This document shows, piece after piece, positions 1-64,000 of a stretch of 64,000 nt of DNA (positions are counted from its first letter, which is position 1; the number at the start of each line of letters is the position of its first letter). The notes under the pieces are model-generated. The model had not been told where the DNA came from. It worked only from the letters and a program-made list of their open reading frames with translations, and searched no databases. The stretch is taken from positions 1 to 64,000 of the forward strand of contig NZ_BMDG01000003.1 of the NCBI RefSeq assembly GCF_014635665.1, given 5' to 3'. A program made the position numbers and the translations under genes. The DNA comes from Isoptericola cucumis. Lineage in GTDB: Bacteria > Actinomycetota > Actinomycetes > Actinomycetales > Cellulomonadaceae.

Positions 1-116
1 CAACGGGTTGTGCGAATAGCATGCACGCGTCCACTGTGCGGTTCCCGAGAAACGGGCACCACCCCTCACCACACCCCCACGGGTGTGCCAAGGGGTGCCT
101 GGATAACTCGATAAAG
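1..116 (+). other. 23S-5S rRNA spacer
   Basis: The sequence just before the 5S gene resembles the short spacer between 23S and 5S in actinobacterial rRNA operons. No open reading frame or tRNA is visible. The 23S 3' end should lie just left of the window. Confidence 0.6.
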
Positions 117-233
117 TTACGGCGGTCATAGCGAAGGGGAAACGCCCGGTCCCATCCCGAACCCGGAAGCTCAGCCCTTCAGCGCCGATGGTACTGCCCT
201 CGAGAGGGGGTGGGAGAGTAGGACGCCGCCGAA
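117..233 (+). rRNA. rrf: 5S ribosomal RNA
   Basis: The stretch opens with GTTACGGCGGTCATAGCG and contains the hallmark segment CCCGGTCCCATCCCGAACCC and a GGTGGGAGAGTAGGACG 3' portion. The two ends pair to form helix I. About 117 nt is the normal length for an actinobacterial 5S rRNA. It is the last gene of an rRNA operon whose 16S and 23S lie outside the window. The ends are placed by helix pairing and could be off by one or two bases. Confidence 0.95.
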
Positions 234-245
234 CACCCATTCACG

Positions 246-279
246 AAAGGCCCACCCCTGACCCCGGGGGTGGGCCTTT
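246..279 (+). terminator. Terminator of the rRNA operon
   Basis: AAAGGCCCACCCC at 246-258 pairs with GGGGGTGGGCCTTT at 266-279, a 13-bp stem ending in TTT. It lies 12 bases after the 5S gene. Confidence 0.85.
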
Positions 280-574
280 CGCATACCCGCACCCTTTCGC
301 ATACCGAGGACCCGCGCAGCTCCTCGCCCGCCACGTCGCCACACGTCCGCACCGTCGAAGAAGCGGTGCCGACACAGGCATGCGATCCCGCCAAGCCACC
401 CCGCAGCACGGCGGCGTCGAGCACGGTGGGAGCACCCGGTCGCGGTTCGCCTCCCGTCGAGGATCACGGGGCATTCTGGTGTCGTCGCGCGACCTGTGAG
501 CCTGGTTCGTGTCCGTGCGGGCGGGAGCGCGTGTGAGGGCCTCGTGAGGGTGCCCGCGAGGCGCCGACCGGCAC
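280..574. other. Intergenic region with no gene seen
   Basis: No reading frame here has a ribosome-binding site or a recognisable product. The only structure noted is a 13-bp direct repeat CCTTTCGCATACC at 275-287 and 293-305, the first copy overlapping the terminator. The region ends at the urate operon promoter. Confidence 0.6.
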
Positions 575-639
575 TTGACAGAGGTCCCGGGACCGGACGA
601 GACTGTCACGGAACGGAAACGCAGTTCCAGTAGGTGGAA
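575..639 (+). promoter_or_regulatory. Promoter and tandem operator of the urate operon
   Basis: A perfect -35 box TTGACA (575-580) is followed after 18 bp by GAGACT (599-604), a -10-like box. Directly downstream are two copies of a palindrome spaced 21 bp apart: TGTC-N7-GGAA (604-618, degenerate) and TTCC-N7-GGAA (625-639, exact). The same motif occurs before hyi, allE, the malic enzyme and aceB in this window. Placement over and just after the expected start site suggests repression. The likely binder is the IclR-family protein at 4333-5085, which is inference. Confidence 0.65.
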
Positions 640-658
640 GATGTGGGAGGATCGCTCG

Positions 659-1162
659 ATGACGAGTGGCGGGCTCGAGGCGTTCAACGCCGCGGATCGG
701 TCGACTGCCCAGGCGACGGTGATGTCGTGCGCCGCCGTCCGGCGGTGGGCGGACGACATCGTGGCCGGGCGCCCCTATGCGGACGTCGGTGCGGCGCTGG
801 CCGCGGCAGAGAGTGCCGCGGACCCCTGGACCGATGCCGAGATCGACGAGGCGCTCGCGCGGCATCCTCGCATCGGCGAGCAGCCGGTGGGCGACGACGC
901 GGACTCCGACCACTCCCGAAAGGAGCAGGCCGGGGTGGACACGTCGGACGCGTCGGTGGCGGGCCGGCTGCAGGTCGGCAACCGTAGGTACGAGGACCGG
1001 TTCGGCCACGTGTTCCTGATCAGGGCCGCCGGGCGGAGCGCAGAGGAGATCCTCCGCGTGCTCGAGGAGCGACTCCAGAACGACGCCGCCACCGAACGGC
1101 GGATCGCCGCCCAGCAGCTCCGCGAGATCGCGGTCCTCCGACTCGAGGGAGAGCTCTCATGA
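659..1162 (+). CDS. uraD: OHCU decarboxylase
   Basis: This 167-residue protein is 2-oxo-4-hydroxy-4-carboxy-5-ureidoimidazoline decarboxylase, the third enzyme of urate breakdown, which yields (S)-allantoin. The catalytic histidine lies in HPRIGE (residues 69-74). The FGHVFLIRAAGRS segment near residue 115 and the arginine-rich C-terminal helix are typical of UraD. The ATG at 659 was chosen because GGGAGG sits 10 bases upstream; an earlier in-frame start would place the operator inside the gene. Its stop overlaps the uraH start in ATGA, so the two are translationally coupled. It leads the operon uraD-uraH-urate oxidase-permease. Confidence 0.93.
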   Translation: MTSGGLEAFNAADRSTAQATVMSCAAVRRWADDIVAGRPYADVGAALAAAESAADPWTDAEIDEALARHPRIGEQPVGDDADSDHSRKEQAGVDTSDASVAGRLQVGNRRYEDRFGHVFLIRAAGRSAEEILRVLEERLQNDAATERRIAAQQLREIAVLRLEGELS

Positions 1163-1497
1163 CGTCCCACGTCACCACCCACGTCCTCGATGCCGTCTCG
1201 GGGCGCCCGGCGGAGGGCATCGACGTCGCCCTGTGGCGGGTGTCGGAGGAGTCGGCCGAGCGGCTGGCCGCCGCCAGGACGGACACCGACGGCCGGGTGC
1301 GCGACCTCGGGCCCGAGGAGCTGGCGCCGGGCACCTACCGCGTCACCTTCGCGACCGGTGCCTACTTCGCAGCTCGCGGCGTCGAGACCTTCTACCCGTC
1401 GGTCACCATCGACTTCTTCGTCGAGGCCGGCCGCGACCACTATCACGTGCCGTGCCTGCTCAGTCCGTTCGCGTACTCGACCTACCGGGGAAGCTGA
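1159..1497 (+). CDS. uraH: 5-hydroxyisourate hydrolase (transthyretin-like)
   Basis: This 112-residue protein hydrolyses 5-hydroxyisourate, the product of urate oxidase, to OHCU. It shows the transthyretin-related fold signature: THVLD with His8 near the N-terminus, an arginine in TDTDGRV, and the diagnostic YRGS C-terminus (residues 109-112) preceded by HYHVPCLLSPFAYST. Length is normal for a bacterial HIU hydrolase. It overlaps uraD by four bases and lies 120 bp before urate oxidase, matching the pathway order. Confidence 0.95.
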   Translation: MTSHVTTHVLDAVSGRPAEGIDVALWRVSEESAERLAAARTDTDGRVRDLGPEELAPGTYRVTFATGAYFAARGVETFYPSVTIDFFVEAGRDHYHVPCLLSPFAYSTYRGS

Positions 1498-1617
1498 CGC
1501 CGCACCCGACCTCGCGCGCCGCGGCACCGCTGCCGCGGCCGGCGCCCACCACGTACCGAGGCCGTCGTCGTCGACGACCCCAGGCACGGCGCACGATCTA
1601 TCAAAGGAGCTAGCAGG

Positions 1618-2562
1618 ATGACCGCCACCGCCACGGACGCACAGGCCACCACGGGCACGATCGTGCTGGGAGACAACCAGTACGGCAAGGCCGAGGTCCG
1701 CGTCATGAAGGTCGACCGCGACCAGCCGCGCCACCGGATCACCGAGCTCTCGGTGACGTCGCAGCTGCGGGGGGACTTCTCCGCCGCGCACATCGAGGGT
1801 GACCAGGGCAAGGTCGTCGCGACCGACACGCAGAAGAACACGATCTTCGGGCTCGCCAAGGACGGCATCCCCTCGCCCGAGGAGTTCGCGATCCGGCTCT
1901 CCGAGCACTTCACGTCGAGCTTCGACTGGGTGGCCGGCGGTCGCTGGGAGGTCAAGGAGTACACCTGGGAGCACATCCCGTCCTCGCGGACCACCCACGT
2001 CACGGACGGCGAGCACGACCACTCGTTCGTCAAGGGCGGCACCGAGACGCGTAACACCATCGTGCAGCGCGAGGGGGACGAGGTCTTCGTGGTGTCCGGG
2101 CTGGAGGACCTCAAGGTCCTCAAGTCGACGGGGTCGGAGTTCCACGGGTTCCCCCGGGACCGCTTCACCACCCTGCAGGAGACGACGGACCGCATCCTCG
2201 CGACGTCGGTGACCGCGCGGTGGCGCTACACGTCCCTGGACATCGACTTCAACGCCGTCTACGACGACGTGCGCCGGATCCTCCTGGAGACCTTCGCGGA
2301 CGTGCACTCGCTCGCTCTGCAGCAGACGCTGTACCAGATGGGCAAGCGGGTGCTCGAGGAGCACCCCGAGATCGGTGAGATCAAGTTCTCGATGCCGAAC
2401 CTGCACCACTTCCTCGTGGACTTCGAGCCGTTCGGGATGGAGAACCCCAACGAGGTCTTCTACGTCGCCGACCGGCCGTACGGGAAGATCGAGGGGGAGG
2501 TGAAGCGCGAGGGCGCCGCGTCGGAGCCGCGCGCCTGGGCGACCGTGACCGGATTCTGCTGA
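1618..2562 (+). CDS. pucL: Urate oxidase (cofactor-free uricase)
   Basis: This 314-residue T-fold enzyme oxidises urate with O2 to 5-hydroxyisourate and H2O2 without a cofactor. The conserved lysine is K24 in YGKAEVRV, the substrate-binding Thr-Asp pair is T69-D70 in VATDTQKNTIF, and the C-terminal histidine lies in PNLHHF (H263 region). The family block TTLQETTDRILATSVTARW follows residue 184. The start is supported by AAGGAG ten bases upstream. H2O2 made here may explain the thiol peroxidase gene at 14638 in the same region; that link is inference. Confidence 0.96.
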   Translation: MTATATDAQATTGTIVLGDNQYGKAEVRVMKVDRDQPRHRITELSVTSQLRGDFSAAHIEGDQGKVVATDTQKNTIFGLAKDGIPSPEEFAIRLSEHFTSSFDWVAGGRWEVKEYTWEHIPSSRTTHVTDGEHDHSFVKGGTETRNTIVQREGDEVFVVSGLEDLKVLKSTGSEFHGFPRDRFTTLQETTDRILATSVTARWRYTSLDIDFNAVYDDVRRILLETFADVHSLALQQTLYQMGKRVLEEHPEIGEIKFSMPNLHHFLVDFEPFGMENPNEVFYVADRPYGKIEGEVKREGAASEPRAWATVTGFC

Positions 2563-2596
2563 GCCCCGCCCGCCGTCGGTCCGAAGGAGCATCGAC

Positions 2597-4273
2597 ATGA
2601 CGACCACCACGACGCAGGCGAGCCCGGCGACCGCGACGGCCGAACGTCCCGAGGACGAGCGGTACCCGGTCGGCAAGACCTTCCTCTACGGCCTGCAGCA
2701 CATCATGACGATGTACGGAGGCGTCATCGCGCCCCCGATCATCGTCGGCCAGGCCGCCGGCCTGAACGGGACGGAGATCGGCATCCTGGTGTCGGCCGCG
2801 CTGCTCGTCAGCGGTGTGGCGACGGCGCTGCAGACGCTGGGCCTGCCGTTCTTCGGCTCGCGCTTGCCGCTCGTCCAGGGCATCTCCTTCGCCACGGTCT
2901 CGACCATGGTGGCGGTCGCGAGCGGGGACGGCGGCCTGCCCGCGGTCTTCGGCTCCATCCTCGTCGCCGGGGCGATCGGCCTGGCGATCACGCCGTTCTT
3001 CGCCCGGATCGTGCGCTACTTCCCGCCGGTGGTGACCGGCACGATCATCACCGTCATCGGGATCTCGCTGCTGCCCACGGCGGCCGGTTGGATGATGGGC
3101 GGGGACGAGGAGGCCGCCGACTGGGGCTCGGTGCCCAACGTCATGCTCGCGCTCGGCACGCTCGTGGTGGTGCTGCTGCTCAGCAGGTTCCTGCAGGGCA
3201 CCATCTCGCGGCTGTCGATCCTGTTCGGACTGGTCATCGGCACCGTCGTCGCGCTGCCGCTGGGGATGGCGGACTTCTCGGAGGTCGGGTCCGGCGCGAG
3301 CTTCGCGCTGCCGCAGCTGTTCGCGTTCGGGCCGCCCGTCTTCCAGGTCGGTGCCATCATCTCGATGACCATCGTGATCCTCGTCATCATGACGGAGACC
3401 ACGGCGGACCTGGTGGCGATCGGCGAGGTGCTCGACACCGAGGTGGACGAGCGCCGGGTCGCGGACGGGCTCCGCGCCGACATGGCGGCGACGGTCCTGG
3501 CGCCCCTGGTGAACTCGTTCCCGGCGTCCGCGTTCGCCCAGAACGTGGGCCTGGTCGCGATCACGGGGATCAAGTCGCGGTTCGCCGTCGCGGCGGGCGG
3601 CTCGGTCCTCTTCGTGCTGGGGCTGTTCCCGGTGCTCGGCCGGGTCGTCGCCGCGATCCCCGAGCCGGTGCTCGGCGGCGCCGGCATCGTGCTGTTCGGA
3701 TCGGTCGCGGTCTCGGGCATCCGCACGCTGTCGCGCGTCGAGTACGAGGGCAACCTGAACCTCACCCTCGTCGCCGTCGCGATCGGCTTCGGGATCATCC
3801 CGATCGCCGTGCCCGACTTCTACGACCAGTTCCCGGTGTGGGTGGGGATGATCTTCCACTCGGGGATCGCTGCGGCGGCGGTCGTCGCCGTGCTCCTCAA
3901 CCTGGTGTTCAACGAGCTCCGGTGGGGCCGCAGGCGCGACCCCTCGGTGTTCACGGCGGGCTCGTCGGCCCGGCTCGTCGTCACCGAGGAGCAGGAGCAG
4001 CGGCGGCACGAGTACTTCGAGCGCCTGGACCTCGAGCGGCAGGCGGAGCGCCGGGCGCGCCTCAACGCGGACGTCCGCGCCCGGGTGCGCCACGGCCACG
4101 GACGGCGTTCGGGCTGCGTGTCGGCGATCGACCTGGACGCCGACGGGGTGCCTGACGTGCTGCAGGTCCGGGACGGTGCGCGTGCTGCCGTCGGTGCGCC
4201 GCGCAGGGACGCCACGGCGTCCGAGGAGCACCCGGTGCTCCTTGGTGCGGGTGCCGGAGCGAAGGACGCGTGA
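2597..4273 (+). CDS. NCS2-family urate/xanthine permease
   Basis: This is a nucleobase:cation symporter of the NCS2 (uracil-xanthine permease) family, placed last in the urate operon, so urate or xanthine is the likely substrate. It begins with the TM1 block GLQHIMTMYGG, has ETTADLVAIGEV near residue 267 (substrate-binding acidic residue in TM8), and the NCS2 signature QNVGLVAITG near residue 315. About 12-14 hydrophobic segments are visible up to roughly residue 440. The last ~115 residues form a charged hydrophilic tail rich in Arg, Glu and Asp, longer than usual for the family (about 430-480 residues). The ribosome site AAGGAG precedes the ATG. Confidence 0.92.
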   Translation: MTTTTTQASPATATAERPEDERYPVGKTFLYGLQHIMTMYGGVIAPPIIVGQAAGLNGTEIGILVSAALLVSGVATALQTLGLPFFGSRLPLVQGISFATVSTMVAVASGDGGLPAVFGSILVAGAIGLAITPFFARIVRYFPPVVTGTIITVIGISLLPTAAGWMMGGDEEAADWGSVPNVMLALGTLVVVLLLSRFLQGTISRLSILFGLVIGTVVALPLGMADFSEVGSGASFALPQLFAFGPPVFQVGAIISMTIVILVIMTETTADLVAIGEVLDTEVDERRVADGLRADMAATVLAPLVNSFPASAFAQNVGLVAITGIKSRFAVAAGGSVLFVLGLFPVLGRVVAAIPEPVLGGAGIVLFGSVAVSGIRTLSRVEYEGNLNLTLVAVAIGFGIIPIAVPDFYDQFPVWVGMIFHSGIAAAAVVAVLLNLVFNELRWGRRRDPSVFTAGSSARLVVTEEQEQRRHEYFERLDLERQAERRARLNADVRARVRHGHGRRSGCVSAIDLDADGVPDVLQVRDGARAAVGAPRRDATASEEHPVLLGAGAGAKDA

Positions 4274-4292
4274 CCAGGGGGACCTGTGCCGG

Positions 4293-4327
4293 GGGCCGGG
4301 GCGGCGGGAGGACCGCCGCCCCGGCCC
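4293..4327. terminator. Bidirectional hairpin between permease and regulator
   Basis: A perfect 15-bp inverted repeat, 4293-4307 with 4313-4327 and a 5-base loop, sits between the stop codons of two converging genes. It has no T-tract, as is usual in this genome. Confidence 0.75.
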
Positions 4328-4332
4328 GGGCG

Positions 4333-5085
4333 TCAGCCCGCGGAGAGCAGCTCGGTCGAGATCGCCCGCGCCGCGTCCTGCAGGAGCGGGAGCGCGCGCT
4401 CACCGAACTCGTAGGTGACGCGGGCGGCCGGCCCGGAGACGGACAGGGCGGTCGGCGTCGGTGCCCCCTCGACCGGGACGGCGAAGCAGCGCACCCCGAT
4501 CTCCTGCTCGCCGTCGTCCACCGCGTGGCCCTGCTCGCGGATCTTGGCCATCTCCGCCAGGAGGTCGTCGACGTTCGTGATGGACAGGTCGGTGGCGGGC
4601 GGCATCCCGACGCGGCCCACGATCTCGCGGACCGTGGTGTCGGGGAGCTCGGAGAGCACCATCTTGCCGACGCCGGTGCAGTGGCAGTACACGCGGCGCC
4701 CGACCTCGGTGAACATCCGCATCGAGTGGGACGACGCCGCCTGCGCGACGTAGACGACCATGTCGCGGTCGATCATCGCGAGGTTGGCGGTCTCGCCGAG
4801 CTCGCGCGCCAGCCGCTCGAGGTGCGGGCGGGCGCTCGCGCCGAGCTGGCGCCCGGCGCTCTCGCCGAGACGGATGAGGCGGGGCCCGAGCGTGTACCGG
4901 CGGGAGGGCAGCTGGCGCGCGTACCCGCGCACGACCAGCGTCCGCATGAGCCGGTGGATCGTCGGCAGCGGCAGCTCCGCAGCCGCGGCGAGCTCGCTCA
5001 GGCCGGCGTCACCGCCGAGGTCCGTCATGATCTCGAGCAGGTCGATCGCCCGGTCCACGGACTGGACGCTCGGGCCGTTCGCCAT
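4333..5085 (-). CDS. allR: IclR-family regulator of allantoin/glyoxylate genes (AllR-like)
   Basis: A DNA-binding repressor-type protein of about 250 residues. The winged helix-turn-helix is at the N-terminus (SVDRAIDLLEIM, then LPLPTIHRLMRTLVVRGYARQ). The IclR effector-binding domain follows, with HSMRMFTEVGRRVYCHCTGVGKM and the closing segment ALSVSGPAARV. I chose the ATG at 5085 over one six bases upstream because the purine-rich GAAGGGGG then has normal spacing. It is divergent from the malic enzyme and flanked by urate and glyoxylate genes, so control by allantoin or glyoxylate is likely. It is the obvious candidate binder for the TTCC-N7-GGAA sites found in five promoters here. The effector and the name are inference. 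Confidence 0.85.
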   Translation of the reverse strand: MANGPSVQSVDRAIDLLEIMTDLGGDAGLSELAAAAELPLPTIHRLMRTLVVRGYARQLPSRRYTLGPRLIRLGESAGRQLGASARPHLERLARELGETANLAMIDRDMVVYVAQAASSHSMRMFTEVGRRVYCHCTGVGKMVLSELPDTTVREIVGRVGMPPATDLSITNVDDLLAEMAKIREQGHAVDDGEQEIGVRCFAVPVEGAPTPTALSVSGPAARVTYEFGERALPLLQDAARAISTELLSAG

Positions 5086-5198
5086 GGTCATGCCCCCTTC
5101 AGCGCGTGCCGGCCGCGACGCCGGCCACCCACAGGTCGATGTCCGTGATCAGCGGTACCGATCAGCGGGGGAGCCGCGACCGGCTCCCAGAAGCATCT

Positions 5199-5213
5199 TT
5201 CCACATCTCGAAA
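5199..5213 (+). promoter_or_regulatory. Operator copy before the malic enzyme
   Basis: TTCC-N7-GAAA lies in the divergent region between the IclR gene and the malic enzyme. It differs from the exact motif by one base and is identical in half-sites to the second site before hyi. It could control both genes. No clear -35/-10 pair was recognised. Confidence 0.45.
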
Positions 5214-5249
5214 CTGACTGTCAGCAGATCCCCGAAAGGACACCCGGAC

Positions 5250-6743
5250 ATGGCGATGCCCAGCCCGAGCTACACGATCACCCTGCGCGTCGAGGCGCCG
5301 GCGACCCAGCGTGCGACGAGCGAGATCGTCCACGAGGTCGCGACCGCCGGAGCGTCGGTCATGGGCGTCGACATCGCCCAGTCGCACGCCGACGTGATCG
5401 TCGTCGACGTCACGTGCGACACCGTCGACGCGGAGCACGGCGAGCGCATCGTCGAGGCGCTCGACGCCCTCGACGGGGTGCGCGTGCTGAAGATGTCGGA
5501 CTCGACCTTCCTCATGCACCTCGGCGGGAAGATCTCGGTCACGCCCAAGGTGCCGCTCAAGACCCGCCGCGACCTCTCCCGGGCCTACACGCCGGGTGTC
5601 GCGCGGGTCTGCACGGCGATCGCGAACCGCAAGGAGGACGCCCGGCGCCTGACGATCAAGCGCAACACGGTCGCGGTCGTCACCGACGGCACGGCCGTGC
5701 TCGGACTCGGCGACATCGGCCCCGAAGCCGCCATGCCGGTGATGGAGGGCAAGGCGGCGCTGTTCAAGCAGTTCGCCGACGTCGACGCCTGGCCGCTCGC
5801 GCTGGACACCACCGACACCGAGGAGATCATCCGCACGGTCAAGGCGATCGCCCCGGGCTTCGGGGGCGTGAACCTCGAGGACATCTCCGCACCGCGGTGC
5901 TTCGAGATCGAGCGACGCCTGCGCGAGGAGCTGGACATCCCCGTCTTCCACGACGACCAGCACGGCACGGCGATCGTCGTGCTGGCCGCGCTGATCAACG
6001 CCCTCAAGGTCACGGGCAAGAAGATCGGGGACGTGCGGATCGTCGTGTCGGGCGTCGGCGCGGCCGGCTCGGCGATCATCCGCCTGCTGCTCGCCCAGGG
6101 CGCGCGGGACATCATCGGCTGCGACCGCCACGGGGCGCTCACGACGTCGTCGGCGGCCGGCGACGCCAGCCGCACGTGGATCGTCGAGAACACCAACCCG
6201 TCCGAGGCCGCCGGCTCGCTCCAGGAGGTGCTCGTGGGCGCCGACGTCTTCGTCGGGGTCTCGGCCGGCAACATCCTCACGGGTGCCGACGTGGCCAGGA
6301 TGAACGACGGGGCGATCGTCTTCGCGCTGGCGAACCCCACGCCGGAGGTCGACCCGATCGCGGCGGGGGAGACGGCGGCCGTCGTGGCGACGGGCCGCAG
6401 CGACTACCCCAACCAGATCAACAACGTGCTGGCGTTCCCGGGCCTGTTCCGCGGGCTGCTCGACGCGGGCGCCACCCAGATCACCGACGAGATGCTGCGT
6501 GTCGCGGCCGTGGCGATCGCGTCGGTCGTCGGGGACGAGGAGCTGAACCCCGCGTTCATCATCCCGGGCGTCTTCGACCACCGGGTGGCCGAGGCCGTCG
6601 CCGAGGCGGTGCGCGTCGAGGGGATCAAGGAGACGCCCGCGTCCACGGCACGCGCCGAGGACGCCGAGCACCTGGCCGAGCACCTCGGGCGCGCCCTGCA
6701 GACCGGGTCCGCCTCGGGCGCCGCGACGGGGACCGCGCGATGA
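5250..6743 (+). CDS. NAD(P)-dependent malic enzyme with N-terminal ACT domain
   Basis: Converts malate to pyruvate and CO2 with reduction of NAD(P). Residues 1-85 form an ACT-type regulatory domain (TITLRVEAPATQRATSEIV). The malic N-domain follows with YTPGVA (Y113) and MEGKAALFK (K168/K173). Metal ligands lie in NLEDISAPRCFEIE and FHDDQHGTA, and the Rossmann loop is GVGAAGSA. At 497 residues it matches actinobacterial ACT-containing malic enzymes. The start at 5250 is supported by AAAGGA. Its stop overlaps the next gene in ATGA. Neighbouring malate synthase makes malate from glyoxylate, so this enzyme could complete a glyoxylate-to-pyruvate route. Cofactor preference cannot be read. Confidence 0.9.
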   Translation: MAMPSPSYTITLRVEAPATQRATSEIVHEVATAGASVMGVDIAQSHADVIVVDVTCDTVDAEHGERIVEALDALDGVRVLKMSDSTFLMHLGGKISVTPKVPLKTRRDLSRAYTPGVARVCTAIANRKEDARRLTIKRNTVAVVTDGTAVLGLGDIGPEAAMPVMEGKAALFKQFADVDAWPLALDTTDTEEIIRTVKAIAPGFGGVNLEDISAPRCFEIERRLREELDIPVFHDDQHGTAIVVLAALINALKVTGKKIGDVRIVVSGVGAAGSAIIRLLLAQGARDIIGCDRHGALTTSSAAGDASRTWIVENTNPSEAAGSLQEVLVGADVFVGVSAGNILTGADVARMNDGAIVFALANPTPEVDPIAAGETAAVVATGRSDYPNQINNVLAFPGLFRGLLDAGATQITDEMLRVAAVAIASVVGDEELNPAFIIPGVFDHRVAEAVAEAVRVEGIKETPASTARAEDAEHLAEHLGRALQTGSASGAATGTAR

Positions 6744-8029
6744 GCGACTCTCTCGACACGTCCCTCGACGCTTCCCTCGACACGTCCCTCGACCAGGCGA
6801 CCCTCGACGACGTCGAACGACGACTCGCGGCGCACGACCGGCACCTGGAGGAGGCGTACCCCGGCGACGACGGCACGCGCCAGCCGGTGCACACCGTCTA
6901 CGTCCCCGCGCACCGCTACACGGCCGGCCTCGCCGAGGAGTGGGGCGCCCAGGCGCGCAAGGCGCTCGCGGCACAGGGCGTCGGCGCGCTGCTGGACGCT
7001 GCAGCGGTCCGGGCCGACCTGCGCGACGACGTCGCGGCGCGGGTGGAGGCGAAGCTGGCTGCGGAGCCGATCGAGGACCTGCGCATCGACCTGGAGGACG
7101 GGTACGGCGACCATCCGGACGCCGACGAGGACGCCGTCACCGTCGCGGCGGCGCGGGCCCTGCGCACCGAGCTCGACGACGGTCGCGCGACCCCGTTCGT
7201 CGGGATCCGGTTCAAGTGCTTCGAGAAGCCCACCCGGGCCCGCGGGCTGCGCACGCTCGACCTGTTCCTGAGCACGCTGGCGCGATCGGGCGACCTCCCG
7301 GAGGGTCTCGTCGTCACGCTGCCCAAGGTCACTGCCGTGGCCCAGGTCGAGGCGATGGTCGCGGTCTGCGAGCGGATCGAGCGGGCGACGGGCCTGCCCG
7401 GCCGGCGGCTGCGCTTCGAGGTCCAGGTCGAGACGCCGCAGTCGATCCTGGACGCCGCGGGGACGGCGACGGTGGCACGGATGATCCATGCCGGCGACGG
7501 CCGGGTGAGCGGCCTCCACTACGGCACCTACGACTACTCGGCGTCGCTCGGCATCGCGGCCGCCTACCAGTCGATGGAGCACCCCGCGGCCGACCTCGCC
7601 AAGGAGGTCATGCAGCTCGCGGCCGCCGGGACGGGCGTGCGCCTGTCCGACGGCTCGACGAACGTGCTTCCGGTGGGTGACGACGCGCAGGTGCGCGCGG
7701 CGTGGCGCAACCACGGCCGGCTGGTGCGCCGGTCGCTCGAGCGCGGTTTCTACCAGGGATGGGACCTGCACCCCGCGCAGCTGCCGAGCCGCTTCGCGGC
7801 GACGTACGCGTTCTACCGGGACGGGTTCGAGCCGGCCGCGCGGCGCCTGCACGACTACGTGAACCAGGTCTCGGGCGCCGTCCTCGACGAGCCGGCCACC
7901 GCCCGGGCCCTCGCGTGGTACCTCAAGCGCGGGCTCGACTGCGGCGCCCTGGGGGCCGACGAGCTCACCGGTGCGACGGGGCTGACGCCCGCCGAGCTCA
8001 CCGCGATGGTGGTGCCGTCCGCGGACTGA
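6740..8029 (+). CDS. Citrate-lyase-beta/HpcH-like aldolase family protein of unknown substrate (DUF6986-like)
   Basis: A 429-residue TIM-barrel protein related to HpcH/HpaI aldolases and citrate lyase beta subunits. Visible motifs: RIDLEDGYG (D117, E119, D120), VGIRFKCFEKPTRARG, a LPKV strand (K196), FEVQVETPQSI (E231, the usual metal ligand position), LHYGTYDYSASLGI and GWDLHPAQLPSRF. This family carries loose names in databases, including aldolase and phosphoenolpyruvate kinase; I do not trust any of them. It is coupled to the malic enzyme by a four-base overlap and sits among glyoxylate genes, so C-C bond chemistry on glyoxylate, malate or a ureido acid is plausible but unproven. The N-terminus is a low-complexity SLDT repeat. 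Confidence 0.75.
   Translation: MSDSLDTSLDASLDTSLDQATLDDVERRLAAHDRHLEEAYPGDDGTRQPVHTVYVPAHRYTAGLAEEWGAQARKALAAQGVGALLDAAAVRADLRDDVAARVEAKLAAEPIEDLRIDLEDGYGDHPDADEDAVTVAAARALRTELDDGRATPFVGIRFKCFEKPTRARGLRTLDLFLSTLARSGDLPEGLVVTLPKVTAVAQVEAMVAVCERIERATGLPGRRLRFEVQVETPQSILDAAGTATVARMIHAGDGRVSGLHYGTYDYSASLGIAAAYQSMEHPAADLAKEVMQLAAAGTGVRLSDGSTNVLPVGDDAQVRAAWRNHGRLVRRSLERGFYQGWDLHPAQLPSRFAATYAFYRDGFEPAARRLHDYVNQVSGAVLDEPATARALAWYLKRGLDCGALGADELTGATGLTPAELTAMVVPSAD
6752..6793 (+). repeat. 12-bp tandem repeat in the aldolase N-terminus
   Basis: CTCGACACGTCC occurs at 6752-6763 and 6776-6787 with a variant between them (6764-6775) and a partial copy after. It encodes SLDT-like units just after the start codon and is likely to vary in copy number. 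Confidence 0.8.
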
Positions 8030-8066
8030 GCTCCGCGGCGGGGACATCCGTGCTGATGGCAGGCCC

Positions 8067-8107
8067 ACGACGGCCCGGCAGGAGGACACCTCCTGCCGGG
8101 CCGTCGT
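8067..8107 (+). terminator. Terminator after the malic enzyme-aldolase operon
   Basis: A perfect 19-bp inverted repeat (8067-8085 with 8089-8107) with a three-base loop lies 37 bases after the aldolase stop codon. It is one of the strongest hairpins in the window. Confidence 0.85.
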
Positions 8108-8127
8108 CGTGTCGGCGCCCGGAGGGG

Positions 8128-8192
8128 TTGACCGTGCGGACCGAGCCGCGTAGCGTTTCCACCACAAGGAACAGAACTTCCAGATTGCGAAA
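8128..8192 (+). promoter_or_regulatory. Promoter and tandem operator of the glyoxylate operon
   Basis: TTGACC (8128-8133) and TAGCGT (8151-8156) are 17 bp apart and form a good -35/-10 pair. Two operator copies follow at once: TTCC-N7-GGAA (8157-8171) and TTCC-N7-GAAA (8178-8192), exactly 21 bp (two helical turns) apart. Sites would cover the transcription start near 8163, consistent with repression. Confidence 0.75.
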
Positions 8193-8203
8193 GCGAGTCA
8201 GCG

Positions 8204-9016
8204 ATGGCGGACCAGATCCCCTACACCGTGAACTGCTCGATCCTGCTGACCGACCTGCCGCTCCTCGAGCGCCCGGCGGCGGCCAAGGCCGCCGGTTTCG
8301 ACGGCGTCGAGTTCTGGTGGCCGTTCGCGTCGTCGACGCCGGCCGCCGACGAGATCGACGCGTTCGTCGGCGCGATCGCGGACGCCGGCGTCCAGCTCAC
8401 CGGGCTCAACTTCAACGCCGGCGACATGCCCGGCGGCGACCGCGGCCTGATCTCCTGGCCCGCCCGGTCCGCCGAGCTGCGGGACAACCTCGACGTCGTC
8501 GCGCGCATCGGCGAGCGCACCGGCTGCCGCGCGTTCAACGCGCTGTACGGCAACCGGCAGCCCGGCGAGGACGCCGCCGCGCAGGACGCGCTCGGGGCCG
8601 AGAGCCTGGCCCTCGCGGCGAAGGCCGTCGAGCGCATCGGCGGCACCGTCCTGCTCGAGCCCGTCTCGGGTGCCGACGCCTACCCGCTCAAGACCTCGGA
8701 CGACGCCGTCGCCGTCCTCGACCGGGTGCGCGACGAGCACGACGCGACCAACCTCGGCCTGCTGTTCGACGTCTACCACCTCGCGGTGAACGGGGCAGAC
8801 GTCGACGTCGACCTGAAGAACCACGCCGAGCGCATCGCGCACGTGCAGGTCGCCGACGCCCCCGGGCGCGGTGCCCCGGGCAGCGGCGACCTGCCGATCC
8901 AGCGCTGGATCGGTGACCTGCGCGACGCCGGCTACGCCGGACCGGTCGGGCTCGAGTACAAGACCGCCGACGTCCACCCGTTCGCCTGGCTGCCGCGCGA
9001 GGAGCGCTCCGCCTGA
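8204..9016 (+). CDS. hyi: Hydroxypyruvate isomerase
   Basis: A 270-residue TIM-barrel isomerase interconverting hydroxypyruvate and tartronate semialdehyde. It starts with the family block YTVNCSILLTDLPLLERPAAAK and carries metal-binding residues in LLEPVSG (E152), LLFDVYH (D189), HVQVADAPGR (Q215) and GLEYK (E251). It is the first gene after the operator-bearing promoter, followed by glxR, gcl, glxK and allB, the usual order in allantoin and glyoxylate clusters. No strong Shine-Dalgarno is visible, but the reading frame and homology block start exactly at this ATG. Confidence 0.93.
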   Translation: MADQIPYTVNCSILLTDLPLLERPAAAKAAGFDGVEFWWPFASSTPAADEIDAFVGAIADAGVQLTGLNFNAGDMPGGDRGLISWPARSAELRDNLDVVARIGERTGCRAFNALYGNRQPGEDAAAQDALGAESLALAAKAVERIGGTVLLEPVSGADAYPLKTSDDAVAVLDRVRDEHDATNLGLLFDVYHLAVNGADVDVDLKNHAERIAHVQVADAPGRGAPGSGDLPIQRWIGDLRDAGYAGPVGLEYKTADVHPFAWLPREERSA

Positions 9017-9098
9017 GGCGGAGACGCAGTGCAGGGTGAGGGCCGAGGAACGAGGCACTCGCCCGTAACGAAGTCGCAGACTCGGGCGGCAGAAGACA
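9014..9098 (+). repeat. Intergenic repeat, copy A
   Basis: Starting at the hyi stop codon, about 80 bases align with 11862-11940 after gcl (TGAGGCGGAG, CGAGGCAC, CGCCCG and CGCAGACTCGG shared in order, with small differences). Neither copy codes for a conserved protein. The role is unknown. Confidence 0.7.
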
Positions 9099-9151
9099 CC
9101 GCTCGCTGACGAGAGCGACACCCCAACACCTCACCGGAAGGACACGACAGC

Positions 9152-10030
9152 ATGAGCACCATCGCCTTCATCGGCCTCGGCATCATGGGCAGCCCGATGG
9201 CCGTCCACCTGCAGGACGCCGGTCACGCCGTCGTCGGCTACAACCGCACGGCCGCCAAGGCCCAGCCCCTCGTGGAGGCGGGTGGCACCGCCGCGTCGTC
9301 GGTCGCCGAGGCGGTCAAGGCCGCCGACGTGGTGGCCGTCATGGTCCCCGACTCGGCGGACGTCGAGGCCGTCCTCACGGGCGACGACGGCGTCCTCGTG
9401 AACGCGCAGCCGGGCACCCTGATCGTCGACTTCTCCTCGATCCGCCCGGACGTCACCATCGCGCTCGCCGAGCAGGCGCGTGCCGGCGGGTTCCGCTACC
9501 TCGACGCGCCGGTCTCCGGCGGCGAGGCGGGCGCCAAGAACGCCGCCCTGTCGATCATGGTCGGCGGCGAGGCCGAGGACTTCGCCGCGGCGCAGGACGT
9601 CTTCGACGCCGTGGGCAAGACGATCGTGCACGTCGGCCCGTCCGGCTCCGGCCAGACCGTCAAGGCCGCCAACCAGCTCATCGTCGCGGGCAACATCGCG
9701 CTGCTCGCCGAGGCCGTCGTCTTCCTCGAGGCCTACGGCGTCGACACCGAGGCGGCCGTGAAGGTCCTCGGCGGCGGGCTGGCCGGCTCCGCGGTGCTGA
9801 ACCAGAAGGCCGAGAAGATCCTCGGCCGCGAGTTCGCCCCGGGCTTCCGGATCGACCTGCACCACAAGGACCTGGGGATCTTCACCTCGGCCGCCCGCGA
9901 GGAGGGCGTGGTGGCGCCGGTCGGCGCCGTCGTCGCCCAGCTCATGGCCGCGGCCCGCGCCGCGGGCGACGGCGACCTGGACCACTCCGGCCTGTTCCGC
10001 GCCGTCGCGCGCCTGTCCGGCCGCGACTGA
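9152..10030 (+). CDS. glxR: 2-hydroxy-3-oxopropionate (tartronate semialdehyde) reductase
   Basis: A 292-residue beta-hydroxyacid dehydrogenase that reduces tartronate semialdehyde, made by Gcl, to D-glycerate. The Rossmann glycine motif GLGIMGSPM begins at residue 8, the substrate loop [11 protein letters not shown] at 118-128, and the catalytic lysine is K171 in GQTVKAANQ with N174. Length and motif spacing match GarR/GlxR. A GGAAGGA ribosome site precedes the ATG. It lies between hyi and gcl, so the assignment to the glyoxylate pathway is firm. Confidence 0.94.
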
Positions 10031-10076
10031 CGGTCGCGACAGACCCGACACCCCAGCAGACTCGAAGGAGAGCACC

Positions 10077-11864
10077 ATGCCCCGCATGCGCGCGGTAGAC
10101 GCCGCGGTCGCCATCCTGGCGAAGGAGGGCGCCACGGAGGCTTTCGGCCTCCCCGGCGCCGCCATCAACCCGTTCTACGACGCCATGCGCCAGCACGGCG
10201 GCATCCACCACGTGCTCGCGCGGCACGTCGAGGGCGCGTCGCACATGGCCGACGGCTACTCGCGTGCCGCGCGGGGCAACATCGGCGTCTGCATCGGTAC
10301 GTCCGGCCCGGCGGGCACGGACATGATCACCGGCCTGTACGCCGCGTGGGCCGACTCGGTCCCGATGCTGTGCCTCACGGGCCAGGCCCCGGTGGCCAAG
10401 CTCGACAAGGAGGACTTCCAGGCCGTCGACATCGCGTCGATCGCCGCGCCCGTCACCAAGATGGCCAGGACGGTGCTCGAGGCCTCGCAGGTGCCGGGGG
10501 TGTTCGCCAAGGCGTTCCAGCTGATGCGCTCGGGCCGGCCGGGCCCGGTGCTGATCGACCTGCCGATCGACGTCCAGCAGACGGAGATCGACTTCGACCC
10601 CGAGACGTATGCGCCGCTGCCCGTCGAGCGCCCGGATGCCACGCGCGAGCAGGTCGCCACGGCCCTGGACATGCTGCTGGCGGCGGAGCGCCCGCTGATC
10701 GTCGCGGGCGGCGGCATCATCAACGCCGGCGCCGAGGCCGAGCTGGTGGAGCTGGCCGAGACCCTCGGGGTGCCCGTGGTGCCCACGCTCATGGGCTGGG
10801 GCGCCATCGGCGACGATCACCCGCTGGCCGCGGGCATGGTCGGCATCCAGACGTCGCACCGCTACGGCAACGCGACGTTCCTGGAGTCCGACTTCGTGCT
10901 CGGCGTCGGCAACCGGTGGGCCAACCGCCACACCGGCGGCCTGAAGACCTACACCGAGGGCCGCACCTTCGTGCACGTCGACATCGAGCCCACGCAGATC
11001 GGCCGCGTGTTCGCGCCGGACTACGGCGTGGTGTCCGACGCGGGCGCGTTCCTGCGCGCCGCGCTCGAGGTCGCCGCCGAGCGCAGGGCCGCCGGCCGGG
11101 TGCCGGACTACACGGCCTGGGCCGCCTCCGCGCAGGAGCGCAAGGGCACGCTGCAGCGCAAGACGCACTTCACCGAGGTGCCGATCAAGCCGCAGCGGGT
11201 GTACGAGGAGATGAACAAGGCCTTCGGCCGCGACACCGTCTACGTCACGACCATCGGGCTGTCGCAGATCGCCGGCGCCCAGCTGCTGCACACGTACCAC
11301 CCGCGGCACTGGATCAACGCCGGCCAGGCGGGCCCCCTGGGCTGGACCGGACCCGCTGCCCTGGGCGTGTCCCGCGCGCTCCCGGGCGGGAACGTCGTCG
11401 CGCTCTCCGGGGACTACGACTTCCAGTTCATGCTGGAGGAGCTGGCCGTGGGCGCCCAGCACCACCTGCCGTACGTGCACGTCGTGGTGAACAACGCCTA
11501 CCTGGGCCTCATCCGCCAGTCGCAGCGCGCGTTCGACATGGACTTCCACGTGTCCCTCGCGTTCGACAACATCAACATGGGCCGCAGCGAGGGCGAGCCC
11601 GAGGGCTACGGCGTCGACCACGTCAAGGTCGCCGAGGCGCTCGGCTGCAAGGCGATCCGGGTCTCCGACCCGGAGGACCTGGGCGCCGCGTTCGCGAAGG
11701 CTCAGGCCATGACGGCCGAGCTGCAGGTGCCGGTCGTGGTCGAGGTCATCCTCGAGCGCGTCACGAACATCGCGATGGGCGCCGAGCTCAACGGGGTCAA
11801 CGAGTTCGAGGACCTGGCGATCTCCGCCGCGGACTCGCCGACCGCGATCGCGCTCCTCGACTGA
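10077..11864 (+). CDS. gcl: Glyoxylate carboligase
   Basis: A 595-residue thiamine-diphosphate enzyme that joins two glyoxylates to tartronate semialdehyde with loss of CO2. It resembles acetohydroxyacid synthase but has [13 protein letters not shown] with valine at residue 51, where AHAS-type enzymes have the otherwise universal glutamate. That Val51 is the known mark of glyoxylate carboligase and separates this gene from ilvB at 32002. The ThDP-binding segment starts at GDYDFQFM near residue 446 and runs to [17 protein letters not shown] precedes the ATG. Confidence 0.96.
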
Positions 11865-11940
11865 GGCGGAGGTGCAGCGAAGGGTGGGGGCGAGGGACGA
11901 GGCACCCCGCCCGGAGCGGAACCGCAGACTCGGTCGACGA
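11862..11940 (+). repeat. Intergenic repeat, copy B
   Basis: Second copy of the ~80-base sequence seen after hyi; it too begins at the upstream stop codon (that of gcl). See the entry at 9014. Confidence 0.7.
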
Positions 11941-11991
11941 CGGAATGGACTGAGGCGACGGCATGAGGCGACCGAGGAAAGGGGAGGGACG

Positions 11992-13188
11992 ATGACGACG
12001 ACGGACCGCGCGCCGCGCGTGCTGCTGGCCCCTGACAAGTTCAAGGGCTCGCTGTCCGCGGGCGAGGTGGCCGCCCACCTGGCGGCGGGCCTGCGCCGCG
12101 CGGTGCCGGACGTCGTCACGGACGAGCTCCCCGTCGCCGACGGCGGCGAGGGCACCCTCGAGGCCGCCCTCGCCGCCGGCTGCACGCCGGTCGACCTGGT
12201 GGCGACGGGTCCCCTCGGGGAGCCGGTCGCGACCCGGTACGCCCGGCGCGGGACGACGGCCGTCGTCGAGATGGCGGCCGTCAGCGGGCTCGCGATGGTC
12301 CGGCCCGGCCGGGCGACGGCGCTCGCGGCCACGTCGCGTGGCCTGGGGGAGCTCGTGGCCCACGCGCTCGACGCGGGGGCGCGGGAGATCGTCGTCGGTG
12401 TCGGCGGCTCGGCCAGCACCGACGGGGGCGCGGGGATGCTCGCCGCGCTGGGCGCCCGGCTCACCTCCGGGGCGGGCGACGTCGCCGACGGCGGCGGCCA
12501 CCTGCACGAGATCACGGACGTCGACCTCGCCGGGCTGCACCCGGCCCTCGCGGAGACGGAGATCGTCCTCGCGAGCGACGTGGACAACCCGCTGCTCGGC
12601 GAGCACGGGGCGGCCGCGGTGTACGGACCTCAGAAGGGTGCCGACCCGGCGACGCTGGCCGAGCTCGAGCTGGGCCTCGCGACCTGGGTCGACGTCCTGG
12701 CGACCGTGGGCGTCACGGGCGCGCGCGACCACGCGGCCGCGGCCGGCGCGGGGGCCGCCGGCGGGGTGGGTTTCGCCTGCCTGCTGCTGGGCGCGGTGCG
12801 GCGGCCGGGCGTCGAGGAGGTGCTCGCGCTCACGGGCTTCGCGGACCGCCTCGTGGGCGTGGACCTCGTCGTGACCGGCGAGGGCAGCCTCGACGCCCAG
12901 TCCCTGCACGGCAAGACGCCGGTCGGGGTCGCGGCCGCCGCGGCCGCGGCCGGCGTCCCCGCCGTCGCGGTGTGCGGGCGCAGCGGCCTCACCGCCGCGC
13001 AGGCCGCCGCCGCCGGGCTCGGTGCGGTGCACGCGCTCACGGACGTCGAACCCGACGTCGGCCGCTGCATCGCCGAGGCCGGGCCCCTCCTGGAGTCGCT
13101 CGCCCCGCGGCTCGCCGACCATCTGCCGACGCCGGTCGCGCTCCACGCCGCCGGCGCCGAGACCTCTACCTCCTGGGAGCACGCATGA
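11992..13188 (+). CDS. glxK: Glycerate kinase
   Basis: A 398-residue GarK/GlxK-type glycerate kinase that phosphorylates D-glycerate and so feeds glyoxylate carbon into glycolysis. The N-terminal [11 protein letters not shown] and the VADGGEGT and [16 protein letters not shown] glycine-rich blocks are family hallmarks. I chose the ATG at 11992, which has GGGGAGGGAC immediately upstream and starts seven residues before the conserved strand; a longer in-frame reading would cover the intergenic repeat. The stop overlaps the allB start in ATGA. The C-terminal ~20 residues are variable. Confidence 0.92.
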
Positions 13189-14561
13189 CCACTGCCGCCA
13201 CGACCGGCCCCGGCGACGACGCCACGCCGGACGGCCTCTTCGACCTCGTCCTCCGCGCCGCGCGCGCCGTGCTCCCCGAGGGGGAGCGGGCCGTCGAGGT
13301 CGGTGTCTCGGGCGGCCGCGTCGCCGCCGTCGCGCCGCTCGGCACGGGCCTGAGATGCGCCGAGGTGGTCGAGCTGGCCGACGACGAGGTGCTGCTGCCG
13401 GGCCTCGTCGACTCGCACGTGCACGTCAACGAGCCGGGCCGCACCGAGTGGGAGGGGTTCGCCTCCGCGACGCGCGCCGCCGCGGCGGGCGGCGTCACGA
13501 CCATCGTCGACATGCCGCTCAACTCGCTGCCGCCCACCACGACCGTCGAGCACCTCGACGTCAAGCGCGAGCGCGCCGCCGGGCAGGCTTTCGTCGACGT
13601 CGGGTTCTGGGGCGGTGCGGTGCCGGGCAACACGGCCGACCTGCGGCCGCTGCACGACGAGGGCGTCTTCGGCTTCAAGTGCTTCCTGGCCGACTCCGGG
13701 GTGCCGGAGTTCCGCCACCTGGAGGCCGACGAGCTGCGCGCGGACCTCGCCGAGCTGAAGACCTTCGACGGCCTGATGATCGTGCACGCGGAGGACCCGG
13801 GCGCGCTCTCGGGGGCCCCGCAGGCGCCGGGGCGCCGGTACAGCGACTTCCTCGCCTCGCGGCCGGCGACGGCGGAGTCCACCGCGATCGCCGCGGTCGT
13901 CGACGCCGCCCGTGCGACGGGCGCCCGCGCGCACGTGCTGCACCTGTCCGACGCGGACTCGCTGCCGCTGATCGCCGCGGCCCGGGCCGACGGCGTGCGG
14001 CTCACGGTGGAGACCTGCCCGCACTACCTGTCGCTGGACGCGGACCACGTGCCGGACGGCGCGACGGCGTACAAGTGCTGCCCGCCGATCCGCGAGTCCG
14101 CCAACCAGGACCGCCTGTGGCAGGGGCTGCTCGACGGGGTGATCGACGTCGTCGTGACCGACCACTCCCCGGCGACCGCCGACCTCAAGGAGCCCGTGGA
14201 CGGCGACTTCGCCGCCGCCTGGGGCGGGGTGGCCTCGCTGCAGCTCGGGCTCGCGGTGGTGTGGACCGAGGCGCGGCGCCGGGGCGTCCCGCTCGAGCGT
14301 GTGGTGCGGTGGATGTCGGCCGGGCCCGCGGGGCTCGTCGGGCTCGAGCGCAAGGGCGCGATCGCGGTGGGCAAGGACGCGGACCTCGTGGTGTTCGCGC
14401 CGGAGGCGACGTTCGTCGTCGAGCCTGCCCGCCTGCACCACAAGAACCCGGTGACCCCGTACGCGGGCCGCGACCTGACCGGCGTCGTGCGGCGCACGCT
14501 GCTGCGCGGTGCCGAGGTGACCGACGAGCCCGCGGGCACGCTGCTGCGCCGCGAGGGCTGA
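13185..14561 (+). CDS. allB: Allantoinase
   Basis: A 458-residue cyclic amidohydrolase that opens allantoin to allantoate. Zinc-site residues are visible in order: HVH (H78, H80) in [10 protein letters not shown], the lysine that is normally carboxylated (K165) in GFKCFL, H201 in IVHAED, H253 in VLHLSD and D326 in VTDHSP. The KCF context and [10 protein letters not shown] fit allantoinase better than dihydropyrimidinase or dihydroorotase. It is translationally coupled to glxK, so allantoin opening and glyoxylate use share one transcript. The next enzyme (allantoate amidohydrolase or allantoicase) is not found nearby. Confidence 0.93.
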
Positions 14562-14600
14562 CGGCTCGGCCGCCCGAGCCCGCGACGACCCCCGACCGAG

Positions 14601-14628
14601 AACGCACGAGGAAGAACGCACGAGGAAG
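14601..14628 (+). repeat. Duplicated ribosome-binding-site unit before bcp
   Basis: AACGCACGAGGAAG is present twice in tandem (14601-14614 and 14615-14628). Each copy carries an AGGAAG Shine-Dalgarno-like core; only the second is at normal distance from the ATG at 14638. Confidence 0.8.
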
Positions 14629-14637
14629 AACGACGAC

Positions 14638-15111
14638 ATGACGCGACTGCAGACCGGCGACACCGCCCCCGACTTCACCCTGCCCGACACCGGCGGCGCG
14701 GCCGTCTCCCTCGCCGCGGTACGTGCCGCGGCCGACAAGGGCGTCGTCGTGTACTTCTACCCGAGGGCCGGGACGCCGGGGTGCACCACGGAGGCCTGCG
14801 ACTTCCGCGACAACCTCGCGTCGCTCGCCGGGGCCGGCTACGCCGTCGTCGGCGTCTCGGCCGACCCGGTGGAGGCGATCCGCGCGTTCGCGGAGGCCGA
14901 GCACCTGACGTTCCCGCTGCTGTCCGACGCCGACCACGCGGTGGCCGACGTGTACGGCGCGTGGGGGCCGAAGACGTTCGACGGCCGGACCTTCGACGGC
15001 GTGCACCGGTGCACGTTCGTCGTCGAGCGGGACGGCACCCTGCGGTCCGCGGAGTACGACGTCGAGGCCACCGGGCACGTGGCGGCGCTGCGCGCGGCGC
15101 TGGGTGCCTGA
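14638..15111 (+). CDS. bcp: Thiol peroxidase of the BCP/PrxQ type
   Basis: A 157-residue peroxiredoxin that reduces H2O2 and organic peroxides using thioredoxin. The peroxidatic cysteine C49 is in TPGCTTEACDFRD and the resolving cysteine C54 is five residues later, the PrxQ pattern. It is cytoplasmic, with no signal peptide. It lies 76 bases after allB in the same direction and may be read from the glyoxylate operon. Urate oxidase in the adjoining operon makes H2O2, which could be the reason for its location; this is inference. Confidence 0.93.
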   Translation: MTRLQTGDTAPDFTLPDTGGAAVSLAAVRAAADKGVVVYFYPRAGTPGCTTEACDFRDNLASLAGAGYAVVGVSADPVEAIRAFAEAEHLTFPLLSDADHAVADVYGAWGPKTFDGRTFDGVHRCTFVVERDGTLRSAEYDVEATGHVAALRAALGA

Positions 15112-15127
15112 GCGACGCCGGACGCGC

Positions 15128-15178
15128 TATGGTGGCCGTGATTTCCATCAGGCGTAATTTCCATTCCACTGAGCAACG
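15128..15178 (+). promoter_or_regulatory. Candidate promoter and operator of malate synthase
   Basis: TATGGT (15128-15133) is a possible -10 box. TTCC half-sites begin at 15143 and 15164, again 21 bp apart; the first forms TTCC-N7-GTAA (one mismatch to the motif), while the second has a poor right half. ATTTCCAT is also directly repeated at 15141-15148 and 15157-15164. Weaker than the sites before uraD, hyi and allE. Confidence 0.45.
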
Positions 15179-15196
15179 AAGCAAGGAGGCACTGTC

Positions 15197-16783
15197 GTGG
15201 AGCTCCCCGACGGGCTGACCATCACCGGCGAGATCGGTGAGCGTGATCGTGAGGTCCTGACCCCGGCCGCGCTGGACCTGATCGTGACCCTGCACCGTGA
15301 GCTGGGCGCCCGGCGTCTGGAGCTGCTGGAGGCGCGGCAGCGTCGCCGCGACGACCTGGCAAACGGCGGCACGCTCGACTTCCTGCCCCAGACGGCGCAC
15401 GTGCGCGCGGACGACTCGTGGAAGGTCGCCCCGCCGGCACCCGGGCTGGTGGACCGGCGGGTGGAGATCACCGGGCCGACGGACCGCAAGATGACGGTCA
15501 ACGCGCTGAACTCGGGCGCCAAGGCGTGGCTGGCGGACCAGGAGGACGCGAACACGCCGCGCTGGGACGCGGTGGTGGGCGGCCAGCTGAACCTGCTGGA
15601 CGCGATCGAGCGGCGGATCGACTTCACGAACGAGGCGGGCAAGTCGTACGCCCTGAAGCCGGACGACGAGCTCGCGACGATCATCGTGCGCCCGCGCGGG
15701 TGGCACCTGAACGAGAAGCACGTGCTCGTCGACGGCCAGGAGACCTCCGGGTCGCTGGTGGACTTCGCGCTGTACGTCGCGACGGCGGGCCTGCGGCAGA
15801 TCGCCAAGGGCCTCGGGCCGTACTTCTACCTGCCCAAGATGGAGTCGCACCTGGAGGCGCGGCTGTGGAACGACGCGTTCGTCATCGCGCAGGACGCCCT
15901 CGGCATCCCGCGCGGCACGATCCGTGCCACGGTGCTCATCGAGACGATCCCGGCGGCGTTCGAGATGGAGGAGATCCTCTACGAGCTGCGCGAGCACTCG
16001 TCCGGCCTCAACGCCGGGCGCTGGGACTACCTCTTCTCCGTGGTGAAGAACTTCCGCACCCGCGGGCACGAGTTCCTGCTGCCGGACCGCAACCAGATCA
16101 CGATGACGGTGCCGTTCATGCGCGCGTACACGGAGCTGCTGGTGGCGACGTGCCACAAGCGCGGCGCGCACGCGATCGGCGGTATGGCGGCGTTCATCCC
16201 GTCCAAGGACGAGGAGGCCAACGCGAACGCGTACGCCAAGGTGCGCGCCGACAAGGCGCGCGAGGCCGGCGACGGGTTCGACGGGTCCTGGGTGGCGCAC
16301 CCGGGCATGGTCGCCACGTGCAAGGAGGTCTTCACCGAGGTGCTCGGCGAGCGGCCGAACCAGATCGAGCGCACCCGTGAGGACGTGCAGGTGACCGCCG
16401 CGGACCTGCTCGCGGTCGACAAGACCCCGGGCACCGTCACCGAGGCCGGGCTGCGCAACAACATCTCGGTCGGGATCCAGTACCTGCACGCCTGGCTGGG
16501 CGGCCTGGGCGCGGTCGCGATCTTCGGGCTCATGGAGGACGCCGCGACCGCGGAGATCTCCCGCTCGCAGGTGTGGCAGTGGCTGCACAACGAGGTCACG
16601 CTCGCCGACACCGGCGCGACGGTGACCCGCGAGCTGGTCGACCGGATCGTGGCCGAGGAGGTCGCGAAGCTGCCGGGCGACGCGGGCGACTACGACGTCG
16701 CGCGCAGCACCTTCATGGAGGTGGCTGTGGCCGACGAGTACGTCGACTTCCTCACGACCGCCGCCTACGAGCGGATGGCCTGA
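15197..16783 (+). CDS. aceB: Malate synthase A
   Basis: Condenses glyoxylate with acetyl-CoA to malate. At 528 residues it is the A isoform, not the ~730-residue G isoform. The signature SSGLNAGRWDYLFSVVKNF is present near residue 269, with RATVLIETIPAAFEMEEIL and the acidic NNISVGIQYLHAWLGGLGAV region downstream. It starts with GTG; AAGGAGG lies eight bases upstream. Isocitrate lyase is not nearby, while glyoxylate-producing purine genes are, so its main role here is probably purine-derived glyoxylate. It probably has its own promoter. Confidence 0.96.
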   Translation: MELPDGLTITGEIGERDREVLTPAALDLIVTLHRELGARRLELLEARQRRRDDLANGGTLDFLPQTAHVRADDSWKVAPPAPGLVDRRVEITGPTDRKMTVNALNSGAKAWLADQEDANTPRWDAVVGGQLNLLDAIERRIDFTNEAGKSYALKPDDELATIIVRPRGWHLNEKHVLVDGQETSGSLVDFALYVATAGLRQIAKGLGPYFYLPKMESHLEARLWNDAFVIAQDALGIPRGTIRATVLIETIPAAFEMEEILYELREHSSGLNAGRWDYLFSVVKNFRTRGHEFLLPDRNQITMTVPFMRAYTELLVATCHKRGAHAIGGMAAFIPSKDEEANANAYAKVRADKAREAGDGFDGSWVAHPGMVATCKEVFTEVLGERPNQIERTREDVQVTAADLLAVDKTPGTVTEAGLRNNISVGIQYLHAWLGGLGAVAIFGLMEDAATAEISRSQVWQWLHNEVTLADTGATVTRELVDRIVAEEVAKLPGDAGDYDVARSTFMEVAVADEYVDFLTTAAYERMA

Positions 16784-16858
16784 CCCGGAGCCCGAGCTCC
16801 CGCAGGACCATCGACAGGGCGGGCGCAGCGCGACGGGGGCGCCGCGCCCGGCCCGCGG

Positions 16859-16898
16859 AGCGGCCGGCACCACGTCCCAGGGACGGGTGCCGGCCGCT
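16859..16898. terminator. Terminator after malate synthase
   Basis: A 13-bp perfect outer stem (16859-16871 with 16886-16898) encloses a small GTCC/GGAC inner pairing. It lies about 75 bases after the aceB stop. Confidence 0.7.
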
Positions 16899-16941
16899 TC
16901 GTCGTCCCCCCGGGCGGGGCCCTGCGAGGGGCGCGGACCAC

Positions 16942-16947
16942 TAGACT
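16942..16947 (+). promoter_or_regulatory. -10 box of gatCAB, leaderless-type
   Basis: TAGACT ends seven bases before the gatC ATG and no Shine-Dalgarno is visible, the layout of a leaderless transcript. No clear -35 box. Confidence 0.55.
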
Positions 16948-16954
16948 GGCGGCC

Positions 16955-17251
16955 ATGTCCACCATCTCCCGAGACGAGGTCGCGCGCGTCGCCGCCCTGG
17001 CCCGCATCGACCTGCGACCGGAGGAGGTCGACCGGCTCGCCGGCGAGCTCGACGTCATCGTCGAGTCGATCGCCCGCGTGAGCGAGGTCGCCACCCCGGA
17101 CGTGCCCGCGACGAGCCACCCGCTGCCCATGACGAACGTGTTCCGCGAGGACGTCCCCGTCCCCGCGCTCCCGGTCGCCGACGTGCTCGCCTCCGCGCCG
17201 GACGCGCAGGACGGTCGCTTCGCCGTGCCGCAGATCCTCGGGGAGGAGTGA
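16955..17251 (+). CDS. gatC: Asp-tRNA(Asn)/Glu-tRNA(Gln) amidotransferase subunit C
   Basis: This 98-residue subunit wraps around and stabilises the GatA-GatB complex, which converts misacylated Glu-tRNA(Gln) and Asp-tRNA(Asn) to Gln-tRNA(Gln) and Asn-tRNA(Asn). It has the typical opening [28 protein letters not shown] and the VFREDVP segment followed by [14 protein letters not shown] at the C-terminus. It is first in the operon gatC-gatA-gatB-acetyltransferase, with one base between it and gatA. Confidence 0.95.
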
Positions 17252-17252
17252 G

Positions 17253-18758
17253 ATGACCGACCTGACGCGACTCAGCGCCTGCCAGCTCTCGGAGACCCTC
17301 GCCTCGGGCGAGGCGTCCAGCGTCGAGGCCACCCGCGCGCACCTGGACCGCATCGCCGCCGTCGACGGCGACGTGCACGCCTTCCTGCACGTGAGCGCCG
17401 ACGACGCGCTCGCCACGGCCGCCGACGTCGACGCCCGCCGCGCCAACGGCGAGGTGCTGCACCCGCTCGCCGGCGTGCCGATCGCCGTCAAGGACGTCGT
17501 CGTCACGAAGGGCATGCCGTCGACCGCCGGGTCGAAGATCCTCGAGGGCTGGATCCCGCCGTACGACGCGACGCTCGTCGAGCGCCTGCGCGCCGCGGGC
17601 CTGCCGATCCTCGGCAAGACCAACATGGACGAGTTCGCGATGGGCTCCTCCACGGAGCACTCCGCGTACGGCAACTCGCACAACCCGTGGGACCTCGAGC
17701 GCATCCCGGGCGGCTCCGGGGGCGGCTCCGCGGCCGCCGTCGCCGCCTTCGAGGCGCCGCTGGCGATCGGCACGGACACCGGCGGCTCGATCCGCCAGCC
17801 CGGCGCCGTCACCGGCACGGTCGGCGTCAAGCCGACCTACGGCGGCGTCTCGCGCTACGGCCTCATCGCGCTCGCCTCGTCGCTGGACCAGGCCGGCCCG
17901 GTCACGCGCACGGTGCTCGACTCCGCGCTGCTGCACGAGCTCATCGGCGGGCACGACCCGCGCGACTCGACGTCGATCCCCGAGCCGCTGCCGCCGCTGG
18001 TGGAGGCGGCGCGCCAGGGCGCGCTCGGCGACCTGTCCGGGCTGCGTGTGGGTGTCGTGACGCAGCTGCAGGGCGAGGGCTACCAGCCCGGCGTGCTGGC
18101 GCGGTTCCACGAGTCCCTCGAGCTGCTCACCAAGGCGGGCGCCGAGGTCGTCGAGGTCTCGTGCCCGCACTTCGAGTACGCCCTCGCCGCGTACTACCTG
18201 ATCCTCCCGGCCGAGGCGTCCAGCAACCTGGCGAAGTTCGACGGCATGCGCTTCGGGCTGCGCGTCGAGCCCGAGGACGGCCCGGTCACGGCCGAGCGCG
18301 TCATGGCGGCCACGCGCGGCGCCGGCTTCGGCGACGAGGTCAAGCGCCGCATCATCCTCGGCACCTATGCCCTGAGCGCCGGCTACTACGACGCCTACTA
18401 CGGCAGCGCCCAGAAGGTGCGCACGCTCATCCAGCGCGACTTCGCCGACGCCTTCGCCCAGGCCGACGTGCTGGTCTCGCCCACGGCTCCGACCACGGCG
18501 TTCAAGCTGGGCGAGAAGCTCGACGACCCGCTGGCGATGTACCTCAACGACGTCGCGACCATCCCGGCCAACCTGGCGGGCGTGCCGGGCATCTCGGTGC
18601 CCAGCGGCCTGTCCGACGACGGCCTGCCCGCCGGGTTCCAGATCCTCGCGCCGGCCAAGGCGGACGACCGCCTGTACCGGGTGGGCGCCGCGCTCGAGGC
18701 CGCCCTCGAGTCGACCTGGGGCGGCCCGCTGCTGGACCGCGCCCCCACGCTCGGCTGA
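17253..18758 (+). CDS. gatA: Asp-tRNA(Asn)/Glu-tRNA(Gln) amidotransferase subunit A
   Basis: The glutaminase subunit of GatCAB, which releases ammonia from glutamine. The amidase-signature triad is intact: K80 in IAVKDVV, cis-serine S155 in GGSGGGSA and nucleophile S179 in [11 protein letters not shown]. At 501 residues the length is normal. The [21 protein letters not shown] block follows as in other GatA proteins. It lies between gatC and gatB in the usual order. Confidence 0.96.
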
Positions 18759-18782
18759 GCACGAGAACAGGAGAACACCACT

Positions 18783-20291
18783 GTGACCACCACGACCCCT
18801 GCTCTCGTCGCCTACGGCGACGCGGTGCGCCGCTACGACCCGGTGATCGGCATCGAGGTGCACGTCGAGCTCGGCACCCGCACCAAGATGTTCTGCCCCG
18901 CGGAGCAGTCGTTCGGCGCGGAGCCGAACACGCAGACCACGCCGGTCTCGCTGGGCCTGCCCGGCGCGCTGCCCGTCGTCAACGGCACCGCCGTCGAGTA
19001 CGCGATCCGCATCGGCCTGGCGCTCAACTGCCAGATCGCGGAGAGCTGCCGCTTCGCCCGGAAGAACTACTTCTACCCGGACGTGCCGAAGAACTTCCAG
19101 ACGTCGCAGTACGACGAGCCGATCGCCTTCGACGGCTGGCTCGACGTCGAGCTCGAGGACGGAACGGTGCACCGCGTCGAGATCGAGCGCGCGCACATGG
19201 AGGAGGACGCCGGCAAGAACACCCACGTCGGCGGCTCCGCCGGGCGCATCCACGGGGCGGAGTACTCGCTCGTCGACTACAACCGCGCCGGCGTCCCGCT
19301 GGTGGAGATCGTCACCCGGCCCATCACGGGCGCGGGGGAGCGGGCGCCCGAGGTGGCCCGCGCGTACGTGCAGGCGCTGCGCGACATCTTCCGCGTGCTC
19401 GACGTCTCCGAGGCGCGCATGGAGCGCGGCAACGTCCGCGCGGACGTCAACCTGTCGCTGCGCGCGACGCCCGAGGCCCCGCTGGGCACGCGCACGGAGA
19501 CCAAGAACGTCAACTCGTTCCGCTCCGTCGAGCGCGCGGTCCGGTACGAGGTCTCGCGGCAGGCCGCGATCCTCGACGCCGGCCGGTCCGTCGTCCAGGA
19601 GACGCGGCACTTCCACGAGGAGGACGGCAGCACGTCGCCGGGCCGCGTGAAGTCGGACGCCGAGGACTACCGCTACTTCCCGGAGCCGGACCTCGTGCCC
19701 GTCGCGCCGTCGCGCGCGTGGGTGGAGGAGATCCGCGCGACCCTGCCCGAGCTGCCGCAGGCGCGCCGCCGCCGCCTGCACGACGAGTGGGGCTTCGCCG
19801 ACGCCGAGATGCGCGACGTCGTCAACGCGGGCGCGCTCGACCTCATCGAGGCGACCGTCGCCGCGGGGGCGACGGCGGCCGCGGCCCGCAAGTGGTGGAT
19901 GGGCGAGCTGGCCCGCCGCGCCAAGCAGGAGGAGGCGGAGCTCGCGGACCTCGCGATCACGCCGGCGCAGATCGGTGAGCTCCAGCAGCTCGTCGACGCC
20001 GGGCGGATCAACGACAAGATCGCGCGCCAGGTGCTCGACGGCGTGCTCGCCGGCGAGGGCGACCCGGAGCAGGTCGTGGTCTCGCGCGGCCTCGAGATCG
20101 TCTCGGACGACGGTCCGCTCCTCGTGGCGATCGACGAGGCGCTGGCGGCGCAGCCCGACGTGGTCGAGAAGGTCCGGGGCGGGAACCAGGGGCCGGTCGG
20201 CGCGATCATCGGCGCCGTCATGAAGGCGACGCGCGGCCAGGCCGACGCCAAGCGGGTGCGCGAGCTCGTGCTCGAGAGGATCGCCGGGTGA
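18783..20291 (+). CDS. gatB: Asp-tRNA(Asn)/Glu-tRNA(Gln) amidotransferase subunit B
   Basis: The kinase and tRNA-binding subunit, 502 residues. Recognisable blocks are [17 protein letters not shown], the [10 protein letters not shown] loop, [16 protein letters not shown] and NYNRAG-like [14 protein letters not shown], with the YqeY-like tail domain ending in [16 protein letters not shown]. The start codon is GTG at 18783. It ends in a GTGA overlap with the acetyltransferase gene. Confidence 0.96.
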
Positions 20292-20869
20292 GGACGCCGG
20301 TCCTGCACGGCGAGATGGTGCGCCTGCGCACCATCGAGGCGCGGGACGCCGACCGGCTGTGGATGTCGCTGCGCGACCCGGACAGCGGGCGGCTGCGCGG
20401 CATGGGGACGGACGCGTCGTCCAGCCGCGCGGACGTGGACGCGTGGGCGGCGGCCGCGGCGGACCTGCCGGGCCGGTACGACTGGGCCATCACGCCGGCC
20501 GCCGTCCGGGACGGCGAGCTCGTGAGCGACGACCTGATCGGCGAGATCTCGCTCGACCAGGTCGACCTGCACGTGCGCTCCGCCAACCTGCGGCTGCGCA
20601 TGATGCCCGACTACCGGGGTCGCGGGTACGGGCGGGAGGCGATCGGCGAGGTGCTGCGCTTCGCGTTCGACGCCGACGGGCTCGGCCTGCACCGGGTGAC
20701 CCTGTCCGTGATCAGCCTCCACCCGCGGGCTCGGGCCCTCTACGACTCCCTCGGGTTCCGCGAGGAGGGTCGCCTGCGCGACGCGTACCGCGACGGCGAC
20801 GGCTGGGCCGACGCCGTGGTGATGAGCATCCTGGAGGACGAGTACCGCGCCGGGGTCGGCGCCGACTGA
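20288..20869 (+). CDS. GNAT-family N-acetyltransferase (RimJ/RimL-like)
   Basis: A 193-residue acetyltransferase of the RimJ/RimL branch, which acetylate protein N-termini, amino groups or small molecules. It opens with the family-like [21 protein letters not shown]. The acetyl-CoA loop is RGRGYGREA, and [22 protein letters not shown] is the typical C-terminal half. It is coupled to gatB by a four-base GTGA overlap, so it is co-expressed with tRNA amidation; the substrate cannot be told. Confidence 0.85.
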
Positions 20870-20903
20870 GGCGGGTGCTCCGTCGATCAGCGCCGGTCGT
20901 GCC

Positions 20904-20925
20904 GCCGGGACCGTCGTGTCCCGGC
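20904..20925 (+). terminator. Terminator after the gatCAB operon
   Basis: GCCGGGAC (20904-20911) pairs with GTCCCGGC (20918-20925) around a six-base loop, 35 bases after the acetyltransferase stop. Confidence 0.6.
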
Positions 20926-20956
20926 CGGTGCGGCCGGCGTTCGTCGTCGGGGCTGC

Positions 20957-21018
20957 TTGACACCTCCCTCGACCCGCCTTAAGTTCATATCGCAGAAGAC
21001 AGATTCCGAAGCACGGAA
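20957..21018 (+). promoter_or_regulatory. Promoter and operator of allE
   Basis: TTGACA (20957-20962) and TAAGTT (20980-20985) are separated by 17 bp, the best sigma-70-type promoter in the window. An exact operator TTCC-N7-GGAA lies at 21004-21018, also readable as TTCCG-N5-CGGAA. A degenerate copy (GTTC-N7-AGAA, 20983-20997) is 21 bp upstream and overlaps the -10 box. Confidence 0.8.
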
Positions 21019-21046
21019 GTATGTCCCGCCCGACGAGGAGTGTGAC

Positions 21047-21883
21047 GTGACCCAGCCGACCCAGACCACGCGCTACTACACCCCGCAGGGCGGGCTGCCC
21101 GGTCAGGAGGAGCTGCTGACCGACCGCGCGATCGTCACGGAGGCGTACACGGTCATCCCGCGCGGGGTGCTGCGCGACATCGTCACCTCGAACCTGCCGG
21201 GCTGGGAGAAGACCCGCCTGTGGGTGCTCGCGCGGCCGATCGAGGGGTTCGCCACCACCTTCGCGCAGTACGTGGTCGAGGTCTCCCCGGGCGGCGGCGC
21301 CGACCGGGGCGAGATCGAGGAGACCGTGCAGTCGGTCGTGTTCGTCACCGAGGGCACGCTCACGCTGACCGTCGAGGGCGCCGAGCACGTGCTCGAGCCG
21401 GGCGGCTACGCCTACCTCGCCGCGGGCGACCGGTGGTCGCTGCACAACCGCTCGGACGCCAAGGCCGCGTTCCAGTGGGTCCGCAAGGTCTACGAGCCGA
21501 TCGAGGGGCACCAGGCCAAGACCTTCGTCACCCGCGAGCAGGACATCGAGCCGACGCCGATGCCGGACACCGACGGCGCGTGGGCGACCACGCGGTTCGT
21601 CGACCCGGGCGACCTCGCGCACGACATGCACGTGAACATCGTGACGTTCGCCCCCGGCGGCTCCATCCCGTTCGCCGAGACGCACATCATGGAGCACGGC
21701 CTCTACGTGCTCGAGGGCAAGGCCGTCTACCGGCTCAACGGGGACTGGGTCGAGGTCCAGGAGGGCGACTTCATGTGGCTCCGCGCCTTCTGCCCGCAGG
21801 CCTGCTACGCCGGCGGGCCGAAGCCGTTCCGGTACCTGCTCTACAAGGACGTCAACCGCCAGGTGCGCCTCGACCGACGCTGA
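21047..21883 (+). CDS. allE: (S)-ureidoglycine aminohydrolase
   Basis: A 278-residue two-cupin, manganese-type enzyme that converts (S)-ureidoglycine to (S)-ureidoglycolate and ammonia. The C-terminal cupin keeps the metal and substrate residues in FAETHIMEHGLYVLEG and AFCPQACYAGG. The start is the GTG at 21047, with GAGGAG six bases upstream; an earlier in-frame TTG is part of the -35 box and is rejected. Its presence implies that allantoate is opened by an amidohydrolase (AllC route) rather than by allantoicase, but AllC is not in the window. It shares the operator motif with uraD and hyi. Confidence 0.93.
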   Translation: MTQPTQTTRYYTPQGGLPGQEELLTDRAIVTEAYTVIPRGVLRDIVTSNLPGWEKTRLWVLARPIEGFATTFAQYVVEVSPGGGADRGEIEETVQSVVFVTEGTLTLTVEGAEHVLEPGGYAYLAAGDRWSLHNRSDAKAAFQWVRKVYEPIEGHQAKTFVTREQDIEPTPMPDTDGAWATTRFVDPGDLAHDMHVNIVTFAPGGSIPFAETHIMEHGLYVLEGKAVYRLNGDWVEVQEGDFMWLRAFCPQACYAGGPKPFRYLLYKDVNRQVRLDRR

Positions 21884-21926
21884 CCAGCGCTCGCCGTCGA
21901 CCGCAGGCGGTGTCAGAGTTTCCCGT

Positions 21927-23447
21927 ATGACCGACCAGGCCGCGACGCCGGCGCCGCACCCCGAGCACGAGGGCGACCGGGCGTTCTTCGGGCACCCCCG
22001 CGGGCTGATGACGCTCGCCGGCACCGAGCTGTGGGAACGCTTCAGCTACTACGGGATGCGCGCCATCCTGCTGTACTACCTGACCGACACGGTCGCCAAC
22101 GGCGGCCTCGGGATGGACCCGACCACGGGCGCCGCGTTCGTCTCGATCTACGGCACGTCGGTCTACCTGCTGTCGGTCGTCGGGGGCTGGCTCGCCGACA
22201 GGATGATCGGTGCGCGGCGGTCCGTGCTCTACGGCGGGATCATCATCGCCGCCGGGCACGTCTCGCTCACGATGCCCGCCTACGGGTTCTCGATGCTGGG
22301 TATCGGGCTGGTCGCGTTCGGGACGGGCCTGCTGAAGCCGAACGTGTCGTCGATGGTGGGCGAGCTGTACTCCCGCGACGACGAGCGTCGCGACCCGGCG
22401 TTCTCGATCTTCTACATGGGGATCAACCTCGGGTCGTTCTTCTCCCCGCTGGTCGTGGGCGTGGTCGAGCAGGCCTGGGGCTACCACGCCGGGTTCCTCG
22501 TCGCCGCGATCGGCATGGCGTTCGCCCTCGTGTTCTTCGTGGGCGGCTATCGGTACCTCGGCGCGGCGGGTACCGACGTGCCCAACCCCATCACCCCGGA
22601 GGACCGGCCGGCCGTGGTGCGGCTCGGCCTGTACGTCGTCGGTGCGATCGTGGCGGCGTCCCTGCTCGCCGTCGTCGTGGCCGGGGGCTGGGCCGTCGAG
22701 ACGTTCATCGACGCGGTCTCCTACCTCGCGCTGGTCACGCCGATCGTGCTGCTGACCGTGATGTACCGGTCGAAGCGGGTGACCGCCGCCGAGCGGCCGC
22801 GCGTCGTCGCCTACGTGCCGCTGTTCATCGCCGCGATGCTGTTCTGGATGATCTTCGAGCAGGCGGCCACGACGCTGGCGGCGTTCGCGGCCGACCGCAC
22901 GCAGCTCCAGCTGTTCGGCATCGACCTGTCGCCCGCCTTCTTCCAGTCGGTCAACCCGGCGTCGATCATCATCCTGGCGCCCGTGTTCGCCTGGATCTGG
23001 ACGAAGACGGGGGACCGGCCGCCGACGGCCTACAAGTTCGTCATGGGGCTGACGCTCGCGGCGCTGTCGTTCCTCTTCCTCGCGGGCATGTCGGAGGTCT
23101 TCGCCGGCGAGCTCGCGCCGCCGTGGGTGCTGATGGGCGTCTACGTCATCCAGACGCTCGGCGAGCTGTGCCTGTCGCCGGTCGGCATCGCGGCCACGAC
23201 GCTGCTGGCGCCGCGCGCCTTCCGGGGTCAGGCGATGGCGCTGTGGTTCCTGTCGTCCGCAGCGGGCCAGGCGATCACCGCCCAGACGATCGAGGCGACC
23301 GAGGGCGTCTCGGACACCCTGTACTTCGGCGGCATCGGCGTCGTGGCGCTCGTCTTCGCCGGCCTCCTGCTCCTCCTCGCGCCGTGGGTCACCCGGCACA
23401 TCCGGCACGCCGACGAGCTGGAGGGCACCCGCACCGCCGGCGAGTGA
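21927..23447 (+). CDS. POT/PTR-family proton-dependent peptide transporter
   Basis: A 506-residue membrane protein with about 14 hydrophobic segments. The family signature [21 protein letters not shown] is in TM1 (the ExxERFxYYG proton-coupling motif), and [17 protein letters not shown] in TM5 matches the PTR2 pattern. It should import di- or tripeptides by H+ symport. It starts 43 bases after allE without a clear ribosome site; a weak -10-like CAGAGT lies eight bases before the ATG. Co-transcription with allE is possible but a metabolic link is not evident. Confidence 0.9.
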
Positions 23448-23473
23448 CCTCCCCGGGCACGGGCCCGGGGAGG
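23448..23473. terminator. Bidirectional terminator between transporter and DoxX genes
   Basis: CCTCCCCGGG pairs with CCCGGGGAGG (10 bp, six-base loop) right after the transporter stop and 32 bases from the end of the converging gene. Confidence 0.75.
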
Positions 23474-23505
23474 CCGGCGCCGGGCGGCGTCCGGGCGGCG
23501 TCCGG

Positions 23506-24084
23506 TCAGCGCAGGACGGTGGAGGTGCCCGGCACCCGGGAGCCGGCCCAGGCGCGCCCGAGGCCCCACGTGTCGCCGGAGCGGGTGAGGGCGAGCACGG
23601 CGAGGACCGCCACGTACACGAGGTGCTGGTCGACGACCGGGTTGGCCGAGCCCGGGGCGAACGGCCACGACGCCACCCAGAGCGAGAGCATGAGCAGCCC
23701 GCCGGCCACGGCCGCGACCCGCAGGCCGATGCCGAGCAGCAGGGCGAGCCCGGTGCCCAGCATCCCCAGCATGAAGAGCCAGTCCACGACCGGCCCTGCC
23801 AGGGCGCCGAACAGCCCGGCCGGGGGACCGGTGAGCGAGCCGAGGAAGCCCGCCGTCGGCGAGGCGCCGGCGACCCACGCGGCCTCCGGCGGGGTCGCGT
23901 ACCCGAGGCCGAAGGTCTTGTCGGCCACGGGCCACAGGAACACGCAGGCCAGGAGCAGCCGGGCGGTCGCGAGCGCGCGCCGGGCGGCGGCGCTCGTGAC
24001 GACGTGGTCGGTGGCCGGGCCGGGGGCCGGGGACGGTGCGGTGCTCGGGGAGGTGGTCGTCGCTGCGGTCGGCACGGAGGTCAT
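23506..24084 (-). CDS. DoxX-like membrane protein
   Basis: A 192-residue protein with a Thr/Pro/Ala-rich N-terminus (about 30 residues) and four hydrophobic segments. [21 protein letters not shown], followed by GFLGSLTGP and [30 protein letters not shown], resembles the DoxX/TQO-small family, whose members are linked to quinone or thiol redox chemistry at the membrane. An AGGAG site precedes the ATG on the minus strand. It is divergent from ilvD; no functional link is evident. The specific role is unknown. Confidence 0.75.
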
Positions 24085-24336
24085 CGGGTGCTCCTGTCGG
24101 TCGTGAGCTGGCGTCAAGGTGGTGAGCTCGGCACGACGGCGTGCCCCGGGCATCGACATCCGAACGGAAATCTGTTGAACGTGCAACCTTTCGTCTCGAA
24201 TGCCGGGATCGTGACCGCGCCGGATCGTCTCGGCCCCGGCCGCGACCGCTGGGCGGACGCCCGGTCCGTGCCCGCACGGGCCAGGCGTAGGGTGCGGCGC
24301 GAACGTTGTCGCGAAGGTCATGTCGAAGGAGCTGAG

Positions 24337-26199
24337 ATGAGCCGCCCCCTGCGCTCTCGGACGTCCACCCACGGTCGCAACATGGCCGGTGCCCGTGCCC
24401 TCTGGCGCGCGACCGGCATGGGCTCGGGCGACTTCGGCAAGCCGATCGTCGCGATCGCGAACTCGTACACGCAGTTCGTCCCCGGCCACGTGCACCTCAA
24501 GGACATGGGCGACCTCGTGGCGTCGGCGATCCAGGAGGCCGGCGGCGTCGCCAAGGAGTTCAACACGATCGCCGTCGACGACGGCATCGCGATGGGCCAC
24601 GCGGGCATGCTCTACTCGCTGCCCAGCCGCGACCTCATCGCCGACTCGGTCGAGTACATGGTCAACGCGCACTGCGCCGACGCGCTGGTGTGCATCTCCA
24701 ACTGCGACAAGATCACGCCGGGCATGCTCAACGCCGCGCTGCGGCTCAACATCCCGGTGATCTTCGTGTCCGGCGGGCCGATGGAGGCCGGCAAGGCGAT
24801 CGTGGCCGACGGCGTCGCGAAGACGCCGCTCAACCTCATCAACGCGATCAACTACTCGGCCGACGACAACGTGTCCGACGACGCGCTGGCGGCGGTCGAG
24901 GAGAACGCGTGCCCCACCTGCGGCTCGTGCTCCGGCATGTTCACCGCGAACTCGATGAACTGCCTCACCGAGGCGCTCGGCCTCTCGCTGCCGGGCAACG
25001 GCTCGACGCTGGCCACCCACTCCGCGCGCAAGGAGCTGTTCCTGGAGGCCGGTCGCACGATCGTCGACCTGGCGAAGCGCTACTACGACGACGAGGACGA
25101 CTCGGCCGCGCCCCGCAGCATCGCCACCAAGGCGGCGTTCTCGAACGCGATGGCCCTCGACGTCGCGATGGGCGGGTCGACCAACACGGTGCTGCACATC
25201 CTCGCCGCGGCCCAGGAGGGTGAGGTTGACTTCGACCTCACGGACATCGAGGCCATCAGCCGCAACGTGCCCTGCCTGAGCAAGGTCGCGCCGAACCACC
25301 CGAACTTCCACATGGAGGACGTGCACCGCGCCGGCGGCATCCCCGCCCTGCTGGGAGAGCTGGACCGTGCCGGCCTGCTGGACCACGGCGTCACCTCCGT
25401 GCACTCGCCCACGCTCCGCGGGTGGCTCGACGACTGGGACGTCCGGGGCGGCAAGGCCACGGAGCGCGCGACCGAGCTCTTCCACGCCGCTCCCGGCGGC
25501 GTGCGCACCACGCAGGCGTTCTCGACCTCGAACGTGTGGGAGAGCCTCGACACCGACGCCGCGAACGGCTGCATCCGCGACCTCGAGCACGCGTACACGG
25601 TCGAGGGCGGCCTGGCCGTGCTGCGCGGCAACCTGGCCACCGACGGCGCCGTCTTCAAGACGGCGGGCGTCGACCCCGACGTCTTCCACTTCGTCGGCCG
25701 GGCGCTCGTGTGCGAGTCGCAGGACGAGGCCGTCGAGAAGATCCTCACCAAGCAGGTCGAGCCCGGGCACGTCGTGGTCGTGCGCTACGAGGGCCCGGCG
25801 GGCGGCCCGGGCATGCAGGAGATGCTCTACCCGACGTCGTTCATCAAGGGCCGTGGGCTCGGCAAGGTCTGCGCGCTCATCACCGACGGGCGGTTCTCCG
25901 GCGGGTCGAGCGGCATCTCGGTGGGCCACGTCTCGCCCGAGGCGGCCGCGGGCGGCACGATCGGCCTGGTCGAGGACGGCGACGAGATCGAGATCGACGT
26001 CGAGGACCGCCTGATCCGCGTCAACGTGCCCGACGAGGTGCTCGCCGAGCGGCGCGCGAAGATGGAGGCGCGCGAGAACCCGTGGCAGCCGGTGGGTCGC
26101 GACCGCTACGTGTCCCCGGCCCTCCAGGCGTACGCCGCGATGGCGACGTCGGCCGACCGTGGCGCGGTGCGCGACGTCTCGCTGATCACGCGGCGCTGA
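24337..26199 (+). CDS. ilvD: Dihydroxyacid dehydratase, [4Fe-4S]-type (E. coli-like)
   Basis: Third enzyme of isoleucine and valine synthesis, dehydrating dihydroxy acids to 2-keto acids. At 620 residues it is the long form. Cluster cysteines are C123 in [10 protein letters not shown] and C195/C198 in [11 protein letters not shown]. The C-terminal [20 protein letters not shown] block is conserved. The ATG at 24337 has AAGGAG upstream. A possible -10 box TAGGGT lies at 24288-24293. A second, different dehydratase follows 64 bases later. Confidence 0.95.
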
Positions 26200-26251
26200 C
26201 GACGGACGGGCCGCGCCCGCGTTTCGGCGGGCCCGCCGCCGCGAGGGTTCG

Positions 26252-26257
26252 TAGTCT
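26252..26257 (+). promoter_or_regulatory. -10 box of the second dehydratase, leaderless-type
   Basis: TAGTCT ends six bases before the ATG at 26264 and no ribosome site is present, so the gene probably has its own leaderless transcript. Confidence 0.5.
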
Positions 26258-26263
26258 CGGCTC

Positions 26264-27976
26264 ATGAGCACCGACGCCTCCACCCCGCCCGACCTCAAGC
26301 CGCGCTCCCGCCAGGTGACCGACGGGCTGGAGGCGACGGCGGCGCGCGGGATGCTGCGCGCCGTCGGCATGGGTGACGACGACTGGGTCAAGCCGCAGGT
26401 GGGCGTCGCGAGCTCGTGGAACGAGATCACGCCGTGCAACCTGTCGCTCGACCGGCTCGCGCAGGCGGTGAAGAACGGCGTGCACGCCGGCGGCGGGTAC
26501 CCGCTGGAGTTCGGCACCATCTCCGTCTCCGACGGCATCTCGATGGGCCACGAGGGGATGCACTTCTCCCTGGTGTCCCGCGACGTCATCGCCGACTCCG
26601 TCGAGACGGTGATGCAGGCCGAGCGGCTCGACGGCTCGGTGCTGCTCGCGGGCTGCGACAAGTCGCTGCCGGGCATGCTCATGGCCGCCGCGCGCCTCGA
26701 CCTGGCGAGCGTGTTCCTGTACGCGGGCTCGATCATGCCGGGCTGGGTGAAGCTCTCCGACGGCACCGAGAAGGACGTCACGATCATCGACGCGTTCGAG
26801 GCGGTGGGCGCGTGCGCGCGCGGCCTCATGAGCCGCGACGACGTGGACCGGATCGAGCGGGCGATCTGCCCCGGCGAGGGCGCGTGCGGCGGGATGTACA
26901 CGGCGAACACCATGGCGTCGGCCGCCGAGGCGCTGGGCATGTCACTGCCCGGGTCCGCCGCGCCGCCGTCGGCGGACCGGCGCCGCGACACGTTCGCGCA
27001 GGCGTCCGGCGAGGCCGTGGTCGAGCTGCTGCGCCGCGGCATCACCGCCCGGCAGATTCTCACCAAGGAGGCGTTCGAGAACGCCATCGCCGTGGTGATG
27101 GCGTTCGGCGGCTCCACGAACGCGGTGCTGCACCTGCTCGCCATCGCGCACGAGGCCGAGGTCGACCTCACGCTCGACGACTTCTCCCGCGTGGCCGACC
27201 GGGTGCCGCACCTGGGCGACCTCAAGCCGTTCGGCCGGTACGTCATGAACGACGTCGACCGGATCGGCGGCGTGCCCGTGGTGATGAAGGCGCTGCTGGA
27301 CGCCGGGCTGCTGCACGGCGACCAGCTCACGGTCACCGGCCGCACCGTCGCGCAGAACCTCGCGGACATCGCGCCGCCCGACCCGGACGGCAAGATCCTG
27401 CGCGCCCTCGACCGGCCCATCCACCCCACCGGCGGCATCACGATCCTGCACGGCTCGCTCGCCCCGGAGGGCGCCGTGGTGAAGTCCGCCGGGTTCGACT
27501 CCGACGTCTTCGAGGGCAAGGCCCGCGTGTTCGAGCGGGAGCGGGCCGCGCTCGACGCGCTGGAGGACGGCACCATCACCGCCGGCGACGTCGTCGTCAT
27601 CCGGTACGAGGGGCCGAAGGGCGGGCCGGGCATGCGCGAGATGCTCGCCATCACGGGCGCCATCAAGGGCGCCGGGCTGGGCAAGGACGTGCTGCTCATC
27701 ACCGACGGGCGGTTCTCCGGCGGGACCACGGGGCTGTGCGTGGGGCACATCGCCCCCGAGGCCGTGGACGCCGGGCCGGTCGCGTTCGTGCGCGACGGCG
27801 ACCGCATCCGGCTCGACGTCGCGCGCAAGACGCTCGACCTCCTGGTGGACGACGCCGAGCTCGCCGCGCGCCGGACGGCGGACTGGGCGCCCGTGCCGCA
27901 CGGCTACACCCGCGGCGTGCTCGCCAAGTACACGAAGCTCGTGGGCTCCGCGTCGCGCGGCGCCGTGCTGGGCTGA
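26264..27976 (+). CDS. ilvD: Dihydroxyacid dehydratase, [2Fe-2S]-type (mycobacterial-like)
   Basis: A 570-residue IlvD/Edd-family dehydratase. It has the shorter form's three cysteine positions: C58 in TPCNLSLD, C131 in [10 protein letters not shown] and C208 in [13 protein letters not shown], the pattern of [2Fe-2S] dihydroxyacid dehydratases. The neighbouring copy lacks the N-terminal PCN cysteine. It could act in the same pathway under different iron or oxygen conditions, or on a sugar acid, since Edd and sugar-acid dehydratases share the fold. The branched-chain role is favoured by location. It reads from its own start-proximal -10 box. Confidence 0.88.
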
Positions 27977-28114
27977 CCGGACCCCGCCGACCACCCGGTG
28001 GGGGGACGGTTCCCCGGCGCCGTGGTTTCCCCGGCGCCGCGCGCTGAGGTCTCGCGAGCGTCGGTGGCCCGCGGGATGGTGGAGGGGCACGCACATCACC
28101 GACGTGGAGGGGCC

Positions 28115-29452
28115 ATGGGCGAGGCGACCAGCGAGCGCGACACCGACGCGATCACCGCACGGCAGTTCGAGGAGGCGCCGGGCACCGGCGACTGGCGTGC
28201 GCTCGCGCGGGGAGCGGCCGCGCTGTTCCGTACCCGCTCGCTGGGCGAGGGCGCGGTCCTCGTCGAGCGGGTCCGGGTGCTGGCCGACGGGGCGAACCAC
28301 CACCCCGACGTCGACCTGCGCCCGGACGGTGTCGTCGTGCGCGTCGTCTCGCACGACGTGGGCGGGCTCAGCGAGCGCGACGTCGCCCTGGCGCGTGACC
28401 TTTCCGCCACCGCGGCCGAGCTCGGTCTGACGCCCGACCCGGCCGCCGTGCAGGACGTCGAGCTCACCGTCGACGCGACGGACCGCGAGCAGGTCATGCC
28501 GTTCTGGGGCGCGGTGCTCGGACACCGCAGGGACGACGAGAACCTCCTCGACCCGCACGGCAGGTGGCCCGGCGTCCGGTTCCAGCAGATGGACTCCCCG
28601 CGTCCGCTGCGCAACCGGCTGCACCTCGACGTCTTCGTCCCGCACGACCAGCGGGCCGCCCGCGTCGATGCGGCGCTCGCGGCCGGCGGCCGGGTCACGA
28701 CCGAGGAGTTCGTGCCACGGTGGTGGACCCTCGCCGACGCCGAGGACAACGAGGTGGACGTCGAGGCGTGGGAGGGCTTCGACGAGGACCTGCCCGACCA
28801 CCTGGTCGCCCCCGACACGTTCCGGGCGGCCGACGGGGTCGACGACTGGCGGGTGCTGCAGGGGGCGAGCGCGTACTACGCCACCGGAGGCTTCGACGAG
28901 GGGGTCGAGCTCGTCGCGCGCGCCGCCCGCATCGCGGAGGAGGTCGGCGCCCCGCTGTTCGCCGACCTGCGGTACGCCGGCGTCACGCTGCGGGTGGGGC
29001 CGCCGGAGGACGGCTGGATCGACGCCGACCGGCTGGTCGTGGCCCAGCGCGCCCAGGCCGCGGCCCGCGAGCTCGGCCTGCGGGCCGACCCCTCCGTGCT
29101 GCGCGACGTGCAGCTCACGTTCGACGCCCTCGACATCCCCGCGGTGCAGAGGTTCTGGGCGGCGGCGCTCGGGTATGCCACCCGCGAGGGCACGGACCTG
29201 TACGACCCGCTGCTGCGCGGCCCGTCCGTCTTCATCCAGCAGATGGACTCCCCGCGCGAGCAGCGCAACCGCATCCACGTCGACGTGTTCGTCCCGGCCG
29301 ACGTCGCGGACGCGCGGGTCGCGGCGGCGGTGGCGGCGGGCGGCCGGGTGGTGCGCGACGAGGCGCCGTACCGGCGCACCGTCGCCGACCCGGAGGGCAA
29401 CGAGGTGGACATCACCGTGAGGCCCGGCCGCTCGGAGGCGCAGGGCGACTGA
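28115..29452 (+). CDS. Double PCD-VOC fusion protein
   Basis: A 445-residue protein made of two similar halves. Each half has a pterin-4a-carbinolamine dehydratase-like (DCoH) part followed by a VOC/glyoxalase-like part. The first DCoH part keeps the catalytic histidine pair in ANHHPDVDLR and the GLSERDVALARDL helix; the second (about residues 250-330) has lost HHP. Each VOC part ends alike: RFQQMDSPRPLRNRLHLDVFVP and FIQQMDSPREQRNRIHVDVFVP. No signal peptide. The ATG at 28115 is preceded by TGGAGG. The substrate is unknown; single-unit fusions exist in actinobacteria, the duplication is the unusual part. Confidence 0.8.
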   Translation: MGEATSERDTDAITARQFEEAPGTGDWRALARGAAALFRTRSLGEGAVLVERVRVLADGANHHPDVDLRPDGVVVRVVSHDVGGLSERDVALARDLSATAAELGLTPDPAAVQDVELTVDATDREQVMPFWGAVLGHRRDDENLLDPHGRWPGVRFQQMDSPRPLRNRLHLDVFVPHDQRAARVDAALAAGGRVTTEEFVPRWWTLADAEDNEVDVEAWEGFDEDLPDHLVAPDTFRAADGVDDWRVLQGASAYYATGGFDEGVELVARAARIAEEVGAPLFADLRYAGVTLRVGPPEDGWIDADRLVVAQRAQAAARELGLRADPSVLRDVQLTFDALDIPAVQRFWAAALGYATREGTDLYDPLLRGPSVFIQQMDSPREQRNRIHVDVFVPADVADARVAAAVAAGGRVVRDEAPYRRTVADPEGNEVDITVRPGRSEAQGD

Positions 29453-29516
29453 GCCGTCCGGCCGGGTGCCCGCGGAGGGCCCGCCATTGCCGCTCCGACC
29501 TGCGGCGTCGTACCGC

Positions 29517-29553
29517 TATGCTCCGGTGCGTGCCCGGCGTGCGCCGGGCGTAG
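29517..29553 (+). promoter_or_regulatory. Possible promoter and mini-leader before the ABC exporter
   Basis: TATGCT (29517-29522) is a good -10 box. Seven bases later a GTG opens an eight-codon frame (29530-29553, MPGVRRA then stop) that overlaps a 7-bp hairpin GCCCGGC/GCCGGGC (29532-29549). Both could be chance in this GC-rich sequence. Confidence 0.35.
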
Positions 29554-29594
29554 CGACCAGGGCCGGGCGTCGCCGTGGCCACGAGGAGGTGGCG

Positions 29595-30635
29595 GTGACC
29601 GCACCAGTCGGCGGTGACCTCGCGATCGAGACGCGGGGTCTGCGCAAGACCTACCGGAGCGTGCGGGGGCGCGCTGTCGGGGTGGAGGGGCTCGACCTGC
29701 AGGTGCCGGTCGGGGGAGTGCACGGCTTCCTCGGGCCGAACGGGTCGGGCAAGACGACGACCATCCGGATGCTGCTCGGCCTGGTGCGACCGGACCGGGG
29801 GACCGCGACGATCTTCGGCCACCCGGTGCCCCGGAGGCTGCCCGAGGTCGTGGGGCGGGTGGGCGCCATCGTCGAGAGCCCGAAGTTCTTCCCGGCGTTC
29901 AGCGCCCGCCGCAACCTGAGCCTGCTCGCGGACGCGATCGGCACGCCCCGCTCCCGCGTCGACGTGGTGCTCGACGAGGTCGGGCTCACCGGCCGGGCGC
30001 GCGACCGGTACCGCACCTACTCGCTGGGCATGAAGCAGCGGCTGGCGATCGCGGCCACGCTGCTCAAGGACCCGGACCTGCTGATCTTCGACGAGCCGAC
30101 GAACGGGCTCGACCCGGCCGGCATCCGGGAGATCCGCCGGACCATGCGCTCCCTCGGGGACCAGGGCAAGACCGTGCTGGTCTCGAGCCACGTCCTCGCG
30201 GAGGTGGAGCAGATCGCGGACACGGTGTCGATCGTCGCCCGCGGCCGGCTCGTCGCCTCGGGCCGGGTCGCCGACCTGCTGGGCTCGGGCGCCGGGTCGC
30301 GCGCGGTGCGCGTCCGGGTCGCGCCCGACGACGTGACGATCGCGACGAGCGTGCTCGAGACGGGCGGGCTGCTGGTCCGTCGCGAGCACGGCGCGCTGCT
30401 GGTCGAGGGGCTCGACGACGCCGGGGCGGTGAACCGGGCGCTCGGCGAGCGCGGGGTCTGGGCCCACGAGCTCACGCCGCTGCAGCCGGACCTGGAGTCG
30501 GTCTTCCTCGGGCTGACGCAGCACGAGACGCCGGGCGCCCCGACCCGCGGCCGCCGCCGGCGCCGCGGCGGGCCGCCCGACCCGCCGGCGGCACGGGAGC
30601 AGCCGTCGGACTTGGCGACGGAGGTAGGGGCATGA
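29595..30635 (+). CDS. ABC transporter ATP-binding protein (drug/peptide exporter type)
   Basis: A 346-residue ATPase of the CcmA/DrrA type. Walker A is GPNGSGKTTT, the signature is YSLGMKQRLAIA (a variant of LSGGQ), Walker B is LLIFDEPTNGLDP and the switch histidine lies in VLVSSHVLAEVEQ. The C-terminus is an Arg/Pro-rich tail. The GTG at 29595 is chosen because GAGGAGG lies just upstream. It overlaps the permease gene by four bases, so the pair forms one exporter; the substrate is unknown. Confidence 0.92.
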   Translation: MTAPVGGDLAIETRGLRKTYRSVRGRAVGVEGLDLQVPVGGVHGFLGPNGSGKTTTIRMLLGLVRPDRGTATIFGHPVPRRLPEVVGRVGAIVESPKFFPAFSARRNLSLLADAIGTPRSRVDVVLDEVGLTGRARDRYRTYSLGMKQRLAIAATLLKDPDLLIFDEPTNGLDPAGIREIRRTMRSLGDQGKTVLVSSHVLAEVEQIADTVSIVARGRLVASGRVADLLGSGAGSRAVRVRVAPDDVTIATSVLETGGLLVRREHGALLVEGLDDAGAVNRALGERGVWAHELTPLQPDLESVFLGLTQHETPGAPTRGRRRRRGGPPDPPAAREQPSDLATEVGA

Positions 30636-31720
30636 TGCGGTTGCTGCGGGTCGAGCTGCGCCGGCTGTGGGCGCGCCGCGTCACCCGGTGGGCGTGCGTC
30701 GGCATCCTCGTGCTGGCCGCGCTGAGCACGGTCGTCGCGTACGGGACGGCGCGGCCGCCGAGCCCGCAGGAGGTCGCCGCGGCCGAGGGCGCCTACGCGG
30801 CCGAGCTGGAGGTGTGGGAGGCCGAGGGCGCCGAGCAGGTCGCCGACTGCGAGGCCTCCGCGGAGGCGGAGGGCGCGACTCCCCAGGAGTGGGGCTGCAC
30901 CGACATGGAGCCGCGGCTGGACTGGTACCTGCCGCCGTCGCAGACGTTCGTCGCCGACGCGGGGCAGGACCCGGCGGTGTTCGGCAGCGAGAGCGTCAAC
31001 ACCGACGACCCGGCCACCGCGGCCGCCGTGCAGGAGGTCCGGGGTTCGGTGTGGAACGGCTGGGCCGGGCTCTCGTCCCTCGACGACCTCGCGATGCTGC
31101 TGCTCATGGGCGCCCTGGTGGTCGGGGTCAGCTTCGTCACCGCCGAGGTCAACAGCGGCTCGCTGGGTATGTGGCTCACGTTCGAGCCGCGCCGCCAGCG
31201 CGTGTACTGGTCGAAGGCGACGGCCGCCGCGATCGGGACGGCGCCGCTGGTCGTGGCGGGCTTCGCGCTGCTGGTCGCGTCGTCGTACGCGGCGTTCGCG
31301 TCCTTCGGGACGCTGGGCGACGTGACGGGCGCGGTCTGGGCCGAGGTCGCGGCGTTCACGGGCCGGCTCGTGCTGGCCGGCGCCGCGCTGGCCGCGATCG
31401 GGGTCGCGCTGGGCGTGCTGTTCAAGCACGCGGCGGCCGCCGTCGGCGTCGTCGCCGTGGTCGCGTGGGCGAGCCTCGCGTTCGGCTACGCGTTCGGGGA
31501 GCTGCAGCGCTGGCTGCCGACGACGGCCCTGACCGCGTGGCTGCAGGGCGGGTCGGTGTTCACGGTCGAGAACTGCACGCCCGCGGCGGACGGCGTCTTC
31601 GAGTGCGTCCCGGTCGACCACGTCGTCACGACCGCCCAGGGCGGGCTCCTCCTGCTCGCCGCGACCGTCGTCCTGACCGGGGCCGCGATGCTCGTGTTCC
31701 GGTGGCGCGACGTGAGCTGA
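30632..31720 (+). CDS. ABC-2-type permease
   Basis: A 362-residue membrane partner of the preceding ATPase. The first hydrophobic segment is at about residues 17-37, followed by a ~100-residue acidic extracytoplasmic loop (EGAYAAELEVWEAEGAEQV and DAGQDPAVFGSE). Five more hydrophobic segments and a final FRWRDVS follow. Large external loops are common in ABC-2 exporters. A second ATG three bases downstream is an equally possible start. A distant relation to bacitracin/lantibiotic-type exporters is possible, but the substrate is not predictable. Confidence 0.85.
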   Translation: MMRLLRVELRRLWARRVTRWACVGILVLAALSTVVAYGTARPPSPQEVAAAEGAYAAELEVWEAEGAEQVADCEASAEAEGATPQEWGCTDMEPRLDWYLPPSQTFVADAGQDPAVFGSESVNTDDPATAAAVQEVRGSVWNGWAGLSSLDDLAMLLLMGALVVGVSFVTAEVNSGSLGMWLTFEPRRQRVYWSKATAAAIGTAPLVVAGFALLVASSYAAFASFGTLGDVTGAVWAEVAAFTGRLVLAGAALAAIGVALGVLFKHAAAAVGVVAVVAWASLAFGYAFGELQRWLPTTALTAWLQGGSVFTVENCTPAADGVFECVPVDHVVTTAQGGLLLLAATVVLTGAAMLVFRWRDVS

Positions 31721-31807
31721 CCGTCCTCGGCCAGCGTGCCCAGCCCGTCGTCCCGAGCCCGGCGTCCCGGCGATGCGTCCCGCATCGTGGGATGTCGGGC
31801 TCACGAC

Positions 31808-31836
31808 GTGACATCCCCGTGTGGCGGGCGTAACGT
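31808..31836 (+). promoter_or_regulatory. Promoter of the ilvBNC leader
   Basis: GTGACA (31808-31813) and TAACGT (31831-31836) are exactly 17 bp apart. The -10 box ends seven bases before the GTG of the leader peptide, so the transcript should begin at or one base before that codon. Confidence 0.75.
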
Positions 31837-31843
31837 TCGATCC

Positions 31844-31888
31844 GTGCAGACGATTCTCGTAGTACTTCTTCTCGGGCGCGCCGGCTGA
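31844..31888 (+). CDS. ilvB leader peptide
   Basis: A 14-codon frame starting with GTG reads MQTILVVLLLGRAG. Seven of its residues in a row are Ile, Leu or Val (I, L, V, V, L, L, L), the three end products of the downstream pathway. It lies between a strong promoter and an intrinsic terminator upstream of ilvB, the classic layout of ribosome-mediated attenuation. Stalling at these codons when the charged tRNAs are scarce would favour readthrough into ilvBNC. ilvBNC attenuation is known in Corynebacterium. The peptide should have no other function. Confidence 0.85.
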   Translation: MQTILVVLLLGRAG

Positions 31889-31916
31889 GGCCTCGCACCG
31901 CTTCGTCAGCGCGCTC

Positions 31917-31957
31917 ACCCCTCGTCCGTCCCGCATAGCCGGGACCGGGGGGTTTTT
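31917..31957 (+). terminator. Attenuator terminator before ilvB
   Basis: GTCCCG pairs with CGGGAC around a CATAGC loop, extended by ACCCCTCG with CGGGGGGT and a small bulge, and followed by TTTTT. T-tracted terminators are rare in this window; the only others are at cimA and the rRNA operon. Confidence 0.8.
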
Positions 31958-32001
31958 CATTGCAGCGACACCCCACCCCCCCCGGCAGGCAGGAGAGACC
32001 G

Positions 32002-33828
32002 ATGGTCCAGCCGAACCCGACCCCCGCCCAGGTGGCCGCGCGCACCGCGCCCCGTGCCACCGACCGCAACGTCGCAGGCGAGGAGGTGACCGGCGCCGAG
32101 TCGATCGTCCGCTCGCTCGAGTCGGTCGGCGTCGAGGACGTCTTCGGCATCCCGGGCGGGGCGATCCTTCCGCTCTACGACCCGCTCATGGACTCCCAGC
32201 AGATCCGCCACATCCTGGTGCGCCACGAGCAGGGCGGCGGGCACGCGGCCGAGGGATACGCCCACGCGACGGGCAAGGTGGGCGTCACGATGGCGACCTC
32301 CGGCCCCGGGGCGACCAACCTGGTCACGCCGCTCGCCGACGCGCACATGGACTCGGTGCCGATGGTCGCGATCACCGGCCAGGTGGCGGAGTCGCTCATC
32401 GGCACGGACGGCTTCCAGGAGGCCGACATCGTCGGCATCACGATGCCGATCACCAAGCACTCCTACCTGGTCACCGACCCGGCGGAGATCCCGCGCACCA
32501 TCGCCGAGGCGTTCCACATCGCCTCGACGGGCCGCCCGGGCCCCGTGCTGGTCGACATCGCGAAGTCCGCGATGGCCGCGTCCACCACCTTCAGCTGGCC
32601 GCAGGACCTCGCGCTGCCCGGCTACCACCCGGTGACCAAGCCGCACGCCAAGCAGATCCGGGAGGCCGCGAAGCTGCTGGCCTCCGCCCGGCGCCCCGTG
32701 CTGTACGTGGGTGGCGGCGTCGTGCGCGGCGGCGCGTCCGAGGCCCTGTGCCGCCTCGTCGACGTCTCCGGGGCGGCGGTCGTCACGACGCTCACGGCGC
32801 GCGGCTCGGTGCCCGACAGCCACCCGCAGCACCTCGGCATGCCGGGCATGCACGGCACCGTGCCGGCGGTCGCCGCGCTGCAGAAGGCCGACCTCGTCGT
32901 CGCCCTCGGCGCGCGCTTCGACGACCGCGTCACCGGCCGGCTGTCCAGCTTCGCGCCGCACGCCGCGATCGTGCACGCCGACATCGACCCGGCCGAGATC
33001 GGCAAGAACCGCGCCGTCGACGTGCCGATCGTCGGCGACCTGCGCGAGGTCATCGCCGACCTGGTCCCCGCCCTGGAGGCCGAGCACGCCAAGGTGGGGC
33101 GTCCCGACGTCGCGGCGTGGTGGCACCAGATCGACACCTGGCGCGAGACCTACCCGCTCGGGTACTCGGCCACCGCCGACGGTCACCTGGCGCCGCAGCA
33201 CGTCATCTCCCGGCTCGGCGAGCTGGTCGGCCCCGAGGCGGTCTACGCCGCCGGCGTGGGCCAGCACCAGATGTGGGCCGCGCAGTTCATCCGCTACGAG
33301 CGGCCCCGGTCGTGGCTCAACTCCGCCGGGCTGGGCACGATGGGCTTCGCCGTCCCGGCGGCCATGGGCGCCAAGGTCGGCCAGCCGGACCGTGACGTGT
33401 GGGCGATCGACGGCGACGGCTGCTTCCAGATGACCAACCAGGAGCTCGCGACCTGCGCGATCAACGACATCCCCATCAAGGTGGCGCTGATCAACAACAG
33501 CTCGCTCGGCATGGTGCGGCAGTGGCAGACGCTCTTCTACGACGAGCGGTACTCCAACACCGACCTGCACACCGGCCACGGCACCCGCCGCATCCCGGAC
33601 TTCGTCAAGCTCGCCGACGCCTACGGCTGCGAGGGCATCCGGGTGGAGCACGAGCGGGACGTCGACGCGGCGATCAAGCGCGCGCAGGAGATCGACGACC
33701 GCCCGGTCGTCGTGGACTTCACGGTCTCGCGCGACGCCATGGTGTGGCCGATGGTCGCCGCCGGCGTGCCCAACGACGACATCCAGTACGCGCGGGGCAT
33801 CTCGCCGGCCTGGGACCGCGAAGACTGA
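32002..33828 (+). CDS. ilvB: Acetolactate synthase large (catalytic) subunit
   Basis: Thiamine-diphosphate enzyme that makes acetolactate or acetohydroxybutyrate, the first common step to valine, leucine and isoleucine. The catalytic glutamate is E76 in [20 protein letters not shown], unlike gcl, which has valine there. The ThDP-binding segment runs from [13 protein letters not shown] to [12 protein letters not shown]. The ATG at 32002 has GGAGAG upstream and lies after the attenuator; 608 residues is normal. ilvN and ilvC follow. Confidence 0.97.
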
Positions 33829-33857
33829 CCGGCCGACGAGCAGAGACGGAGCCACCC

Positions 33858-35482
<1,625 letters not shown>

Positions 35483-35507
35483 CCCATCACCGTCAGCAGC
35501 GACGCGC

Positions 35508-35544
35508 GCGGCCGCCGCCCGGGAGACCCCCGGCCGGCGGCCGC
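35508..35544 (+). terminator. Terminator after ilvC
   Basis: GCGGCCGCCG (35508-35517) pairs with CGGCGGCCGC (35535-35544), with further internal CCGGG pairing. Confidence 0.7.
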
Positions 35545-35576
35545 ACGTGCGTCCGCCACCTGGCAGGATGGCGAGC

Positions 35577-36131
35577 ATGAGCGACGACGCGACCCCGGGC
35601 GCCCCCGGGGGACAGGCCCCGCACCTCGACGACACCGGGCAGGCGGACCGCATCACGCAGTTCTGGGACTCGGCGCGCCCGAGCGCGGGGCGGACCAGCC
35701 ACGGCGGGGCGGTCGGCGAGCGGTCCGAGAACGTCGTGCCGCCGCCCGCGTGGGCGTTCGGCGACTCGCCCGGGCTCGCGGACGAGCTGCTCGGCCTGGT
35801 GCTCGACGGCGTGAAGACGGCGACCGCCGGCGCGCTGTGGGAGTACGAGGCGGCCGGCGAGCCCGTGCCGTCCAAGGGTGACCTGTCGATCGTGCTCGAC
35901 GGGGCGGGGGAGCCGCGGCTGCTCATCCGCACCACGCGGGCGGAGACCGTGCCCTTCGAGGAGGTCACCGCCGAGCACGCGTACCTCGAGGGCGAGGGCG
36001 ACCGCTCGCTCGAGTCCTGGCGGCAGGACCACGAGCGCTACTGGCGCCGCACCCTCGCGAGCCTCGGCCGCGAGTTCGACCCGTCCATGCCGGTGGTGTG
36101 CGAGCGGTTCAAGATCCTGTTCCGCGCCTGA
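35577..36131 (+). CDS. ASCH-domain protein
   Basis: A 184-residue protein with an ASCH fold, related to PUA and thought to bind RNA or nucleosides. Characteristic segments are GDSPGLADELLGLVLDGVKTATAGALWEYE (start of domain, near residue 60), PSKGDLSIVLDG, LIRTTRAETVPFEEVTAEHA and a closing ERFKILF. The first ~50 residues are disordered-looking. I place the start at the ATG at 35577; a -10-like CAGGAT ends seven bases earlier. Some ASCH proteins are ribonucleases or N4-acetylcytidine amidohydrolases; which applies here is unknown. Confidence 0.8.
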   Translation: MSDDATPGAPGGQAPHLDDTGQADRITQFWDSARPSAGRTSHGGAVGERSENVVPPPAWAFGDSPGLADELLGLVLDGVKTATAGALWEYEAAGEPVPSKGDLSIVLDGAGEPRLLIRTTRAETVPFEEVTAEHAYLEGEGDRSLESWRQDHERYWRRTLASLGREFDPSMPVVCERFKILFRA

Positions 36132-36164
36132 GCCGCACGCGGCCGGTCCGTACGCGGGCGACCC

Positions 36165-36881
36165 TCACGCGGGGGTGAGGACGAGCCACGCGAAGCCGAC
36201 CACCCCGCGGTAGACGCCCAGGTACTCCTCGCGACGCCGGTCGGCGAGCTCGCGCGCGCCCGGCGTGGCCACCCGCTCGATGCCGGCGCGCCAGTCCGAC
36301 TCGAAGTCGTCCCACTCGCCGGTCGTCGACGTGGCGGCGTGCAGGACGCGGAACCCGGCGGCGGTGGCCGCCCGGGCCGTGCCGGCGAGGTCGGGCATGT
36401 CGCCGAAGATCTCGCGGCACGCCGCGTCGGGCTCGCGCTCGTAGATCCCGTCGCCGAACAGGAGCGTCCCGCCCGGGCGGGTGACGCGGTGCAGCGCGGC
36501 GAGCGCGGCGTCGGCGCCGTCCCAGATGTGGGCGGCCCCGACGTTCAGCACCAGGTCCGCGGGGCGGTCCCAGGTCGTGGCGTCCGCGGCGTGGAACGAG
36601 ACGCGGTCGGCCACGCCGAGGTCCGCGGCACGGAGCCTCGCGCGGTCGAGGTCCTTCTCCTGCTGGTCGACGCCGTCGCCCGCGAGGCCGTGGCGGTCGC
36701 AGACGCGCAGCAGCAGCTCGCCGCTGCCGCACCCCAGGTCGAGCGCGCGGGCGTCGGCGGCCGACGGCGCGAGCCGGTCGAGAAGGTCCGCGGCCCGGGG
36801 TTCGCCGAGGGGCGCGTTGAAGGTGAGCGCGGAGGCCGCGGCGTCGAAGGAGGTGCGGAGGTCGTCGTCGTCCTGAGGCAT
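36165..36881 (-). CDS. Class I SAM-dependent methyltransferase
   Basis: A 238-residue Rossmann-fold methyltransferase. Motif I is [14 protein letters not shown] near residue 48, the acidic loop GDGVDQQ follows, and [35 protein letters not shown] gives motifs IV-VI. The C-terminal part contains a [12 protein letters not shown] helix. It converges on the ASCH gene. Substrate unknown; the sequence resembles small-molecule methyltransferases rather than rRNA ones. Confidence 0.85.
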
Positions 36882-36981
36882 CCCGCGATGCTGCCCCGGG
36901 CGTGACCCCGGTGCCAGCCCTTTTCGTCGCCCGCCGTGTCCGCACCGTGAGACCGGAGTCTCATGTTCGGACGGTCGGACC

Positions 36982-36987
36982 TAGGCT
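36982..36987 (+). promoter_or_regulatory. -10 box of leuB, leaderless-type
   Basis: TAGGCT ends seven bases before the leuB ATG and no ribosome site is present. No convincing -35 box. Confidence 0.5.
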
Positions 36988-36994
36988 CGGCCCC

Positions 36995-38053
36995 ATGACG
37001 CGGAGCATCGACCTGGCAGTGGTGGCTGGCGACGGCATCGGCACCGAGGTGGTCGAGCAGGGGCTCGCCGTGCTCGAGGCCGCGGTGGCCGGCTCGGACG
37101 TCAAGGTGACCACCACCGAGTTCGACCTCGGCGCCCGCCGCTGGCACGCGACCGGCGAGACGCTCACCGACGCCGACCTCGAGTCAGTCCGCCGTCACGA
37201 CGCGATCCTGCTCGGCGCCATCGGCGACCCGAGCGTGCCCTCCGGCGTGCTGGAGCGGGGCCTGCTGCTCAAGCTGCGCTTCTCGCTGGACCACTACGTC
37301 AACCTGCGCCCCGCCAAGCTGTACGACGGCGTGACCAGCCCGCTCGCCGCCCCCGGCGACGTCGACTTCGTCGTCGTGCGCGAGGGCACGGAGGGCCCGT
37401 ACGTGGGCAACGGCGGCGCGCTGCGCATCGGCACCCCGCACGAGATCGCGACGGAGGTGTCGGTCAACACCGCGTTCGGCGTCGAGCGGGTCGTGCGCGA
37501 CGCCTTCGCCCGCGCCCAGGCGCGCCCGCGCAAGCACCTCACGCTGGTGCACAAGCACAACGTGCTCGTGCACGCCGGCCACCTGTGGCGCCGCACGGTC
37601 GAGGCCGTGAACGCGGAGTTCCCCGACGTCACCACCGACTACCTGCACGTCGACGCCGCCACCATCTTCCTGACGACGAACCCGTCGCGCTTCGACGTCA
37701 TCGTCACGGACAACCTCTTCGGTGACATCCTCACCGACCAGGCCGCCGCCATCACCGGCGGCATCGGCCTCGCGGCCTCCGCGAACATCAACCCGGACCG
37801 CACCGCCCCGTCGATGTTCGAGCCGGTGCACGGCTCCGCGCCGGACATCGCGGGCCAGGGCAAGGCCGACCCGACCGCCACCGTGCTGTCGGTCTCGCTC
37901 CTGCTGGAGCACCTCGGCCTCACCGACGAGAGCAAGCGCGTCGAGGCGGCCGTCGCGGCCGACCTCGCGGAGCGTTCGAGCCTGCCGCCCGGCGGCCGAG
38001 TACGCACGACGGCCGAGGTCGGACGCGAGCTCGCCGCCCGCGTCGCCGGCTGA
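36995..38053 (+). CDS. leuB: 3-isopropylmalate dehydrogenase
   Basis: A 352-residue decarboxylating dehydrogenase of leucine synthesis. It begins with [17 protein letters not shown], carries [30 protein letters not shown] with the conserved lysine and tyrosine-equivalent region, the metal-binding [20 protein letters not shown], and [20 protein letters not shown]. It is the actinobacterial type of IPMDH. Isocitrate and tartrate dehydrogenases are relatives, but the motifs and the ilvE neighbour favour LeuB. leuA, leuC and leuD are not in the window. Confidence 0.94.
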
Positions 38054-38063
38054 CGTCACCGTC

Positions 38064-38084
38064 GCCACCGCCCCGCGCGGTGGC
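38064..38084 (+). terminator. Possible terminator after leuB
   Basis: GCCACCG pairs with CGGTGGC (7 bp, seven-base loop) ten bases after the leuB stop. The remaining gap up to ilvE shows nothing clear. Confidence 0.5.
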
Positions 38085-38237
38085 CGGCGGCGCGCCGCGT
38101 CCCGCCCCGGTCGTCCTCCCACGCACCCTGAGTCCCCATCGATCCCAGGGTGACCGCTGCGGTCGGACCGGTGCGCTGCCCACGGGGCGGCCAGTCGTGG
38201 AAAACTACAGGGGTCTCCCGGTGAAAGGCCTCCGATC

Positions 38238-39371
38238 ATGACCACGACCCCGTCGTCCAGCATCCTCCCGTCCGAGCTCGAGGACCTCGTCGTCCTGTTC
38301 GACGTCCGCGGCACGGACACCCCCACGCCCGACGCCGAGCGCGAGGCCGCGCTGCAGGCACCGAAGTTCGGCACGGTGTTCTCCGACCACATGGCGCGCA
38401 TCAGCTGGCGCCAGGAGGACGGCTGGCTCGACCGGCGCATCGAGAAGTACGCGCCGCTGCAGCTCGACCCCGCGACCGCCGTCCTGCACTACGCGCAGGA
38501 GATCTTCGAGGGGATGAAGGCCTACCGCCACGAGGACGGTTCGGTCTGGACGTTCCGCCCCGACGCGAACGCGGCCCGGTTCGCGCGCTCCGCGCACCGG
38601 CTGGCGCTGCCCGCCCTGAGCGTCGAGGACTTCATCGGCTCCATCGCCGCGCTGGTGCGCACCGACATCGACTGGGTGCCCTCCGGCGAGGACTTCAGCC
38701 TGTACCTGCGCCCGTTCACGTTCGCGTCCGAGCCGTTCCTCGGGGTGCGTCCCACGGCCGAGGCGGAGTACCTCGTCATCGCCTCGCCCGTCGGCCCCTA
38801 CTTCGCCGGCGGCGTCAAGCCGGTGTCGATCTGGATCGACGAGCACTACCACCGCTCCGGCCCCGGAGGCACGGGCGACGCCAAGTACGGCGGCAACTAC
38901 GCAGCCAGCCTGCTCCCGCAGCAGCTCGCGGCGGAGAAGGGTTTCGACCAGGTCTGCTACCTCGACGCGACGACCAGCTCGTACCTCGAGGAGCTCGGCG
39001 GCATGAACGTCTTCGTCGTCATGGCGGACGGGTCGGTGCACACGCCGGAGCTCACGGGCTCGTTCCTCGAGGGGGTCACGCGCTCCTCGATCCTGCAGCT
39101 CGCCCGGGACCGCGGGCACGAGGCCGTGGAGCGGCGCATCCCGCTCGCCGAGGTGGTCGCCGGGCTGACCGACGGCAGCGTCCGGGAGATCTTCGCGTGC
39201 GGCACCGCGGCGGTCATCACGCCGGTCGGCCGGCTCGCCGGCGACTCGTTCGACCACGAGGTCACGGGCGGCGAGCCCGGCGAGCTCACCATGGCGATCC
39301 GGGCAGAGCTCACCGACATCCAGTACGGTCGGGCCGCAGACCGGCACGGGTGGATGCGCCGGCTCGCCTGA
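38238..39371 (+). CDS. ilvE: Branched-chain amino acid aminotransferase
   Basis: A 377-residue fold-type IV PLP enzyme carrying out the last step of leucine, isoleucine and valine synthesis. The PLP lysine is K216 in GGTGDAKYGGNYAASLL. Other blocks are ALHYAQEIFEGMKAYR, LDATTSSYLEELGGMNVF and CGTAAVITPVG, as in mycobacterial IlvE. It lies 184 bases after leuB and may have its own promoter. Confidence 0.96.
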   Translation: MTTTPSSSILPSELEDLVVLFDVRGTDTPTPDAEREAALQAPKFGTVFSDHMARISWRQEDGWLDRRIEKYAPLQLDPATAVLHYAQEIFEGMKAYRHEDGSVWTFRPDANAARFARSAHRLALPALSVEDFIGSIAALVRTDIDWVPSGEDFSLYLRPFTFASEPFLGVRPTAEAEYLVIASPVGPYFAGGVKPVSIWIDEHYHRSGPGGTGDAKYGGNYAASLLPQQLAAEKGFDQVCYLDATTSSYLEELGGMNVFVVMADGSVHTPELTGSFLEGVTRSSILQLARDRGHEAVERRIPLAEVVAGLTDGSVREIFACGTAAVITPVGRLAGDSFDHEVTGGEPGELTMAIRAELTDIQYGRAADRHGWMRRLA

Positions 39372-39388
39372 CCTGCGCAGCCGCAGGT
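39371..39388 (+). terminator. Small hairpin after ilvE
   Basis: ACCTGCG pairs with CGCAGGT around a CAGC loop, directly at the ilvE stop codon. Confidence 0.5.
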
Positions 39389-39430
39389 CCGGGCGGCACT
39401 GAGCACAGGCTGAGCGGAGGAACCGACCGG

Positions 39431-40612
39431 ATGCCCACACCGATCACCGCCGACGAGCTCGCCCGCACGACGCTGTCGCGGCAGTGCCTGCTGCGCAGGT
39501 CCGACGCCGACGTCGCGACCGTCGTCGGGCGGGTGGGCGGTCTGCAGGCCCAGCACGCCGACATGCCGTACGTCGCGCTGTGGTCGCGGCGGGCCGGGCA
39601 GACGATCGCCTCCCTGGAGGACGCGATCACCGACCGGTCCGTGGTCAAGGCGACGGTGATGCGTTCGACGCTGCACCTCGTGCCCGCCGACGCGTGGCCC
39701 CTGCTGGACGCGGTGTCGGCCGAGCAGCGGCTCGCGGCCTGGCGGGCCAGCGCGCGCCGGGCGGGCGTCGACCTCGTCGGCCTCAACGCCGAGGTGCGCG
39801 CCTTCTGCGCGCAGCCGCGCACGCTCGACGAGGTGGAGGCGTTCGCGGCCGCGCAGTACCCCGGCGTCGACGCCGTCGCCGCGATCCCCGGCGGGGTGAG
39901 CCGCGCGTGGTGGCGGCTCGCGGGCGCCGGCGGCGGGCTGGTGCACGTCCCGCCGAGCGGCCTGTGGGGGTCGCACGTCGCCCCGCAGTACCTCGACGGC
40001 GCCGTGTGGCTCGCCGACCGGCTGCCGCTGCCGCTGCCCGTCCTCGCCCCCGACGAGGCCCGGTCCCGCGCGGTCGCGCGCTACCTCGCCGCGTTCGGGC
40101 CGGCGTCGGTCGCCGACATCGCGCGCGGGCTGGGCGTGCGCGGCGCCATGGCCATGAAGACCGCCCTGGCGGGGCTGGAGCTGCGGACCTACGAGGCCCC
40201 CGACGGCCGCACCCTCGTCGACCTGGCCGACGCCGAGGTCGTGCCCGGTGACGTGCCGGCGCCCGTGCGGTTCCTCGCGCGCTGGGACCAGCTGCTGGTC
40301 GCGTTCGACGTCCGCGACCGGCTGGTGGCGCCCGAGCACGTCGCCGGGGTCTACCGGCGCAACGGCGACGTCCTGCCGACGTTCCTCGTCGACGGCCGGG
40401 TCGCGGGCACGTGGGCCGTCGACAGGGACACGCAGCGCGCCACAGCCCGGCTCTCGCACTTCGAGGACGAGCTCGCGCCGCGGGACCGCGAGGCGGTCGA
40501 GCACGAGGCCGAGGCCCTCCTCGACCTCGTCGCCGCGGACGTCGAGGAGCACGTGGTCATCTGGTCGCAGGACGTCCCGGACGTACGAGGGTCCGGCCCA
40601 GGACGGCGCTGA
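39431..40612 (+). CDS. Winged-helix (HTH_42) protein, AlkZ-like
   Basis: A 393-residue protein of the HTH_42 family, which includes the DNA glycosylases AlkZ and YcaQ/AlkX that open alkylated bases and interstrand crosslinks. It carries a Q-A-Q triad at residues 39-41 in GGLQAQHAD, matching the QxQ catalytic motif of AlkZ-type members rather than the QxD of AlkX. Later blocks include VMRSTLHLVPADAWP, FGPASVADIARGLG (winged helix) and RFLARWDQLLVAFDVRDRLV. The ATG has a GGAGG site upstream. Many family members have no demonstrated activity, so the glycosylase role is a suggestion. Its 3' end overlaps the converging gene by 56 bases. Confidence 0.78.
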   Translation: MPTPITADELARTTLSRQCLLRRSDADVATVVGRVGGLQAQHADMPYVALWSRRAGQTIASLEDAITDRSVVKATVMRSTLHLVPADAWPLLDAVSAEQRLAAWRASARRAGVDLVGLNAEVRAFCAQPRTLDEVEAFAAAQYPGVDAVAAIPGGVSRAWWRLAGAGGGLVHVPPSGLWGSHVAPQYLDGAVWLADRLPLPLPVLAPDEARSRAVARYLAAFGPASVADIARGLGVRGAMAMKTALAGLELRTYEAPDGRTLVDLADAEVVPGDVPAPVRFLARWDQLLVAFDVRDRLVAPEHVAGVYRRNGDVLPTFLVDGRVAGTWAVDRDTQRATARLSHFEDELAPRDREAVEHEAEALLDLVAADVEEHVVIWSQDVPDVRGSGPGRR

Positions 40613-41150
40613 GCATCGACGACGCGGCGACCCCCAGGAGGACCCACACCAGGGCGGTCACGAGCGCGGGCACCGGCTCGGGGTCGCCGGTGAACGGGGC
40701 GACCGCGAGGATCACCGTCACGACGCCCACGAGCCAGCCGAAGAACATCTGCGGCCGCGGGGCGACCACGACCAGCAGCTGGAGCACCGCGGCCGCGAAC
40801 AGGGCGAACAGGGCGCCGGCCAGAGTCCAGGCCGCGGCGGAACCGCCGAAGGGTCCGAGCAGGCCGAGGTCGAACGCCTGGTCGAAGATCACCGAGGCGG
40901 CCAGCCCGACGAGGCCGCACACGACCACGGTCGTCGTGGCGCCGACCCAGTAGCGCCGCAGGTCCAGGCTCAGCCGGCCGCCCGACGCCGGGGCCGGCGC
41001 GTCCCACGCCCCGGCGGGCTCGCTGGTGGGGACGGTGCCCGGCTGCTGCGCGGGGTCGGCGGGTGGGTCGGCGGGTGGGACGGAGGGTGGGACGGAGGCG
41101 GGATCGGCGGTGGGCTCGTGCCGACCGTCGCCGTGCCGGGGATCACTCAT
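40557..41150 (-). CDS. Four-TM membrane protein (DUF6069-like)
   Basis: A 197-residue protein with a ~60-residue Pro/Ala/Asp-rich cytoplasmic N-terminus and four hydrophobic segments (starting at YWVGATTTVVVCGLVGL, AAWTLAGALFALFAAAVLQLLVVV, MFFGWLVGVVTVILAV and LVTALVWVLLGVAASSM). The N-terminal proline stretch is coded by an imperfect ~10-bp repeat around 41050-41100. An AGGAG site precedes the ATG. The layout resembles small actinobacterial DUF6069 proteins. No function known. Confidence 0.7.
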   Translation of the reverse strand: MSDPRHGDGRHEPTADPASVPPSVPPADPPADPAQQPGTVPTSEPAGAWDAPAPASGGRLSLDLRRYWVGATTTVVVCGLVGLAASVIFDQAFDLGLLGPFGGSAAAWTLAGALFALFAAAVLQLLVVVAPRPQMFFGWLVGVVTVILAVAPFTGDPEPVPALVTALVWVLLGVAASSMLSAVLGRTLVRPGRPATR

Positions 41151-41260
41151 CGGGCGGGCTCCTCACGTCGGACCTGCCACATGCGACCACATCTGGCCGG
41201 GTCCCGCACGGGCCGCGGGCGTCGTCGCCCGCGGGGGCCCCGGCGCGCGGTGGACGGCGG

Positions 41261-41289
41261 GTGACTCCGCCGCCTCCCTGTGGCACCAT
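41261..41289 (+). promoter_or_regulatory. Promoter of the cimA leader
   Basis: GTGACT (41261-41266) and CACCAT (41284-41289) are 17 bp apart. The -10 box ends seven bases before the leader ATG, the same geometry as at ilvB. Confidence 0.65.
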
Positions 41290-41296
41290 GTGGCCC

Positions 41297-41341
41297 ATGA
41301 CACGCTTCGCGCACCTGCGTCGCCCGCTCATCATTGCGTAG
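41297..41341 (+). CDS. cimA leader peptide
   Basis: A 14-codon frame reads MTRFAHLRRPLIIA. It ends in Leu-Ile-Ile-Ala just before the stop, so stalling would respond to leucine or isoleucine; isoleucine is the end product of the citramalate route. It sits between a promoter and a stem plus T-tracted terminator upstream of citramalate synthase, so it is best read as an attenuation peptide. No Shine-Dalgarno, consistent with a leaderless start. Confidence 0.8.
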   Translation: MTRFAHLRRPLIIA

Positions 41342-41399
41342 CGCGTCCGGCACACACCGCCGGACGCGCAGACCTTCCGTACCCCGGGGGGTCTTTTTT
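41341..41399 (+). terminator. Attenuator before cimA
   Basis: An 11-bp perfect stem (41341-41351 with 41359-41369) begins at the last base of the leader stop codon. It is followed by a terminator hairpin, AGACCTTCC (41370-41378) with GGGGGGTCT (41386-41394, two G-U pairs), and TTTTTT. An alternative pairing that breaks the second stem was not worked out. Confidence 0.75.
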
Positions 41400-41458
41400 C
41401 ATGACCGCAGTTCCAGACGTGGCGCGCCGCCCGGGGTGCCACGGAGGGGAGACCCCGC

Positions 41459-43105
41459 ATGGCCACCGTCCCGTTCCACGTGTACGACACCACCCTGCGC
41501 GACGGCGCGCAGCAGGAGGGGATGAACCTCTCGGTCGCCGACAAGCTGGCGATCGCCCCGCTGCTCGACGAGCTGGGCGTCGGCTTCATCGAGGGCGGCT
41601 GGCCGGGCGCGGTCCCCAAGGACACCGAGTTCTTCCGCCGGGCGGCCAAGGAGCTGGAGCTGCGGCACGCCGTCCTGGCGGCCTTCGGCGCGACCCGCAA
41701 GGCCGGGGCGCGCGCGTGGGACGACCCGCAGGTGCGTGCCCTCGTCGACGCGGAGGCGCCCGTCGTCACGGTGGTGGCCAAGTCGGACGTGCGGCACGTG
41801 GAGCGGGCGCTGCGCACGACGTCCGCGGAGGGCGTCGAGATGATCGCCGACACGGTGCGGTTCCTCGTCGGCGAGGGGCGCCGCGTCGTGGTGGACGCCG
41901 AGCACTTCTTCGACGGCTTCGTGTTCGACCCCGCCTTCACCCGGGCCGCCGTGGCGGCGGCCTTCGACGCCGGCGCCGAGGTCGTCGCCCTGTGCGACAC
42001 GAACGGCGGCATGCTGCCGGACCGCGTGACGGACGTGGTGGGCGAGCTGCGCGAGGCGCTCGGCGTGCCGCACGGTCGCGACGCATCGGCGGGCGACCCG
42101 CTGCTGGGCATGCACGCCCACAACGACTCCGGCTGCGCGGTGGCGAACACGCTCGCCGCGGTGGCCGCGGGCTGCGCGCACGTGCAGGGCACGGTGAACG
42201 GCTACGGCGAGCGCACCGGCAACGTCGACCTGGTGACCGTCGTCGCCAACCTGGAGCTCAAGCACGGGCTGCGCACGCTCGCGGGCGACGGCCTCGCCGA
42301 GTCGACCCGCATCGCGCACGCGGTCGCGGAGATCACCAACATCTCCCCGTACGCGCGCCAGCCGTACGTGGGGGCCAGCGCGTTCGCGCACAAGGCCGGC
42401 CTGCACGCCAGCGCCATCAAGGTCGACCCCGACCTCTACCAGCACGTGGACCCCACCGCCGTCGGCAACGACATGCGAATGCTCGTGTCGGACATGGCGG
42501 GGCGGGCCTCCATCGAGCTCAAGGGGCGCGAGCTGGGCTTCGACCTGTCCGGGCAGGGCGAGCTGCTCTCGCGGGTGACCGCGCGGGTCAAGGACGCGGA
42601 GGCCCAGGGGTACACGTACGACGCGGCGGACGCGTCCTTCGAGCTCGTGCTGCGCGAAGAGCTGGCCGGCGCCCGCCCCGGGTTCTTCCGGGTCGAGAGC
42701 TGGCGCACGATCGTCGAGACGGTCGCCGGGGGCGGGGCGGACGCGGACCGGCACGACGCGGACGCGGTCGCCGAGGCCACGGTGAAGCTGCACGCGGGCG
42801 GCGAGCGCCTCGTCGCGACGGGGGAGGGGAACGGGCCGGTCAACGCGCTCGACCACGCCCTGCGGAACGCGCTCACGCGGGTCTACCCGCAGATCGAGAA
42901 GTTCGAGCTCATCGACTTCAAGGTGCGCATCCTCGACGCCGAGCACGGCACCGACGCCACCACCCGCGTCCTCGTCGAGACGTCCGACGGCCAGCGCTCC
43001 TGGTCGACCGTGGGCGTCGGGCCGAACATCATCGAGGCCGCCTGGGAGGCGATGATCGACGCGTACGTCTTCGGCCTGCTGCACGCGGGGGTCGAGCCGA
43101 GCTGA
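41459..43105 (+). CDS. cimA: Citramalate synthase
   Basis: Condenses pyruvate with acetyl-CoA to (R)-citramalate, the start of threonine-independent isoleucine synthesis. The 548-residue protein has YDTTLRDGAQQEGMNLSVADK at its start, IEGGWPGAVPKD, the metal-binding histidines in GMHAHNDSGCAVAN, GYGERTGNVDL, and a C-terminal LeuA_dimer domain with ATTRVLVETSDGQRSWSTVGVGPNIIEAAWEA. The EGGWPG motif and length fit the GSU1798-type CimA rather than 2-isopropylmalate synthase. GGAGGGGA precedes the ATG. The LIIA leader upstream supports an isoleucine role. Confidence 0.92.
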   Translation: MATVPFHVYDTTLRDGAQQEGMNLSVADKLAIAPLLDELGVGFIEGGWPGAVPKDTEFFRRAAKELELRHAVLAAFGATRKAGARAWDDPQVRALVDAEAPVVTVVAKSDVRHVERALRTTSAEGVEMIADTVRFLVGEGRRVVVDAEHFFDGFVFDPAFTRAAVAAAFDAGAEVVALCDTNGGMLPDRVTDVVGELREALGVPHGRDASAGDPLLGMHAHNDSGCAVANTLAAVAAGCAHVQGTVNGYGERTGNVDLVTVVANLELKHGLRTLAGDGLAESTRIAHAVAEITNISPYARQPYVGASAFAHKAGLHASAIKVDPDLYQHVDPTAVGNDMRMLVSDMAGRASIELKGRELGFDLSGQGELLSRVTARVKDAEAQGYTYDAADASFELVLREELAGARPGFFRVESWRTIVETVAGGGADADRHDADAVAEATVKLHAGGERLVATGEGNGPVNALDHALRNALTRVYPQIEKFELIDFKVRILDAEHGTDATTRVLVETSDGQRSWSTVGVGPNIIEAAWEAMIDAYVFGLLHAGVEPS

Positions 43106-43164
43106 CCGGCCCTGCTGACCGGCCCTGCTGACCGGCCCTGCTGACCGGCCCTGCTGACCGGCCC
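43102..43164 (+). repeat. 13-bp tandem repeat after cimA
   Basis: CTGACCGGCCCTG is repeated four times perfectly (43102-43153) with a partial fifth copy. The first copy contains the cimA stop codon. Copy number is likely to vary between strains. It may help end transcription between two converging genes. Confidence 0.9.
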
Positions 43165-43188
43165 GCCGAGCGCCGACGCGCGGGGGCG

Positions 43189-44067
43189 TCAGCGGGTGCG
43201 GGGGTGCAGCCGGTGCGCCTGCACGGCGTCGTAGGTCGCCTTGAGCGCGGCGCCGGTCGCGTCGTAACGCTGCTGCGCGACGCGCACGAAGAGGAAGTCG
43301 ACCACGGCGAGCTGCGCGATGCGGCTGGACATCGCGCCGGAGCGGAACTGCGTCTCCCGGGCGGTCGTGGTGAGCACGACGTCGGCCGCCTCCGCCAGCG
43401 GTGACGCGGGGAAGTTGGTCACGGCGACGGTGGTGGCGCCTGCGTCGCGCGCGAGCGTCAGCGACTGGTACGCCTCGACGGTGCGCCCGGTGTGCGACAC
43501 GGCCACGGCGACGCAGCCGGGGGACAGGAGCGCGGCGGAGGTGAGCTGCCCGTGGGGGTCCGTCGGGGCCGAGCACACGATGCCGATCCGCGACAGCTTC
43601 TGCTGCAGGTCCTGCGCGGTGAGCCCGCTGGAGCCGACGCCGTAGACGTCGACGCGCGGCGCGGCGGCGACCGCGGCCACCGCCCGCTCGAGGGCGTCGA
43701 GGTCGAGCATGCGGGCCGTCTCCTCGATCGTGCGCGCCTCGTGGAACGCGATCTTGGACACGACGTCGGTCGTGGTGTCGGTCTGGTTGATCTCGCCCTC
43801 GGCGATGCCGGAGCGCTCGAGCTCGACGGCCTGGCGGCTCGTGGCCTGGGCGAGGTCGATGCGGAACTCGGGGTAGCCCGCGTAGCCGACGGCCCGGCAG
43901 AAGCGCACGACCGTCGCCTGGGACGTGCCCGCCCGTGCGGCGAGCTCGGTGATGGTGGCGCCGACGACGCCGCTCGGGTCGTCGAGCACGACCTGGGCGA
44001 TGCGGGCCTCCGCCGGGCGCAGCGTGGGCAGGGACTGGCGGAGGCGGACGAGCACGTCGCCGTTCAT
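43189..44067 (-). CDS. RpiR/MurR-family transcriptional regulator
   Basis: A 292-residue regulator with an N-terminal RpiR helix-turn-helix (LRPAEARIAQVVLDDP, then ITELAARAGTSQATVVRFCRAVGYAGYPEFR) and a C-terminal sugar-phosphate-binding SIS domain (VYGVGSSGLTAQDLQQKL, VAVSHTGRTVEAYQSL, ATTVAVTNFPASPLAEAADVVL). MurR proteins respond to N-acetylmuramate 6-phosphate. The nearby murQ, anmK-like and GH3 genes suggest that effector, though a lipoate ligase gene lies between. Confidence 0.85.
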   Translation of the reverse strand: MNGDVLVRLRQSLPTLRPAEARIAQVVLDDPSGVVGATITELAARAGTSQATVVRFCRAVGYAGYPEFRIDLAQATSRQAVELERSGIAEGEINQTDTTTDVVSKIAFHEARTIEETARMLDLDALERAVAAVAAAPRVDVYGVGSSGLTAQDLQQKLSRIGIVCSAPTDPHGQLTSAALLSPGCVAVAVSHTGRTVEAYQSLTLARDAGATTVAVTNFPASPLAEAADVVLTTTARETQFRSGAMSSRIAQLAVVDFLFVRVAQQRYDATGAALKATYDAVQAHRLHPRTR

Positions 44068-44261
44068 CCGGGGCTCCTCTCGGGAGGGGTCGAGTCGGCG
44101 CGACGGTGGTCGCCGGCACCAGCGCCACGCTCACCGCCCAGTGTGGCACTGAGTTTCCTGCCTGGGGCGAGCTGTCGAAGATCTCTCCCGAGGTGCTGCC
44201 CGGAGCCGGATTGTGACCGAGAGTACCGCGCGCCCCGCCGCCGCGCGGCTACGGTGGTCGG
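44068..44261. promoter_or_regulatory. Divergent control region between the RpiR gene and the ligase gene
   Basis: TACGGT (44250-44255) ends six bases before the ligase GTG, a leaderless-type promoter. An inverted repeat CAGTG-TGG-CACTG lies at 44139-44151 on the regulator side and could be an operator. No match to it was found upstream of the ABC transporter genes. Confidence 0.4.
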
Positions 44262-45338
44262 GTGCACGGTGAGTACAAGGTCCCTGGTGGCAAGCTCGTG
44301 GTGGTCGACGTCGAGACGAGCGACGACGTCCTGGCGCAGGTCCGCCTCAGCGGCGACTTCTTCCTGGAGCCCGACGACGCGCTCGAGGTGATCGACGAGG
44401 CCCTCGCCGGCACGCCGGTCGGCACGTCCACCGGCGAGCTCGCGCGCACGGTCGACGAGGCGCTCCGCGAGGCGGAGAGCAGCGGCCGCGTGACCGGGCC
44501 CGTCGCGATGGTCGGGTTCGACGCGTGGGCGGTGGCCGTGGCCGTGCGCCGGGCGCTCGGGCTGGCCACGACGTGGACCGACCACACGTTCGAGGTGCTG
44601 CGTCCCGGGCCGCTGCCCCCGGCCACGCTCGCCGCGCTCGACCAGGTTCTCACCGAGGAGCTCGCGGCGGGCCGCCGCGGGCCGACGCTGCGCTTCTGGG
44701 ACTGGGACGAGCGGGCCGTGTTCATCGGGTCGTTCCAGTCGCTGTCGAACGAGGTGGACCCGGCCGGCGTCCGCAAGCACGACGTCACCGTGGTGCGGCG
44801 CATCTCCGGCGGGGGCGCGATGTTCATGGAGGCGGGCAACTGCGTGACGTTCTCGCTCGTGGTGCCGTCCTCCCTGGTGGACGGGATGTCGTTCGAACAG
44901 TCCTACGCCTTCCTCGACCAGTGGGTGCTCGGCGCCCTGGCGGACGTCGGCGTCGAGGCGTACTTCTCCGGCATGAACGACGTCGCGTCCCCGGCGGGCA
45001 AGCTCGCGGGCTCGGCGCAGAAGCGCCTCGCGGGCGGCGCGGTCCTGCACCACATGACCATGGCGTACGACATCGACAACGCCAAGATGCTCGAGGTGCT
45101 GCGGATCGGCCGGGAGAAGCTCTCGGACAAGGGCACCCGGAGCGCCAACAAGCGGGTCGACCCGCTGCGCTCGCAGACCGGCCTGTCGCGCGAGGCGATC
45201 CTCGACGCGTTCGAGGCGCACTTCAAGAGCATCTACGCGACGACCGACTCCGCCCTGCGCCCCGAGGAGCTCGCCCGCGCGGACGAGCTGGTGCGGACCA
45301 AGTTCGCGAGCCCCGCCTGGATCAACCGGGTGCCCTGA
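44262..45338 (+). CDS. Lipoate-protein ligase-like protein with accessory domain first
   Basis: A 358-residue protein of the biotin/lipoate ligase family. Residues 1-95 form a lipoate-ligase accessory domain (HGEYKVPGGKLVVVDVE, GDFFLEPDDALE). The catalytic domain follows, with RRISGGGAMF (R179-G185) and the lysine K254 in GSAQKR, then HHMTMAYDID. In E. coli LplA the accessory domain is C-terminal, so the order here is swapped. It should attach lipoate or octanoate to lipoyl domains, but the target is unknown. It starts with GTG, six bases after a TACGGT box. Confidence 0.8.
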   Translation: MHGEYKVPGGKLVVVDVETSDDVLAQVRLSGDFFLEPDDALEVIDEALAGTPVGTSTGELARTVDEALREAESSGRVTGPVAMVGFDAWAVAVAVRRALGLATTWTDHTFEVLRPGPLPPATLAALDQVLTEELAAGRRGPTLRFWDWDERAVFIGSFQSLSNEVDPAGVRKHDVTVVRRISGGGAMFMEAGNCVTFSLVVPSSLVDGMSFEQSYAFLDQWVLGALADVGVEAYFSGMNDVASPAGKLAGSAQKRLAGGAVLHHMTMAYDIDNAKMLEVLRIGREKLSDKGTRSANKRVDPLRSQTGLSREAILDAFEAHFKSIYATTDSALRPEELARADELVRTKFASPAWINRVP

Positions 45339-45429
45339 GCGCGTCCCTGCCCGCCCGGCGCCGCGGCACGACACGTCACCATCGGGTCACGACCTGGTGG
45401 GCGCGCTTCCGTTACCCTCCTCACGTCAG

Positions 45430-45435
45430 TATTCT
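45430..45435 (+). promoter_or_regulatory. Candidate -10 box of the ABC transporter operon
   Basis: TATTCT is the best -10 match in the 297-bp gap before the binding-protein gene. Downstream, GGAACTTCC (around 45469) and TTCGTCGAA (around 45435) are small palindromes that might be operators. Nothing else was found in the gap. Confidence 0.4.
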
Positions 45436-45635
45436 TCGTCGAACAGCAAGCGGCCGGAACTTCCTTTCAGCCGCCCGCTGACCGGCGGTGCTGCCGGTGG
45501 TGCGGAACGACCCGCACCGTCGACGACGACGGGGTCAGGCCGACGACGAGGTCACGGCACGGCTGCGAGGGGACGACGGCGCCTGCGGCGCCGGGACGAG
45601 CACGGCGGCCGAGAGCTGCCCAAGGAGGGACAAGG

Positions 45636-46928
45636 ATGCGGGCACGGACCTGGAGCCGGACGACCACGGCGGTGGCCACGACGGCGCTGGTGGCGCTCGG
45701 CGTGACCGCGTGCGGCGGGTCGGGCGACGACGGAGGCGGCGACGCCGACTCGCTCGACGTCTGGATCATGCAGGGCACCAACCCGAGCGCGGACGCGTTC
45801 TTCGACGAGGTGGGCGCCGCGTTCAAGGAGCAGACGGGCGCCGACCTCAACGTCGAGTTCATCGAGTGGGCCGACGCGCACGACCGGTTCGTCACGGCGA
45901 TCGCGGGCGGCACCACGCCGGACGTCGCCGAGACCGGCACGACCTGGACGGCCGAGTTCGCCGACGCGGGCGCGCTCGCGCCCCTCGACGAGTACGTGGC
46001 GGCTGCCGGCCTGGACGACGACCTGGTCGAGGGCCTCGTCGAGGCGGGGACGTTCGAGGACGAGCTGTACGGCATGCCCTGGTACGCCGGGGTCCGCTCG
46101 CTGGTCTACAACACGGAGATCTTCGAGAAGGCCGGCGTCGAGCCGCCCACCACGTGGGCCGAGATCGAGCAGGCCGCGAAGAAGATCAAGGCGACGTCTC
46201 CCGACGTGATCCCCGTGGCGGTCCCCGGCGACGCCGAGTTCACGGTGTACCCGTGGGTCTGGGGCGCCGGGGGAGAGGTCGCGACGCAGGACGGCGGCAC
46301 CTGGACCTCCGGCCTGCACAGCCCCGAGGCACAGGAGGGCATCTCCTTCTGGACGGGCCTCGCGGAGCAGGGCTACTCGTCCGCGGGCGCCACGACCTGG
46401 CGCGAGACGGACGTGCTCGACGCCTTCGCCAAGGGCGACGTCGGGATGGCGGTCATGGGGTCCTGGACCCCGGGCGCCATCGTCGAGGCGAACGCGGACA
46501 TGGAGGGCAAGTTCGCCGCCGTGCCCATCCCGGGCAAGGAGGGCGGGATGTCCCCGTCGGTGCTGGGCGGCTCGCACCTGAGCATGTTCTCCACCGCCGA
46601 CGACCAGGACCTCGCCTTCGAGTTCGTCGAGCTCATGACGACCGGCGAGTTCGCGACGACGTGGGGCGAGCAGGCCGGGTACTTCCCGGGCCAGACGTCG
46701 CTGCTGGACGAGACGCTGGCCAGCACCGACCCGCTGGTCGCGCCGTTCGCCAAGCAGTTCGTCGAGGCCGGCGCGTCCCCGCCCGTGTCGCCGAACTACG
46801 GCGACGTCCAGGCCAAGCTCACGACGAGCACGATGATGCAGTCGATCCTGTCCGGCTCCGAGGACGTGGCCACCGCGAGCTCGAAGGCCGCCCAGGAGAT
46901 GACCTCGCTCCTCAACAGCGACAACTGA
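45636..46928 (+). CDS. Sugar ABC transporter substrate-binding lipoprotein
   Basis: A 430-residue extracellular binding protein of the family-1 (MalE-like) type. The signal peptide has an Arg-rich start, a hydrophobic core (VATTALVALGV) and the lipobox VTAC with C26, followed by a GSGDDGGGD linker. Conserved segments include FKEQTGADLNVEFIEWADAHDRFVTAIAGGTTPDV and MPWYAGVRSLVYNTEIFEKAG. AAGGAGG precedes the ATG. With two permeases and cytoplasmic cell-wall sugar enzymes downstream, an amino sugar or muropeptide ligand is likely; that is inference. Confidence 0.9.
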   Translation: MRARTWSRTTTAVATTALVALGVTACGGSGDDGGGDADSLDVWIMQGTNPSADAFFDEVGAAFKEQTGADLNVEFIEWADAHDRFVTAIAGGTTPDVAETGTTWTAEFADAGALAPLDEYVAAAGLDDDLVEGLVEAGTFEDELYGMPWYAGVRSLVYNTEIFEKAGVEPPTTWAEIEQAAKKIKATSPDVIPVAVPGDAEFTVYPWVWGAGGEVATQDGGTWTSGLHSPEAQEGISFWTGLAEQGYSSAGATTWRETDVLDAFAKGDVGMAVMGSWTPGAIVEANADMEGKFAAVPIPGKEGGMSPSVLGGSHLSMFSTADDQDLAFEFVELMTTGEFATTWGEQAGYFPGQTSLLDETLASTDPLVAPFAKQFVEAGASPPVSPNYGDVQAKLTTSTMMQSILSGSEDVATASSKAAQEMTSLLNSDN

Positions 46929-46931
46929 CGC

Positions 46932-47903
46932 ATGACGAGCACGCTCCCCGTCGCGGCACCCGCCGGCCCCGATCGCGTTCCCGGGGCCGGCGGGCGCCGC
47001 CCGCCCGGCAGGTCCCTCATGGCGCGCGTGCGCCCGTGGATGCTGCTCACCCCCGCCCTCGCGGTGCTCGCGGTGCTGCTGCTGTGGCCCCTGGTCCAGG
47101 TCGCGCTGTTCTCCGTGCAGGACTACGGGCTGCGCGAGATCGTCTCGGGCGAGCCGAACTGGATCGGCCTCGGCAACTTCGTGGAGATCTTCACCTCGGA
47201 GCAGCTGTGGGCCGTCGTCCTGCCGAACACGGTCGTCTTCGCGGTCCTGTCGGTCGGCTGCACCGTCGTCTTCGGCACGGCCGTCGCCGTGCTCCTCGCG
47301 TCGCTCGGGCGCCTCTGGCGCACCGTCGTCTCGAGCGCGATCATGGCGGCCTGGGCGATGCCCGCCGTCACCGGCACCTACGTGTGGGTGTGGATCTTCG
47401 ACGCCGACCGCGGCGTCTTCAACCACGTCATGCAGGCGCTGGGCCTCCAGGACGCGCCGGTGAACTGGTTCACCGACCGCTGGTCGTTCTACGCGATCGT
47501 GCTGCTCAACGTGGTGCACCACGGCTTCCCGTTCGTGGCCGTCACCGTGCTCGCGGGGCTGCTGGGCGTGCCGAAGGAGCTGCTCGAGGCCGCCGAGATC
47601 GACGGCGCCGGGCCCTGGCGGCGGTTCTTCTCCGTGATCGTGCCCCAGCTGCGGCAGATCTTCGCCGTCGTGATCATCCTGTCGACGATCTGGGACTTCA
47701 AGGTCTTCGCGCAGATCTACCTCATGCCCGGCGGCGCCGGCAGCAACCGCGAGGTGCTCAACCTCGGCGTGTGGTCGTACACCGAGTCGTTCGGGCAGAA
47801 CCGCTACGGCTTCGGGTCCGCCATCGCCGTGCTGCTGACGGTGCTGCTGCTCGTCATCACGGTCATGTACGTGCGGACCATCCTGAAGGAGGAGGAGCTG
47901 TGA
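46932..47903 (+). CDS. Sugar ABC transporter permease (MalF-like)
   Basis: A 323-residue inner-membrane permease with six hydrophobic segments after a Pro/Gly-rich start. The ATPase-contact EAA loop is LLEAAEIDGAGPWRRFFSVIVPQL, near residue 216. It starts three bases after the binding-protein gene and overlaps the next permease by four bases (GTGA). No ATPase gene is present in the cluster, so a shared MsiK-type ATPase elsewhere is needed. Confidence 0.92.
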   Translation: MTSTLPVAAPAGPDRVPGAGGRRPPGRSLMARVRPWMLLTPALAVLAVLLLWPLVQVALFSVQDYGLREIVSGEPNWIGLGNFVEIFTSEQLWAVVLPNTVVFAVLSVGCTVVFGTAVAVLLASLGRLWRTVVSSAIMAAWAMPAVTGTYVWVWIFDADRGVFNHVMQALGLQDAPVNWFTDRWSFYAIVLLNVVHHGFPFVAVTVLAGLLGVPKELLEAAEIDGAGPWRRFFSVIVPQLRQIFAVVIILSTIWDFKVFAQIYLMPGGAGSNREVLNLGVWSYTESFGQNRYGFGSAIAVLLTVLLLVITVMYVRTILKEEEL

Positions 47904-48796
47904 GCACCGCGACCACCACCGCTCCCGCGCCCGTCACGCGCCGCCCGGCCCCGCCGCCGCGGCGCGGGTCCCGCCGGCCGTCCCCGGCGGTGCGCGCCGG
48001 CAAGGCCGTCGCCGTCGTCGCGCTGCTGGTCTTCACGCTCTTCCCCGTGTACTGGATGCTGGTCAGCGCCTTCGACGCCAAGGCCGGGCTGGGCACGTCC
48101 TTCGTGCCGGCCAGCCCGACGCTCGAGCACTTCAGGTTCGTGCTGTCGGACGGCGGCTTCGACGTCTTCCTGCGCAACTCGTTGCTCGTCGCGCTCGCCA
48201 CCGTCCTCGCCTCCTCGCTGCTGGCGCTGCTCGCGTCGGTCGCGGTGGCGCGGTTCCGGTTCTGGGGGCGCGCGCAGGTGCTGATGCTGGTGCTCGTGGT
48301 GCAGATGGTGCCCCTCGAGGCCCTCGTCATCCCGCTGTTCGTGCAGGTGCGCGACCTGCAGCTGCTCGGCACCCTCACCGGTCTGGTCGTCGTCTACGTG
48401 GCCCTGGCGCTGCCGTTCGGCATCTGGATGCTGCGCGGCTTCGTGGCGGCCGTCCCGGTCGAGCTGGAGGAGGCCGCCTACCTCGACGGGGCCACCTGGG
48501 GGCGCATGTTCCGGTCCGTCCTGCTGCCGCTCGTGGCCCCGGGCCTGGTGGCGACGAGCATCTTCAGCTTCATCACCGCCTGGAACGAGTTCGTCTTCGC
48601 GATGACGCTGCTCGGCGGGGAGACGCAGAACTACACCGTCGCGATCGGTCTGCGCTCCTTCTTCGGCCAGCACTCCAACGACTGGGGGGCGATCATGGCG
48701 GCGTCCACGATCATCACGCTGCCCGTGATGATCTTCTTCATCCTCGTGCAGCGACGGCTCGCCGGCGGTCTGACCGCGGGCGCGGTGAAGGGCTGA
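47900..48796 (+). CDS. Sugar ABC transporter permease (MalG-like)
   Basis: A 298-residue second permease. The first ~35 residues are a Pro/Arg-rich cytoplasmic tail. Six hydrophobic segments follow, and the EAA loop is ELEEAAYLDGATWGRMFRSVLLPL. FSFITAWNEFVFAMTLL is the usual closing block. The start codon is GTG in overlap with the first permease; GGAGGAG lies just upstream. Confidence 0.92.
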   Translation: MSTATTTAPAPVTRRPAPPPRRGSRRPSPAVRAGKAVAVVALLVFTLFPVYWMLVSAFDAKAGLGTSFVPASPTLEHFRFVLSDGGFDVFLRNSLLVALATVLASSLLALLASVAVARFRFWGRAQVLMLVLVVQMVPLEALVIPLFVQVRDLQLLGTLTGLVVVYVALALPFGIWMLRGFVAAVPVELEEAAYLDGATWGRMFRSVLLPLVAPGLVATSIFSFITAWNEFVFAMTLLGGETQNYTVAIGLRSFFGQHSNDWGAIMAASTIITLPVMIFFILVQRRLAGGLTAGAVKG

Positions 48797-48797
48797 C

Positions 48798-50381
48798 GTG
48801 GCCGCCGACGACGCGGTGACCCGCGCGGTCCTCGGGGTGCTGCTGCCCGGGTTCACCGGCACGAGCGTCCCGGGCTGGCTGCGGGACGCCGCCCGCCAGG
48901 GGCTCGCCGGCGTGGTCCTGTTCGGGCAGAACACCCCCGACCTGGCCACGACGACGGACCTCACCACGGCCCTGCACGAGCTGGCGCCGGGCCTCCTCGT
49001 CGCGGTCGACGAGGAGGGCGGCGACGTCTCCCGCCTCGAGGCCCGGCGCGGGTCGTCGCTCCCGGGGTCGGCAGCGCTCGGGCTGCTCGACGACGAGCGG
49101 GCCACCCACGAGGCCGGCGAGGCGCTCGGGCGGCTGCTCGCGGCCGTCGGTGTCGACCTGGACCTCGCGCCCGTCCTCGACGTCAACCGGCCCGAGAACC
49201 CGGTGATCGGGGTGCGCGCGTTCGGGAGCTCGCCGTGGCTCGTCGCCCGGCACGGGGTCGCGTTCGCCCGTGGCCTGCACCGCGGCGGCGTCGCGGCCTG
49301 CGCCAAGCACTTCCCCGGGCACGGTTCGACCACCACGGACTCCCACCTGGAGCTGCCCGTCGTGGACGCGAGCCTCGACGAGCTGCGCCGCCGCGACCTC
49401 GCGCCGTTCGTCGCCGCCCTCGCGCCGGACGCGGACGGCGGCCCGGGGCTGGACGCCCTCATGACGGCGCACGTCCTGGTCCCGGCGCTCGGGCCGGCGC
49501 CCGCGTCGCTCGAGCCCGCCGTCGTCGCGCTGGCTCGCGAGCTCGGGTTCGCCGGGCCCGTGATCACCGACGCGCTCGACATGCGCGCGGTCTCCGACGG
49601 CGCGGACGTCGGCGAGGCCGCCGTGCGGGCCGTCGAGGCCGGGGCCGACCTGCTGTGCCTCGGCACGACCCAGGGGCGCGACGACGGCGCGCTGCTCCGC
49701 GGCGCGGCGCAGGCGCTGGAGGCCGCGGTGCACGGCGGGCGGGTGCCGCTCGAGCGGCTCACGCGGTCGGCGGCCCGCACCGCGGCCCTGGTCGAGCGCG
49801 TGCGGACGCGTCGCGCGCGGGCGGGGGTCGAGACGGGGCCGGCCGCCGCGCAGCGCGCGCAGCACGAGCTCGCCGACCTGGGCGCGGCGCTGGCCCGGTC
49901 CGCCGTCCGCCCGGCCGGAGCCGCGCTCCCGGCTCTGGACGGCGGCCCCGACGTCGTGGACCTGCGCCTGCGCCTCGACCACGCCGCCGGCCGCACCGCG
50001 CAGCACGTGCAGCGCGCCCTGACCGAGAGGTGGCCGTCCGCCGTCGTGCACCCCGCGCTCGACGACGACGCGTTCGCCGGGCTGCTCGCGACCCTGGCGC
50101 CCCAGGACGTCCCCGCGCCCCGGCCGCTGGTCGTGGTGACGCGGGAGCCGGCACCCGGGACCGCCGAGCGCGACCGGCTGGAACGGCTGTGCGCCGCCCG
50201 CCCCGGCCTCGCCGTCGTGCACACCGGCGTCCCGGCGGGCGAGCGGTGGTTCGCCGACCTGCCCGGAGGCCCGCCCGCCGTCGTGCTGGCCTGCGGCACC
50301 GGGCGGGCGAACGCCGAGGCCGCCGTCCGGCTCCTCGCCGCCGGCTGGGACGACCCCCCGACCGACCGGAGCGCGCCGTGA
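48798..50381 (+). CDS. nagZ: GH3 beta-N-acetylhexosaminidase (NagZ-like)
   Basis: A 527-residue glycoside hydrolase family 3 enzyme that removes N-acetylglucosamine from muropeptides or GlcNAc-MurNAc. The catalytic Asp-His dyad of NagZ is in KHFPGHGSTTTDSH (D181, H183) and the nucleophile is D258 in ITDALDMRAVS. No signal peptide, so it acts in the cytoplasm on imported material. It is longer than Gram-negative NagZ (about 340 residues) because of a C-terminal GH3_C-like domain of ~180 residues. It starts with GTG one base after the permease and overlaps the next gene (GTGA). Confidence 0.9.
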   Translation: MAADDAVTRAVLGVLLPGFTGTSVPGWLRDAARQGLAGVVLFGQNTPDLATTTDLTTALHELAPGLLVAVDEEGGDVSRLEARRGSSLPGSAALGLLDDERATHEAGEALGRLLAAVGVDLDLAPVLDVNRPENPVIGVRAFGSSPWLVARHGVAFARGLHRGGVAACAKHFPGHGSTTTDSHLELPVVDASLDELRRRDLAPFVAALAPDADGGPGLDALMTAHVLVPALGPAPASLEPAVVALARELGFAGPVITDALDMRAVSDGADVGEAAVRAVEAGADLLCLGTTQGRDDGALLRGAAQALEAAVHGGRVPLERLTRSAARTAALVERVRTRRARAGVETGPAAAQRAQHELADLGAALARSAVRPAGAALPALDGGPDVVDLRLRLDHAAGRTAQHVQRALTERWPSAVVHPALDDDAFAGLLATLAPQDVPAPRPLVVVTREPAPGTAERDRLERLCAARPGLAVVHTGVPAGERWFADLPGGPPAVVLACGTGRANAEAAVRLLAAGWDDPPTDRSAP

Positions 50382-51451
50382 TCGTCATCGGGCTCTCGTC
50401 GTCCGCCGCCGTCGACGTCATCGACGCCGCCGCGGCGGACCTCGACCTGCGCGCCGACGGCACGCTGCACCTGCGCCCGCTGGGCCACGCGGCGTACGCA
50501 TGGCCCGACATGCTGCGGCGCCGCGTCCTCGCGGCGCTGCCGCCCGCCTCGGTCGACATGGGCGAGGTCTGCGCCCTGGACACGCTCGTCGGCCAGGAGC
50601 TCGGGGCGGCCGCACGTCGCGCCGTCGACGACCTGGCGGGCGGCGACGCCGACCTCGTCGCCTCGCACGGGCAGACCCTGCACCACTGGGTGGTCGGCGG
50701 CCGGGCCCGCGGGACGCTGCAGCTGGGCAGCGCCGCCTGGATCGCCGAGCGGGCCCGGCGGCCCGTCGTCAGCGACCTGCGGGCGGCCGACGTGGCCGCC
50801 GGCGGTCAGGGGGCACCGCTGGTGAGCCTGCTGGACGTGCTCTGGCTGGGCGCGGAGCCCGGCTCCGGCGCGCGGCCCACCGTCGCGCTGACGCTCGACG
50901 CCGACGCGAGCGCCACGCTCGTGGGAGCGGTCGGGGACCCGGTGCTGACCTGGGACGCCGGCCCCGGGACCCGGCTCGTCGACGATGCCGTGCAGCAGCC
51001 CGGCGCCGGGCCGGAGGACGTCGAGGCGGCTGCCGAGCTCACCGCCGTCACCATCGCGCGCTCCCTCGCGGCGCACGCGCCCGCCGGCGGGGTCGAGCGG
51101 GTGGTGATCTCGGGCGCCGGCGCCCGCAGCCTGGTGCTGCGCGACCGGCTGGCCGCGCACCTGCCGCCCGGCACGTCGCTGGTGGCGGCCGACGAGCTGG
51201 GGCTGCCGTCGGACGCCAAGGAGGCCTACCTCTTCGCCCTGCTGGGCTTCCTGGGCGTGCACGGGGTGCCCGGCACGGCGCCCGGTCCGCAGCGCCGGCA
51301 GGCGACGGGCGCACGTCGCCCCGTCGTCCTCGGCTCCCTCACGCCCCCGACCCCGTTGCCGGTCCCGGCCGTGCGCACCCCCGTGCGCCGGCTCGTGCTC
51401 TCGACAGCGCCCCAGGCCCTGCTCACGTCCCCGAGAGGAAGTCAACGATGA
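50378..51451 (+). CDS. Shortened AnmK-like (anhydro-N-acetylmuramic acid kinase family) protein
   Basis: A 357-residue member of the AnmK family by SHGQTLHHW (96-104), GGQGAPLVS (142-150), TWDAGPGTRLVDDA (D193, the catalytic aspartate position), ELTAVTIARSL and GLPSDAKEAYLFALLG. Several key parts are altered. The ATP loop usually reads MSGTSLDGVD; here it is LSSSAAVDVID. The NIGGIAN-type block is replaced by LTLDADASA. Only 27 residues separate D193 from LTAVTI, against about 85 in E. coli AnmK as I recall it, so the STGREYF substrate segment is missing. A ~60-residue Arg/Pro-rich tail is added. It could be an altered kinase or a non-catalytic relative. Confidence 0.75.
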   Translation: MIVIGLSSSAAVDVIDAAAADLDLRADGTLHLRPLGHAAYAWPDMLRRRVLAALPPASVDMGEVCALDTLVGQELGAAARRAVDDLAGGDADLVASHGQTLHHWVVGGRARGTLQLGSAAWIAERARRPVVSDLRAADVAAGGQGAPLVSLLDVLWLGAEPGSGARPTVALTLDADASATLVGAVGDPVLTWDAGPGTRLVDDAVQQPGAGPEDVEAAAELTAVTIARSLAAHAPAGGVERVVISGAGARSLVLRDRLAAHLPPGTSLVAADELGLPSDAKEAYLFALLGFLGVHGVPGTAPGPQRRQATGARRPVVLGSLTPPTPLPVPAVRTPVRRLVLSTAPQALLTSPRGSQR

Positions 51452-52488
51452 CGACCGTGTCCGCAGTGCCCTCCGAGCCGCCGGAGCCGCCGGAGTCCGC
51501 CGAGCCGGAGGGCACCCGCTCGCCCGGGGCCCCACCGGACGGGACCGACGACGGCCGGGCCGATCGAGAGAGCCTGCTCTCCGTCGCGCGGCTCGTGTCG
51601 CCGACCGAGGAGCGCAACCCCCGCACCACCGACCTCGACCTGCTCCCGTCCGCCGACGTCGTGCGGCTGATCATGGAGGAGGACGCCGGGGTGGCGAGCG
51701 TCGTGCGGGCCGAGCGCTTCCGCGTGACGCAGGCGGTCGAGCTCGCGGTGGCCGCGATCCGGGCGGGCGGCCGGGTGCACTACGTCGGGGCCGGCACGTC
51801 CGGGCGGCTGGGCGTCCTGGACGCCGTCGAGCTGGCCCCGACCTACGGCGTCGGCAGCGAGTGGTTCGACGCCCACCTCGCGGGCGGCCCGGACGCGATG
51901 ACGGTCTCGGTCGAGGGTGCGGAGGACGACGCCGCGACCGGCCGCCGGGACCTCGACCACGTCGGCCCGCACGACCTCGTCGTCGGGCTGGCCGCGAGCG
52001 GCCGCACCCCCTACGTGGGTGGTGCGCTCGAGCTGGCGCGCGAGCGCGGGGCGCGCACGGCGCTGGTGAGCGCCAACCCGTCGGCGCCGCTGGCGGTCGG
52101 CGTGGACGTGGCGATCCTCCTGGACACCGGCCCGGAGGCGATCACCGGCTCCACCCGGATGAAGGCCGCCACCGCGCAGAAGATCGTGCTCAACACGTTC
52201 TCCACCGCGACGATGGTGCGGCTCGGCAAGACCTACTCCAACCTCATGGTCGACGTGCGGGCCACCAACGCGAAGCTGCGTGCCCGCCTCGTGCGGCTGC
52301 TCAGCCAGGCGACGGGGCTCGAGCCGGAGGTCTGCGCGCCCGTCCTGGCCGAGGCCGGGGGAGAGGTGCAGGTCGCGCTCGTCATGCTCCTCGCGGGCGT
52401 GGACGTCGCGGCCGCGCGCCGGTCCATGGCGGGGGACGGGGGCGTGCGCGGTGCGCTCGCCCGGCTCGGCGCGGCCCCCGCGAGGTAG
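51448..52488 (+). CDS. murQ: N-acetylmuramic acid 6-phosphate etherase
   Basis: Cleaves the lactyl ether of MurNAc-6-phosphate to give GlcNAc-6-phosphate and lactate. The 346-residue protein has TEERNPRT, GAGTSGRLGVLDAVELAPTYGV (with the glutamate equivalent to catalytic E83 of E. coli), VEGAEDD (second catalytic glutamate), GLAASGRTPYVGG and AITGSTRMKAATAQK, all intact. The first ~45 residues are a Pro/Glu-rich extension. It overlaps the AnmK-like gene in ATGA. MurQ needs MurNAc-6-P, so a working kinase must exist here or elsewhere. Confidence 0.95.
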   Translation: MTTVSAVPSEPPEPPESAEPEGTRSPGAPPDGTDDGRADRESLLSVARLVSPTEERNPRTTDLDLLPSADVVRLIMEEDAGVASVVRAERFRVTQAVELAVAAIRAGGRVHYVGAGTSGRLGVLDAVELAPTYGVGSEWFDAHLAGGPDAMTVSVEGAEDDAATGRRDLDHVGPHDLVVGLAASGRTPYVGGALELARERGARTALVSANPSAPLAVGVDVAILLDTGPEAITGSTRMKAATAQKIVLNTFSTATMVRLGKTYSNLMVDVRATNAKLRARLVRLLSQATGLEPEVCAPVLAEAGGEVQVALVMLLAGVDVAAARRSMAGDGGVRGALARLGAAPAR

Positions 52489-52522
52489 CCCGGCCGCGGC
52501 GGGGTCGTGCGCGGGAGGCGCC

Positions 52523-53284
52523 CTACCCCGCGGGAGTGGGGCGGGCGCCGAAGACGGCGGTGCCGACGCGGACGATCGTCGCGCCTTCGGCGACCGCGAG
52601 CTCCAGGTCGCCCGTCATCCCCATCGACAGCTCGCGCGCGTCGGCGGTGCCGGGGGAACCGCTCGCCAGCACCTCGTCGCGCACGCCCCGCAGGCGCGCG
52701 AAGCCGGCCCGGACCACGGCGTCGTCGTCCGAGCGGGCGCCGATGGTCATGAACCCCGTCAGGCGCAGGCCCGCCAGGCCCGCCACCCGGGTGGCGAAGA
52801 CCGCGGCGTCCTCGGGGGGCACGCCCGACTTGCTCTCCTCGCCCGAGACGTTGACCTGCACCATCACGTCGAGCGTGCGGCCGTCGCGCTCGGCCCGGGC
52901 GGCCAGGGCCGTGGCGAGCGCGAGCGAGTCGACCGACTCGACGCACGTCGCGGTGGCGAGCACCTGGTTGGCCTTGTTGCGCTGCAGGTGCCCGATCATG
53001 TGGACGCCGAGCCGGCCCGCGGCCACCAGGTCGGCCAGGGCGGGTGCCTTGGCGACCAGCTCCTGCACCCGGTTCTCGCCGACGAGCACCGGGCGCCCGT
53101 CGCCGGCCCGGTCCGCCGCCGCCAGCGCGGCCTCGACGCCCGCGAGCACCGCGGGGGCGTCCTGCGTCTTGGTCGCGAGCAGGACGCGGACGTCGTGCGG
53201 GTCGCGACCGGCGGCCTCGGCGGCGGCGGCGGCGCGCTCGTGGACGGCGGCCAGGCGTGCGGGGATCCCGGGACTGCTGGGCAT
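52523..53284 (-). CDS. YggS-family PLP homeostasis protein
   Basis: A 253-residue fold-type III PLP-binding protein (YggS/PROSC/PipY) that buffers free pyridoxal phosphate. The PLP lysine is K39 in VLLATKTQ. Other blocks are GENRVQEL, HMIGHLQRNKANQ, VQVNVSGEESKSG and ELSMGMTGDLELAVAEGATIVRVGTAVFG. A TAGACT box lies six bases upstream of the ATG on this strand, so it is probably leaderless. Confidence 0.93.
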   Translation of the reverse strand: MPSSPGIPARLAAVHERAAAAAEAAGRDPHDVRVLLATKTQDAPAVLAGVEAALAAADRAGDGRPVLVGENRVQELVAKAPALADLVAAGRLGVHMIGHLQRNKANQVLATATCVESVDSLALATALAARAERDGRTLDVMVQVNVSGEESKSGVPPEDAAVFATRVAGLAGLRLTGFMTIGARSDDDAVVRAGFARLRGVRDEVLASGSPGTADARELSMGMTGDLELAVAEGATIVRVGTAVFGARPTPAG

Positions 53285-53390
53285 GCGTGCAGTCTACGGA
53301 CCCGCGGCCCGGCGCAGGGGCCGGGTCTCGGGGTCCGCACCCGGGGCATCCCCGATGCCCCGGACGTGGCGCCGATGGGAGGATCGGGGC

Positions 53391-53792
53391 GTGAAGGCGC
53401 TGCTCAACATCATCTGGCTCATCTTCGGCGGCCTGTGGCTCGCGCTCGGCTACGCCGCGGCGGGGATCCTGTGCTGCATCACGATCGTCGCGATCCCGTG
53501 GGGCATCGCGTCGTTCCGCATCGCGGGCTACGCGCTGTGGCCGTTCGGGCGCACGGTCGTCGACAAGCCGGGCGCCGGCGGCTGGTCCGTGCTCGGCAAC
53601 GTCATCTGGATCGTCTTCGCCGGCATCTGGCTCACCATCGGGCACATCACCACGGCGATCGCGCAGGCGATCACCATCATCGGCATCCCGCTCGCGATCG
53701 CGAACGTCAAGATGATCCCGATCTCGCTGCTCCCGCTCGGCAAGGACATCGTGCCGAGCGACGCCCGGTTCCCCACCTACCAGCGCGCCTGA
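53391..53792 (+). CDS. YccF-domain membrane protein
   Basis: A 133-residue membrane protein with two copies of the YccF domain, each starting with (G)NIIWLIFGGLWLALGY or NVIWIVFAGIWLTIGH and ending in IPWGIA or IPLAIA plus a Lys/Pro turn. About four hydrophobic segments. GGGAGG lies eight bases before the GTG start. The function of this inner-membrane family is unknown. Confidence 0.88.
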   Translation: MKALLNIIWLIFGGLWLALGYAAAGILCCITIVAIPWGIASFRIAGYALWPFGRTVVDKPGAGGWSVLGNVIWIVFAGIWLTIGHITTAIAQAITIIGIPLAIANVKMIPISLLPLGKDIVPSDARFPTYQRA

Positions 53793-53801
53793 CGGTCGGC
53801 G

Positions 53802-54305
53802 TCAGCGGGCGATCGGCGCCGTGCGGCCGTCGGTGAGGCGCAACAGGTCGGCCGGGGCGAGCGCGACGTCGAGGCCGCGCCGTCCGCCCGAGACGTACAC
53901 CCGGTCCAGGGCGTCGGCCGTGGCGTCCAGCACCGTCGGGTGCCGGTGCTTCTGCCCCAGCGGCGAGATCCCGCCCACCACGTAGCCGGTCGCGCGCTGC
54001 GCGGCGCCCGGGTCGGCCATCGTCGCCCGCTTGCCGCCGACGGCGCGTGCCAGGGCCTTGAGGTCGAGCGACCGGTCCACGGGCACGACGGCGACCACCA
54101 GGGCGCCGTCGACCTCGGCCATCAGCGTCTTGAACACGTGCGCGGGGTCGGCGCCGATCGCGGCCGCGGCCCCGAGACCGTAGCTCAGCCCCGACGCCGC
54201 GTCGTGGGTGTAGGCGTGCAGCTCGTAGGGCACGCCCGCCCGGTCGAGGGCCACCACGGCGGGCGTCCCGTGCGTCGTCCTGCGCGCCGCGTCCTTCTTC
54301 GCCAC
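53802..54305 (-). CDS. ybaK: YbaK-type Cys-tRNA(Pro) deacylase
   Basis: A 167-residue editing-domain protein that hydrolyses mischarged Cys-tRNA(Pro). The catalytic lysine is K59 in HVFKTLMAEVDG, followed by VVPVDRSLDLKALARAVGGKRATMADP and TGYVVGGISPLGQKH, the family signature. It starts with GTG. On its strand CTGACG and CACAAT are 17 bp apart and end six bases before the start, a complete leaderless-type promoter that faces away from the next gene's promoter. Confidence 0.93.
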   Translation of the reverse strand: MAKKDAARRTTHGTPAVVALDRAGVPYELHAYTHDAASGLSYGLGAAAAIGADPAHVFKTLMAEVDGALVVAVVPVDRSLDLKALARAVGGKRATMADPGAAQRATGYVVGGISPLGQKHRHPTVLDATADALDRVYVSGGRRGLDVALAPADLLRLTDGRTAPIAR

Positions 54306-54379
54306 GCCGCGATTGTGCCTGACCCCGGCCCGGCCGTCAGCGGAGTTCCGGCTCGTGGCCGGTCGCGTACCGTAGGCAG

Positions 54380-55135
54380 GTGCTCGCCCTCCTCGTCGTC
54401 GCCATCCTCGTCGGCGGGTCTCTCCAGCGGGTCACGGGCATGGGGTTCGGGCTCGTCGCCGGGCCGTTCATCGTGCTCATCGTGGGGCCGCTCGAAGGCG
54501 TCCTCTTCGTCAACCTCTCGGGCGCGATCGCGTCCACGCTCATCCTGGGCCGGGTCGTCCGTGACGTCGACTGGCGGAAGTACGCGTGGCTGGCGTCGAC
54601 GTCGGTGCTCACCACGATCCCCGCCGCCCTGCTGCTGCGCGACGCGAGCACCGCCGCGCTGGAGATCACCGTGGGTGCCGTCGTCGTCGCCGCGATGACG
54701 CTCGCCGTCATCACCTCCCGGCTGCGCGCCGAGGGGAAGCACCCGCTGCGGTCGGGGTCGCGGTGGCCGCTGGTGGTCACCGGCACGACCAGCGGTTTCG
54801 GCAGTGTCGCCGCCGGCATCGGCGGGCCGCCGCTCGCGATCTACTCCGTGCTCAGCGGCTGGGACCCGCGCCGGTTCGCCGCGACGGCGCAGCCGTACTT
54901 CGCGACCAACGCGCTGGCGGCGCTCGTCGCTAAGCTCACCCTCACCGACGCGGCGTTCCCCGCCTTCGCGTGGTGGCAGTGGGCCGTGGTCATGGCCGCC
55001 ATCCTCGTCGGCCTGGTCATCGGGGACCTGGTCGCGCCGCGGGTGTCCGCGGCCGCGATGCGCCGCGGGCTCATCGTCCTTGCCTACGTGGGCGGGGTCG
55101 CGACGCTGGTCCGGGGGCTCGCCGAGCTGACGTGA
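54380..55135 (+). CDS. TauE/SafE-family membrane transporter
   Basis: A 251-residue membrane protein with about eight hydrophobic segments. It has the two family repeats: VTGMGFGLVAGPFIVLIVGPLEGVLFVNLSGAI and TSGFGSVAAGIGGPPLAIY. TauE/SafE proteins export sulfite, sulfoacetate or other small anions. It starts with GTG, and TACCGT (54368-54373) ends six bases earlier. It is divergent from ybaK. Confidence 0.88.
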   Translation: MLALLVVAILVGGSLQRVTGMGFGLVAGPFIVLIVGPLEGVLFVNLSGAIASTLILGRVVRDVDWRKYAWLASTSVLTTIPAALLLRDASTAALEITVGAVVVAAMTLAVITSRLRAEGKHPLRSGSRWPLVVTGTTSGFGSVAAGIGGPPLAIYSVLSGWDPRRFAATAQPYFATNALAALVAKLTLTDAAFPAFAWWQWAVVMAAILVGLVIGDLVAPRVSAAAMRRGLIVLAYVGGVATLVRGLAELT

Positions 55136-55147
55136 CCCGCGGCCCCG

Positions 55148-55624
55148 TCAGACGCGGTCGTCGGGGTCCGCGCGGTGCTCGGGCGTGTGGCCCGGCGTGC
55201 GGGGCGTATGACCGGGCGCGCGGCCGGGCGGCTCGTCGGCCGAGGCCGGGCCGGCGGTGCGACCGGGGTCCAGCTCGTCCGCGCGCCGCAGCCGCTCGTC
55301 GATCGCGGCGCGGTCCTCGCCGAGGGCCGCGTCCCGTGCCCGCGCCTCCTCCTGGAGGCGCGCCGCCTCGGCGGCCCTCCGGTCGGCCTCGGCCTGAGAC
55401 ATGCGGGCCTCGGCGTCGAGCTTCGCGGCCGACGCCTCGTGCTCCTGGACGGCGATGCGGTCGTGCTCGGCCTCCCGGCGCAGCCGGGCCGCCTCCTCGC
55501 GCTCGGCAGCGAGCCGGCGTTCCCGGGCGGCGCGGGAGCGACGCGCGAGGAGCCACCCGAGGAGCACGAGCAGCAGCAGGACGACGATCGCGACGATGAT
55601 CCAGACGGTGGTCGTGGTCTCCAT
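55148..55624 (-). CDS. Single-TM coiled-coil protein of unknown function
   Basis: A 158-residue protein with one N-terminal membrane segment (VWIIVAIVVLLLLVLLGWLLA, residues 7-27), then a long charged helix rich in Arg, Glu and Ala up to about residue 115 that should form a coiled coil, and a Pro/Gly/Asp/His-rich disordered tail with two GHTP-like units. The topology is typical of small actinobacterial envelope proteins, but no family is recognised. It converges on the TauE gene. Confidence 0.65.
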   Translation of the reverse strand: METTTTVWIIVAIVVLLLLVLLGWLLARRSRAARERRLAAEREEAARLRREAEHDRIAVQEHEASAAKLDAEARMSQAEADRRAAEAARLQEEARARDAALGEDRAAIDERLRRADELDPGRTAGPASADEPPGRAPGHTPRTPGHTPEHRADPDDRV

Positions 55625-55721
55625 GTCGGGCTCCTGACGTGACGGGGTGCCGGGACCGGCGCCCTGAACCGATCACACGGCCGTCGCCCGATGCCCGCAA
55701 CCGCTCGGCCGGCCGGGCGGG

Positions 55722-58490
55722 TCAGAGGCGGCCGACGTCGACGATCGTGAGCGACACCGCCCCGGCCTCGTCGCTGGCCGCGAGGTCCACCAGCGCGGTG
55801 ACGGCGCGGTCGTGGTCGCCGTCGGTGTCGTCGAGCACCTGCCGCACCCACCACGTGCCGGGCTGCACGACGCCGTGCTCGCCGTCGTCGGCGCCGCGGG
55901 TGGTCGCCCCGGCGGGCAGCTCGGCCCCCGGCTCGAGGACCGTCAGCAGCGCCGCGGACCTGGCCTCCGGGCCGATGCCGATGGCGTCGTCGCCCTGGGC
56001 CTCGAACAGCTCCTCCAGGGCGTCCGCCCACGCGTCGCCGTCCCAGCCGGCCGCCCCGTCGAGACGCTCCAGGGCGTCGTAGTCCTCGCGGGCGGCGAGC
56101 TCGACCCGGCGGAACATCGCGTTGCGCACCAGGCGGCGGAAGGCGCGCGGGTTGCCGGTGACCGGCCGGGCGGGGGCCTCGGCGCCGGCCTCCGCCAGCT
56201 CACCCTCCACGACGGTGTCGGCGTCGTCGTCCACCGGGTTCTGCAGCCGCTCCCACTCGTCGAGCAGGGAGGAGTCGACGCCGCGCACCAGCTCGCCCAG
56301 CCACTCGACGACCTCCGCGACCTCCTCGGTGCGGTGCTCCTCGGGCACCACCTGGCGCATGGCCCGGTACGCGTCGGCGAGGTAGCGCAGCACGACACCC
56401 TCGGTGCGCTCCAGCCCGTACACGGAGACCAGCTCGGTGAACGTCATCGCCTGCTCGAGCATGTCCCGCACGACGGACTTCGGCGCGAGCTCGGCGCCGG
56501 CGACCCACGGGTTGGTGCGCTTGTACGCGTCGAAGGCCGGCTCGAGCAGGTCGGCCAGCGGGCGCGGCCACGTGACCTCCTCCAGCGCCTCCATGCGCTC
56601 CTCGTACTCCATGCCCTCCGCCTTCATGGCCGCGACGGCCTCGCCCTTCGCCTTGTTCTGCTGGGCGTAGAGGATCTGGCGGGGGTCGTCGAGGGTCGCC
56701 TCGATGACGGACACGACGTCCAGGACGTGCGTGGGGGACTCGACGTCGAGCAGGTCCATCGCCGCGAGCGCGAAGGGCGACAGGGGAGCGTTGAGCGCGA
56801 AGTCGCGCGGCAGGTCCACCACCAGCCGCACGCTCGGCCGGTAGCCCGCCGGCCGCGACGGGTCGGGCACGCGGACCTTCTCCACGACTCCGGCCAGCCG
56901 CAGGGAGCGGTAGATGCGGAACGTCTGGCGCACGTGCGCGGACTTCTGCGCGTCGGTGTCGTGGTTCGCGGTGAGCAGGTGGCGCATCGCCTCGATCGGG
57001 TCGGCGGCCTGACCCGTCGAGGCGCTCGAGCTCGCGCGGGCGAGCACGTTGAGCACCATCGCGTGGTTGACCCGGAACTGGCTGGACAGGGGCTCGGGGT
57101 CGGCGTCGCGCAGGCGCTCGAACGTGGAGTCCGTCCAGTTCACGGCGCCCGACGGCGCCTTCTTGCGCACGATCTTCTTCAGCTTCTTCGGGTCGTCCCC
57201 GGCCTTCGCGACCGCCTTGCGGTTCTCGATGACGTGCTCGGGGGCCATGACCAGGACCTCGCCGACCGTGTCGTAGCCGGCGCGCCCGGCCCGCCCGGAG
57301 ATCTGGTGGAACTCGCGCGCCGTGAGGTGGCGCATCCGCTCGCCGTCGAACTTCACCAGCGACGTCAGCAGCACGGTGCGGATCGGCACGTTGATGCCGA
57401 CGCCGAGCGTGTCGGTGCCGCACACGACCTTGAGCAGGCCCTTCTGCGTGAGCCGCTCCACGAGGCGCCGGTACTTGGGCAGCATCCCCGCGTGGTGGAC
57501 GCCCACGCCGGCGCGCAGGAACTTGCTGAGCGTCTTGCCGAACCCCGTGCCGAACCGGAACGCGCCGATCTCCGCCGCGATGCCGGCCTTCTCGTCCTTC
57601 GACGCCAGCGGCGTCGACAGCAGCGCCTGCGCCCGCTCGACGGCGTCCTTCTGCGTGAAGTGCACGACGTACACCGGGGCCCGGTGCGTGCTCACGAGCT
57701 CCGCGATGACCTCGTTCAGCGGCTCCAGGACGTAGGAGAACGTCAGCGGCACCGGCCGCTCGGCCCCCGCGACCTCGGCGACGGGACGGCCGGTGCGCTC
57801 CGTGACGTCCTCGCGCAGCCGCGTCGTGTCGCCGAGCGTCGCCGACATCAGCAGGAACTGCGTGTGCGGCATCTCCAGCAGCGGGACCTGCCACGCCCAG
57901 CCGCGCTGCGGGTCGCCGTAGAAGTGGAACTCGTCCATGACGACCTGGGTGATCGCGTCGTCGGCGCGGGACCCGTCGGGCCCGGCCGCGTCGGAGCCGT
58001 CGGTGCCGGAGCCGCGCAGGGCGAGGTTCGCGAGGATCTCCGCGGTGCAGCAGATGATCGGGGCGTCCGCGTTCACGGCGGAGTCACCCGTCATCATGCC
58101 GACGTTGCGAGAGCCGAACGCGGCGACGAGGTCGAAGAACTTCTCGCTCACCAGCGCCTTGAGCGGCGCGGTGTAGAACGTGCGGCCGCCGAGCCCGGAG
58201 CGGCGCGCGGCCAGCGCGGCGAACTGCGCGCCCATCGCGACCATCGACTTGCCCGAGCCGGTGGGGGTGGCCAGCACGACGTGCGAGCCCGTCATGATCT
58301 CGAGCAGCGCCTCCTCCTGGTGCGGGTACAGGTCGCGGCCGGTCGACGACGCCCACTCGCCGAAGCTCTCGAAGAGCACGTCGGGGTCGGGAGCACCTCC
58401 GGTCGGGGCCGGCAGGTGCGGCAGGAGGGTCCCGGCGGGGCGGGGCGCGGGGGTGGTCTCGGCGACGTGGGCGGAGGTCGGGGAAGTCAT
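55722..58490 (-). CDS. Ski2-like DEAD/DEAH-box helicase with DUF3516
   Basis: A 922-residue superfamily 2 helicase. Walker A is ATPTGSGKS (74-82), motif II is DEFH (186-189), motif III is LMSATLGD, and motif VI is QISGRAGRAGYDT. The remaining ~450 residues match the DUF3516 type of C-terminus found in actinobacterial helicases of unknown substrate, related to but distinct from HelY. It may act on RNA, since Ski2 relatives do. The ATG at 58490 gives the sensible N-terminus; an upstream ATG at 58550 would translate one arm of a long inverted repeat. Confidence 0.88.
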   Translation of the reverse strand: MTSPTSAHVAETTPAPRPAGTLLPHLPAPTGGAPDPDVLFESFGEWASSTGRDLYPHQEEALLEIMTGSHVVLATPTGSGKSMVAMGAQFAALAARRSGLGGRTFYTAPLKALVSEKFFDLVAAFGSRNVGMMTGDSAVNADAPIICCTAEILANLALRGSGTDGSDAAGPDGSRADDAITQVVMDEFHFYGDPQRGWAWQVPLLEMPHTQFLLMSATLGDTTRLREDVTERTGRPVAEVAGAERPVPLTFSYVLEPLNEVIAELVSTHRAPVYVVHFTQKDAVERAQALLSTPLASKDEKAGIAAEIGAFRFGTGFGKTLSKFLRAGVGVHHAGMLPKYRRLVERLTQKGLLKVVCGTDTLGVGINVPIRTVLLTSLVKFDGERMRHLTAREFHQISGRAGRAGYDTVGEVLVMAPEHVIENRKAVAKAGDDPKKLKKIVRKKAPSGAVNWTDSTFERLRDADPEPLSSQFRVNHAMVLNVLARASSSASTGQAADPIEAMRHLLTANHDTDAQKSAHVRQTFRIYRSLRLAGVVEKVRVPDPSRPAGYRPSVRLVVDLPRDFALNAPLSPFALAAMDLLDVESPTHVLDVVSVIEATLDDPRQILYAQQNKAKGEAVAAMKAEGMEYEERMEALEEVTWPRPLADLLEPAFDAYKRTNPWVAGAELAPKSVVRDMLEQAMTFTELVSVYGLERTEGVVLRYLADAYRAMRQVVPEEHRTEEVAEVVEWLGELVRGVDSSLLDEWERLQNPVDDDADTVVEGELAEAGAEAPARPVTGNPRAFRRLVRNAMFRRVELAAREDYDALERLDGAAGWDGDAWADALEELFEAQGDDAIGIGPEARSAALLTVLEPGAELPAGATTRGADDGEHGVVQPGTWWVRQVLDDTDGDHDRAVTALVDLAASDEAGAVSLTIVDVGRL

Positions 58491-58523
58491 GGTCGGGCCA
58501 GTCTTCCAGGCCGCGCCCGGAAA

Positions 58524-58586
58524 CAACGAGCGTGCTGGCTTGTTCCTCATGTCGGCCGGATGCGGAACAAGTCAGCACGCACGTTG
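58524..58586. repeat. Long imperfect inverted repeat
   Basis: A 23-base arm (58524-58546) pairs with 58564-58586 with one mismatch and one G-T pair, around a 17-base loop. It lies ten bases after the stop of the kinase gene and 34 bases before the helicase start on the same strand. It may end the kinase transcript or control the helicase. Confidence 0.8.
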
Positions 58587-58595
58587 CCGTGGGTC

Positions 58596-59339
58596 TCAGC
58601 CGAGGTCCCAGAGGTGGCGGTAGAAAGCGATCCGCCCGGCGTCGGGCGCGATGCCGTAGGCGTCGAAGAACGCGGGCTCGTACCCGTCGCCGTAGTTCCA
58701 CTCCAGGCTGTAGCTCGCGACGGCGAGGTCGGCCCACCGGTCGGCGACGCCCAGGGCGTCCAGGTCCACGTGCGCGGCCCACGAGCCGTCGTCGGCCACC
58801 AGGGTGTTGGGCGCGCAGGGGTCGCCGTGGCACACGACGAGGCGGTCGACGGGCGGCAGCTCGCCGACCTCCCGGCGGGTGTCCGGGGACAGGCGGGCCA
58901 CGCGGTCGCGGATCGACCAGGTGAACGGGCAGTCGCCGGTGGGCAGGGCGTCGTGCATCGCGCGCAGGCCGGCCCCGACGGCGCGCGCCGCGGCCTCGGG
59001 CCGTGCCCGCCAGTACGGGTCGACGGCGGACCGGCCGGCGAGGGCGGCCGTCACCAGCCAGGCGCCGGACGCGTCGTGTCCCTGCGCGAGCACCCGCGGG
59101 ACGGGCGTGTACCGGCCGGCCCACGCGAGCCGCTCGGCCTCGGCGCCGAGGTCGAGCTCCGGCGTCCCGGCGGGGACCCACTTGACGAAGCGGCCGTCGC
59201 CGGAGCCGGTGAGCCGGAACGTCAGGCCGCCCAGCTCGTTGCGCCACACCGGCACGACCTCGTCGCCCGCGGCGAGCTCGCGGACCGCGTCGGGCACGGC
59301 GACGGGTGCGGTGGGGATCTGGGCGATCACGCGCGACAT
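58596..59339 (-). CDS. APH(3')-like aminoglycoside phosphotransferase family protein
   Basis: A 247-residue small-molecule kinase of the APH/ChoK fold. The ATP lysine lies in RFVKWVP (K53), the catalytic loop is CHGDPCAPNTL (H171-N177 region) and the metal aspartate is in HVDLDALGVADRWADLAV (D192 or D194). YSLEWNYGDGYEPAFFDAYG near the end matches APH(3') enzymes. It may confer aminoglycoside tolerance, but chromosomal members often have other substrates. No mobile-element sign. Confidence 0.82.
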   Translation of the reverse strand: MSRVIAQIPTAPVAVPDAVRELAAGDEVVPVWRNELGGLTFRLTGSGDGRFVKWVPAGTPELDLGAEAERLAWAGRYTPVPRVLAQGHDASGAWLVTAALAGRSAVDPYWRARPEAAARAVGAGLRAMHDALPTGDCPFTWSIRDRVARLSPDTRREVGELPPVDRLVVCHGDPCAPNTLVADDGSWAAHVDLDALGVADRWADLAVASYSLEWNYGDGYEPAFFDAYGIAPDAGRIAFYRHLWDLG

Positions 59340-59412
59340 GCGGGCATCGTCGCATCTCCGGGGTGTCGGGGTCCCGCGCTCTCGGCCCGGCAGGATCGGC
59401 CGGACCGGGGTG

Positions 59413-60390
59413 TCAGTCCGGTGCGGCGACGGGCTCGACCGTCCCGCGCGGGGCCGCCCGCCGGGTCGCGGCCTCGCCCTGCTGCACCACGACGACGCCG
59501 GTCAGCAGCACGAGCCCGCCGAGCAGCTGGACCGGGCTCGGCAGCTCGCCGAGCAGGAGCCAGGCGAAGAAGACGGCGCTCACCACCTCGAGCAGCCCGA
59601 CGAACGACGACGGGCGGGCGCCCAGCCGTCGGCCGGCCCCGACGCCGGTGACGTAGGCGACGCCGGCCGTCACCACGCCGAGCACCGCGAGCACGAGCCA
59701 CGTGGGCACGACCGCGCCCGCCAGGTCGACCGGGTCGGCGGACGCCGTCACCGGCATGACGCCCACGGCGGCCAGGAGCCCGAGGACGGCGGCCCCCACG
59801 ACGAGGCCGCCCGCGGCGAGGCTCAGCGGCGGCAGCCCGGTGTGGGCGCGGGCGTTGAGGAGGAAGTAGGCGGAGACCCCGACCATCGCGCCGAGCGCCC
59901 ACGCCACGCCGACCGGGTCGAGCCGCGCCCCGGTGAGGTCGAGGACGAGCACCAGGCCGACGGCCGCGAGCGCGATCCCGGCGACCGTGGTCCGCCCCGG
60001 GCGCTGGCCGTGCCGCAGCCAGAGCCACGTGACGACGGCGGCGGGCGACGAGTACTCGATGAGCAGCGCCGGGCCGACCTGCATGTGCTGCACGGCCGCG
60101 AAGTAGCAGAACTGCGTGGCGGCGACGCCGAGCGCGCCGTAGACGAGCAGGAGGCGCACGTTGCGCCGCACGGGCCCCCAGTCGCCGCGGAGGGCGACGA
60201 CGCCGAACGGCAGCACGACGAGCGCCCCGATCCCGACGCGGACGAGCACGACCGCCCCGGGGCTCCAGCCGGTGGCGAAGAGCCCGGCGGCGAACGGGCC
60301 GGAGAGGCTGAAGGTCACGGCCGAGACCGCGGCCAGGATCAGCCCGGTCCCCAGGGCGGACCGTGAGGTGTCATGTGCCACGTCGCTCAT
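59413..60390 (-). CDS. EamA/DMT-family transporter
   Basis: A 325-residue membrane protein with ten hydrophobic segments in two EamA repeats; the first contains AAVSAVTFSLSGPFAAGLF and the second begins around LGAMVGVSAYFLLNARAH. DMT members export amino acids or metabolites. The promoter is clear on this strand: TTGACA (60423-60428) and TAGCGT (60399-60404), 18 bp apart. It is divergent from a CGNR regulator with overlapping promoters, which suggests that regulator controls it. Confidence 0.88.
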   Translation of the reverse strand: MSDVAHDTSRSALGTGLILAAVSAVTFSLSGPFAAGLFATGWSPGAVVLVRVGIGALVVLPFGVVALRGDWGPVRRNVRLLLVYGALGVAATQFCYFAAVQHMQVGPALLIEYSSPAAVVTWLWLRHGQRPGRTTVAGIALAAVGLVLVLDLTGARLDPVGVAWALGAMVGVSAYFLLNARAHTGLPPLSLAAGGLVVGAAVLGLLAAVGVMPVTASADPVDLAGAVVPTWLVLAVLGVVTAGVAYVTGVGAGRRLGARPSSFVGLLEVVSAVFFAWLLLGELPSPVQLLGGLVLLTGVVVVQQGEAATRRAAPRGTVEPVAAPD

Positions 60391-60398
60391 GGGTCATG

Positions 60399-60428
60399 AC
60401 GCTAGGTCCGTCTCATGTAACGTGTCAA
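60399..60428. promoter_or_regulatory. Overlapping divergent promoters of EamA and CGNR genes
   Basis: On the minus strand TTGACA-N18-TAGCGT drives the transporter. On the plus strand TAACGT (60418-60423) ends six bases before the CGNR ATG, with ATGACG 16 bp upstream as a -35 candidate. The two promoters occupy the same 39-base gap and must compete. Confidence 0.7.
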
Positions 60429-60429
60429 C

Positions 60430-60975
60430 ATGGTCTTCGCGCATGACACCGAGAGCTCGCTGCTGGCCGCGGTGGACCTCGTCAACGCCGAGGAGCCGCC
60501 GTCCACGATGACGACGGTCGCCGAACTGGAGGCGTTCTACGCCCGCCACGGGTACACCGGCCGCCTCGACGGGACCGACCACGAGCTCGCGCGCGTGCGG
60601 GCGCTGGCACCGCGGCTGCGCCGGCTCCTCCTGGCGGACCGGGACCACGCGCCCGGGCTGGTCAACGAGCTGCTCGCCCAGGAGCACGCCGTCCCCCGGC
60701 TGGTGCGGCACGCGGGCCAGGACTGGCACCTGCACGCCGTCGCCGCCGACGCGCCGCTGGACACCCGCATCGTCGTCGAGACCGCGATGGCGATGATCGA
60801 CGTCGTGCGCGCCGACGAGCACTCGCGGCTCGCGGTCTGCGCCGACGCGGACTGCGACGGCCTCGTGCTCGACCTGTCCCGCAACCGCTCGCGGCGCTAC
60901 TGCTCGGTGGCGTGCACCAACCGCAACGCCCAGGCGGCGCTGCGCGCCCGCCGCGCGGGGGCGGCCGCGGGCTGA
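60430..60975 (+). CDS. CGNR zinc-finger / ABATE-domain regulator
   Basis: A 181-residue protein of the ABATE plus CGNR zinc-finger family, thought to be stress or metabolite-responsive regulators. The N-terminal ABATE domain is recognisable by AVDLVNAEEPPS. Zinc cysteines are C137, C142, C158 and C162 in CADADC...YCSVACTNR; the usual CGNR reads CTNR here. A divergent EamA transporter is 39 bases away and is the natural target. Probably a leaderless transcript. Confidence 0.87.
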   Translation: MVFAHDTESSLLAAVDLVNAEEPPSTMTTVAELEAFYARHGYTGRLDGTDHELARVRALAPRLRRLLLADRDHAPGLVNELLAQEHAVPRLVRHAGQDWHLHAVAADAPLDTRIVVETAMAMIDVVRADEHSRLAVCADADCDGLVLDLSRNRSRRYCSVACTNRNAQAALRARRAGAAAG

Positions 60976-61110
60976 GCCCGCACCCCGCCGGCACCTGCTC
61001 GCACCGCCCGGACGTATCTGCGACCGGGGCCGGGCGCTCCCTCGCAGGCGAGGACGCCGGGTCCCGCGGACCGAGACTCGTCCGGCCCGGCGCCGTGAAG
61101 GAGACCACCC

Positions 61111-61563
61111 ATGTCCGTCACGACCGACAAGGCCCTCGACCCGTGGCCGATCGTCAAGAGCGGTGCCCGCTTCCACCCGGTGGCGTCCGTGCAGCACCTG
61201 CTGAACGAGCACGGGCACGACCTCGAGGTGGACGCGTCGTTCGGCCCGCTCACCGAGGCCGCGGTGCGGGCCGCGCAGCGCGACTTCGGCCTCGAGGCGG
61301 ACGGCGTCGTCGGCCCGCTCACCTGGCAGGCGATCGTCGTGACCGTGCGGCACGGCAGCCGCGGCCACGCCGTGCGCGGCGCGCAGCAGGAGCTCGACAC
61401 CCGCGACGGGTTCGACGTCGTCGTGGACGGGGTCTTCGGGCCCCGGACCGAGCGCGCCGTGCGCGCGTTCCAGTCCGCGCTGTCCGCGTTCGGCGTCGAG
61501 GTCGACGGGATCGCCGGGCCGGTGACCTGGCGGGCGATGGTCAGCGGCATGGTCTCCCACTGA
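61111..61563 (+). CDS. Protein of two peptidoglycan-binding domains
   Basis: A 150-residue protein consisting almost entirely of two PG_binding_1 repeats (VQHLLNEHGHDLEVDASFGPLTEAAVRAAQ and VRGAQQELDTRDGFDVVVDGVFGPRTERAVRAFQ, each ending in DGIAGPVTWRAM or DGVVGPLTWQAI). It has no signal peptide and no catalytic domain, which is odd for a wall-binding protein. GAAGGAG precedes the ATG. It may be used by a non-classical route, or its ligand may be something else. Confidence 0.85.
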   Translation: MSVTTDKALDPWPIVKSGARFHPVASVQHLLNEHGHDLEVDASFGPLTEAAVRAAQRDFGLEADGVVGPLTWQAIVVTVRHGSRGHAVRGAQQELDTRDGFDVVVDGVFGPRTERAVRAFQSALSAFGVEVDGIAGPVTWRAMVSGMVSH

Positions 61564-61653
61564 CGGCGGCCCGCCGACGCGGCTGGGCAGACCCGGCTGG
61601 GCAGGCCCGGCCGCAAGCCCGGGCGCTCGGACCAGGAGTAACGTCCACGCTCG

Positions 61654-62523
61654 ATGACCGCCACCGCCACCGCCCTCGTGCTCGTCGCGGCGGTGCTCCA
61701 CGCGGTGTGGAACGTCGCCGCGAAGCGCGTCGAGGGCGGGTCGCGGGTCTTCGTGTGGTGCTACGCGACGGCGGGCGCCCTGCTCTGGCTGCCCGTCGGG
61801 CTGGTGCTCCTGGCGCGCGACGGCTGGCAGGACGTGCCGCAGCTCCTGCTCGCCTCGGCCGTCTCGGGCCTCCTGCACAACGTGTACGGGATCGTGCTCA
61901 ACACCGGGTACGCCCGGGCGGACCTGAGCGTCGTGTACCCCACGGCCCGCGGAGCCGGGCCCCTCATCACCATGGGCGTCGCGCTCCTCGTGCTGGGCGA
62001 GCACGTCGAGCCGCACCACGTCGCGGGCGGCCTCGTCGTCGTCGCGGGCGTGGCGGTCGTCGCCGGCGCGGGCGCCCCGAAGCTCGTGGCCGACCGCGGC
62101 GGCGCCGGCCTCCGCTGGGGCGTCTACACCGGCGCCACCATCGCGGCCTACACGCTGTGGGACGGCTTCGCCGTGACGACGCTCGGCCTCGACCCCGTCG
62201 TCTACTTCGCGTTCTTCGCCGCCTGGCAGTCCATCACTCTCACGCCGGTGCTCGGGGGACGTGCCCGCCGCGCCGAGGCCCGCGACATGGTCCGCCGCCA
62301 CCTGAGGGAGATCGTCCTCATCGGCGTGCTCTCCCCGCTGGCGTACATCCTGGTGCTGGTCGCGATGCAGACGGCGCCGATCGCCCTGGTGGCCCCCGCC
62401 CGCGAGTCGAGCATCGTCGTCGGGACGCTGCTCGCGTGGTGGCTGTTCAAGGAGCCCCGGCCGGCCGCGAAGATCGCCGGGTCGGTGGTCGTCGTCGCGG
62501 GCATCGCCCTGCTCTCGGTCTGA
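61654..62523 (+). CDS. EamA/DMT-family transporter
   Basis: A 289-residue membrane protein with about nine or ten hydrophobic segments and two EamA repeats; VLHAVWNVAAKRVEGGSRVF and TIAAYTLWDGFAVTTLG begin them. LLAWWLFKEPRPAAKIAGSVVVVAGIALLSV is the typical last part. TAACGT lies nine bases before the ATG. It is only distantly like the transporter at 59413. Substrate unknown. Confidence 0.87.
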   Translation: MTATATALVLVAAVLHAVWNVAAKRVEGGSRVFVWCYATAGALLWLPVGLVLLARDGWQDVPQLLLASAVSGLLHNVYGIVLNTGYARADLSVVYPTARGAGPLITMGVALLVLGEHVEPHHVAGGLVVVAGVAVVAGAGAPKLVADRGGAGLRWGVYTGATIAAYTLWDGFAVTTLGLDPVVYFAFFAAWQSITLTPVLGGRARRAEARDMVRRHLREIVLIGVLSPLAYILVLVAMQTAPIALVAPARESSIVVGTLLAWWLFKEPRPAAKIAGSVVVVAGIALLSV

Positions 62524-62558
62524 CGTCCTCGGCCCGGCGCTCGCGGGCCGACGCCGGT

Positions 62559-63494
62559 CTACGGCGCGGGCGGCAGCAGGGCGTCGCAGACGTCCAGGAG
62601 CCGGGCCCGCAGCCCCTGGCCGCGCTCGGCGAAGGCGCGCTGGCGGCGGACGTATTCCGCCTTGCCGTCGGGCGTCTCGATCGGCACGGCCTCGACGCCG
62701 TAGGCGGACACGTCGTACGGCGCGGCCGCCATGTCCGTGTACCGGACGTCGCGCGCCAGCTCGAACGAGTCGAGCAGCAGGTCGCCCGGGACGGCGGGCC
62801 CGAGCTTCTGGGCCCACTTGTACAGGTCCATGGTGGCGTGCAGGCAGCCCGGCTGCTCCATCGCGGGCTGGCGCTCGCGGGTGGGCCGCAGCTGGTTGCG
62901 CTCGCGGGCCTCGGGGGTGAAGAAGCGGAACGCGTCGAAGTGCGAGCAGCCGATGCGGTGCGACTCGACGACGGCGTCCGTGCCCTCGTGGCCGAGCCGC
63001 AGCGGCAGCGGGTGGCGGTGGTCGCGCCCCGCCGCCCGGTCCCGGTAGACCATCGCCCACTCGTGCAGCCCGAAGCAGCCGAACGTGCCCGGCCGCGACG
63101 CCGTGGCGCCGACCAGGGCGCGCACGTACCGCACGGTGTCCCCGCGGTCCGCGAGGAACGCGTCCGCGTCGAGCGTGGCGCCCGTGCCGCCGCCGGGCAG
63201 CGCGACCTCGCGGTACCAGCGCCACCCGGCGTGCTCGGCGGCGTCGGCGAGGACGACGCCCGCCCCGGGGTGCCAGCGGCGCAGGTGCGACACGCGGGTC
63301 GGGTAGTAGGTGAACAGGAAGTCCTCGATCGCGTGCGCCTCGCCCCGGTCGCGGGCGTCGCGCCAGACGGCCGTCAGGGCGTCGGCACGCTCCGCGTGGG
63401 CGGCCGCCGTCGGCCCCCAGGCGCTCGCGGGCACCGCCGCGTCGCCCGCTGCGCGGGGCGCGCGGCGGGTCGTCGGGGACGCGGGGGAGGGCAC
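62559..63494 (-). CDS. Actinobacterial protein commonly labelled 3-methyladenine DNA glycosylase
   Basis: A 311-residue soluble protein. The segment AIEDFLFTYYPTRVSHLRRWHPGAG near residue 60 and GCFGLHEWAMVYR, CSHFDAFRFFTPEARERNQL and QPGCLHATMDLYKWAQKLGP mark a conserved actinobacterial family. It is often labelled 3-methyladenine DNA glycosylase, but I see no helix-hairpin-helix or AAG motif that proves this. The GTG at 63494 is chosen because TACCCT ends six bases before it on this strand; longer readings cross the divergent promoter. Treat the function as unproven. Confidence 0.7.
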   Translation of the reverse strand: MPSPASPTTRRAPRAAGDAAVPASAWGPTAAAHAERADALTAVWRDARDRGEAHAIEDFLFTYYPTRVSHLRRWHPGAGVVLADAAEHAGWRWYREVALPGGGTGATLDADAFLADRGDTVRYVRALVGATASRPGTFGCFGLHEWAMVYRDRAAGRDHRHPLPLRLGHEGTDAVVESHRIGCSHFDAFRFFTPEARERNQLRPTRERQPAMEQPGCLHATMDLYKWAQKLGPAVPGDLLLDSFELARDVRYTDMAAAPYDVSAYGVEAVPIETPDGKAEYVRRQRAFAERGQGLRARLLDVCDALLPPAP

Positions 63495-63542
63495 CGTCCC
63501 AGGGTACGAGCCGCGCGCCGGGCCGGTGGCCGCGGACGGGGC

Positions 63543-63548
63543 TAGCGT
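63543..63548 (+). promoter_or_regulatory. -10 box of the PhzF-like gene, leaderless-type
   Basis: TAGCGT ends seven bases before the ATG at 63556, with no ribosome-binding site. Confidence 0.5.
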
Positions 63549-63555
63549 GTGCGAC

Positions 63556-64000
63556 ATGCCGCACACGCTCGGGCTCCGCCAGGTCGACGTCTTCGCCTCC
63601 GGTCCGTTGACCGGCAACCCGGTCGCCGTCGTGCACGACGCCGACGACCTCACCGACGACCGGATGGCGGCCTTCGCCCGGTGGACCAACCTGTCGGAGA
63701 CGACGTTCCTGCTCGCGCCCACCCACGCGCGCGCGGACTACCGCGTACGGATCTGGACGCCCGGCGGCGAGCTGCCGTTCGCCGGCCACCCCACGCTCGG
63801 CACGGCGCACGCGTGGCTCGAGGCCGGCGGCGTGCCCCGCACGGAGGGCGCCGTCGTGCAGGAGTGCGGGGTCGGGAACGTGACCCTCCGGCGCGGCGCC
63901 CCCGGCAGGCCCGACGACGGCCGGCTCGCCTTCGCCGGACCGCCGCTGCTGCGCTCCGGGTCGGTGGCGCCCGAGGACCTGGCGCACCTCGCGCGCGCCC
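63556..64000 (+). CDS. PhzF-family isomerase-like protein, cut by window end
   Basis: The first 148 residues of a PhzF/YddE-like protein of the diaminopimelate-epimerase fold. The catalytic glutamate position is E48 in NLSETTFLL, and PFAGHPTLGTAHAWLE (from residue 74) is the family signature. The N-terminal LRQVDVFASGPLTGNPVAVV is typical. The rest of the gene (about 130 residues expected) lies beyond the window. Substrate unknown for most family members. Confidence 0.88.
   Translation, partial: MPHTLGLRQVDVFASGPLTGNPVAVVHDADDLTDDRMAAFARWTNLSETTFLLAPTHARADYRVRIWTPGGELPFAGHPTLGTAHAWLEAGGVPRTEGAVVQECGVGNVTLRRGAPGRPDDGRLAFAGPPLLRSGSVAPEDLAHLARA

Follow-up and report, generated by a model that had tools for sequence, protein, structure and literature searches.

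The locus considered here raises the question of whether genes for urate oxidation, allantoin opening and glyoxylate consumption are joined into one regulon by a short palindrome, TTCC-N7-GGAA, and, if so, which protein reads it. The window is the whole stretch of DNA analysed, 64,000 nucleotides of Isoptericola cucumis (GCF_014635665.1, NZ_BMDG01000003.1, positions 1 to 64,000). Our reading, held at a probability of roughly 0.88 for the full model with repression and effector release, is that six sites are predicted operators of an IclR-family protein encoded at 4333-5091, of the actinobacterial AllR type. The genes concerned are the following.

659 to 4273, forward strand: uraD (659-1162), uraH (1159-1497), urate oxidase (1618-2562) and purine permease (2597-4273), by NCBIfam and Pfam
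4333 to 5091, reverse strand: IclR-family regulator, actinobacterial AllR-type, by Pfam; divergent from the malic enzyme gene
5250 to 8029, forward strand: malic enzyme (5250-6743) and DUF6986 protein (6761-8029), by Pfam
8204 to 14561, forward strand: hyi (8204-9016), glxR (9152-10030), gcl (10077-11864), glxK (11992-13188) and allB (13173-14561)
15197 to 16783, forward strand: malate synthase aceB, the cluster copy; another copy lies on contig C6
21047 to 21883, forward strand: (S)-ureidoglycine aminohydrolase allE, by a profile scan of the frame 20957-21883

The genes from uraD to the purine permease probably form one unit, judging by their spacing. The malic enzyme falls below the NCBIfam malic-enzyme cut-offs and has a weak ACT-like N-terminus below the Pfam cut-off, the hyi product is below its NCBIfam cut-off with hydroxypyruvate isomerase as top model, and the allE product also exceeds the cut-off of a bifunctional-enzyme model. 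The AllC model TIGR03176 gave no match in this genome at E 0.001.

The exact palindrome starts at 625, 8157 and 21004 in the window, 3 places against 0.15 expected, and at least three were obtained in 0 of 100 shuffles. One-mismatch copies start at 5199, 8178 and 15143; every coordinate that the first-pass annotation had given for these three exact and three one-mismatch sites was borne out. Since the whole one-mismatch list is only mildly above chance (14 against 7.6 expected, at least 14 in 2 of 100 shuffles), the latter three were assessed by conservation. A weight matrix was built from 32 exact sites of other genomes minus two strays (L055:14981, inside allB, and L056:7112, without an identified target gene), leaving 30; L066:838 was retained although its target likewise lacks identification. 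This matrix places the six sites at ranks 1 to 6 in the window, and rank 7 (12.8, at 25306) lies within a gene. Scores of at least 12 occurred at a mean of 0.07 per window in 15 simulated first-order Markov windows, one of which reached 18.8.

625 to 639, forward strand: main operator of uraD, TTCCAGTAGGTGGAA, exact match, matrix score 20.1
5199 to 5213, forward strand: operator between iclR and mae, TTCCACATCTCGAAA, one mismatch, matrix score 16.4, with a GAA half-site at 5190-5192; putative autoregulation of iclR
8157 to 8171, forward strand: operator 1 of hyi, TTCCACCACAAGGAA, exact match, matrix score 17.8
8178 to 8192, forward strand: operator 2 of hyi, TTCCAGATTGCGAAA, one mismatch, matrix score 18.7, 21 bp beyond operator 1
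15143 to 15157, forward strand: operator of aceB, TTCCATCAGGCGTAA, one mismatch, matrix score 15.9, with a TTCC half-site at 15164-15167
21004 to 21018, forward strand: main operator of allE, TTCCGAAGCACGGAA, exact match, matrix score 24.6

The second site or half-site reported earlier at a distance of 21 bp was recovered as a full site at hyi (8157/8178), a weak box at uraD and a half-site at aceB, and the scan adds a box at allE that had been absent from the earlier description.

605 to 618, forward strand: weaker second box of uraD, GTCACGGAACGGAA, about two turns upstream of the main operator
20984 to 20997, forward strand: weaker second box of allE, TTCATATCGCAGAA

IclR proteins usually have a second site whose centre lies 18-22 bp from that of the first (PMC8222616). 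The box at offset -21 has a mean of 4.49 of 8 matches against a background of 1.95 (35 sites), and 3.96 against 1.86 in the named loci (75 sites, some sharing genomes); it reaches at least 6 of 8 in 29 of the 75 sites and is exact at every unit in neither set. The second, weaker box is thus conserved at a distance of about two helical turns, in the tandem arrangement described for the IclR family (PMC8222616).

In relatives bearing an ortholog of the regulator, the palindrome is usual upstream of the same five genes and rare before operon-internal ones. Counting as a site at most one mismatch unless called exact, it precedes uraD in 7 of 8 cases (5 exact, 2 with one mismatch), mae in 7 of 8 (4 and 3), hyi in 10 of 10 (7 and 3), allE in 5 of 6 (3 and 2) and aceB in 6 of 9, and none of the 54 pooled cases of uraH, uacT, glxR, glxK, allB, gatA, gatB and pot. 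Several units carry one-mismatch sites only in G003, G005, G010, G013 and G041, and no aceB site with at most one mismatch was found in G010. The spacing itself is selective: across 326 kb of cluster DNA, taken from 13 relatives and the genome studied here, gap 7 has 31 matches and no other gap from 0 to 19 has more than 6. The mild enrichment of the one-mismatch list would suit the idea that the palindromes arose by chance and were selected by eye in one window; this is strongly opposed, and in our judgement reduced to a negligible probability, by the gap-7 control, the conservation upstream of the same genes and the independent matrix ranking.

It can then be asked which protein binds the sites. 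The protein encoded at 4333-5091 exceeds the Pfam cut-offs for both PF09339 (HTH_IclR, 59.9 bits) and PF01614 (IclR_C, 135.2 bits). It is 61-65% identical to the 11 orthologs compared, five of them streptomycete; those five Streptomyces orthologs, from species other than S. coelicolor, give 61-64%. Its top NCBIfam model is BhcR (NF045644, 176.8 bits, below the cut-off of 350), and it also stays below the cut-offs of the E. coli IclR (PRK11569, 125.7 bits, cut-off 380) and E. coli AllR models (PRK10163, 89 bits, cut-off 406). The residues of E. coli IclR that contact the glyoxylate oxygens, as given in Table 1 of PMC11323563, correspond to G140, D192, S217 and S219, with V141 in place of Ala161, and these five positions do not vary across 13 aligned sequences.

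An alternative, that the sites are bound by another IclR-family protein or a regulator of another family and that the IclR gene nearby has a different role, draws on several more strong IclR-type HTH matches in the genome and on the fact that short palindromes can be common to members of one family. We consider it quite improbable. Seven other IclR-type proteins of this genome that were compared are less than 39% identical to the orthologs, and the aceB site follows the occurrence of the ortholog: among the matches listed (30 loci among 54 aceB matches in 39 genomes), it is present, with at most one mismatch, in 9 of the 13 genomes that have the ortholog and in 1 of the 17 that lack it (Fisher p 0.0004). 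Exact sites precede both the regulator gene iclR and aceB in G023, G031 and four Promicromonospora loci, where these two genes and glcD are grouped. The ortholog adjoins regulon genes in Streptomyces, Arthrobacter, Microbacterium, Cellulosimicrobium, Promicromonospora and others. The single regulon under the local IclR gene, as first proposed, is therefore supported by the palindrome kept at the same five units, by the rarity of the aceB site without the ortholog and by the neighbourhood of the ortholog in several genera.

The Streptomyces genes of the ortholog group adjoin allantoinase and malate synthase genes; in S. coelicolor, SCO6247 is called an allantoinase (PMC3992018) and SCO6243 a malate synthase (PMC8981147). 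The 13 Streptomyces loci contain 25 copies of TTCC-N7-GGAA, with at least one in 11 of the loci (other gaps give a mean of 2.1 and a maximum of 6). Of the 80 named loci, 67 have at least one gap-7 site, in some cases not upstream of a regulon gene; two Nocardiopsis loci and 2 of the 13 Streptomyces loci have none.

Genome-wide, the exact motif occurs at 17 places against 4 for a reversed control pattern; 4 of the 17 precede genes of the regulon and 13 lie elsewhere, so the bare motif alone is not specific. A genome scan, the refuting test that the first-pass annotation had proposed, gave a mixed outcome: outside the regulon, genomes with the ortholog have on average 3.7 places with the strict motif and genomes without it 3.0 (reversed pattern, 1.1 and 0.3), and the excess is at regulon genes. 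Of the 13 places elsewhere in this genome, three fall within long reading frames (C2:139625, C2:256987, C12:11700), one at the end of such a frame (C14:71901) and three within tRNA genes (L011, L013, L014). The 15-mer of C2:256987 is repeated in the corresponding frame of G013. No supporting conservation was found in this analysis for C2:333416, C4:120924, C8:8393, C8:166631 and C16:111973; C23:289 is a further exact place among the 13.

An exact site also lies upstream of a glycolate oxidase-like glcDEF-permease operon on another contig, outside the window. It suggests a sixth unit and a broader glyoxylate regulon. The regulon as first drawn is supported for its five units, and proves too narrow by this sixth one and less new than supposed, because the same operator with similar targets occurs at the streptomycete AllR-type locus. 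It is probable that the AllR-type protein switches a general glyoxylate regulon spanning purine breakdown and glycolate oxidation (glcDEF and a lactate-type permease), the Promicromonospora-type regulator locus having shrunk to iclR-aceB-glcD without adjoining purine genes.

The position of the sites bears on the mode of control. Likely promoters in the window are as follows.

575 to 604, forward strand: likely uraD promoter, TTGACA at 575 and -10-like CGAGAC/GAGACT at 598-604
8128 to 8156, forward strand: likely hyi promoter, TTGACC, 17 bp, TAGCGT abutting the operator start
20957 to 20985, forward strand: likely allE promoter, TTGACA, 17 bp, TAAGTT

A TTGAC scan found no -35 upstream of mae and aceB. 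At the genes with visible -35/-10-like pairs (uraD, hyi, allE, glcD), each operator sits at the -10 or downstream of it, a repressor-type position. The earlier statement that sites directly follow the -10 holds for the hyi site; at uraD and allE the weak box precedes the main site. S. coelicolor AllR was reportedly described by Navone et al. 2015 as the allantoin-pathway repressor, a negative regulator whose targets are said to be allantoin and glyoxylate genes, hyi among them. An AllR homolog represses, as stated in passing in PMC12772271. These points and the operator positions speak against the regulator being an activator, or dual at some units, like Paracoccus BhcR at its cluster, which we consider unlikely, if less so than a different binding protein; it is prompted by the BhcR model being the top match and by BhcR being reported as an activator in vivo (PMC11323563).

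Taking repression as the preferred reading, and starting from what is directly observed (the sites with their conservation and tandem box, the fact that they occur together with the regulator, and the sixth-unit site), we infer binding, repression and effector as follows. The regulator most likely binds TTCC-R-N5-Y-GGAA as a dimer, and a second dimer would join on the weaker box about two turns away. The bound dimers would span the -10 box to just beyond the transcription start and block transcription of the urate-to-allantoin, allantoin-to-glyoxylate and glyoxylate-consuming genes, in this genome also of glycolate oxidase. Glyoxylate, perhaps allantoate too, would free the DNA from the regulator, and we propose that the pathway would therefore open as its shared product accumulates.

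The six sites are very probably bound by the nearby regulator. Many other soil actinobacteria appear to share this operator wiring, which is similar to that of a known repressor, and the reach of the regulon here seems to extend to glycolate oxidation. For a regulator conserved across many actinobacteria, the analysis yields an operator consensus and a set of targets that can be tested, and it suggests that one signal gates purine nitrogen scavenging and glycolate use; if true, purines and glycolate would be sensed via one shared product.

Among known systems, E. coli AllR is likewise an IclR-family regulator of allantoin and glyoxylate genes, a repressor whose binding is lowered by glyoxylate (PMC11323563), the targets in the window being predicted; its motif, KTTGGAAWAWTWTTCCAAC (PMC8222616 Table 1), has the arms in reverse order compared with the window sites. 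E. coli IclR and Paracoccus denitrificans BhcR are glyoxylate-responsive IclR-family proteins whose ligand oxygen-contact residues are largely common to the window regulator, whereas their targets, aceBAK and the bhc cluster, differ from its own. The motif of Corynebacterium glutamicum GenR, ATTCC-N7(5)-GGAAT (PMC8222616 Table 1), has the same arm layout, a likeness in motif; GenR is listed for gentisate and 3-hydroxybenzoate use (PMC8222616), in contrast to the purine and glyoxylate genes around the window regulator. Two papers on Streptomyces use the name AllR for a gene belonging to the FK506 (tacrolimus) cluster (PMC6022917, PMC3551636). Our literature search, partial in coverage, met with no description of a glycolate oxidase branch in an actinobacterial AllR regulon. 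The match to a Streptomyces-type AllR regulon consists of HTH and effector domains, orthology, a shared operator and predicted targets (sites and gene identities), and rests on five orthologs from streptomycetes other than S. coelicolor and on 13 Streptomyces loci. The window regulator resembles S. coelicolor AllR, as reportedly described, in its IclR family and its predicted allantoin and glyoxylate targets; unlike there, sites also lie at uraD-uox-permease, malic enzyme-DUF6986 and, outside the window, glcDEF-permease. To a specialist the wiring would be expected from Streptomyces AllR; what is added is the branch to glycolate oxidase and the detail of the tandem box.

The first-pass annotation had read three exact and three one-mismatch copies of the palindrome TTCC-N7-GGAA as operators of one IclR-controlled purine and glyoxylate regulon. 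All six are present, the exact copies at 625, 8157 and 21004 (3 in the window vs 0.15 expected; 0 of 100 shuffled sequences reached 3) and the one-mismatch palindromes at 5199, 8178 and 15143. Because one-mismatch matches in the window total 14 vs 7.6 expected, the latter three were judged by conservation. A symmetric scoring matrix of 27 columns, built from 30 of 32 sites of other genomes after two strays had been left out, ranks exactly these six first in the window, with scores of 24.6 to 15.9, and the seventh, 12.8 at 25306, lies within a gene. Fifteen first-order Markov windows yielded a mean of 0.07 matches at a score of at least 12, with a highest single score of 18.8. The genes concerned, named from NCBIfam and Pfam, are the following.

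First group: uraD, uraH, urate oxidase and a purine permease
4333-5091, minus strand: IclR-family regulator gene (iclR)
Malic enzyme gene (mae) and a DUF6986 gene
hyi group: hyi, glxR, gcl, glxK and allB
bcp: peroxiredoxin-like gene
aceB
Amidase-family gene, here called "gatA", listed beside gatB
21047-21883: allE
pot: peptide permease

The top-scoring NCBIfam model for hyi is hydroxypyruvate isomerase, with a score under its cut-off. AllE scores 473 bits, above the cut-off of 350, with the bifunctional allantoicase/ureidoglycine aminohydrolase model; a profile search of the same genome for AllC gave no match.

An ortholog of the regulator was found at E 1e-40 in 14 of the 58 genomes searched, I. 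cucumis included. Cluster DNA was taken from 13 relatives (stretches from 12 and the hyi locus L032 of genome G051), and the spacing control covered 326 kb of cluster DNA, including 24 kb of the window. It holds 31 palindromes with a gap of 7 and 0 to 6 at every other gap from 0 to 19, and 95 other palindromes of the same composition average 2.1, with a maximum of 23 for TCGA. When sites with at most one mismatch were counted from 250 bases before to 20 inside each ortholog, they were found in the relatives before uraD (7/8), hyi (10/10), mae (7/8), aceB (6/9), allE (5/6, the one in G040 being weak and perhaps due to chance) and iclR (11/12, in part identical with the mae or aceB sites). The other genes have few, namely gcl 1/9, bcp 1/6, DUF6986 1/9 and uox 2/8, and no such site precedes uraH, uacT, glxR, glxK, allB, gatA, gatB or pot in the relatives (0/54 together).

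The aceB site also co-occurs with the regulator. There are 54 aceB matches across 39 genomes, and 30 of their upstream regions were read. Sites within one mismatch of the palindrome are present in 9 of 13 regions from genomes with the ortholog (E 1e-40) vs 1 of 17 from those without (Fisher p 0.0004), and exact sites in 5 of 13 vs 0 of 17 (p 0.009). The four regions from ortholog genomes that lack a site belong to G010, G024, G040 and G017: in G024, aceB comes after mae, which has a site, and in G040 and G017 the aceB locus examined is a copy other than the one in the cluster. In G022, hyi and aceB are present, and both the ortholog and the aceB site are absent. With the sites conserved at the same units, the reading of the six as one regulon is upheld.

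A sixth unit is probably formed by glycolate oxidation genes outside the window. The I. cucumis genome has 17 exact places, among them contig C4:437-451 (L007, L174), which precedes a four-gene operon that we read as glcDEF-permease. Its products are a FAD oxidase resembling GlcD, whose top NCBIfam model, for glycolate oxidase GlcD, stays under its cut-off, another FAD-binding protein, an iron-sulfur protein of the CCG type and a permease of the L-lactate type. A TTCC half-site lies 21 bp upstream of the exact site, which is also accompanied by a promoter-like pair, TTGACC-17-TAAGGT. G051 also carries an exact site before glcD, and in G044, a genome without the ortholog, the site before glcD is absent. 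In G023 (C19, L049) and G031 (C1, L053) the order is iclR, aceB, glcD, and both iclR and aceB are preceded by exact sites; L102, L103, L104 and L106 show this small locus form as well. Of the 80 ortholog loci listed, four from Promicromonospora and one each from Cryobacterium and Arthrobacter have glcD close to the regulator gene. In the four closest same-genus ortholog genomes (G003, G005, G010 and G013), glcD gave no match at E 1e-100, so the glcD site lies beyond the orthology check there. The window and contig C4 begin almost identically (positions 1-240 of each); by eye this shared start resembles the last part of an rRNA operon, 5S rRNA included, and it seems that such an operon directly precedes both the uraD and the glcD unit.

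A genome scan supports the motif in part. The 17 exact places compare with 4 of the reversed control, and the strict pattern TTCC-R-N5-Y-GGAA occurs at 57 places in nine ortholog genomes, 23 of them before regulon genes and another inside the cluster of G047. This leaves 33 (3.7 per genome), a frequency close to that of the 9 in three genomes without the ortholog (3.0 per genome), and therefore the bare motif is insufficient for calling targets genome-wide. The reversed strict pattern gives 10 and 1 places, respectively, so the motif outnumbers its reversal even outside the regulon. Three exact palindromes (L011, L013 and L014, on contigs C11 and C14) lie within tRNA-Ile and tRNA-Val genes. 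An identical 15-mer at G000:C2:256987, in I. cucumis, and at G013:C1:3934349 lies within a conserved reading frame, kinase-like by eye, and is probably a coding coincidence. An exact strict-form site at C8:166631-166645 (L178), about 40-100 bp upstream of the start of a gene that by eye is amidohydrolase-like, marks a possible further target, without supporting conservation.

A second site about 21 bp away and a position by the -10 box had also been proposed. By eye, a second box or half-site is found at each of the six I. cucumis units. Over 35 sites, including six of this genome, offset -21 has a mean of 4.49 of 8 palindrome matches against a background of 1.95, and over 75 sites of the named loci, some from the same genomes, 3.96 vs 1.86. 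This weaker box is conserved as GAA at offset -9 (18/35 sites; offset mean 0.7) and TTC at offset -20 (12/35; 0.5). Such a box is usual for the family, since PMC8222616 describes tandem sites spaced by 18 to 22 bp in 94 IclR orthologous groups and relates them to tetramers. Pairs resembling -35/-10 boxes were seen before four units (uraD, hyi, allE and glcD), and there the operators lie at the -10 or just after it, which suits a repressor.

The effector may be approached through E. coli IclR, whose residues contacting the glyoxylate oxygens are given in Table 1 of PMC11323563. These residues are kept in the window protein, except for Val in place of Ala161, where BhcR has Ile; their conservation points to glyoxylate as the likely effector. 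Allantoate is an effector of AllR, the allantoin-pathway repressor of S. coelicolor. PMC11438217 also names it, second-hand.

The best 80 of at least 586 confirmed ortholog stretches come from Georgenia, Cellulosimicrobium, Promicromonospora, Oerskovia, Microbacterium, Arthrobacter, Streptomyces and others, and 67 of these 80 have an exact site. It is found in 0 of 2 Nocardiopsis loci, and three Cryobacterium loci have one site together; the Arthrobacter loci hold 49 palindromes at gap 7 vs a mean of 17 at other gaps, a high background arising because they are less GC-rich. When 11 of the 80 orthologs were compared with eight IclR-type proteins of I. cucumis, the window protein was the best match to all 11 (61 to 65%, vs under 39% for the others). 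In Streptomyces the regulator gene adjoins allB, with aceB on the opposite side in 12 of 13 loci (in the exception, the 3.5-kb record L171, allB alone is visible), and 11 of the 13 contain palindromes, 25 in total vs a mean of 2.1 at other gaps. The window system is very probably a Streptomyces-type AllR regulon in a further actinobacterial group, with a somewhat wider set of targets.
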